DNA of 38,905 nucleotides from Earliella scabrosa (Eukaryota > Basidiomycota > Agaricomycetes > Polyporales > Polyporaceae): contig JABYQQ010000043.1 in the NCBI GenBank assembly GCA_022605405.1, forward strand, positions 1 to 38,905, written 5' to 3'. Below are positions 1 to 38,905 of the stretch, in pieces; within the stretch, counting starts at the first letter, position 1, and the number at the start of each line of letters is the position of its first letter. Under the pieces are notes generated by a model. The model worked only from the letters and a program-made list of their open reading frames with translations, did no database searches and had not been told where the DNA came from. The position numbers and the translations under genes were made by a program.

Positions 1-1447
1 CCGTTCGCAGGTCTGATCATGATGGCTACGTGCGACAGTGTCCAGACGTATGCCGCCGCCCAAGTCTTCTACCAGATTGGCTACACGGGGATCAACTATG
101 TCATCAACGTCTTCGTGGCCGACACGTCCAGTTTGCGCAACCGTCCACTGCTCATGGCCCTCAACTCGACTCCCTACCTCGCCACGGCCTTCGCAGGTCC
201 CGCCGCAGCGGAGAAATTCTATTACGGCGCGGGCTGGCGCTGGGGGTATGGTACCTTCACCATCGTCGTCCCTGCCATCTGCCTACCCATGGCCTACCTC
301 TTTATTGTACTCCGCAACCAGGCGCGTGCGAATGGCCTCGTCAACAAGCAAGAGTCCGGCCGTACCCTCCGGGAGTCTGCGAAGTACTATTTCATCGAGT
401 TTGACGGTATGTCGCCCCTCCCTGCCCATGTTATCCACGCTAACGAGCTCGTGCAGTAATCGGGTTGATCCTCGTCATCTCCGGCTTCTCGCTCGTGCTC
501 CTTCCTCTGACGATCGCTACCTACCAAGCGGAGAAGTGGCAGACGTCGTACATCATCGCGATGATCGTTCTGGGCGGCTGCCTCGTCATCGCGTTCGGCA
601 TCTGGGAGAAGTTCTTCGCGCCCGTCTCGTTCGTGCCGTTCAACGTCCTCACGGACCGCACCGTGATCTGCGCGTGCCTTCTCTCGACGTGCTTGTTCAT
701 CGCGTCGAGCTGCTGGAGCTCGTACTTCAGCTCGTTCCTACAGGCCGCTCTCTACCAGAGCATCTCGGAAGCCGGTTGGGTGGGAAGCATCTATAGCCTG
801 GGTACGTGTGTATGGGCGTTTGTGATTGGAGCGTGAGTGATTCTCTTCGCTGTGTCCGGCCGCTTTGTACTCATTGCCATTCTCGCAGGCTCATCCGGTA
901 CACGAACCGGTTCAAGTGGCTCGCCATGCTCGCCGCCCCTCTCATCGTCCTCGCGTCCGGGCTGTTCATCAAATACCGCCAGCCGGGCGTGTCGCTCGGG
1001 TCGATCATCGGCTGCCAGATCCTCATGACCATCTCCGCCGGGACGCTCGTCGTCTGCGAGCAGATGGCGGTCCAGTCCGCGGCGGAGCACACGAACGTCG
1101 CGGTCTGCATCGCGCTCCTCTCGCTCTTCACGAACATCGGCTCGGGCATCGGCTCGGGCGTCTCGGGCGCGCTCTGGACGAACATCTTCCCGGACAAGCT
1201 GCACGAGGCGCTCGGGAACCAGACGGACGAGGCGACGATCAACGCGATCTACGGCTCGCTCGTCGAGCAGCTCAAGTACGAGCCCGGGACGCCGTTGAGG
1301 GACGGGATCGTGTGGGCGTATGGCGTGGGCATGCGCTACCAGAGCATCGGCGCGACGGCGGTGCTGTGCCTCACCATCCCGCTCGTCGCGTGCTGGCGGG
1401 ACTACAACGTCAAGGAGACGCGTCGGAACAAGGGCCGCGTGCTGTAG
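1..1447 (+). CDS. Siderophore-iron MFS transporter, 3' part (5' end outside window)
   Basis: The C-terminal 446 residues of a fungal siderophore-iron:H+ symporter of the major facilitator superfamily (Arn/Str/Mir type), an integral membrane protein that takes up ferric siderophores. Three exons fit in phase: 1-406, 457-832 and 889-1447, with introns of 50 and 56 bp. Family-like stretches are TCDSVQTYAAAQVFYQIGY near the left edge, VADTSSLRNRPL with ALNSTPYLATAF after it, and RYTNRFKWLA after the second intron. Many hydrophobic segments alternate with short loops up to the basic tail ending in KGRVL. The family has about 600 residues and 14 TM helices, so roughly 150 N-terminal residues lie upstream of the window. 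The reading frame is open from base 1. The gene converges on the next one, whose stop lies 255 bp away. Siderophore type cannot be told from sequence. Confidence 0.88.
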
Positions 1448-1702
1448 CGCGTTGTGCAGTCTTTCGTCTGCAAAAGACCTGTCGAAGGTTAGGATCGCGC
1501 TCGATCCGTTATGTTGCTTTACGACTTCCTAGACGATCCCACGAAAATGTATGATACGCCGCAGTACCTTACGAGTGCCGATCCCCTCAACTCACACTAT
1601 AGATTACATTTGTTTGGGAATTCGAGCAGAGCGGTGTTTTCCGTCAACAAGTACGTAGGTCGTGAAGTGGGAACGAACGCCGCAGGACGTGACGAAGACG
1701 AA

Positions 1703-2613
1703 CTAATCCGGACAGAGAGTCTGCACCGCCCGAGTGACGCCTCGCTCATCTTCGCCACGTTCAGCCACCCTCTCCAAGAGTTCGACGATGCGGTCCACTC
1801 GGTCGGCGATCCGTTCAAGTATTTGAGTCGCGGCCAGCGAGCTTGGACAGCCCGGCCCGGGTACAAGGCTCGTGTCGGATGGACCAGCATTCGCACTCGG
1901 GGCGCTCGAGCCTTCGCTCTTCTTCGGTCCCTTGCGTCGATTCGACTTCGCAGGCGCGCCTTTGCGCGTTCTCAGAGCTTTCGTGGCGGGGGCGCGGCGC
2001 CTCGGAGCGGCGGACCTGACATCGCGCGCGCGGTCGACGGAGAGGCCCTCGCGCTCCAGTCTGTGACGCAGCGCCATGTCCACAGGGGGCCGCTTGCCCG
2101 TCGCCCCGAGGAGGTCGACTGCAACAAACGGTTCATCGATCGTGAGCTCCACAACGGTCGGAATGGAGCGCGCGTATACGTACCTGTTCGCCGCTGCCAC
2201 TCGCAGCCGCGCGCCATGCGGAGGCAGGATCTGCACTTCCACGACGCTGCGTTGGTCTGGACGCAGGCCTGGGTGCCGCGGTGGGAGACGCACTCGCTGC
2301 ATGCGCTCGCGCGTGCGCTGACGAGCTTCTGTCGGAAGTCTGCGGGGAGGTTCTCCTCGCGGAGGCCGGCGGGGATGACGAGCGTGTCGAGCGTGACGAG
2401 GGGGACGAGGGGTGTAAGGCAAGTGGCGAGGGAAGCTGCGACGACGGGATCGTGATCAGAGTTGAGCTCGTCGACATCGGAGTCTTTGGAGTCGCCTTCG
2501 TCGTCGTCATCGTCAATGACGGTGTCGGGGAAGTCGTTGATTGTTGCCACGCTCGGGAGGGACAGTGGATACAGGTGGAGTGAGGGCGGTAGGACGTTAT
2601 TATGGTCGGCCAT
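1703..2613 (-). CDS. Hypothetical protein with Zn2Cys6-like cysteine cluster
   Basis: Two exons, 2613-2184 and 2118-1703, with a 65-bp intron (donor GTACGT, acceptor TTGCAG), give 281 residues. The N-terminal third is acidic (DDDDDEGDSKDSD near residues 34-46). Six cysteines at about 105, 108, 117, 127, 130 and 137 follow C-x2-C-x8-C-x9-C-x2-C-x6-C, close to the fungal Zn(II)2Cys6 binuclear cluster except that the first loop is x8 instead of x6. Behind it lie a basic, Ala/Arg/Lys-rich linker and a short amphipathic segment (ILERIADRVDRIVELLERV) that could form a coiled coil, as in dimeric Zn-cluster factors. No large fungal transcription-factor domain is visible. It may be a small DNA-binding protein, or a lineage-specific protein that kept only the cysteine motif. 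The start at 2613 is the first Met in the frame before the acidic region. Confidence 0.6.
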
Positions 2614-3915
2614 GTCAAGTGTTGAGGACTCGAACGAGGTCTGCCGTCAAGGCTTGTTGAGCATGCGCGTGGTCGTTGAGGCCTTGGAAATAGTCGGGCA
2701 AACTCTGCTCAAGGATCTAAATGCGCCCAACATAGGCACCCGGCTACCGCAGTGCGTGCTGCGGGAGCAAAGTGCGCATACGAGCCTTGCCGCACGAACC
2801 CATAAGGAGGTCGGTCAGCTCGATAGCCATCGAAGTCTACCCTGCGTCCCTAGATGACTTGTGGGAGACGATGCATAAGCGTTACGCTCACCGATCCTGC
2901 AGGTTCCGTTAGGGTGAGCGGCAAAGACACTCACGTACAGTGGAGGGGGGGACAATTCTGGGTATCTTGGACCCAGTCACAAGCGTACCAGGTCGATGAT
3001 GGAAGCTGATGGAAGTGTAACGTCTGCTTAACTTCAACGTGCCACTCCTCACTTCAAGCGTATCATTGCCTAGTACATCTCCGAAAGTTGAGTCGGGAAG
3101 ACACAAGTTACAGTTAGAACAGCTCACATATGTATGTAATTGTCGCATCTGGCCGTTAAGAATCCTGCGACGAGCAGTCGAAGTTGAAGTTGAAGGGTTG
3201 ACGTTGAAGCTTTAAAGGACCGTGCATGGTGGAGGTCGAAGTCGTTGAAGGCGAAGTTGGCAATCTGAGATTGCCAAATGGGGGCAGCCGCATCTTATCC
3301 AATCTTATTGCCACGTGGCTTTCCAAGCCGACCAACTGTTCGGATTTACTACTCGTTTTGTTCTTCACACCATACTCTATGCTCCAAATCGCAACATGTT
3401 TGAGAATACGACAGTATATACCGCGCTCCAGCACGAGAACCACCTGAAGACCCGAAGTGAAGTGACTTGAGGATGGACCTGGCTGATACACGTGTAAGTA
3501 TGTCAGCTACTCGTCATATGGTGGCGGCGGAACTGCCTGCTCGCTGTCCTTTGTCCAACGCTCGAATGTACCCCTCTCAGTCTCTGCGGTTCATAGAGCG
3601 CAATCGGCGAGTACGCCCCAGCGACCGCGATATCCGCTACTTGACATACCGACCCGACGGCGCAATTCCGATCCGTCATAACACGTTCCGAGTGGTATAT
3701 GTATGCATTGTCTCTATCTTTTCGTGTGTCCTGTACCTGATGGATCATCTGCACAGATCCATATCTGTTACATCACCGGCTCCCGCCAAACGTTCCCGGT
3801 GAGTGCGCTCTCATGCGGCGTGCAATATCATTACTTCTGCGACGGCTCGCGCTAGCTTGGTTGCTAACTTGTTCCTCATCTTGATTTTGATCTGAGTGAA
3901 CTGAAGTGCGTACTG
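2614..3915. other. Intergenic stretch without a supported gene
   Basis: About 1.3 kb between the divergent Zn-cluster gene and the phospholipase gene. It presumably holds both promoters. I see GAAGTT-rich short tandem repetition near 3178-3260 and weak open frames on both strands, but none has a recognisable protein, consistent splice sites or codon structure like the neighbours. Confidence 0.5.
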
Positions 3916-3921
3916 TATATA
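3916..3921 (+). promoter_or_regulatory. TATA box candidate for phospholipase B gene
   Basis: TATATA in the context CTGTATATAGCG lies 65 bp before the chosen ATG at 3986, a spacing that leaves a short 5' leader. Assigned only by motif and position. Confidence 0.4.
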
Positions 3922-3985
3922 GCGTCAGGCCTAAGGCTGCGCGAACGCTCTACCCAAGTCTACCCATCCAGCAGCCTCTCGAAGC

Positions 3986-6127
3986 ATGCGCGCCGCACTC
4001 GCTGGCATCGCGCTTCTCCACCTCCTCGCCACCTCTCCCCCGGTTGCGGCTCAAAGCGCGGCCGCCATCGCATACGCGCCAGCTCTACAGCCCTGCCCGC
4101 CTCGCACCGCTCTCGTTCGCGAGGTCGGACCCAACGCGCGCAAGCAGAAGCTGAGCTCCGGTGAGGCACAATACGTCTCCGAACGTCAATCGCGCGTACT
4201 GCCACGGGCATGGGCGGAGTACCTCTTCAACGTCCAGTCGCACACACGCACCGTGCTCCCATCGTACGTCAATGACATCCTCCTCGGACGCCACGGGCGG
4301 GACGCGCTTCCGACGCTGGGGATTGCGACGAGTGGAGGAGGCTATCGGGCGGCGATCTTTGGTGCTGGCGTACTCAACGCGCTCGACGGGAGGAACAAAA
4401 CGGCAGTGCGCGCGGGGACGGGAGGGCTGTTGCAGAGCGCGACGTATCTGGCAGGCCTCTCTGGCGGCTCGTTGCTGGTCTCTTCGCTCTCTCAGGCGGA
4501 CTTTCCGACGATCCCTGAGTTGATCTTCGGGGGGACGAACATGCATGCGCAGGGAGGCGACGGGTTTGGTGGATGGTTGACCGAGATTGACTTGCTCCAG
4601 CCCAGTGCGAACGCGAATGTGTCGGCCGCTTTCTGGGGAGACCTACAGGAGGACATTGCCCTCAAGTGGGCCAAGGGCTTCCCGGTCACGGTCAACGACG
4701 TCTGGGGCCGCGCACTGGCGAGGCATTTTGTGAATGGGACGACGTCCGCCAGCTACTTCGACGAGAGCGGCACGCACGGCGCCGGTATCACCCTCTCTGG
4801 GCTAGCTAATCTGTGAGTAGCATGGTGCAGGCTCTGCTCGCTCGACTGACGTCGAGGTAAAGGTCGTCCTTCGTAGGCCACGCACAGCCCTTTCCGATCT
4901 TGATCGCAAACACGTTGACTAGTCGGACGACCGGCAACGAGGTCCTAGAGCCCGGGAACCTCGTCCCCCTCAACAACCCCATCTATGAGTTTAATATCTG
5001 TGAGTCTACCGCCTCCTATGGGACGTAACGAGCTAACGCACCTTGTAGTTGAGATGGGCTCGTGGGATCCGGCACTCGGAGCCTTCACGCCGACACGATT
5101 CCTGGGTTCACCTAATGGCTCCGTTTGCGCGACGGGGTTTGACCAGGTCTCGTTCATCGAGGGCGTCTCCTCATGTCTGTGGAACGGGTTTAACACTTCG
5201 GTCAGCTATCTTCTTTGAACCTCCATTGATAGTGTCAATCTCTGACAGCGACTATCCATCCGCAGGAAGCAGCATTAGCAGCTTCTCCTATTGGACCTAT
5301 TATTAGCGCCTTGCAGCAGGCTCTTCCGCAGACCGGGATCCGTCTCGACTCAGCTGCCGTGCCGAACCCATTCATGGGCGTGTCAAGCAAGACGTTCGTC
5401 GACTCGGATCAACAGCTGTTGAATCTCGTTGACGGCGGCGAAGACGGCGAGGGGACCCCCTTCCAGCCGCTGCTCGTTAAGGCTCGCGGGGTCAATACCA
5501 TTATCGCTATCGATGCGGTACGCGACTCGTGTTAGCTGTATCGGCAAGCTCTGACTCACTCCCCCGTCAGCCGGCAGATCCAGATAATTGGGCGAACGGC
5601 AGCTCCCTCGTCGTAAGTGAAGCGCGGGAGTCTACGTAAACGTTTCCAAGGCTGACACTGCACACCCTCAGGCCACTCAAAACCGCGTCGCGCTTTTCTC
5701 CTCGACGTACTCTTTCCCGCCCGTCCCTCCATCCACGACGACCTTCGTCGCCCACAATCTCACCCGTCACCCTACGTTCTTTGGCTGCAACAGTCCTCCG
5801 TCGCGAGGTGACCCGCTGGTCGTCTACATCGCCAACGGCGGGCCGCCCTTGGACCAGTTTCCACTCACGAACACGACGACCTTCCAGATGCAGTACCCGC
5901 GCACACTAGTCGAGGCGATGCTTGACCAGGTGTTCGATGTCGCCACGCAGGGCATACCTACTCAAGCTGGCGCCCCGCATCAGCATCATGGAGGAACGGA
6001 GGAGGGAAAAGACCCACTGTGGCCTGTCTGCCTCGCGTGCGCCATTGTGGACCGCTCGAGGCGCACTCTGGGCGTGCGGAGGACGGGAGTGTGCGAGTCT
6101 TGCTTGGAGCGATACTGTTGGAGTTGA
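3986..6127 (+). CDS. Secreted lysophospholipase / phospholipase B
   Basis: Fungal phospholipase B (cPLA2 fold), which removes acyl chains from phospholipids and lysophospholipids outside the cell or at the wall. Six exons join in phase: 3986-4812, 4863-4999, 5049-5200, 5266-5517, 5571-5612 and 5672-6127; introns are 49-65 bp. The product has 621 residues, the usual size. A signal peptide covers about residues 1-22 (LLHLLATSPPVAAQS). SGGGYRA (116-122) holds the oxyanion arginine, GLSGGS (157-162) the nucleophile Ser159, and DGGED (428-432) the catalytic Asp428. The C-terminal block with NGGPPLD, FDVATQG, CLACAIVDR and ESCLERYCW is typical of the family. Several NxT/S sites suggest glycosylation. 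It ends in YCWS without a GPI-type tail, so it is probably soluble. All catalytic residues are present and I see no frameshift. Confidence 0.92.
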
Positions 6128-6819
6128 CCCGTTGTAAACGCAGGCCTCCTGCATGCCATCGCACCGACTGCAGCTGAATTGCGCTATAACTGACCAAGAT
6201 ATCTAGTGGTAGTTGGAATGGTAAAATAGCCGCTTGTTGGGATCTACCGTACTCGTGCGTCACCGTCGTGCACGAAGACTTTCAGCTTGTCCTAAGACAA
6301 CGCACCCCTCTCAGGCTACAGTCGTGTCCCAACCATGGGCACCAGGCCTATTATCCTATTTGCCACAAGGCGCCATCTCGATGTGAATATAATTAGCTGT
6401 TCAACTATCCGGAATAGCTCCTGCCCAAGGCTCCCGTTCGCTGTTCAACTATGGCACGCGAATACCGTCACGCCTAGGGCTCCGGAACGTGGAGATCGCA
6501 CTCCCTTTGCAACACGACAACGCCAACTTGAATACCATGCAAGGAAACGGTTCCCTGCAGTCATAAGAGACAGCCCATGGCAGTTACGTCGTTCGGGCAA
6601 TGACCATGACCTGGCAAGTCGTCCCTCATCGGGATTCGGGATCTCCATCCATCGAGACAGACGATGAATCTCACGTCTCCCAGGACTTAGCGGTTCGGGA
6701 CCTTTCGGGTCTGGAACTTGCATGGATGATTGATATGATAATCACGCACACGACATAACAAAGAACAATGCCAAACTGGACAGAAACGCTAGCGTTACCG
6801 CCAAAACCACATGCGTCAA
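6128..6819. other. Convergent 3' intergenic region
   Basis: About 690 bp between the stops of the phospholipase gene (+) and the DUF4436-like gene (-). It should hold both 3' ends. No open frame here looks like a protein and I see no repeats of note. Confidence 0.5.
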
Positions 6820-7957
6820 TTATACCGAATCCTCCCCATCCAAGGAAATACTATTGCCCTTCCCTATTCCCTTCTGCCACATCACGGTGCATACTACTAG
6901 AATCAGCACTATAAATATGAGTATCTGAGGAAAAACACCGAGGTAGTCTATTCAACCACCACGAACGTATAATCAGATGATGGACTTCGACTCCTGCCAG
7001 GGGGTACGTACCGAGGAGAACACCATAGTCCGGTCGGGCCTCCCTGGCACCCATCTCCCTGAATACGAGTACCGCATAGATGGCACCAACAAGCATGCCG
7101 ACAATCCTCGCTGAACACTTCTCCCTCTTCCGCAGAAGTATCCCGACTGTTGCGAAGAAGACGGCGAGCGTGAAGATCCAGCTGACGCCGAACATACCCA
7201 GCGCCGCAACCTTGAATGGGATCGGACGCTCGATGAGCGAGCCAATCGACTTCGGCCCGTACGCCGTCTTGTCGTCCGTCCTGAGGTCTGGGAGGAAGGT
7301 GATCATCTCGAGGGGCGTGAAGTGCTTTGCGGCACGGTTGTCCATCATGCCTCCGGTGTTGAGCGCGATCGGCTCGTGCGTCTCTGCGTCGAACGCGGTG
7401 ATGTTGCCGGTGAAGGAGTGCCGGTGGAAGGGGAACCGGAAGGGATCGTCACTGTTGGTCCACTCTTTCCAGGAGCCGTCGAGCATGTGCTGGGTGATAG
7501 GGTGGAATCGGTCATTGCCCTTCGAGAGCAGGAATCGGGTGGCCACGCCGCCACCTTGAGGCGCAGACTGGTCAACGTAGACGACCACGGAGCTGTCCTT
7601 CTCGACGTTGCGGCTGTTGGCGGAAGTCTCAACATCACTGACAGTTGAAAACGATTGAACGACAATTGAGCGTACTTCACCACTTCCCAACGGATCCTGA
7701 AGGTACGCATAGACAGATCTACGTCATGTATGAAACCAAACACATGAATCTACATTCCCACTGGGCCTTAGCCACTATACTCATGTCGCGAACGCAGTGA
7801 AGTTCTAGGATGAATGGCGTCACACATACCCTTTCCTGTCCAGCGGCCCGAACTACTGTGTAGGATGTCTCTCATAGTAGACCTGCACATACGTCAGAAT
7901 AAAGAGGATGGCGCCAACAACACCGGCCGCCAAGGAGTGTCGAAATGAGAGCATCAT
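6820..7957 (-). pseudogene. DUF4436-like four-TM membrane protein with in-frame TAG
   Basis: Three exons in phase: 7957-7830, 7718-7012 and 6947-6820 (introns 111 and 64 bp), 321 codons. Exon 1 starts MMLSFRHSLAAGV with a TM helix at about residues 8-26, followed by YYERHPTQ. The next codon is TAG (7855-7853), and the same frame then continues sensibly as FGPLDRKG into exon 2 (SVYAYLQDPLGSGEV). A long extracytoplasmic region follows, then three TM helices (around KVAALGMFGVSW, RIVGMLVGAIY and QILIFIVLILVV) and a short tail ending in DGEDSV. This one-plus-three TM layout and motifs such as FPFHRHSF and SLIERPI resemble the DUF4436 family of fungi and actinobacteria, whose function is unknown. 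The stop could be a true nonsense mutation, a sequence error, or an unusual intron I could not find. Everything else looks intact, so inactivation would be recent. Confidence 0.55.
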
Positions 7958-8420
7958 GGGAGGGAAGAGAGAGGAAACGAGTGGAATAAGTACCCTCGCC
8001 ACCCGTAGTAGTGGACCTCCGAGTGCCGCGTGTGACGGTGGCTGTGTAGGACGGCCCGAGGGCTGTGGCCCCCGTAATACTGGCCGGGACCAGATCAATC
8101 TTTTGCTGCGTTACTACTAGTCTCCGTTAGCACGGTGTTGCTCGCTACACCTGAGGCCACACATGACGCGTCTGGGCGCTTGTTCGCTGTGGTTGTGGTG
8201 TCGGGCGGTGGTGAGCAGATTTCTCTTCACTGAGCAACCCGTTCTTCACAAAAACTACCATGACTGAGCCTATAATGTGTAAGAGCGTGTATCTCGAGAT
8301 TCAGAGGATTCATGAAAGCAGTGGCCGGCGAGTCAAGTATCGAGTTTCGAGCGCTAAAATTCACTGTACCCGGACAATTTGTCCTTGTTTGTCCCCTGCG
8401 AAGTGCGTCCAGTCAACGCC
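7958..8420. other. Left flank of the transposon, promoter region of the DUF4436-like gene
   Basis: Non-coding as far as I can see. It ends in TAT immediately before the transposon terminus. The inserted element lies about 470 bp upstream of the DUF4436-like start codon. Confidence 0.45.
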
Positions 8421-8423
8421 TAT
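8421..8423. repeat. Target site duplication TAT, left copy
   Basis: TAT directly before the left terminus CACGGCGGGC. The matching TAT directly follows the right terminus at 32735-32737. Three-base duplications are the rule for CACTA-class transposons. Confidence 0.7.
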
Positions 8424-10390
8424 CACGGCGGGCAGCGCCCAGAAAACGGATGCGAGAAAAGTCAGGAATAAACCTCCACTAAGCCGACTTTTCTCGTACT
8501 TGTCCCGCGCTTTGTCGGCAGCTGAACAAGTGACAGGTTTCCGACGTTCTTCTGATGTTATCTGGTGACCAGACAGGCAGAGTTTGCAGCGACTTACGCA
8601 GGTGCGCGAAAGGTCTTGAACAGGCGACATGTTCGGGACATTTCTGCATCCGGAATACGGTCCCTGAAAGGTGACGACCATGAAAATTTCTTGTTACTAT
8701 TCTAATCATTGACAGAAGAACTTTCTCAGAGACAACCTCGAGCGGCAAGAAAGGACCGGAAAATATCAACTCCCTGTAAACGTGAAAGGCCGGCATAAAC
8801 AGCGAAAGAGGCGGTCCTTTCAGGTGCACGTAAGTGCCGGAATCCATTGACCTTCTTGCAGCCGGAATATCTCACTGAACAGGTCGCCTATTCCGGACAC
8901 CAAAAGCGTCGACTAGGTCACCTTTCCCCTCGGCGAAAAATAAGCCTCCTACGCCACACCCCGACGCGCCGCGCCACATCCCGACGCACCGCGCCACATC
9001 CCGACTCCTCACGCCGCTCCCCGACGCGTCGCACCGCACCCCGACGCGACACATAGCCCTTAAGAGCACCCCGATGCTCTGTATCTGTCCTCATAGCCCT
9101 CGTAGAGACTGCGACCGACGACGACGAGACACACAGCGCCGTCAGTCTCGATGCTCGGCACCACCCACGACGCATGACGCCTCATAAGCCACGACAGAGC
9201 TCTGCGCCCACAACAAGTCCGGGTCGACGCCTCAAAACCCGACAACGCCGACGGACGACTTGCAGACGACGCACGATGCGCTGCCCCTCTCGTTCGTGCC
9301 TCGGCGGCTACACCAGGTCTTCCCTCCCACACTCCGCCCTTAGTTCTGGCATTCGCTTGACAAATGTCGGGCAGAGCAGGTACGACGACCGCGCACTCCG
9401 TCGCTGCCATATGCGCTCACCTCTGCTCTCTCCTCAGCTTCCGCTCTTGCCGTCGCGCTCGTGCGCTGTTCGAGAGGGGTACGGCCCAACTTCGCGCAGT
9501 ATGGCGCAATGTTCGCGCCCGGGGACTGCTCGACGAGGACACCACGCCAGTCGTGCCGAGCAAGCACGACGACCGTGCGTTCCGTCGCCGCTGCGTTACG
9601 CACCTGCCTCCGCCCTCCCTACATGCTCCAGTCTCCGCTCCGCTGGCGCGCTCGTGCACAGTCCGAGAGTGGCACGGCACAATGGCATCGTATGGCGCGC
9701 TGCTCGCGCCCGGTGACGACACCACGCCAGTCGCGCCGAGCAGCTACCGTTCAGTCGCCGCCGCATTACGCACCTGCCTCCGCCCATTGCTCTCGCCTCC
9801 GCTCCGCTGGCGCGCCCGTGCGTAGTCCGAGTACAACGGCGCCCTATGACGCACCGCTCGGGCCCAGTGAGTTCATGACGAGGATGCCACGCTGGTCGCG
9901 CCGAGCAGCTACGACGGTCATGCGCCGCGTCGCCGCAATATGCAACCGCCCCCGCCCCCTGCAAAGCCCCTCTACTCTGCTGGCGCGCTCGTGCGCACTC
10001 CGCGAGTGGCACAGCACAACGGCGCCGTATGACGCATTGCCGACTGCGCGACGAGGACACCACGCCGCCCGCTGCGTCGCCGTCATACACACTCGCCCGC
10101 GCCTAGCACAGTCCAAGTACGCGAGCCGGGGCTCGTGATCGTCTCGTCCGGAGCCGATCGCATGGAACGATGTCGGGCGTAGCGTCTCCCCGCCGTTGTC
10201 CCGCTCATGAGAGGGCTCCGCTACCGCGCTCGTGCGTAGTCCCAGAGGCAACACTCAACGACGCCGTATGATGCACTCCTCTCGCCCGGCGACTTCACGA
10301 GGCCGGTCGCGCCGTCGTCCGCGATATGCAACCGCCTCCATGCCCTGCCCCCTCCTCAGCCTTCACTGCCCCATGTGCCGATTCGCTATC
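8424..10390 (+). repeat. Left terminal inverted repeat and subterminal repeat zone
   Basis: Inverted partner of 31110-32734. The outer part (8424-8930) is nearly identical to the right end and carries short repeated motifs such as GAACAGG, AGGTGAC/GTCACCT and CCGGAAT in both orientations. Next comes a roughly 20-bp tandem array (8945-9060), then about five diverged 160-240-bp units (roughly 9420-10390) that share the phrases GGCGCGCTCGTGC, GTGGCACGGCAC and GTCGCGCCGAGCAGCTAC. In plant CACTA elements subterminal repeats bind the element's own TnpA-like protein; the same use here is inference. Long open frames in this zone follow from GC-rich repetition and are not genes. Confidence 0.75.
8945..9060 (+). 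repeat. Tandem array of about 20-bp units (CCACATCCCGACGC-like)
   Basis: Five to six imperfect copies of a CGCGCCACATCCCGACGC-type unit. An inverted counterpart (GGCGTGTCGGGGTG-like units) lies at about 32110-32210 in the right terminal repeat, so the array is part of the element. Confidence 0.65.
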
Positions 10391-10544
10391 GTGCTTCAGG
10401 AGCGCACCCGTAAGTGTACATGAAATGATGTGTCATAGCAATATCATACAGTACTTGTCCATCGTGCCGGAGTCATTGGGTGCGTCAAAAACCCCCATCA
10501 GGAGGGAAAAAGCTACCAACGACCTGCGCACATTTGCCGACCCA

Positions 10545-12099
10545 TTACTCCCTAGCACGCGCACCCTCCAAGGTTGTCATGTGGCCGCGCAAGGTCTCGT
10601 TCAACCGGTTGGAGGTCTACCGGCTGTTAATACACATTCCAAGGCTACGATCATGGAACTCACCTCGGTAAGCCTGGCGCACTCGATCCAGATGACCTCG
10701 TATAGTTCGAAGGACTCACGAACATCGCCGACAGAAATCGGACCTCCTTGAGCCGAGGGCGTACTGAGCGTGCTGTGATTGACGTTTGCTACCTTCATGA
10801 TGGACTAACAGAATGTGAGCGAGCTCCTGACATTGTGTATAGTTCATATGCACACACCTTGAGATCGTCCACGAGAGTCATCTGCGTCGCGGTCTGCTCG
10901 GAGAGTTCGCGTAAGAGATCTTGGTACTTCGCAACCGCCGAGCACACTTCAGACGTCGGCAGGCGATTGCCCGGGCGATTGCCAGTGATCCACAAGTCAA
11001 GAGAATCCTCCCAGAGCGCGTTACTCTTTGTCAGCAGGTCTCCGCGGGACTCCGCAAGTTGTTGGAGAGAGCTGACCACGTCGTCCACACGACTGGGGAA
11101 GGTTTGTGACGTCCAGGCACGCCTTTCGTTGATAACTTGGTCGCACCCAAGGCGCCCTTCCTACACATACGATGAGCCATTACAACATGTAGCTGGCAAT
11201 CTGTAAGCACAATCAACATACCTCCGTTAGTAGAAGGTTGAAGCAGGGCCGCCATCGCGCAACCGTTGTCCTCATCGTTGCAGCTCGCCGACGGGCTTCC
11301 TCGCAAAGCCGCTCCAACTCCGAGTAGGCCTTCTGCATGGACTCCCGCTCGCTAGTCTCTAGAAGTAGTACATTGCTATCGTAGGACATTTTGAACTGAA
11401 GGATGTCAGTCGGTCAATTTGCGGTGGAACATCAGGATCACTGACCTGTTGCCAAAGCGTATGGTTTTCTCCAGATGAAGTGAACATCCCCAACACGACT
11501 GCGTCGAGACGTCCAGGGAGCTCATCTTCTCCAGGATACAGCTCGTCCAACATTGCACGTCGGTGAGTGACCTCTTGGATTGTGACAGTCGAGAGCGTGT
11601 CGAAACAACCCCTCGCACGCGATGAGAGTACGGGGGACCAGCGGGACATATCTGCTGGCAAGACAAGCTTGTCGCGCACACTGTTGAGTGGGATGAAATA
11701 GTGAGCGGGAGACAAAGACATGAGCCACTGAGGGACTACGCACTGGTCCAGCTCCTTGTTGAGCATGTTCACTATGTCTTCTATCATCTGAGGAAAGCCG
11801 CGTATCAGCGAGATGGCTGCAGGGACTTTAGGACCAGGGGCCATTCTGAAGTCAAAGTGGTAGGAGGTACAGAAAGCGTGCGTCGAGTCGAAGAGCGGAT
11901 GGGTGTGCCACCCGGCTCGACGGGCAAGTTGCGTGATCACGCCTGATGACGCACGGGCGCCCACACTGTGCTCACGCTCGACGACTGGTGAAAACTCAAT
12001 CAAATACATTGGAATACAGAAGAAAGCGCAGCCACAACTAGCCATACATACTCTAACAGGAAGAGCCGCGGTAAGTAAGTATATGGTCACAATGCGCAT
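10545..12099 (-). CDS. Coiled-coil protein of unknown function (transposon cargo)
   Basis: Five exons fit in phase: 12099-11446, 11395-11222, 11160-10858, 10804-10664 and 10616-10545, with introns of 47-61 bp. The start is uncertain. From 12099 the protein begins with a hydrophobic, signal-like stretch (MRIVTIYLLTAALPV), but an unnoticed intron near 12040 is possible. The central and C-terminal parts are helical with heptad-like charge patterns (AYSELERLCEEARRRAA, VSSLQQLAESRGDLL, YQDLLRELSEQTATQMTLVDD), ending in a short exon TSNRLNETLRGHMTTLEGA. I see no C-terminal membrane segment and do not recognise a family. The start lies only 12 bp beyond the stop of the SUN gene on the same strand, a very tight spacing for a fungus, which suggests the two moved together or that the true start is further in. 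Confidence 0.55.
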
Positions 12100-12111
12100 T
12101 ACAACTCACCA

Positions 12112-13359
12112 TCAGCGCGTCGCCTCCACGCCATGTACTCGTACGCGGTAAAGACGCGTCATAGCTCCCCCCCAGTTGCTCCTGACTTCGACGACAAGGA
12201 CACCAAAGAAGATGCGGGACCGAAGTACCGCCGCGTCGATGGGGAAGGTCTGGATATGAGACTCGGCCTTGATGTCGTACTCGAAGGCGGCGAGGGGAAG
12301 AAAGGTGCCGCCGGTTGTGACGGGAGGGCCGTCGCCCGTCGTGTTGAGAGGCGACATACTGAAACGATCGATCGAATCAGCGTAGCGTTGCTCGTTCTCC
12401 TTGCCGTCCAAACCTCCCCAAACAACAATTTGACGGGGAGCTTGAGTGATGGCGGTCGTGAGCTCACGGGGAAGATGGTCGATGGTGACATGAGTGGGGT
12501 AGATCTGACTGGACAGTTTGATGCCGACTTGACCACTTTCGCCTGAGAAGGACCAACACGACGCGGCGCGAAGGTCTTCATCCAGGATGTTTGAGGGGGG
12601 ACGAGCCTTCTCGATCTCGGACTTCGGGGGAGAAGTCAACTTGACGATGACCTTGGCCCCCTCGCCCGCCAGAGCGAAGTCAGGGAGACCAACAGGCCCT
12701 CTGAGAACATCCTTCATGGCCTCCTTGATCTCTTTTTGCACGTAAGAGGCGATGTGCGGGGGAACGGAAGCGGGACGACGTCGGGGAGCGATGCGCGAGA
12801 ATGTAAACTTCGGGCGAACATTGGACATGTCGACCAGGGTTCGCGACATGATGCCCGAGTCGTCGCGGACCGCTATGCCAATACACGCACCCATGATGAG
12901 GCCAAACAAGCTGAGAAGAACGACCAAGAGGGTCGACCAACTCCCAGCACTCCGTGGTTTGTTCTCCCTACGAGGATCCCCGCCATTGTCAGAGTCGCTG
13001 TGTGGGCTCCGCGATCGGACGCGCTTGACCTTCTTCCTGTCGTGCTTGGAGTCGAATCGAACGTTTCGATCTGATGGGCCGGTCAGTCAACGTTCAGGAG
13101 TCGAGTGGGACACTACTTGCCAGGTGGCAGAAAACGATCAGGGTCGTAAGGGTCCGACATGCCACAACGACAAGCTCGAGATGACTGCAAGTGTCGAGCG
13201 TTGAGAGGGATGAGGCACGGATCGACAATAAGGCGAGCCACTTACGTGCACGACTGGCGATGCAGATGAGGACAAGAGTCGGAACGGACAAGCGCCCTTG
13301 CGGACGTCCCGGGGAATGCCGACGGGGCGCACCAACGGGGCGCGTCCCCAAGACACCAT
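12112..13359 (-). CDS. SUN-domain inner nuclear membrane protein (transposon cargo)
   Basis: Three exons in phase: 13359-13246, 13184-13121 and 13070-12112; 378 residues. The second intron (13120-13071) has a GC donor. Layout is that of a SUN protein: a basic nucleoplasmic N-terminus (HDRKKVKRVRSRSP, about 69-82), one TM helix at about 106-127, a short perinuclear stalk including a helical stretch (YVQKEIKEAMKDVL), and a C-terminal SUN domain at about 195-375. Domain hallmarks are CWSFSGESGQVGIKL (from residue 231), PTHVTIDHLP, APRQIVVWG, EYDIKAESHIQTFP and the end VEVRSNWGGAMTRLYRVRVHG. SUN proteins sit in the inner nuclear membrane and bind KASH proteins of the outer membrane, linking chromatin to the cytoskeleton and acting in nuclear positioning, spindle-pole insertion, meiosis and karyogamy. 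The gene is complete with no visible damage. Its place inside a DNA transposon is unexpected. Confidence 0.88.
13071..13120 (-). other. GC-AG intron in SUN gene
   Basis: The donor is G|GCAAGT and the acceptor CCATCAG. The phase-1 junction joins LPP to DRNVRFD. No GT donor nearby keeps the frame. Confidence 0.6.
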
Positions 13360-13453
13360 TCAACAGGAGTCAATACATGCAGAGACCAGTACAGACAACG
13401 CTACACAAAGTTTTGTTTAGATACGCACACCAAAGTATCCACAAGATCCCAAT

Positions 13454-14324
13454 TCAGTCATCCTCCGACCTTTCCAACTTGAGTACAACGTGCTCAGGTT
13501 CTCCCGTGGAGAGCCCCTCGGTAACGACGCCGTCGTTGATCGCGCCAAGGAGCGACCTTCCGTTGATTGCGAGTCCTACCACGTTATGCGACAGGCGAGC
13601 CGGGGTGCTATATGGCGTCAGACGGGGGGCAGGAGGTGAGGGCTGGAAGCAGGAGACATCCGAGCCGGACGGCGCGCCGCTCGGAGATGACACTGTTGCG
13701 AGAGATGACGATGACGAGATTGACAACCACCATGGTCGCGAGGGTATACTTGACGAGCAGGAGGACGACGCCAACGATGCCGCGGATCCAGCATAGGAAC
13801 AATGCAGATCCGTCGTAGCAATCGCCCCAATCGCCGCTGAGGTCGTCTCCCGAAGCTGCCATAATGACATCCTCGAAGATAAACTCAAGCAGCGCGCAGA
13901 CGAACCAGAGGACTCCGAGGACGATGCGGCGGATGAACTTGTACACCGTAACGATGAAACCTTCGCGAACGTCGCAATGGCCGCAGGCACAGTAATAGTC
14001 GAAATCACCGAGGAGAAAGTCTATGATAGCGTCGAAGGCGCGCCTCGGGAGAGAATCCTCGTACTCCAAGACGCAGTTGCTGCCCTCGCTGCCGTCATCG
14101 TGGTTGTCATCGTCTTCGCCCTTGTCAGCGTTGTCAATATTGTGGATGCTGTCGGCGTTGTCGCGGGGGTCTTCGCGGCCACTCTCATCGATGACTTGGG
14201 CCGTCCGTGCGCCAGCTAGATTTACGGAACAACAGAATGAATATGGCGCAGACAAAAAGTCAGAATGTTGATTGGACGTACAGGAGGACGCGGACTTGCG
14301 CTCGTGCTCTATGGAAACAGACAT
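13454..14324 (-). CDS. Acidic multi-TM protein of unknown function (transposon cargo)
   Basis: Exon 1 (14324-14282, MSVSIEHERKSAS) joins in phase across a 66-bp intron to an exon starting at 14215. An acidic stretch (KGEDDDNHDDGSEG) is followed by FDAIIDFLLGDFDYYCACGHCD, two or three hydrophobic segments (VYKFIRRIVLGVLWFVCALLEFIF; CWIRGIVGVVLLLVKY) and acidic loops. This frame can run on to a stop at 13608. However, the region 13454-13660 reads well in another frame (NVVGLAINGRSLLGAINDG, ending KLERSEDD), so a last intron probably switches frame between about 13760 and 13650. I could not settle its borders; acceptors near 13690 or 13650 both work. No family recognised. It lies just upstream of the SUN gene, same strand. 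A role in a membrane, perhaps the nuclear envelope, is only suggested by context. Confidence 0.55.
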
Positions 14325-14659
14325 CGCGTTCTGAAGTAGTCCTAGATGGCACGGTGACGTTAGATAGAGAGGATCAACACCATGGAATGCGCCACTCACG
14401 TCGTTGTATGGAGTGGCGAAGGATGCAGGTCGGAGCGTCCAGGGACCGCCCAATGCGAGCCCGCCACGAGAGTACTACCACGCCACTCGCATGAGGCTGA
14501 CGGTGTCTTCTGGCATCATCTGGCGTCAGGAGCAGCGATGTGGAGCCGACAGCGCGACGTCGGCAGCAGACACCACACAGTGCACGCCAAAGATACGACC
14601 GAAGAGATGTGTATTGTGCTAGACAAGAGAACTGCTGCTCGGACTAAATAGCGGAGTAA

Positions 14660-15691
14660 TTACCGCGCCTTCGGGTTGCGGAGCTGCTTGATACCCCATC
14701 CCGGAGATACCCATGAAGGCTGGTGCCTCGTCGGGGTGATGGTAAGCCGTCGCCCATCCTCCCTCACATCTCCCTCACGAGTCTTCTTCCAAAATCCAGA
14801 CCCGTCGGCCCCGACCGTCCAGATCCAAAGTTGGACCGTGATCTGCGGCAGGTCGAGTACAACATTGCTGTAAAGATCATCAACCTTCAAGTCGGGATAC
14901 GAGGTGAGGTCCGGAGGATGGTCGATCGGTTCGGATGAGAACGACTCCCAGAATGGGGTGCGGACGTGGGGGTCTATAGTAGACGTGGTTCTGTTGTCTT
15001 TGATGAAGAAGGGTTCGCCGTCCTGGGAGGAGATGTCAGAGAGCTGAGTATGCCGGATATCATGCAGAGAGGCGTACCATCTCCCCATATCGCGTGATGA
15101 GTTCCCCGTTAGGCTTCACGTATTCTGCAATGGTGGCCAGCGTAGCCTTCTTCCCAAGCTTCTTCAGAGGCGGCAGCGAACTCCGGGAGGTCGGCTGATT
15201 GACTCGCGCCGTGCCAGCTTGAGCTTGTGTAGAGCTGCGCGGAGTCGCGGAGGCTTTGGGGAAGGCACGCATCAAGGGAGAGGAAGGGAGGCTGGAGAGG
15301 GACGACTCCTCGGACGATGAGCTCTCGCCGGAGGGGGAGTGCGCCCTCGGAGTTACTGCTCGCTTCGAAGAGGGGCCAGGCGTGCTCGCACGAGACGCGG
15401 AGCCCTGCTGGTCCTTCATCCGCATTTCATGACGCTTGACCACTTGGGCTGGACGAATCAAACTACGGAGCAGTCAGTAATAAACTTGAAGAATGGAGTG
15501 CCAAAAACGTACGCGGCGGGCTGACTCTTGAAGCGTCGAGTCGCAGTGAGCGCTGCTCCTCTCACACGACGTGCTGGGGCCGGAGCAACACACTCGATAA
15601 ACGTGGGTGATCCCGTCTCGCACCGACGCGATGCAGTGAAGTAGTACAGTGGAGGATTGGAGGAGCGTAGTTTGGAGTGGGTGGGAGCCAT
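14660..15691 (-). CDS. Ser/Pro-rich protein with conserved-looking C-terminal domain (transposon cargo)
   Basis: Three exons in phase: 15691-15513, 15462-15078 and 15022-14660 (introns 50 and 55 bp), 308 residues starting MAPTHSKLRSSNPP. Residues about 60-150 are low-complexity, rich in Ser, Pro and basic residues (SPSGESSSSEESSLSSLPSS). From about residue 165 the composition becomes that of a folded domain: ATIAEYVKPNGELITRYGE, PFFIKDNRTT, DPHVRTPFWESFS, then VQLWIWTVGADGSGFWKK and a C-terminal HQPSWVSPGWGIKQLRNPK. Many Trp and Pro residues suggest a beta-rich fold. I do not recognise it. The start codon faces the start of the rightward gene at 16089 across about 400 bp, a divergent promoter arrangement. 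Confidence 0.65.
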
Positions 15692-16088
15692 CAGGACGAC
15701 GTGAGACGCGATCGAGTGCTGTCAGGCAGGCGGTGGAGGCGTTCGGTGGTGATGTTCCGACAACAAGGGTGGGTCACAATTTATGCAGACGAGGATTGAG
15801 GACATCGTCGCATTCATTCGAACTCGGGGAAAGGGAGTGAGCAAACGACACAAGCGCGATGCGGAGGCGGAGGGATGTTCGGCGAGCGCCGGAAAGACAT
15901 GTTTGCATCTGTTTACAAAGCTCCACCTCTAAGCTCTTAAGACCCCATTCTAAGTTGTTGGGCAACACAACGGTCGTAAGTCATCCACTGCTATTGCTTT
16001 TACTCAGGATGCTCAAAAATTGAACCAAACACCTTTGAAGGTTTGAAGTTTGACACCTCGGCAGTAAGTAGCTGTAAGCGCCTCGATC

Positions 16089-17101
16089 ATGTGGAGGCGC
16101 AGGGCCCAACAAAGGAAGACCGTGGAAGCCGCTGCCCTGCAATCAACAGGCCCACCAAAGGCTGAGCTTGCGCATTCGACTTCACTCTTTACTCTTACAC
16201 CGCTACTGGAAGCCTGCGACAGCTCGCGAGCTGACATCAAAGGAGGTCTACAAACACGAGCTGTAGTGGCACTCCGTAAGTGGCGCTGTTTTGCTCCGCT
16301 TCGCGCCGTTTAGGCTTGGCCTCGGTTCCCCGCCACTCGAGGTCAGTGCGCTCTCGTCTAACGGTGAAATCACAGAGCAACGTCACCGCGAAGCTCGCAG
16401 AAGTACCGCGCGTCATCATGGCGCATGCCGCACCCGTCAAATTGTTCTACACCGCACCCTGCGAGACTGTCTTCGCATTTGGCACTGACAGCGCGGAGGA
16501 CGACGACTACGCCCTCAAGCCAGTGCAGGTATTTCTAGTAGAGCTGATGGATCCAGTATCCCGTGAGTTGATCCGTATGCGCTTGGAGTAACGAGCTCAA
16601 CCATGTCTCTAGTGCTGCTGTGCACTGTAGTGGATAAGGGTGACGCCGTCACCTTTCGGTCGTTAGAGGTCACACATGAAGGAGTTTCGTCACTGCGCCA
16701 ACTAGTGAGGGCGTCCTCCCAAGCTAGGCAATGCATCATCTGACTCAAAGCTCCTACAGGCACCAACTATGCTGAGCATGCGGCTTCCTTACTTTGGTAT
16801 ATTTATCTCCTTCGAGATGCAAGAGATACTCGAAGAGTTCAAGACCGCCTTGAACGAATGGTTCGACGCCAAGGGGACGGTTGACCCGGCAGGACAGCCA
16901 GAACCCGGCACAAGGCCGACTGTCACAGGCCCTGCCATAGGCGGGGTGAGTGCGGTTACGGTTCTCGAGCATGTTCAATCTTTTGCCGCCATGGTAGAGG
17001 ATGCTAGGTCCCGAACGAACGCTAAGCTCATTTCGGGCACTCCAGAGTCACTCGAGGAATTATGTTCTTGGACGGAAGGGCAGATTGGGGCGGAACGGTG
17101 A
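16089..17101 (+). CDS. Hypothetical protein (transposon cargo)
   Basis: Four exons that keep phase, 16089-16275, 16347-16562, 16613-16704 and 16760-17101, give 278 residues. Introns are 71, 50 and 55 bp with good GTAAGT/GTGAGT donors. The N-terminus is basic (MWRRRAQQRKTVEAAA). The middle holds KLFYTAPCETVFAFGTD, an acidic EDDDYALKPVQ and VTFRSLEVTHEGVSSLRQL. The last exon starts with a hydrophobic piece (LPYFGIFISF), continues EMQEILEEFKTALNEWFD and ends in a helical acidic part (PESLEELCSWTEGQIGAER). A shorter start at 16418 would remove the first exon and the beginning of the second (192 residues). No family recognised and no clear TM helix. Confidence 0.5.
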
Positions 17102-17419
17102 TTGTGGCTAGCACGACTCTGGTGTGATGATGTATAGTGCTATGGAACAACATACTGACTCCTGAACCACGCGCGTGTCCCGGGTTCCCGGCAACCAAAT
17201 CTAAGTCTTGGAAGAAGCGTCGATCAGGTACACGATAAGCTTTGCAGATCTAGGCACCGATGTTGCGGTTGATCGCGGCCTGACCTCGCGCTACTCAACA
17301 TCTTCGCAAGCCGACTTAGCGCTCTGCCTCTTGACCTTCGTGGCTTGCGCCAAGTGGTTGATAATACATGGAGCAGATTCATTCCAGGCTTCATTCGTCG
17401 ACTATTCCTACAGCAGCAT

Positions 17420-19089
17420 TTACGCAAATTGATCGTCCCCAAATATGTCCTCAAGCTCTCCGTCCAGCCACTCAGCCATGCAGACCAGGTATACCACGAC
17501 CGACATCAAGACGAGCAAGCCCAAGAACAGCGCTATGCCTCCCAGCAGTCTGAGCGAAAGCTAAAAATGTGTTAGCATGGCAGCAGGTGGGGTATGTTGA
17601 GACACGTACCAGGGACGAAGTGCAACGACGAGCCAGCTTCTTGTCCTTGGCGCGGTCAGACGCCTCGGCGCTCCGCTTCGCCTTGACGGAGCCACCGGCA
17701 GTCATACAATAATAGGACAAGGACCGTCCTCGTTCATAATGCCCGCCGCTATGATGAATGTATCGTTCTCGCCATCATAGTGGCCCTGCAGAGTGGCAAG
17801 CAGTCAGGCTATGCGCTCAAATCTCGGAGACGATGGATGCTACTCACAGACAAGGCCAGGACTGTCTCATCGTCTACGAAAGCTGATTAGGCCGTACTGA
17901 TATCGGTAAAAAATGAACATACTTGGGATAGCCAACGAAGGCAGCTTTCGTTCCGACTCGACGAACCAGAGCATCAGGCGGCCATTGGTACTACCCCCCA
18001 CGATAGCAGTCCCGCCGTGAATGAAGGAGACCTGAACTGCACGCGTGTGTTCTCCATCGTCCTTCTGCTTGAACGTCCGGATAATCTCGCCCGCGTTCAA
18101 GTCATAGATCTGGAAGCCGACACCGAGGTTATACGCCGCAAGCAACCCCCGTTGGGGATAGACTGCTCGTGATGCTGCCGCGCAGCGGGCGGTTGTCAGT
18201 ACTAGGTGCGAGAGTGCGAGGTGATGGTCTCACATGGGTGCGTTGCTATCTATACTCCGAATGGATTGCCACGAGTCCCTGTCAAACAGTCTACGCGACA
18301 TCAGTTCGCGAGTATAACGTGGGCGCCATAGTCAGGTACTGCACTCACTTTATTCCGTGGTTCAGATATGCGACAACAAGACACGCAGGGGTCCAGTATA
18401 TCCCAGTGATCAGAACTTCCGATGTACCCTTGCCCTCATGGCCGGTCTCTGGGCCCGGCTGGGTTGAGTCTTCGGTATCTTTGCGCCCGTCCGTCCGCTC
18501 ACCGCCGCGCGTCTTGCCTTCATGTCGCTTACGAAGTTTATTCTGGCGTTTGGGGGTTCCCGGACCAGGGAGAGACCGGAACAGGCAGGACATGGAGGCT
18601 GAACAAGGTCGTAAATGCCTGGACTCCGCCACATCTAGAACAACACTCACGATCAATGTTCCAGTACCATATGGACAGCTCCTGTTGCGCTCCGGAAGCG
18701 ACCAGCTCTCCCGAGACAGCTAGGTGCTCAACCGGATAGAGATGTCCCCATAAGCCGCGCACGTGAGTAAACTCCTGTAGGCGCAAGATGAGCGAAAGGA
18801 CCGCCTATGAAACGTGCCACTCACCTCGCCTTTGATCATGGACGAGATGATGCCGTCGGCCAGTCCACAGACCAGTGCCTCGTTGTTGAACCAGGCCAGC
18901 GATGTGACTTTGGTCTTCGAGTTATACACGTCTGACAGTGACCAGGTCTTGGTATCCCAGACGCAAACTGTGCCGTCCAATCCGGCGGGTAGCGAAAAGG
19001 GAACCGTCGGGATTGAAGACCACCGCTGTGATGCCGCTGGAATGGCCGTCCATCAAGTGGGCTGTTTGTGTGTATCGAATCTCGGACAT
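17420..19089 (-). CDS. WD40-like protein with C-terminal membrane anchor, possibly decayed (transposon cargo)
   Basis: Starts MSEIRYTQTAHLMDGHSSGITAVVFNPDG, a WD40-type first blade, with further blade-like pieces: DGTVCVWDTKTWSLSDVY, KVTSLAWFNNEALVCGLADG, SGELVASGAQQELSIWYW, VLITGIYWTP, LFDRDSWQSIRSID, YNLGVGFQIYDLNAGEIIRTF and GTAIVGGSTNGRLMLWFVE. A basic linker (PKRQNKLRKRHEGK) lies between blades. The last exon encodes a TM helix (LLGGIALFLGLLVLMSVVVYLV) and a tail ending GDDQFA, so the propeller would be anchored with its N-terminus in the cytoplasm. About eight short exons are needed. One base too many near 18981-18990 separates FAT from LDGTVC, and a second frame break may lie near 17705. 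The gene is therefore either recently damaged or contains sequence errors. WD40 propellers are protein-binding scaffolds; the partner is unknown. Confidence 0.6.
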
Positions 19090-20044
19090 AGCTATCGCCG
19101 TTGGTCGAGGGTTTCGCGAGTGAGGTTGAGGTGAGCAAAGGAGCGATTTGGGGTGCCACTCGAGCCCGCCGGCGCGCACATTGACGACACGCGACTGAGA
19201 CTTACACGTGGTCGCGCATGGGCGCATAGGTTGTTCGCTGTCGGCGCGGCATGGCATCGATGAGCAGTAGACAAGAATAATAGATATGTATACGTCACGA
19301 TGGAGGACATGCGAGACGTCATGTTGTGAGTGATCACATGGAATCGGGACTTGCAGTACTCGCCTCAAGTACGTCGCTCAACGACGCGACGCGACGCGAC
19401 ACGTGAGAAGTAGAAGCACGTGCTTTTCCATGCCAGCACCGTCATGGCGCCGACATGAAGTTGAACTTGCTCACTGCGTTGACCAGCGTGCACGATGGTA
19501 CCTGTTACGATTGGGCTGTCCCCTGGTGCAGCTCAACAGCACTTTCCTCCATCACTCTTCCTCCTCTGCTCTGTTACATCGACAGGAACGTCGCCGCGTC
19601 GGTGTGGAGTCAAGACACGCGCACGACCAGGAACACCACGCCCTATTGCCATTGGGATGCAGCCCTAGGACCGTACAGACGGGGCCGACATGTTCTGCAA
19701 GTTAATATTGCCATGTGTGCGTACCATATCTACTGTCTGGTTTCCGCTAGCGCCATCAGTACTGACAGGATAGCCTGGGGCAAGTACCGCTTCCGGCGCG
19801 TTTATTGCGATCTGCGTACGCTCCATCTTTCGGCAATGCAGGTGTTTGAGTAGGGAGCATGGACAAGACCCCAGGTGCGAGTATCTTTTGCACTCACGTG
19901 ATGCAGCGTGACTGACTCTCGGGCAAAGGTTCTTTGTACGCTACCACGTGTAGTAGCTGGAGCTCACCCACTCCGTCTGCCCTTCGTCGCATCGCATCGC
20001 ACCTTGCAACGTCGTCGCACGAGCCCGCTATTTTGCCTGACACC
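19090..20044. other. Divergent intergenic region inside the transposon
   Basis: About 950 bp between the leftward WD40-like gene and the rightward LRR-type gene. It contains a (GCGAC)n run at 19381-19400 and two CACGTG palindromes at 19400-19405 and 19417-19422, possible bHLH sites. A weak open frame at 19455-19700 has no recognisable content. Confidence 0.4.
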
Positions 20045-21450
20045 ATGGTCTGTACCCGCTCTCAATTCAAGAACGATGTGGAAGAAGTATGTTCCTCCCT
20101 GATAACTCCATGTCGTTGTGCTGATTGTGACAGGTCGCTGCCGCTACGCCACTACAAGTGAGTAGGTTGTGTGCTGACGACACCCAGCTACTGAATTGTT
20201 GCTTAGGAGACCAAAGTGCTTCTCACCTTGGCGGAACTGATCACTTTCGTTGAAGTTGCCCGCCTGAAAGCAGGGCATGGCGCCGCCGTTGACTACCTGA
20301 GCATCACACTCAAAGTACCGTCAATGGAGCAAGATATCGTCCAACGGTACCTGCCAGTGTGCCTTGCGCTCACCCCCAACGTCACGATCCTCGAGGTCTT
20401 CACGACGCCTCCCATGTCCCTCCCTTCCCTCTCTTCCGCGCCGCTCCCTCGTATCGAGGTGCTAAAGACAAACCTCCCTCACCGGACTCTATTCGCATTC
20501 GTTGCCAAACATCCCTCTCTACGCGCGTTGGACATCGAGGCCTGCGGACGCGCCCGCCAATGCGCTCTCTCTCCCATCGTCACCCAGGAGATAACCGACA
20601 TTCGCTGTCCCGCTGAGTGTGCTCCCCGACTTGTACATGAGCGCCTCGAGCGCCTCCGAATCGACCTTGCACGAGCAGTCAGCCCGGCATCAGCCGTCAT
20701 TACAAGTTTCCCCATCGCGCTGGACGCCCTCTACGTCCTTACCGTGGAGTTCACGGCTGACGACAAGAAGATCTTAGACGTCATCGCCACGAATCTGCCG
20801 GCGCTCCGCTACCTGAAGCTCGTCGAGAAGACTAAGCCCCTGGTACGTCAATGATATTGTTCCTGTACGGGAAATACCTTCTCAACTCCTTGCAGACTCA
20901 TAAGCACAAACCGCGGCCATGGACCAACCGTACCGCGTGGGCAACGTCGCTGAACAAGATGGTCAATCTTGAACGACTCCTCATACGCACCGCCGGATCC
21001 GTCGGGACGACGCCCGGCGACGTTGCGTCGGAGCGCGACATCTTTCATGGCTGGGTCAATCCCGCTGCCGGGCCTCCCCAGCCTACTCTCCATTACATCG
21101 GAGTCTGGCAGCGCGCAAAAGATCAGGATGGTGGGGTTCTGAGCGAATGGTCTCGCATGGATGGGAGTGGAGAGGTACATGGACCCCCGCTCCAGATCCA
21201 GACCGAGTGGCATTATTTTTGTAACATTGTGTATGGTACGATATTGGCAAAGCATTCTACTACTAGGATGTCCATCGCGCGCGACCGACGGGAGCGACGG
21301 AGCGATGGAACGGACAGCCGGCACGCAACCGACGGGCCTGGGAGCGCGCAAGCTGGCGCTCCGGGGCGCCAGCCACTCGGCGGCGCGGATCAGACACGGA
21401 CAAAGAGCCTTTGTCCGCTACCCACTTGCGCTCGACATTTGCGCATCGTC
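20045..21450 (+). CDS. LRR / F-box-like hypothetical protein (transposon cargo); 3' end uncertain
   Basis: Exons 20045-20086, 20134-20157, 20207-20842 and 20896 onward join in phase. The second is a 24-bp microexon (VAAATPLQ). The N-terminus MVCTRSQFKNDVEE leads into leucine-rich-repeat-like text: YLPVCLALTPNVTILEVF, PLPRIEVLKTNLP, FVAKHPSLRALDIEACG, ALDALYVLTVEF, IATNLPALRYLKLVE, then NKMVNLERLLIRTAG and TLHYIGVWQR. This is the style of the large F-box/LRR-like families of polypores, though no F-box is visible. The last exon stays open far beyond the recognisable part (past 21450), so either the protein ends by an intron near 21230-21275 that I could not fix, or it is fused to the following tail-anchored coiled-coil protein in the same frame. 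The end coordinate is nominal. Confidence 0.55.
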
Positions 21451-23157
21451 ATGTCTCGTCCACCTTCACCGCGCTCACAACGGCCGCTACCTACACAAGA
21501 TAAGCACTCTCGATGCCAACCACCTCTACCGCTTGGGATTCCGATTGGGATGATTCAGGCGGATAGTTCACCTGAATCTCCTCGTACGTCCGAGTCGCCC
21601 CCTCGCACGCCCGAGTCGCCCCCTCGCACGCCCTCTCCTCGCATGTTCGAGTCGCCCCCTCGCACGTCCTCATCCCCTCGAGCGGCCCCTCGTCCTTTCA
21701 TTCCATCGCCTCCGAGGCCTGTTGTTTCCTCGGACGACTCCTCCTTCGAGGTAATTCCATGGGATCGTCCGATTTGCCGACCTCCTCTCAAGTGGAGCGT
21801 GTCTCCCCTCGCTCCAGCCTGTCGAGCTCCGATAGGTCAGACACGTCCCAGTCGGACGACAGCATTGCTCTCGAAGACCGCCATATGGACTACGATGTCC
21901 CCTGTGCCGCTCAGGACGACGACATCGCGCCACTACTGTCTTCGTTGGCGGAGCTTCAACTACACTCCAAACCAACCACTCCATCGCGCGGACGATTGAC
22001 GCCAGGAGGCTACACTGCTCCGGTATCGGAAGACATGGTCCCCGCTGAGGACGCCGAGTCCAATGCCGCCTTGTCCAGGCACTTCTTCAAGACGATCAAG
22101 GGCATGCTGCGCACTCAAGTACGTTTGTCCCCACTTATGCCAGATACGCAGGCTGACGTTCAAAATAGACTATTATCGACAAGCGGACGGTTGAACTAGA
22201 GAGTGAGCTCGCCCGTTTACGCGCTCAATTCGTCGAGTCCGTCAAGACATCCAGGAGTCTGCTAGTGAAAACCAGGGGTACGTCTTACGTCACTCCGTCC
22301 TCTGGAATCCCCATACTGACTCTCCAGCACAGAGACAATTGTGCAAGAACGTCGCGACAATCGCCAGAGCGCAAGAAGGCGCGTGCGACACCGTGAAAGC
22401 ACTCGAACAGCAGCTCGCCAAGGCTCAAGTGGCCATCGCGACTCTCCAAGCCCAGCATCTCGCCAACAAGGAGGCGATGGATAGCATGTCCAACGATATT
22501 GCCGCGGTTCTTTCTATCCAGGACGAGATGGGACGTCAGTTGGAGCGACTGGACGAGTGCGAACAGAAGATTAGACACGACGTCCACTCCACAAGGGAGC
22601 GTCTCGCCGAACTGGCCTCCGATGAGGCTTTCCCTCCATTGGCCAACATCTACCCGACGCGTTCCAGCTTGGCCGAGGAGCTGTCTGCCGTAGCTACTCC
22701 CCTCGGCGTCGCACACCGAGGACAGGACGCGAATGCATCTCCCCAGACCGCGGGCGTTCCTGAGCGCTCCGCGGATGTCTCCGCCGCCCATCCCTCAGGC
22801 GCCGGCAGAGGTGCAAGTCTTTCTCAAGCTGATGAAGATCAGCATCAGCGGGCAACCATGCTATCGCGCGTTGCAGCGTTCCTAGCAGCCAGGATCTCTG
22901 TAGGCGAGGACGTTCTAAGCAACAGTTATAGGGAACTCAAGCTGCGAGTCCCACGACCCATGGTTCGTCCTCAGACCAACGCGTCGAAGTCAGTGCTAAT
23001 ATTGTTCAAGGACATGAAAGCGACGACCGCCCGCACGATCAACAATATTGTCATGTACGCTGATTGGAACACCATTTCTCGGACCGTGGCTGCATTCGCT
23101 GCGGTCATATGCGTCGTGCTCGTCTGGTGGCTGCAACTGCGCACGCCGCCCAGCTAA
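21451..23157 (+). CDS. Tail-anchored coiled-coil protein ending TPPS, KASH-like candidate (transposon cargo)
   Basis: Best model: exons 21451-21583, 21793-22118, 22169-22277 and 22328-23157, all in phase, 465 residues. The N-terminus is Ser/Pro-rich and disordered (SPRSSLSSSDRSDTSQSDDS). From about residue 150 it is strongly helical (RTVELESELARLRAQFVES; VKALEQQLAKAQVAIATLQ; MGRQLERLDECEQKIRHDV). After a linker the C-terminus carries a single TM helix (RTVAAFAAVICVVLVWWL) and only seven or eight residues beyond it, ending RTPPS. That is the plan of a tail-anchored protein. KASH proteins have a cytoplasmic coiled coil, a C-terminal TM and a short perinuclear tail ending in PPPx (animals) or VPT-like residues (plants). 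The same element encodes a SUN protein, so a KASH role is a reasonable but unproven guess. An alternative start is the ATG at 21759. Confidence 0.65.
21587..21675 (+). repeat. Short tandem repeat, CCCCCTCGCACGCCCGAGTCG-type
   Basis: Four imperfect 21-24-bp copies encoding ESPPRTP-like units in one frame. In my preferred model they fall inside a 209-bp intron (21584-21792); read through, they would extend the Pro/Ser-rich N-terminus but then meet a frame conflict at about 21755. Confidence 0.5.
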
Positions 23158-23445
23158 TATCCCCTCTGGGATTCCTTGTGAGCTCCGTTGTTGTTCCGTC
23201 AGCACTTCCATCAGTACTGTCGCCATACCCCGTGATGTACGTTTATAATACTGGGTTATCAATGCCACATGATCATTTGTACTCGCGTCATATAGGCGTA
23301 GCCATACGGTGTGATCGCAATGCACTCTTGACTCCCGCCCTCTCTCGCTCCTCAGTATCTTCGCTGACTACATAATATCCCATCTTCAGCCGCAGACCCA
23401 CGTCGCTGTTGAGGCTCGCGATGCCTATCTGCGAGTGCTCCCCAT

Positions 23446-26400
23446 GTGTCAAAACGTCCACATACGAAGACGGCGATGGAGTCATCCGCCCCTGGTTCCC
23501 GTTTATCAACATCCGACTACAAACTTCATCAGCTGGCCGAGAGGAAGCGTCAAGCTCGGGCAAAAGATCAAGAGCAACGAGTCGCCTCTGAGATCCTGTT
23601 CACCACTCTACGGCCGACGACATCGAACTCAATGCCCGTTCGCAAACCGTGACGTGCTGGATTCCGTCGTCGACAAACTGCCGTCGTCAGGCGCTGCGGC
23701 GATGTCTACAATCCCGTCCCAAGTAAGTCTTCGTCCTCCCTGCGATTATCTACTACACACTTTTCATGTGGCATCCAGGATGTAGTGGAGGCGGATCATA
23801 CAGAAGCTATCGTGGACTCATTTAGCCATCTCTCGTTGAAGGTCACCATTTTACCTCCTTGCCCAACATAGACCGACTGATACCTACACTAGGATGAGGC
23901 GCGAGCTCGTATCGTCGCCATGGGGAAGCTAGAGGCGCAGATCTATCGCCGATCCCTTCACGTACCACTGTCAACTAGGCTCGTCTTCGAATCAGCTCCC
24001 TCATCCGCCTCTGAGCCTCCGGGAGCGCTGGCGTCCGTGGCCCACAACTCTGCCTTCATTGACTTCCGTTCCTGGCTCGAACAGAGGAGAAAGAGGAGCT
24101 GCGCGCGACCATCCTGCCCCTTGGCCACAATGATGCCGACAACAGGCGCACGTCGAACATGAAGCGGCTTGACGTGCAGCTCGCTCGACTGGACAGGATA
24201 CTTGCGTGGTCATGGGATCAAGCAAAGGTACTCGCTCGAGTCCCAGGTTACTACGTGCTTCCGGACGATGAGAGACCAATCCTTATAACGCCTCGTTCGT
24301 CTTCCTTTCCTCACCTGCCCTATTGCTTGTATTCTAATTGTGCATTCACAGCTCCCGCGCTCGAGACACGTACCTCGATGGAGCCCGTTTGTTAGCATGC
24401 CTTATGATGGTGACGGTCCTCCACGCCATAGCAGCTATGTCTCGTCCCATCACCGCATATGTCCTCTCCACACTCAAGGTCGTCATCCTCGGCATGATCA
24501 TCGCGCAAGGTTCTGCGCCCACTCAAACACAACGCCTGCTCATGGAGAATCTCCCTAAGGACGTCCGTACCGCGATGAAGATGCTCCATCTCGTCCCCGA
24601 TATCGTCACCTATGCATGTTGTCGCGAATGTTTTGCCATATATGAAGCCGACTTCTCAAAGCCCCGCGACCCCTTCCCTCGCTTCTGCACCCACAAGAAG
24701 ACGCCTGCCGCGAAAGCTTGTAATGAGCCTCTCGTGTTCGAGAGGATTATTGGAGCGGTCTTGCCAGGCGATACGAGACATTCCCAATGGACGCCATTTC
24801 GCACGTACCCGTGTCGGAGTCTCAAGGCGTGGCTAGCCGAATTCCTCTTGCGCATTGGCATCGAGAAGTTCATCGCCGACTCAGGTGTAGAGCCGACGCG
24901 TACCGACGCGTGGACTGACATCATGCAGACACCCGGCATACGGGGCCTCATAGGCCCTGACGGCAAGACGTCGTTCTCGGTGCAGGTCGACGGCGAGTTG
25001 CATCTAGTGTTCAGCCTGTTCGTCGACTGTTCAACCCGCGGGGCAACAAGGCTGCGGGGAAGTCGCACAGCATAGGAGCCGTGTACCTGTGTTGCCTCAA
25101 CCTGCCTCCCCATCTCCGTTATCGCCCGGAGAACATCTTCTTGTTTGCGATCATTCCTGGACCCCACGAGCCCAATGTACACCAACTGAACCAACCTCCT
25201 CCGACCCCTCGTCGACGAGTGCTGCAGCTGTGGCACTCGGAATCCTCCTCCAGCGCACCGCAGAGCGCCCGGCGGACGCCTTGTGCGCGTTGCGGTAGTG
25301 CACTCATCTGCGATCTGCCCGCCCTGCGGAAGACGGCTGGCTTCGCTTCGTACTCTGCCGCTCATTTCTGCAGCTTCTGTCAGCTGCTCGAGAAGGACAT
25401 CAACACGTCGATCGATCCACATGGCCGCCGGGTTGCTCGTGGACAGAGCATCTCAAGCACGCGAACGCGTATCGCCAAGCACGCACGGGCAAGGAGCGGA
25501 AGAATGTGTTCGACGCCCACGGAATCCGATGGTCCGAGCTCCTCCGTCTACCATACTGGGACCCTACGCGGTATGCTCTTCTCGATGCCATGCATAATCT
25601 TTTCCTGGGCGAGCTCCGCCACCACTGCATCCGTATTTGGGGCTTGAAGACCGCGGAAAAGCGCGCTACACCGCAACGAACGGCAGTGCATACCCAAGAC
25701 CAGCAGGGAGAGCAACTCAGGACTGATTCACAGAGGTCTAGTTGCTGGTCACGAGAACGTCATGGCCCGCGCGAGGCGAGACTATCTGGTAGCCGTTGCA
25801 AAGTTTAACAACGTCGAGATACCTCCGAGCAAGAGCACGAAGGCTGGAATAGCCGCAGTCCTGCTTGAATGGGTGAGTCATCGCCATATCCGTCATGGGC
25901 GAAGCATTGAAAAAGCCGTGCGAGGAAGGTGAAGAAGGTTTCCTGGAGGAATAGGCGCGTTCAAACTGCCACCTACGCAGCCATATTCCATGGTCGAATT
26001 CCGCCTGCCTGGCGATGAGCCGGAGCCAGAAGACATCAGCGGGATCTTCACCTCTTCTGTGTTGAAGGAGCTACGCGCCGACATCTCTGCAATGTTCATT
26101 CCGTCCTGGCTTGAGAGGCCTCCCCGCACAATCGGAGAGCGAGCTCACGGCAACTGAAGGCTGACCACTGGAGGACCCTATGTACCGTACCTATGGTGAT
26201 GACGCTGGTGCGCCTTTGGGGTATACCCAACCGCTTCACATGAGAAGCTCTCGCCCTGGAGAACTACATGCATCTCGTTGCGGCCGTCGACCTCGCGACT
26301 CGACGCTCTATGTCTCCCGGAGCGCGCGAACGCCTTCAATTCCCACATGGAGGCATACGTACAAGGCCTGAGAACGCTATACGATGCCCAGCTTGTCCCT

Positions 26401-27322
26401 AACCATCACCTCTCTCTTCATCTCAGGGAATGCCTGCTGCTCTTCGGACCGACTATGGGTGGTGGGCCTTCCCTTCGAACGATACAATGGGCTACTTAAG
26501 AGGCTGAACACAAATCACAAATCCGGTGAGTCCGCTTCCTGAAAACCTTGCTTAAGTATTGATGATATTACAGCTGAGATGCCCGGAACATTCATTCGGT
26601 ATTTCTATATTGGCGCAACGTTACGTTGGATGATGGATAGTGCAAAGTGGCCAACGCTAACTGCGTACCAGGACATGCTACGCGCTTTCCGCGAAGCGTT
26701 CGAGAGCCATCGCAAGGGATCAAACACGACGGACATTCTCTCGTCGATCGTGAGCGAAGACGATCAGGACTCGTCGCGTCGTCGCAAGGCGGGAGTGCAT
26801 CGCACGTTGCCCCTGACACCTACGACAGTGTTCGCGCGCTCATCAACGCGACCGCATCGACGCCGTTTGGCTCCATCCACGAAGGACGCATAGGCGACTT
26901 GCGCTACCTCCCCGATTCGGCCGAATTCGTGCGAAGCGTCGATCACGACGGTGTCACCTACGCCACGTCCACAGGGGGTCGACGTAACTCCTTCATCCTC
27001 TTCACTGTCCCATCCAGCCAAGAGGTTGTCGCTGGCCAGATCTCTGAGATATTCTACCACACACGACGCATCGATGCCGAAACAAACTGTCGAGGAACCC
27101 TTCATCCTAGTACATCGGTTCAAGACGCTGTCCGAAGAGCACATCCCATTGGATCCATATCGGAAGTTCCCAGACGTCCCTTCCTGGCCTATGCTACAAC
27201 GAACTCTCACCTGAACAGGAAGTAGTGCGTCTGGCAGACGTGACTTGTCATTTTGCAGCGCTCATGTACGTTCCGGAGAGCATTGGGCGCGAGTGTGTGT
27301 GGTGCGGTCACTGGACAGGGTG
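23446..27322 (+). pseudogene. Tnp2-type (CACTA) transposase remnant
   Basis: Pieces of one long transposase appear in order but in shifting frames. They are an N-terminal part (MSKRPHTKTAMESS; KRLDVQLARLDRILAWSWDQ), a Cys-rich part (TYACCRECFAIY; HKKTPAAKACNEPLVFE), and DGELHLVFSLFVD, then after a one-base loss KAAGKSHSIGAVYLCCLNLP, ENIFLFAIIPGPHEPNVHQL, CDLPALRKTAGF and HFCSFCQLLEKDINTSIDPHG. Next come FDAHGIRWSELLRLPYWDP with YALLDAMHNLFLGELRHH, and finally FPFERYNGLLKRLNTNHKSG, MPGTFIRYFYIGATLRWMM and a C-terminal tail ending ECVWCGHWTG. PHEPN, CDLPA-RK-AG, DAMHNLFLG and FPFER-NG are typical of the Tnp2/CACTA transposase family. I count at least four indels (near 24085, 25029, 25220 and 25425, with more between 25690 and 26470). 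The enzyme is therefore very probably dead, though still well recognisable. Confidence 0.8.
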
Positions 27323-27738
27323 AGTCCCTAGTTCTCTGTGCTTGACACGTTGCGGGTTTCCTCGGTCGTGCTTATTGAGCGTTTCAGAGCTGAACATTAC
27401 GTCGGACCATCTCTGTAGTTACTGCATGATGTCATGCCGCTGGCGGATTCGATGTGATACGCTAAAAGCCTGAGCCTCTGGGTGTCTTCACGAAGTTCTT
27501 TCGGGAGCCCTTCGACGCGGTACGTACGTCTTCCATTGTGGTCTATTGCCAGTGCTCTAGCCTCTAGGAGCCGCTAGGTGTCGTCACATTCTTTTGGGAG
27601 CCCTTCGGCGCGGCCGTTTGTCTTCCATTGTGTTCGTTCCTTACTGAGTGGCGCGCCTGCTCAATGAGGCTTTGTATTGAATGTCTATAGAAGCGCAGGC
27701 AAGTCCCTCGCTAACTCTGCACTTCGTTTCCGCTCTTG
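27323..27738. other. Spacer between transposase and companion gene, with direct repeat
   Basis: No gene seen. Contains a duplicated block of about 70 bp (27473-27543 and 27567-27636) sharing GGGAGCCCTTCG and GTCTTCCATTGTG. It is the likely promoter region of the companion gene. Confidence 0.5.
27473..27636 (+). repeat. Two direct imperfect copies of a 70-bp block
   Basis: Copy 1 at about 27473-27543 and copy 2 at about 27567-27636, offset about 95 bp, share runs such as TTGGGAGCCCTTCGGCGCGG-like and TCTTCCATTGTG. Confidence 0.55.
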
Positions 27739-30700
27739 AATATGTCATCTACAGAACCACGCCCTCCGCCTCCAGAGCAACCTCCCGCCCTCACGCGTCC
27801 TCTCCCTCCGGAGCGAAGCCGAGTGGCCACCTTGAAGGTGGTCCGTCATCGCAGACCCCAGCGGAGACGCCTGCGGAAGCCTCTCACGGACAACCGCCTC
27901 CCAGCCACTCCGCCGAGGCACGAAGACCCCGCCGGTGGAGCTCCTTCAACTACTCCTCCTGAATCGCCCGCAGTTCAGGCGCTGTCGCGCGCCACTGGTT
28001 CTCCGGAGCAAGCCGCCCGTGGTCGCAAGCGTCGTAATCGTGCGCCGATCAACTTGAGAACGAGAAGTCCAGTCGGACAGAGGCCGTGTACGCCTATCGT
28101 GTGCTCCAGTTCTCCTCCACCAGCTGAGTCGCATTTAGCACTGGGCACCCCTCTCACTATCCCAGAGACCCCAAAAACCCGGAGAAAGGTCCGCTCCGCG
28201 ACGCATGGCAGAAAGGGCTGCAGCCGCGATGCAGCCGCGGCCAGCTGAAGAAGCTGTCCTTCAGACACTCCCCCGCGTCGGCTCTTCCTAACCTGCCGCC
28301 CACACCACGCGTCATCGGATCCCAACGCGTTCCGCAACCTCCCCCCGTTCAGCAGCAGCAGCTGGCTGACCATGTGCAGCCCTTGACGACTCGCCAGGGC
28401 GAGCAAAACAACAGCAAGGGGCCCCGCAGTACCCTCCCAACCCGCGCAACCTCTCGTGCAGCCTCTTCAGCACGCGCAGCTGCCCCTGCAGGCTCCCTTG
28501 ATTCATCTCCCTCAGGCGGCCTTGCAACACGCGCAGCTGGTCCAGTACTTGCCACAGATGCAGTACGTGAACCCCGCTCAGCCCATCGGACAGCCTGTGG
28601 CACCTATCCCGCAGATGCATCAGCCGAACCTGGACAATGTGAGCTCGAGTTGACAAGTTGTCGCGTCTATTCCGGCGCTGATCATGATTAGCAGCGTGCC
28701 CCTCAGCCTGGGTACCAATATGCGTATAACATGTTGCAGTACATGCAGCCAGAGCAAGCTCAGCAAGTTCCTCAGCCTCAAGCTGGCATCTCGGCACCAG
28801 TCGCTGCTGCTGCTGCCCCTCCAGCGACGCCTGGACGCTCTCCTCATGCACCCCGCCCCGGGAAGGCTCTCCAGAAGCCTTCGTCTCATCCGAAGACTCC
28901 GCGGTCGCGTGGGCACCCGTACAGCGGCGATCGCGACAAGCGCAATGCGGTCCGCTTCAACATCGCAAAGGTATGTCCCTCCGATACTGCTTCACCATAA
29001 GTCAAACACTGATACCCGGGCCTTGCCTGACATTGCAGCGGCTACTAGCGAAGAAGCAGACGAGGAAGAGACGCACGGTTGCCGACAACAACAACGACGA
29101 CGACGACGACGATCCCATGGATGCGGACGCCCGGGCCAGCGAGGACGACGCTGACATCGAGGACAGCTCTGATGAACGGGATTATGATGACGGCGAGCTT
29201 GACGACGACGACGACGACCTCAATCCAGACATCAGCGCCGAATTAGAAGACTTCATGGAGAATTATGTATGTATTCATCTAGCATTGCTATGACGCTATC
29301 ATTCAGCTAAAGGTCCTTCGCCAGCTCGGAAGTGGAACCGGGGACGAGGAGGGCGTTGGCAACGAGGAGGGGACCGGTGCCGGGGACGAGGACGAGGACG
29401 AGGAGGGCGTTAGGGCGACGGAGGACGACCCCGAGCGGCCTCCGCAGCCCGTCAATCTACGCACGATGTTCGAGCTGCCTAGTACCCAGCAGAAAAGGCC
29501 GGCGAACAAGAATGCTCGACGCGGTTTCGGGCAAGAACAACTCACATTCCATATCCTGGATCAAGTGAATGTGATGATGACGGAGAATCGTGCGTTTAAG
29601 TGAGTACCAGTCGTCATCGTCAATTCATCCGGAGCCTCCTGACCTGACTTGCATCAACAGTAAATTCGTGATTAAGCGTCTAGAGAAGCTCGAGAAGCGG
29701 TTGGCTGGCATGGAACAGGGAGCGGCCACTTCGACGACGGTGCCCCCCGTCCAGACCAAGAGACTTCGTGCCCCGAAGGCATCCCGCTCCAAGGCGTCCC
29801 GCATTGAGCTGCCTCCTTCCGAGGATGGCAAGCCGCGAACGCGCGCCGAGATCGAAGAGATGGCCGCCATCGAACTCTTGTACCTGAACCGCGCTGCAGT
29901 ACGCCTATCCTCGAGTGCTCAGATTATATGCCCACTGATGTACTTTCAGCGAGTCGTTCGTATCCATCTCAAGAAGCTCCTCGGTGCAAGGTCGTACCAG
30001 GAGATAGCTGCGAAATGTCCGCCGCTCACGGAGGACGAGATCAGCGCGTACAACAGGAGTCCCATCGATCAGGAGTACTTCTCGCCCAGCAAATTCCGTG
30101 TCGACTGCTCCCAGCCTTGGGCCACATTCCCTTACAATGTGGATGCTCGCGACTACTTCTTACGCCACCTGATCCACTGTCTCGAGGGCGGTGAATACAA
30201 ACGGGAAGACCTGCAATTCCCTGAGCGGTACTGGACGGTTTACCCACCTCGGCGCCGCATTGGACTCGCACATGGAACATGTTCGCGCTCGAGTGCGACA
30301 GATCCAGAACCCGTCTCCCGACTTTGATAGCGACGAGGATGCAAAGAAGAAGCGTGCGCGTGCGCGAAGGACCACAGTGCGTATCCATACCGATATTCTA
30401 CATCTATCACGATCTCACTATGTCCCTAGCTATACGAAGGCCGGGTAGCGGTCATCATTGACCACGGTTTCGACGAGCACGTCGACCTCATCAGCCGACT
30501 CAGCGCCGGGAACCTCAGCGAGGACGAGACTGACGCGGAGGGCTCCAAGCAGCGGTCTCGCGAGAACAAGTTCATCATTCATCGGGTCCTCTGGATGAGC
30601 GACGAACTGAGAAACCTCCTCCGCCGGCTCGACGAGATCCACATCGACGACTTCGAGAATCTGGTCTTGAAGAAACGTACGGGCGGTAGTGCTCCGCGCA

Positions 30701-30897
30701 AGCGGGACGAGGCGTATCCTATCAGGGCAGAGTTGGGGAACCCTGCCAAAGGTCTCTGGCGCAACTGCTACAACCCGCAATGGCTGGCGACGCTGAAGCC
30801 TCATGAATATCGCGCTCTCCGGATTATCGAAGAGGACTACGACTTCAGCCTCCCGGAAGAACAGCCGGAGTTCGTGGAGGGCAGCAGCCAAGGCTGA
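27739..30897 (+). CDS. Transposon companion protein: disordered N-terminus, acidic middle, conserved-looking C-terminus
   Basis: Begins MSSTEPRPPPPEQPPALTRP, Pro/Arg-rich, then Gln/Pro-rich (YMQPEQAQQVPQPQAG), basic (YSGDRDKRNAVRFNIAK) and highly acidic exons (NNNDDDDDDPMDADA; ERDYDDGELDDDDDDLN; GDEDEDEEGV). After KFVIKRLEKLEKRLAGMEQ, a coiled-coil start, comes a folded-looking part: IHLKKLLGARSYQEIAAKCP, EYFSPSKFRVDCSQPWATFP, VDARDYFLRHLIHCLEGGEY, LDSHMEHVRARVRQIQNPSP, GRVAVIIDHGFDEHVDLISR, WMSDELRNLLRRLDEIHID and the end PEEQPEFVEGSSQG. Clear introns lie at about 28970-29038, 29265-29306, 29599-29660 and 30380-30429. One frame conflict near 30240 and several in 27840-28450 suggest some decay or missed exons. 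It lies next to the transposase, facing the right terminus, as second genes of CACTA elements do (TnpA-like, subterminal-repeat binding), but that role is inferred from position only. Confidence 0.5.
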
Positions 30898-31109
30898 GAT
30901 CGCGCGTATGCACCCGTCGCCGCTGGTAGCTTTTTCCCCTCTACTCGGGAGGGTTTTTGACGCACCCAGCGGTCGTGGCAGCAGAGATTGTTACTTCGCC
31001 GGTACGAGAACATATTGTTGTATTCTGTACTATTCTCTATTCTACAGTGTTCGATGAGACAGAGACAGAGGAGCCGTGTCAGCGGAACCCACAGGGACGT
31101 CGGACATCG

Positions 31110-32734
31110 CAGCATGTGCCCCATTGCACAGTCAAGGAGCGAGTTGGCATTGAGCCGCGGCGGGAGGAGTGCGCGGTACGGCGCAGTTGTGTCGTGCCAC
31201 TCGCGGACTCGAACTGCGCACGAGCGCGCGGGCAGAGCGAAGACGGAGGAGGGGCTTCAATGCAGGGCGCGGAGGCGGTTGGCCACGCCCGGTCGTCGTA
31301 GCTGCTCGGCGCGACCGGCGTGGTGTCCTCGTCATGGACTCACCGGGCCCGAGCGGTGCGCGATGGGGCGCCGTTGTACCGCGCCTCACTCGGACTGCGC
31401 ACGGGCGCGCCAGCGGAGCGGAGGCGAGAGCATGTACGGGGGCGGAGGCAGGTGCGTAATGCGGCGGCGACAGATCGCACCATCGTTGTAGCTGCTTGGT
31501 GCGACCGGCGTGGTGTCGTCGTGCAGTCGCCGGGCCCGAGCAGCGCGCCATACGATGCCGTTGCGCCGTACCACTCTCCGACTGCGCATGAGCGCGCCAG
31601 CAGAAGGACAGAGTGCTTATGGCGGCGGCGCAGCACCCTGTCGTTGCTGGCAGATGCTCTGCGCAACCGACATGGTGTCCTAGAGGCTAGCCGTGCAGTT
31701 ACTCGCGAGGAGTGCGCCATGCCGCGCCGTTGTACCGTGCCACTCTCGGACTGCGCACGGGCGCGCTAGCGGAGGGGAGGTGGAGGCTGAGGCTGAGGCT
31801 CGACGAAGCATGTGTAGGGGCCCACCCACGGCAGTCGGCGAAGTGCGAGCAATAGGGGCGGCGCAGCGTGCGTCGTCTCCAAGTCGTCCGTCGGCGTTGT
31901 CGGGTGCTGGAGGCGTTCGGAGTTGTTGGGCGCAGAGCTCGGTCGTGGCTCGTGAGGCCTGAGACGCCATGCGTCGTGGGGGCGGCGCCGAGCATCCTTG
32001 AAGATCGTGCAGCCTCACGGCGCTGTGCGCCTCGTCGTCGTCGTCGGTCGCAGTCGTCTACGATCGCTGTGAGGAGGGAGCATCGGGGCGCTCATGATAG
32101 CTATGTGCGGCGTGGGGGTGCGGCGTGGAGGGTCGGGATGCCGCGCGACGCCTCGGGGTGCGGTGTGATGCGTCGGGGGGTGGCGCGGCGTGTCGGGGTG
32201 TGGCGTAGGAGACGTATTTTCCCTCTGCAGGAAAGGTGACCTATTTGTCGCTTTTCCGTATCCTGAATAGGGAACCTGTTCAGTAAGACATTCCGGCCGC
32301 CAAGAAGGTCAATGGATCCGGCACTTACGACGACCTGAAAAGCTCGCCTCTTTCGTTGTTTATGCCGGTCTTTCATGTACGCGGGAAATTGGTCTTTCCT
32401 GCTCCTTTTTTGCCGCTTGAGATTGTCTCTGAAAAAGTTCACCTATCAACGATCAGAATAGTACGAAGAAATTTTCATGGTCTGTCACCTTTCAGGGACC
32501 GTATTTCGGATGCAGAAATGTCCCGAACATGTCGCCTGTTCAGGACCTTTCGCGCACCTGCGTAAGTCGCTGCAAAGTCTGCCTGTCTGGTCACCAGATA
32601 ACATCAGAAGAACGTCGGAAACCTGTCACTTGTTCAGCTGCCGACAAAGCGCGGGACAAGGACGAGAAAAGTCGGCTTAGTGGAGGTTATTCCTGACTTT
32701 TCTCGCATCCGTTTTCTGGGCGCTGCCCGCCGTG
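31110..32734 (-). repeat. Right terminal inverted repeat and subterminal repeat zone
   Basis: Reverse-complement partner of the left end. The outermost 500-600 bp match the left copy closely. Further in follow the inverted 20-bp tandem array (about 32110-32210) and about four diverged subterminal units (31150-31780) with GCCACTCTCGGACTGCGCACGAGCG-like and GCTGCTCGGCGCGACCGGCGT-like phrases. Identity to the left copy falls visibly towards the interior. Confidence 0.75.
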
Positions 32735-32737
32735 TAT
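32735..32737. repeat. Target site duplication TAT, right copy
   Basis: TAT directly after the terminus GCCCGCCGTG, equal to the TAT before the left terminus. Confidence 0.7.
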
Positions 32738-33361
32738 GGGGTATGCTCGCTTCGCTCGCAATTACAGCAGTGAACGCAATCACCGCGGATCCACTGCTAC
32801 CCTGTAAGTGGACTAACTGCCATAGAATACTACGGCTGTGAGTCATGCACCGTGACAGCGTCGGTCAGGAATCTTTCCCTTGTTCCCGACGCCGCGGCAC
32901 GCCTGCCAAAATTACATCTCTTCTTCAAAGGTGCGCCCAGCCAAACCTCACCAAGTTTGCCAGTAAAGATGATGCTCGCCCCATACTGTGGCTTACTTAT
33001 GCGAATGGCTTCGCTCTAACAGATCACGGACGTGGGAACATCGATCGTATGTCGCCTACTAGTACTCAACATGCTCCTTAGTATACTTATTGTCACCACC
33101 ATCATATTCAGCGAAAACAGTGGCTCAGGTGAAATAGGGACACCGATCAGTATGTCAAACGATGAGTCGGATATGCAGTAGGACAAAGCAGCATTTCTGA
33201 CTGGGATCGCGGCGCTAGAGACCACAAACTTCGCGCAATCGATCGGCGCGCCAGCAAGACCCTCTGACGAGAACACGGCAAGTTCATCTTGATTTCTCGC
33301 ATTGCTGTGGTTGGACTAACGGAGACGTCTAGAACGATCGCGCAGCGACTACGACATAGTC
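32738..33361. other. Right flank of the transposon, no gene seen
   Basis: About 620 bp up to the F-box gene. A short leftward open frame (33016-33276) has one hydrophobic stretch but no recognisable content. No homology to the left flank is visible beyond TAT, as expected for a clean insertion. Confidence 0.4.
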
Positions 33362-35053
33362 ATGGGCAGCAAGTGCGCCTCGCTATCGCCGGAGGTCCTA
33401 CTCAGCATCTTCCGCTGGACACCACCCGAATACAGTGTGGATGTCTCACTGACACTTGGACAGCGAAATCCTTGGCTCGAGACCGTGCGCACGAAGAAGT
33501 CACTCGCCCTCGTCTGCAAAGCATGGTTCGGGCCCGCAACCGAGGTGCTATACGAAGACGTCGTCCTCCGCCGCATGGGCCAAATCGTCGCCCTCGCCCG
33601 CACGTTCCGCTCAGAGGGCAGCAATCACGCTGCTCTCGTCAAGAACATCCGCATCGACCGTCTTGCCGTGCTGCCGATGTGCACTGAGGTTGTCCGGGAA
33701 GACCTCGAGTTTGTCTTTGCGTGCTGCACCATGCTGAAGCGTTTTGTCTTCCGGGCGGTGCCAAGCATCCCTTATTGCGATGGTCCTGTAGACGAGCCGC
33801 ATCCCCGAGATGCGCTCAACCCTGCGTGGATGTTCCCTCGACAAGACACAACCACCGCCCTGTGCGATAGGTTCGCGTCTCGGCTGCAGCGCCTCGAGCT
33901 CATTGCGACCTTCCCAGAGGCCCTTCTCCCATCCATCCACCGTCTCCTCTCGCACGCATCGCACCTGCGCTCGCTCAATCTAGGGACCTTCGACGCCATG
34001 ACTCCAAGCCGCTACGCAGATCTCGAGCCAGTGCCGCTTCCCATCCTTGAGGACCTCACCATCAACGACAGCGAGGAGGATGTCACAGATTACGTTCAGA
34101 CAAAGCTCCGCCTCCCATGCCTCCGAACTCTGACAATTATCGACGCTCACCGTCTCCCTGCCCCCCTCCTGCGCACGCACGGCTGCGCGCTCCGCTACCT
34201 CCACCTACATTCCAAGCCCAGCTCTAGCTGGAGCCTCATCTGCACGCGGTTCGAGTCTGCATGGCTCGAAGATCTCGCCGACCTCTGCCCAGCCCTCGTT
34301 CACCTCGTCCTCCCCGAGACGCTCTCCGGCCCCGTGGCTATTACCGCGCCTGCCGCGCTGCGCTTTCTAGACATCTGGGGCAAGAACGTCACGATCCGGT
34401 ACAACCAGTGGAACTCAGACTGCGCAGACCAGCTCGCGCGCATCCGCCGCGTCCTCGGCGAGACCACCGTCCCTCCCGGTTGCGCGGTGCGTCTCCTCGG
34501 GCCGGTCGAGATCCCCGACCTTCCGCGCCTGCTCCCACCTGGTAGCGTACAGCCGGGGGAGTGGCGCGTGCACACCTTGCCCGGGGTGCGGGTGGTGGAG
34601 ACGGCGTGGGCGCTGCTGCCCGACCGGTGGCCGTACGCGATGTTCAAGTGCGCGTGCGGGGGCGTGCCCTGGGCCGAGGACGAGTCGATGAACTTTATCC
34701 CGCCGGAGTATCGGAGTTGGAAGATCGAGTATGACGATGTCGTTGACGAGGAGTATGGCTGTCCCGAGCCGGCCTCGGACTGCGATGGGTCGGACGAGGC
34801 TGAGGAGACGACGTCGCACGTGTCGGATCCGGATTCTGACAACTCGGTCGCCTCGGATGACTGGGTCGACGGCGAAGGGAGTGATTGGGACGGTGATCAT
34901 GCGCCGCAGCTAGACAGGGACACGATCTTGGAGATGTTTGCACGTAGCCAAGATGCGTGGTTTGATTTGGAGGGATCTGAGGATACAGAGCTCGCTTCAG
35001 TGGCGGACGGTCGACTGAACATGCCGTACAATCCTTGGAGGGCTAGACCCTAG
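33362..35053 (+). CDS. F-box protein with acidic C-terminus
   Basis: A single-exon gene of 563 residues. The N-terminus has an F-box-like motif (LSPEVLLSIFRWTPP at about 8-22; SLALVCKAWFGPATEVLYEDV at about 47-67), the Skp1-binding module of SCF ubiquitin ligases. The middle consists of irregular leucine-rich repeats (SRLQRLELIATFPEALLPSI; LRSLNLGTFDAM; LPCLRTLTIIDAHRLP; CPALVHLVLPETL), likely the substrate-binding part. The last 120 residues are very acidic (DCDGSDEAEETTSHVSDPD; DDWVDGEGSDWDGDH), followed by LARSQDAW-like and NPWRARP ends. Length and layout match the expanded F-box families of agaricomycetes. The frame is intact. A damaged partial copy lies 3.3 kb downstream. Targets are unknown. 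Confidence 0.8.
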   Translation: MGSKCASLSPEVLLSIFRWTPPEYSVDVSLTLGQRNPWLETVRTKKSLALVCKAWFGPATEVLYEDVVLRRMGQIVALARTFRSEGSNHAALVKNIRIDRLAVLPMCTEVVREDLEFVFACCTMLKRFVFRAVPSIPYCDGPVDEPHPRDALNPAWMFPRQDTTTALCDRFASRLQRLELIATFPEALLPSIHRLLSHASHLRSLNLGTFDAMTPSRYADLEPVPLPILEDLTINDSEEDVTDYVQTKLRLPCLRTLTIIDAHRLPAPLLRTHGCALRYLHLHSKPSSSWSLICTRFESAWLEDLADLCPALVHLVLPETLSGPVAITAPAALRFLDIWGKNVTIRYNQWNSDCADQLARIRRVLGETTVPPGCAVRLLGPVEIPDLPRLLPPGSVQPGEWRVHTLPGVRVVETAWALLPDRWPYAMFKCACGGVPWAEDESMNFIPPEYRSWKIEYDDVVDEEYGCPEPASDCDGSDEAEETTSHVSDPDSDNSVASDDWVDGEGSDWDGDHAPQLDRDTILEMFARSQDAWFDLEGSEDTELASVADGRLNMPYNPWRARP

Positions 35054-35751
35054 ATAGAGTGTTAACCATGCAGAGGAAGAGACCATGTACTACTACTATC
35101 GCACAAGACTCGTGAGTACTAAGCACGCGTAGCCGATAAGTACTCTGATCCTCTTGCATGGCGCGAGGGCGTTCAGCCTTGAAGCTTGAAGCTGTTAGCT
35201 CATGAGCTTCACCCAACGATGATATGACCACTCTGCGTCAGATGCACAGTCGCTCGCTTCCTGAACATCTCCGCTTGTGCGGGGACAAACAGATACTCAC
35301 TACTCATCATGGCACCACTGCAAGATGATCATACGTATCATCCACCTGAGGCAGTCGTTTGACATCCACTCTCAGCACGCCGTCGTTAAAGCCCTGCCTC
35401 ATAGTGCGAGATTATCTATGGTAAATCAGCTCGTGTCACTATGCACCGTAATGCACGCGTACGACCAAGATCACTCACCTCCGACGCGAACACCTACAGG
35501 GGCAGGGTTTTGCCTGGTCCCACCCGCAATGTACAGGATAGCGCAGGGTAGGGAGGCGGTGCAGACTCGCATGGTAACAATCGGCCAAATGGATGATGAG
35601 AATACATTGATCATATGTCACTGAAGTTTGGACACGGATACTACGCAGTCCTGACATCGGATCATGTCAACACTTGTAATTTTGTGGTGGACTGAGAACA
35701 CGGTATAACCCACCTCTATAACGTGAAAAGCTGAGCAAATTGCCATAGGGC
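35054..35751. other. Intergenic stretch, no gene seen
   Basis: About 700 bp, less GC-rich than the flanking genes. Open frames here are short and lack recognisable protein features or introns. Confidence 0.45.
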
Positions 35752-36277
35752 CTATGCCATGAGTCCCCGTGCAGCGTTTCCAATGGAACGGCGACCTTTG
35801 CGTCCTCCTTTGTCCAGCCTGCCTACGGCCGCGCGCATCCTGGCTCGATCCTTGATTTGCTGCATCTTTCTTCTCGCTCTCTGGCTTCTCCTACGCTCTC
35901 GCCGCTGCTTCCGCTGGGCGCGCTGGCTCCTCCGCCGCCCGCGTCGTTGTCTTCGTCGATGTCTTTGCTTGTTACCTCCCGTCCGAGGACCACGTGGGCC
36001 CTGTTTCTCTCTCACCCGTTGCAATCGCTTTGATTGAGAACGTCGTTTGATGAGATTCTTCATCATAAGCCGTGGACGCAAACGCCGTCTGAAAGAGCGC
36101 ATCCGTCTGACCGACAGCCGGGACTCGGGGTCGTGATCGGAGGGGGGCGGTGTGATTGCGGACGTCTCTTTGGTGCATGCCGGTAGCGGCTTGAAATGGA
36201 GAAGCGGAGATGACGCCCATAGTAGCGGCTCAAGCCGGTCTGAGGGAGAGCTAGGGGCAGGGACCTCAGGCACATAG
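35752..36277 (-). other. Arg-rich open segment, possible 3' exon of the adjacent F-box gene
   Basis: After an acceptor-like CTGACTGTAG the leftward frame reads HEDGDYVPEVPAPSSPSDRL, then SAITPPPSDHDPESRLS, and turns extremely basic (RRRQRRGRRRSQRAQRKQRR and similar) up to a stop at 35752. There is no good Met at its beginning, so it looks like an exon and not a gene. It would need a phase-0 donor in the F-box gene's third exon (a weak GTGAAA after residues QYKAL would do). The acid-then-basic text looks coding, but Arg-rich low complexity can also arise from CGC/CGG repeats. Confidence 0.3.
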
Positions 36278-36286
36278 TCACCATCT

Positions 36287-37924
36287 TCATGCTACAGTCA
36301 GCCAAGGCATATAAAAGAACTTGGCTAACGCACACTCTTTGTAGATCTGAATGGTTGGATGTAGTTTGGGAAAACACTTTTTCACAAGGGCCTTGTATTG
36401 CCGTTGTTCCGAGTCGGGATCACCTCCGATGAGGTTATTCTCCAACTCGGCGTGTTCTGAGGTGAGTTTCCTGTGAAATCGAACGGTAATGGGGAAGTCA
36501 CGGCGCATCCCAATCTCCTTCATCACTTGGCCGACAGTTCTAAGTATACGGCGAAGCTCGGAGTCCATGCGGGACGATGTAGCACATACTTCCACATTGA
36601 TATAGCTATCGCTCCAATTGCCGCTGGAACGGTTGATTGTGTCTAGTGCGCACAGCTGCAGGCATCTCTTCAAGAGACGAACTCTGCAAGCGTGGCCGCC
36701 ATCAAGCTGGTAGTAGCGGGATGTGGTGGATAGAAACCAGATGGGGAACCTTGAGAACGGCCCGATAGTAACAGACACTGGAGCGAGTAACGAGGGCACA
36801 CCTTCCAGTTTGAGAGACAGATGTCAAACCTGAAGTGCGCAGAATAATGATGGATACAACTTACCACAATATTTGGTAGGATATCCCCAGTCAACGTCTA
36901 GATGGATGGGTCGCTCGGAGGCCTGCAAGGGACGCATGATGTGTTCCAGCGCTAGGCTGTCCATATTACGAATCTGTCAAACGCGTACCGTTATAAGCGT
37001 GCAGTATGACCAAGGGGCAAAGCAACATACATAGAGCCTTTCCAGATCTGGTAGGAAAGTGTTTTTGTGACTGGTAGCTCCTCCCGACATGAAGGAAGGA
37101 AAGGTGCCTTGAGAAACCCATATAATATTGACGCAGGAAAGATCGCGAAGCCTGGGAGCCGAGTACAACAGCCGTGCGAGGTCGCTGAAGGAAGGAAACC
37201 TCAGGTTTATGAGTCGCACCTCGTTGAGATGGCGGAAGGAATGGAAGGAGGGCGGGAAGCGACGATGGATAGGGAGGAAGGGAAGGTTTTGCCTTTGACG
37301 ACTCCGTGGTGGAGATGGATTGCAGATAAGCGAGAGCACCCGGATGTTGGGAAGACGGTTCCCCGGATTGGAAGAGAGTGAGTTGATGATACTATCTGGA
37401 CGATGGAGGTATGGACCGGTGAGATAGAGCTCTCGGACAAGCTCCGGTGCGCGCGAGGCCTTTCGGGAAAGTTGGTAGAGGCGGTTCAAACAGTCGGTAT
37501 CTTCGACCTCGATAGCGTACATAAGCCAGTGCTGAGAACGAGGCCGCCATGCCCGGCAAACGAGGGAACATTGTTTCAAGGCCGTACGTGAGTGTTTGAT
37601 CCCGTCGACTACCCTATAGGCGTGGATAGCGTCGATGATACGCTCAGATATCTCGATTGGAATATGAGCAGTATCGAGGCGTGTGTGCCGAAGTTTGCTG
37701 CAGGTTGAACTGCAGGCCAACTCTGTTGTGCAGATAGGACACCAGGGGAGTGCGTGCGGAATATGACTAGGACGGGCTTGTTCAGTAGGGGAGATCATGT
37801 CGAAGTGCAGCGAGTCAGACCGTTCAACGAGTAGACAAGTAGTGGCGGGAGGGAGGGGTGCCAGAACAGGCTGGTGACTGAGAACTGACATGTGTGCCAG
37901 TGAGCTGTTGAGAGAGCAGGCCAC
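36287..37924 (-). CDS. F-box protein
   Basis: Three exons in phase: 37924-37031, 36973-36865 and 36801-36287 (introns 57 and 63 bp), up to 505 residues. The F-box lies at about 87-140 (HIPIEISERIIDAIHAY; LKQCSLVCRAWRPRSQHW), in the form usual for polypore F-box families. Then come LRR-like segments (LPNIRVLSLICNP; HLNEVRLINLRFPSFSDLA; APRLRDLSCVNIIW; FLPDLERLYIRNMDSLALE) and a C-terminal half with GGHACRVRLLKRCLQLCALD and FPITVRFHRKLTSEHAELE. It probably serves as an SCF substrate adaptor. Only eleven bases separate the first ATG from a TATATA motif, so the real start is more likely Met12 (37891) or Met43 (37798); the F-box is kept in either case. The 3' end may continue into the Arg-rich segment. 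The frame is intact. Confidence 0.75.
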
Positions 37925-37934
37925 ACTGTATGGC

Positions 37935-37940
37935 TATATA
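37935..37940 (-). promoter_or_regulatory. TATA box candidate for leftward F-box gene
   Basis: TATATA in GTATATAGCC (leftward). If it is used, transcription would start near 37905, downstream of the first ATG, favouring an internal start codon. Confidence 0.3.
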
Positions 37941-38299
37941 CATATCGGCCCTGATTCAGCAGTGTTTGGACAGCATCGTAGAAGCGCAAAGAGTGTCAGA
38001 TCACTTCAAGCACATGTCACTCGCAGGCGGCTCCTGGTGGAAGTAGACACAGCATTATAACCGTCGCACTGCGGTGCTGTGCGGGAGTCGACAGCATTGA
38101 CAAGTCGTCTGCTCGGTGGCTAGCTGGATTCTGTTACTGCCAGCCAATGATCTTGAGAACACTAGCTAGGCATCGCATGAAATGGATTTAATGCGATACG
38201 CATGTGAACCGCTTAAAATTTTGACGAGGCGTGCGCATACGTACTGGCATTTCAAACGAGGAGGTGACCCAGTGTCCGTAAGGCGGTCGGGGCGACTGG

Positions 38300-38770
38300 T
38301 CCTAGTCCGAGGAAGACCTCGCAGCAGACGTCTGCCTTGCCCACGTCCACCTCGTTCCCTGCCACAGACGTTCGCCGGCTTCGTGGTCATCTTTGCGCTT
38401 CCTGGACGACTAGGGCCAAAACAGTGCGAGCACGATGGAGTACGCACTGGGGAGGCGAGCTCGCCCGCATCCGCCGCGTCCTCGACGAGAGCACAGTCCC
38501 GTCCGACCTTCCCGCCTGGTAGCATTCGGCTGGAGCCTCGGCGCGTACACATGCCCGCGCCGGGTGTCAGATGAGGAAGATGCGACGTCGCTCATGTCTC
38601 GGTCGGACGATGGCGATAGACAGCTCGCCAGGGACACAATCTCGGATATGCTCGCCCGTAGCCAGGATGCGTGGTCTGTCTTGGAAGGCTCCGAAGATCA
38701 GAAGCTCACTTCGGAGGCATATGACAGCCTGACTGTGCCATCTTATCCTTGGAGGAACAATCTCGAAACG
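38300..38770 (+). pseudogene. Decayed partial copy of the 33362-35053 F-box gene
   Basis: Base-level resemblance to the 3' part of the intact F-box gene. CTTGCCCACGTCCACCTCGT matches the segment for LVHLVL, CGCATCCGCCGCGTCCTCGACGAGA matches that for ARIRRVLGET, and CGGGACACAATCT-like text up to CCTTGGAGGA matches the C-terminal RDTILEMFARSQDAW region (here RDTISDMLARSQDAW and LEGSEDQKL). The frame changes at least twice, there is a TAG near 38518, and several hundred bases of the parent are missing between 38555 and 38580. No promoter or start is preserved. It is therefore a dead fragment of a local duplication. Confidence 0.7.
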
Positions 38771-38905
38771 ATTCGTCAACGAACGCAGCAAGACAGCATG
38801 TATGTACTATGTATACTCACCTCGTAGTAGAAGAGACCGATCCTTCGAGCTAGCCATTTCGATGGCCGACGTGACATAGACATGTGCTCATACAAGGTTG
38901 TACAC

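What the first reader, a model, noticed from the sequence alone, without database searches (positions are those of the whole stretch)
8424..32734. A 24.3-kb CACTA-class transposon defined to the base, carrying eight or more cargo genes
Both ends are visible: CACGGCGGGCAGCGCC at 8424 and its exact reverse complement ending at 32734, with TAT duplicated outside. The interior carries a Tnp2 transposase remnant, which fits the CAC...GTG ends and 3-bp duplications of the class. Most of the element is not transposition machinery but other genes, several with introns and intact frames. A CACTA element of this size with such cargo is unusual for a basidiomycete.
Basis: partly seen in the sequence, partly recalled or inferred. 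Interest (0 to 1): 0.88.

Follow-up and report, generated by a model that had tools for sequence, protein, structure and literature searches.

The report
Giant jumping gene with nuclear-envelope kit
A 24-kb jumping gene in what is likely the bracket fungus Earliella scabrosa, with many distant relatives scattered through the same genome, carries alongside its jumping enzyme a conserved gene for a SUN-type membrane protein and, in five of these elements, a likely partner for it; the two are predicted to bridge the nuclear envelope, which would be a new way for a transposon to look after itself.

Summary
The window is one contig of what is likely an Earliella scabrosa (Polyporaceae) assembly. 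Its 24,311-bp element has CAC...GTG termini, long inverted repeats and a TAT duplication. Over two related elements, E and F, four insertion sites show perfect 3-bp duplications (TAT, TCC, TCT, AGT; three of them after pairing flanks across contigs), and empty target sites exist. The transposase is broken in the window but open in the C2 copy. It is a CACTA/EnSpm element.

"Cargo" is only half right. A 24,365-bp relative (F) has the same genes in the same order (64-74% nucleotide identity in the larger blocks), with low dN/dS in each, and 14 loci carry at least four of seven element genes. A SUN-domain gene lies within 100 kb of a transposase match at 22 of 23 SUN loci (13 within 25 kb). In the E-like branch a coiled-coil gene ends in a hydrophobic helix plus a short tail closing with W-D-[S/D]-L in 5 of 5 elements, as a KASH protein might.

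Best reading: a giant CACTA lineage with a conserved membrane module, predicted to form its own SUN-KASH-like bridge. Pairing, location and benefit are inferred. My searches of the held papers found none linking SUN genes to CACTA elements.

The parts
8424..9079 (+). left terminal inverted repeat (first 48 bp perfect, CACGGCGGGCAGCGCC...; arm of about 650 bp)
8421..8423 (.). TAT target-site duplication, left copy
8952..10245 (+). left subterminal repeats (20-bp units, then units spaced about 165-240 bp); inverted counterparts near the right end
10433..11844 (-). gene 1: 340-380 aa in spliced models, no Pfam family; lies next to SUN, also in Lentinus brumalis protein P0024
12112..13070 (-). SUN gene: one N-terminal membrane helix, C-terminal SUN domain (Pfam PF07738, 5.2e-23 in the C2 copy); N-terminal exon not settled
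13608..14324 (-). gene 3: 209 aa in the E model with two hydrophobic helices (one in the F model), no Pfam family
14663..15712 (-). gene 4: small protein, 86% amino-acid identity to F over 123 codons, no Pfam match in the frame scans
16418..17101 (+). gene 5: about 190 aa, no Pfam family
17420..19089 (-). WD40-repeat protein with a C-terminal membrane helix (Pfam WD40 9.4e-15), spliced model
20045..21224 (+). gene 7: 343 aa, no Pfam family (labelled LRR in the calls by eye only); 13 of 14 loci lie near a transposase match
21513..23181 (+). CC gene: coiled coil, C-terminal hydrophobic helix and tail; KASH-like. In the window and C39 a stop codon cuts the tail; the C2 copy is open
23421..27331 (+). 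Tnp2-type (PF02992) transposase gene with N-terminal CxCxxC motif; broken in the window (24 gap letters in exons against C2), 680-aa segment open in C2
27742..30897 (+). P2: second conserved protein, disordered front, helical core, no known fold found (14 gap letters in exons against C2)
31170..32205 (-). right subterminal repeats, inverted to the left ones
32078..32734 (-). right terminal inverted repeat
32735..32737 (.). TAT target-site duplication, right copy
8115..8423 (.). left part of the ~340-bp repeat that was the target (right part 32735-32767)

Best explanation
This is a 24.3-kb CACTA-class DNA transposon, in what is likely the bracket fungus Earliella scabrosa, that encodes, besides its Tnp2-type transposase, a conserved SUN-domain membrane protein and a coiled-coil protein with a membrane-helix-like end that are predicted to pair across the nuclear envelope as a private SUN-KASH-like bridge, which would likely tie the element or its nucleus to the cell's moving machinery. 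Shown: ends, 3-bp duplications at four sites (three after pairing flanks across contigs), empty target sites, an open transposase segment in the C2 copy, a diverged relative with the same gene order, low dN/dS in each gene, repeated linkage of SUN, P2, gene 4, gene 7 and transposase through the genome. Predicted from sequence: the SUN fold, the membrane helices, the W-D-x-L ending of the CC protein as a working tip. Inferred: that SUN and CC bind each other, that they sit in the inner and outer nuclear membranes, that the WD40-helix and gene 3 proteins belong to the same module, and that the gain is better spread (nuclear or chromosome movement in a dikaryon) or safe placement at the nuclear rim. 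Movement is read as cut-and-paste by the transposase on the CAC...GTG ends, with P2 as a possible accessory protein.
Against: No experiment or complex prediction tests SUN-CC binding. Of four SUN2 residues that I recall as lining the KASH pocket, the equivalents of S641 and Y703 are not kept, and the CC tail lacks the PPPX ending of animal KASH peptides (recalled). CC was found only in five E-like elements; elsewhere it is absent or too diverged although SUN is there. The helix of CC in F is just under my hydropathy threshold (1.58 against 1.6), and Lentinus brumalis P0026 as annotated shows no helix. Some SUN sequences show a second hydrophobic stretch inside the SUN domain. The SUN model is modest (mean pLDDT 62). 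Some SUN-transposase distances are long (C6 85 kb, C10 78 kb, C12 89 kb). Ks is near saturation, so dN/dS is rough; frames on the wrong strand also gave low values in places, and one P2 block has 0.68. Two of the three other-species contigs are 2-3 Mb long, so shared contigs are weak linkage there. Copy A (window, C39) has lost the CC tip by a stop.
Confidence: 0.6

Rival explanations
1. A giant CACTA element whose SUN, WD40 and other genes are host genes that it captured and still carries as freight, with no role in its own life.
For: CACTA elements capture genes (general knowledge); SUN and WD40 are host-type domains.
Against: Same gene order in F and low dN/dS in each gene; the same genes at 14 loci of many divergences; only one of 23 SUN loci lies away from transposase matches, at 40% identity.
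Confidence: 0.15
2. The membrane proteins work in the ER rather than as a nuclear bridge (for example SUN-like ER proteins that help fold or protect the element's other products), or they shift the element to the nuclear rim only to escape silencing, without a cytoskeleton link.
For: ER-type SUN proteins exist (recalled); S641 and Y703 equivalents are not kept; CC not seen outside the E-like branch.
Against: The SUN domain is at the very C-terminus behind one N-terminal helix; CC ends in a hydrophobic helix with constrained last residues.
Confidence: 0.25
3. A chromosomal segment or segmental duplication that happens to lie between two separate repeat fragments.
For: C39 and the window share flanks, so these two are one locus.
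Against: Different flanks and different 3-bp duplications at other sites, empty target repeats, and a relative with the same gene order ending at the same CACGGCGGGCAG termini.
Confidence: 0.01

Closest known systems
CACTA / EnSpm (CMC) DNA transposons
   Same: CAC...GTG ends, 3-bp duplications, Tnp2-type transposase with conserved D, D and E segments and CxxC, repeats below the ends
   Different: About ten genes instead of the usual one or two, including a conserved SUN gene and several proteins with membrane helices
Enlarged EnSpm elements of the red alga Chondrus crispus (16-20 kb, 4-5 ORFs; passage seen in PMC6431247)
   Same: Giant CACTA with several ORFs
   Different: Algal, smaller, fewer ORFs; the passage names no SUN or membrane module
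Fungal EnSpm, Plavaka and KDZ elements that carry a TET/JBP dioxygenase (PMC12730594, passages seen)
   Same: Fungal DNA transposons, some with CAC..GTG ends and 3-bp duplications, that keep a non-transposase gene likely to serve the element
   Different: The accessory gene is a DNA demethylating enzyme; no TET/JBP match came up in my Pfam scans, and the passages seen mention no SUN gene
Starship giant elements (recalled; listing, passages)
   Same: Giant fungal element with many genes
   Different: Starships use a tyrosine recombinase captain; here a Tnp2-type transposase with long terminal inverted repeats
LINC complex (SUN1/SUN2 with KASH proteins)
   Same: C-terminal SUN domain behind a membrane helix; a coiled-coil protein with a C-terminal helix and a constrained tip
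   Different: Encoded by a transposon; tip is W-D-[S/D]-L, not PPPX; binding not tested

Membership tests
CACTA/EnSpm transposon | 5'-CAC...GTG-3' termini in inverted repeats | tested here: met
   E and F both begin CACGGCGGGCAG
CACTA/EnSpm transposon | 3-bp target-site duplication | tested here: met
   TAT at the window site with empty repeats; TCC, TCT, AGT after pairing flanks across contigs
CACTA/EnSpm transposon | Tnp2-type DDE transposase | tested here: met
   PF02992 at 6.4e-16; D/D/E-type segments and CxxC in E and F; which residues are catalytic is recalled
CACTA/EnSpm transposon | subterminal repeats at both ends | tested here: met
CACTA/EnSpm transposon | observed excision or new insertion in living cells | not testable with these tools
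   sequence only; 0.2% difference between copies A and B suggests recent movement
SUN-domain protein | SUN domain at the C-terminus after a membrane helix | tested here: met
KASH protein | C-terminal membrane helix with short tail whose last residues are conserved | tested here: met
   5 of 5 elements end W-D-[S/D]-L; the helix passes my threshold in 4 of 5 (F 1.58 against 1.6)
KASH protein | PPPX-type ending of animal KASH peptides (recalled) | tested here: not met
   hence 'KASH-like', not a KASH family member
KASH protein | binding to a SUN domain, outer nuclear membrane location | not testable with these tools
   no complex prediction or experiment
Starship | tyrosine-recombinase captain | tested here: inconclusive
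   no such domain in six-frame Pfam scans of the window, but those scans were weak for spliced or broken genes

The most novel reading that the evidence does not exclude
Polypore genomes host a lineage of giant CACTA transposons that carry their own nuclear-envelope bridge, an element-encoded SUN-KASH pair with helper membrane proteins, with which they steer nuclei or chromosomes to their own advantage: selfish nuclear mechanics by a transposon.
Probability: 0.35. Interest if true: 0.93.

Novelty: new variant of a known kind. Interest (0 to 1): 0.82.

Why it matters
Cut-and-paste transposons are thought to need a transposase and little more. Here a class that usually has one or two genes keeps about ten, and those that recur with the transposase across the genome include a protein family of the nuclear envelope. 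If the bridge reading is right, it would be the first case, as far as my searches show, of a DNA transposon acting on the link between nucleus and cytoskeleton, in fungi whose life cycle depends on nuclei moving and pairing. Even without it, the lineage accounts for the neighbourhood of 22 of the 23 SUN loci found in this genome, so SUN gene counts in such fungi may mostly reflect transposons.

Tried and rejected
Pfam scans of the window's six frames found almost nothing (SUN at 2.8e-20, otherwise only weak Transposase_21 at 0.024 and weak WD40-type hits), because of introns and because the window copy carries many single-base gaps against its sisters (71 gap letters against C2 inside the element, 43 of them in 24.0-28.5 kb). 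I moved to the C2 copy. Rfam and tRNA scans: nothing. The right flank has no Pfam domain in the four frames scanned (two minus frames not scanned); of the left flank two frames were scanned. The transposase segment matches no solved structure by sequence. P2: low-confidence model (mean pLDDT 40.6), no significant fold match. Gene 7 I first called LRR by eye; Pfam does not support it. A first thought that C2 held an independent insertion with both its flanks was dropped: its right flank is that of the window, and the partner of its left flank is C11. Whether the swapped flanks of E (C2/C11/C39) and F (C1/C22) are assembly joins inside near-identical 24-kb repeats or real exchanges cannot be told here. 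The 6 extra bases at the C22 target repeat might be an excision footprint; not proven. Literature searches that ran. Four paired SUN-domain terms with CACTA, transposable elements and basidiomycetes, or transposon-encoded and nuclear envelope (41, 70, 71, 97) and found 0 papers; (KASH, SUN, transposase, fungi) listed five papers, judged unrelated from the listing alone. Only the held open library was searched.

Rows dropped before the counts: transposase 57 matches to 36 loci (further exons and duplicate copies merged), SUN 28 to 23, P2 24 to 16, gene 7 17 to 14, gene 4 26 to 21. One search used 22 of the 36 transposase loci, 10 of 16 gene 1 matches, 20 of the 21 gene 4 loci, 5 of 10 CC matches, and all SUN, P2 and gene 7 loci kept; it joined matches less than 60 kb apart.

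Full report
1. What is there. The window is a whole contig (C43) of a 51.7-Mb genome in 48 contigs. I take the host to be Earliella scabrosa: proteins named from that species report contig lengths 5,425,013, 2,240,451 and 146,218, the lengths of C1, C8 and C39. This identification is inferred from those lengths.

2. The ends. The termini at 8424 and 32734 are perfect inverted repeats over 48 bp, in arms of about 650 bp, with subterminal tandem repeats beneath. The 16-bp terminus is found 7 times in the genome and never in the reversed control. The element lies in a 340-bp repeat; of six other copies read, four show the undisturbed GCC-TAT-GGGG, one is uninterrupted with changed bases and one has six extra bases. 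So a 3-bp duplication on insertion is seen directly.

3. More than one insertion. C39 has the window's flanks and is a second assembly of the same site. C2 has a new left flank, ending TCC; C11 carries the element in reverse up to the contig's end, and its flank, turned round, begins TCC. Copy B (C2-left with C11) and copy A (window, C39) differ by 43 substitutions away from gaps over 20.0 kb, 36 of them transitions, 27 at CpG. The C2 copy follows B and then A, so this contig is joined or recombined inside the element.

4. A relative, F. On C1 a 24,365-bp element begins and ends with CACGGCGGGCAG and its reverse complement and aligns with E in the same order from terminus to terminus, at 64-74% identity in blocks over 450 bp, with unaligned spacers between. 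Its arms are 99.8% identical over 1.55 kb. A second copy stands on C22; over the 3,963 bp compared the two are identical. The flanks are again crossed: C1-left ends TCT and C22-right begins TCT; C22-left ends AGT and C1-right begins AGT. In all, four sites with perfect 3-bp duplications, three of them seen only after re-pairing.

5. Genes. From the C2 copy I made splice models with a simple home-made predictor, so exon borders are approximate. Transposase (PF02992 at 6.4e-16), with a 680-aa segment open in C2, open from residue 107 in C11, and broken in C39 and the window; P2; a SUN-domain protein (5.2e-23); a WD40 protein with a C-terminal helix; a coiled-coil protein with a C-terminal helix (CC); gene 3 with two helices in the E model; genes 1, 5 and 7 without Pfam family; gene 4 without a match in frame scans. 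Between E and F dN/dS on the gene's own strand is mostly 0.03-0.45, for example transposase 0.03-0.15 past its N-terminal exon (0.28 there), SUN 0.16, gene 4 0.06-0.23; one P2 block is 0.68. Ks is near saturation, and some antisense frames also score low, so I use this as support beside the conserved order.

6. A lineage, not one element. Searches of the genome with transposase, SUN, P2, gene 4, gene 7, gene 1 and CC fall together. After merging duplicates, 22 of 23 SUN loci lie within 100 kb of a transposase match and 13 within 25 kb (chance per site 0.132 and 0.035); P2 16 of 16 and 10 of 16; gene 7 13 of 14 and 11 of 14; gene 4 21 of 21 and 15 of 21. The single SUN locus far from any transposase match (C12:1197985, open frame 614 aa) may be the cell's own SUN gene (not tested). 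Fourteen clusters hold at least four of seven genes, spanning 17-72 kb, in at least two gene orders; all 14 have transposase, SUN, P2 and gene 4, and 13 of 14 have gene 7. CC was found only in E-like elements.

7. Other species. Of 24 SUN relatives found, 14 carry a species name: Earliella, Lentinus, Daedaleopsis or Cerioporus. P2 relatives are in Lentinus tigrinus, Daedaleopsis nitida and Trametes coccinea (3 of 3 hits), and CC has one relative outside Earliella, in Lentinus brumalis. In Lentinus brumalis P0024 the SUN part is followed by a gene 1-like part (read by eye).

8. SUN and CC. The SUN protein has an N-terminal membrane helix and ends in the SUN domain; it matches SUN1/SUN2 by sequence and by predicted fold (mean pLDDT 62). 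Residues aligned with human SUN2 H628 and Y707 are invariant in 23 of 23; those aligned with S641 and Y703 are not kept (residue roles are recalled). The CC protein ends, in five of five elements, with a hydrophobic stretch and 13-29 further residues: EYPLWDSL in E and F, DYAWWDSL, EDPWWDSL and ASSIWDDL in the three elements whose ends I fetched. The stretch passes my threshold in four of five (F 1.58 against 1.6). Upstream of the tip the tails of the three others differ from E and F. None of 6,280 frame ends in other held loci has W-D-x-L. A constrained free C-terminus behind a membrane helix is what a SUN partner could show. In copy A a stop removes the tip, so that copy is partly decayed.

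9. Reading. A giant CACTA element with a conserved membrane module. The most likely mechanism is a SUN-CC bridge across the nuclear envelope that helps the element's spread or placement; this step is inferred. The transposon itself, its lineage and the linkage are shown.

10. Known before? Giant EnSpm elements with 4-5 ORFs are known in a red alga (passage in PMC6431247), and fungal EnSpm elements with TET/JBP (passages in PMC12730594). Ten searches of the held library ran; four paired SUN-domain terms with CACTA, transposable elements or transposon-encoded and found no paper. Most subscription journals and, as a rule, preprints were not covered.

Noticed in passing
window 3422-37735 and G000:C39:110736-145048: The window contig duplicates this part of C39 with the same flanks (99.7% over 34 kb); probably a haplotig or assembly duplicate. 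Both carry many single-base gaps against C2 in the transposase region.
   Followed up: partly
G000:C2:1484333, C11:1640667, C39:115736; C1:1417492-1441856, C22:86632-110996: Flanks of the E copies and of the F copies are swapped between contigs: either assembly joins inside near-identical 24-kb repeats or real exchange between chromosomes.
   Followed up: partly
L029 (C22:116372-116719), at the site matching window 8421-8423: The target repeat there reads TACTATTAT instead of TAT; possibly a footprint of an excised element.
   Followed up: partly
L047 (G000:C33:177420-181272): A decayed E relative (SUN 89%, gene 1 85%, stop codons) seems nested within another giant cluster at C33:154-227 kb.
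   Followed up: partly
G000:C12:1197985-1198512: The only SUN match over 100 kb from any transposase match; open frame of 614 aa, perhaps the cell's own SUN gene.
   Followed up: no
window from about 4300: Left flank holds a lysophospholipase (PLA2_B) gene, 4.9e-55; a sub-threshold MFS_1 match lies at the contig's start.
   Followed up: no
window 8424-28436 against C2: Differences between copies are mostly transitions at CpG (27 of 43), as might be expected from cytosine methylation.
   Followed up: partly
window 34419-34478 and 38446-38505: A 60-bp stretch is repeated at 83% in the right flank, and part of the right flank has inverted relatives on C2.
   Followed up: no
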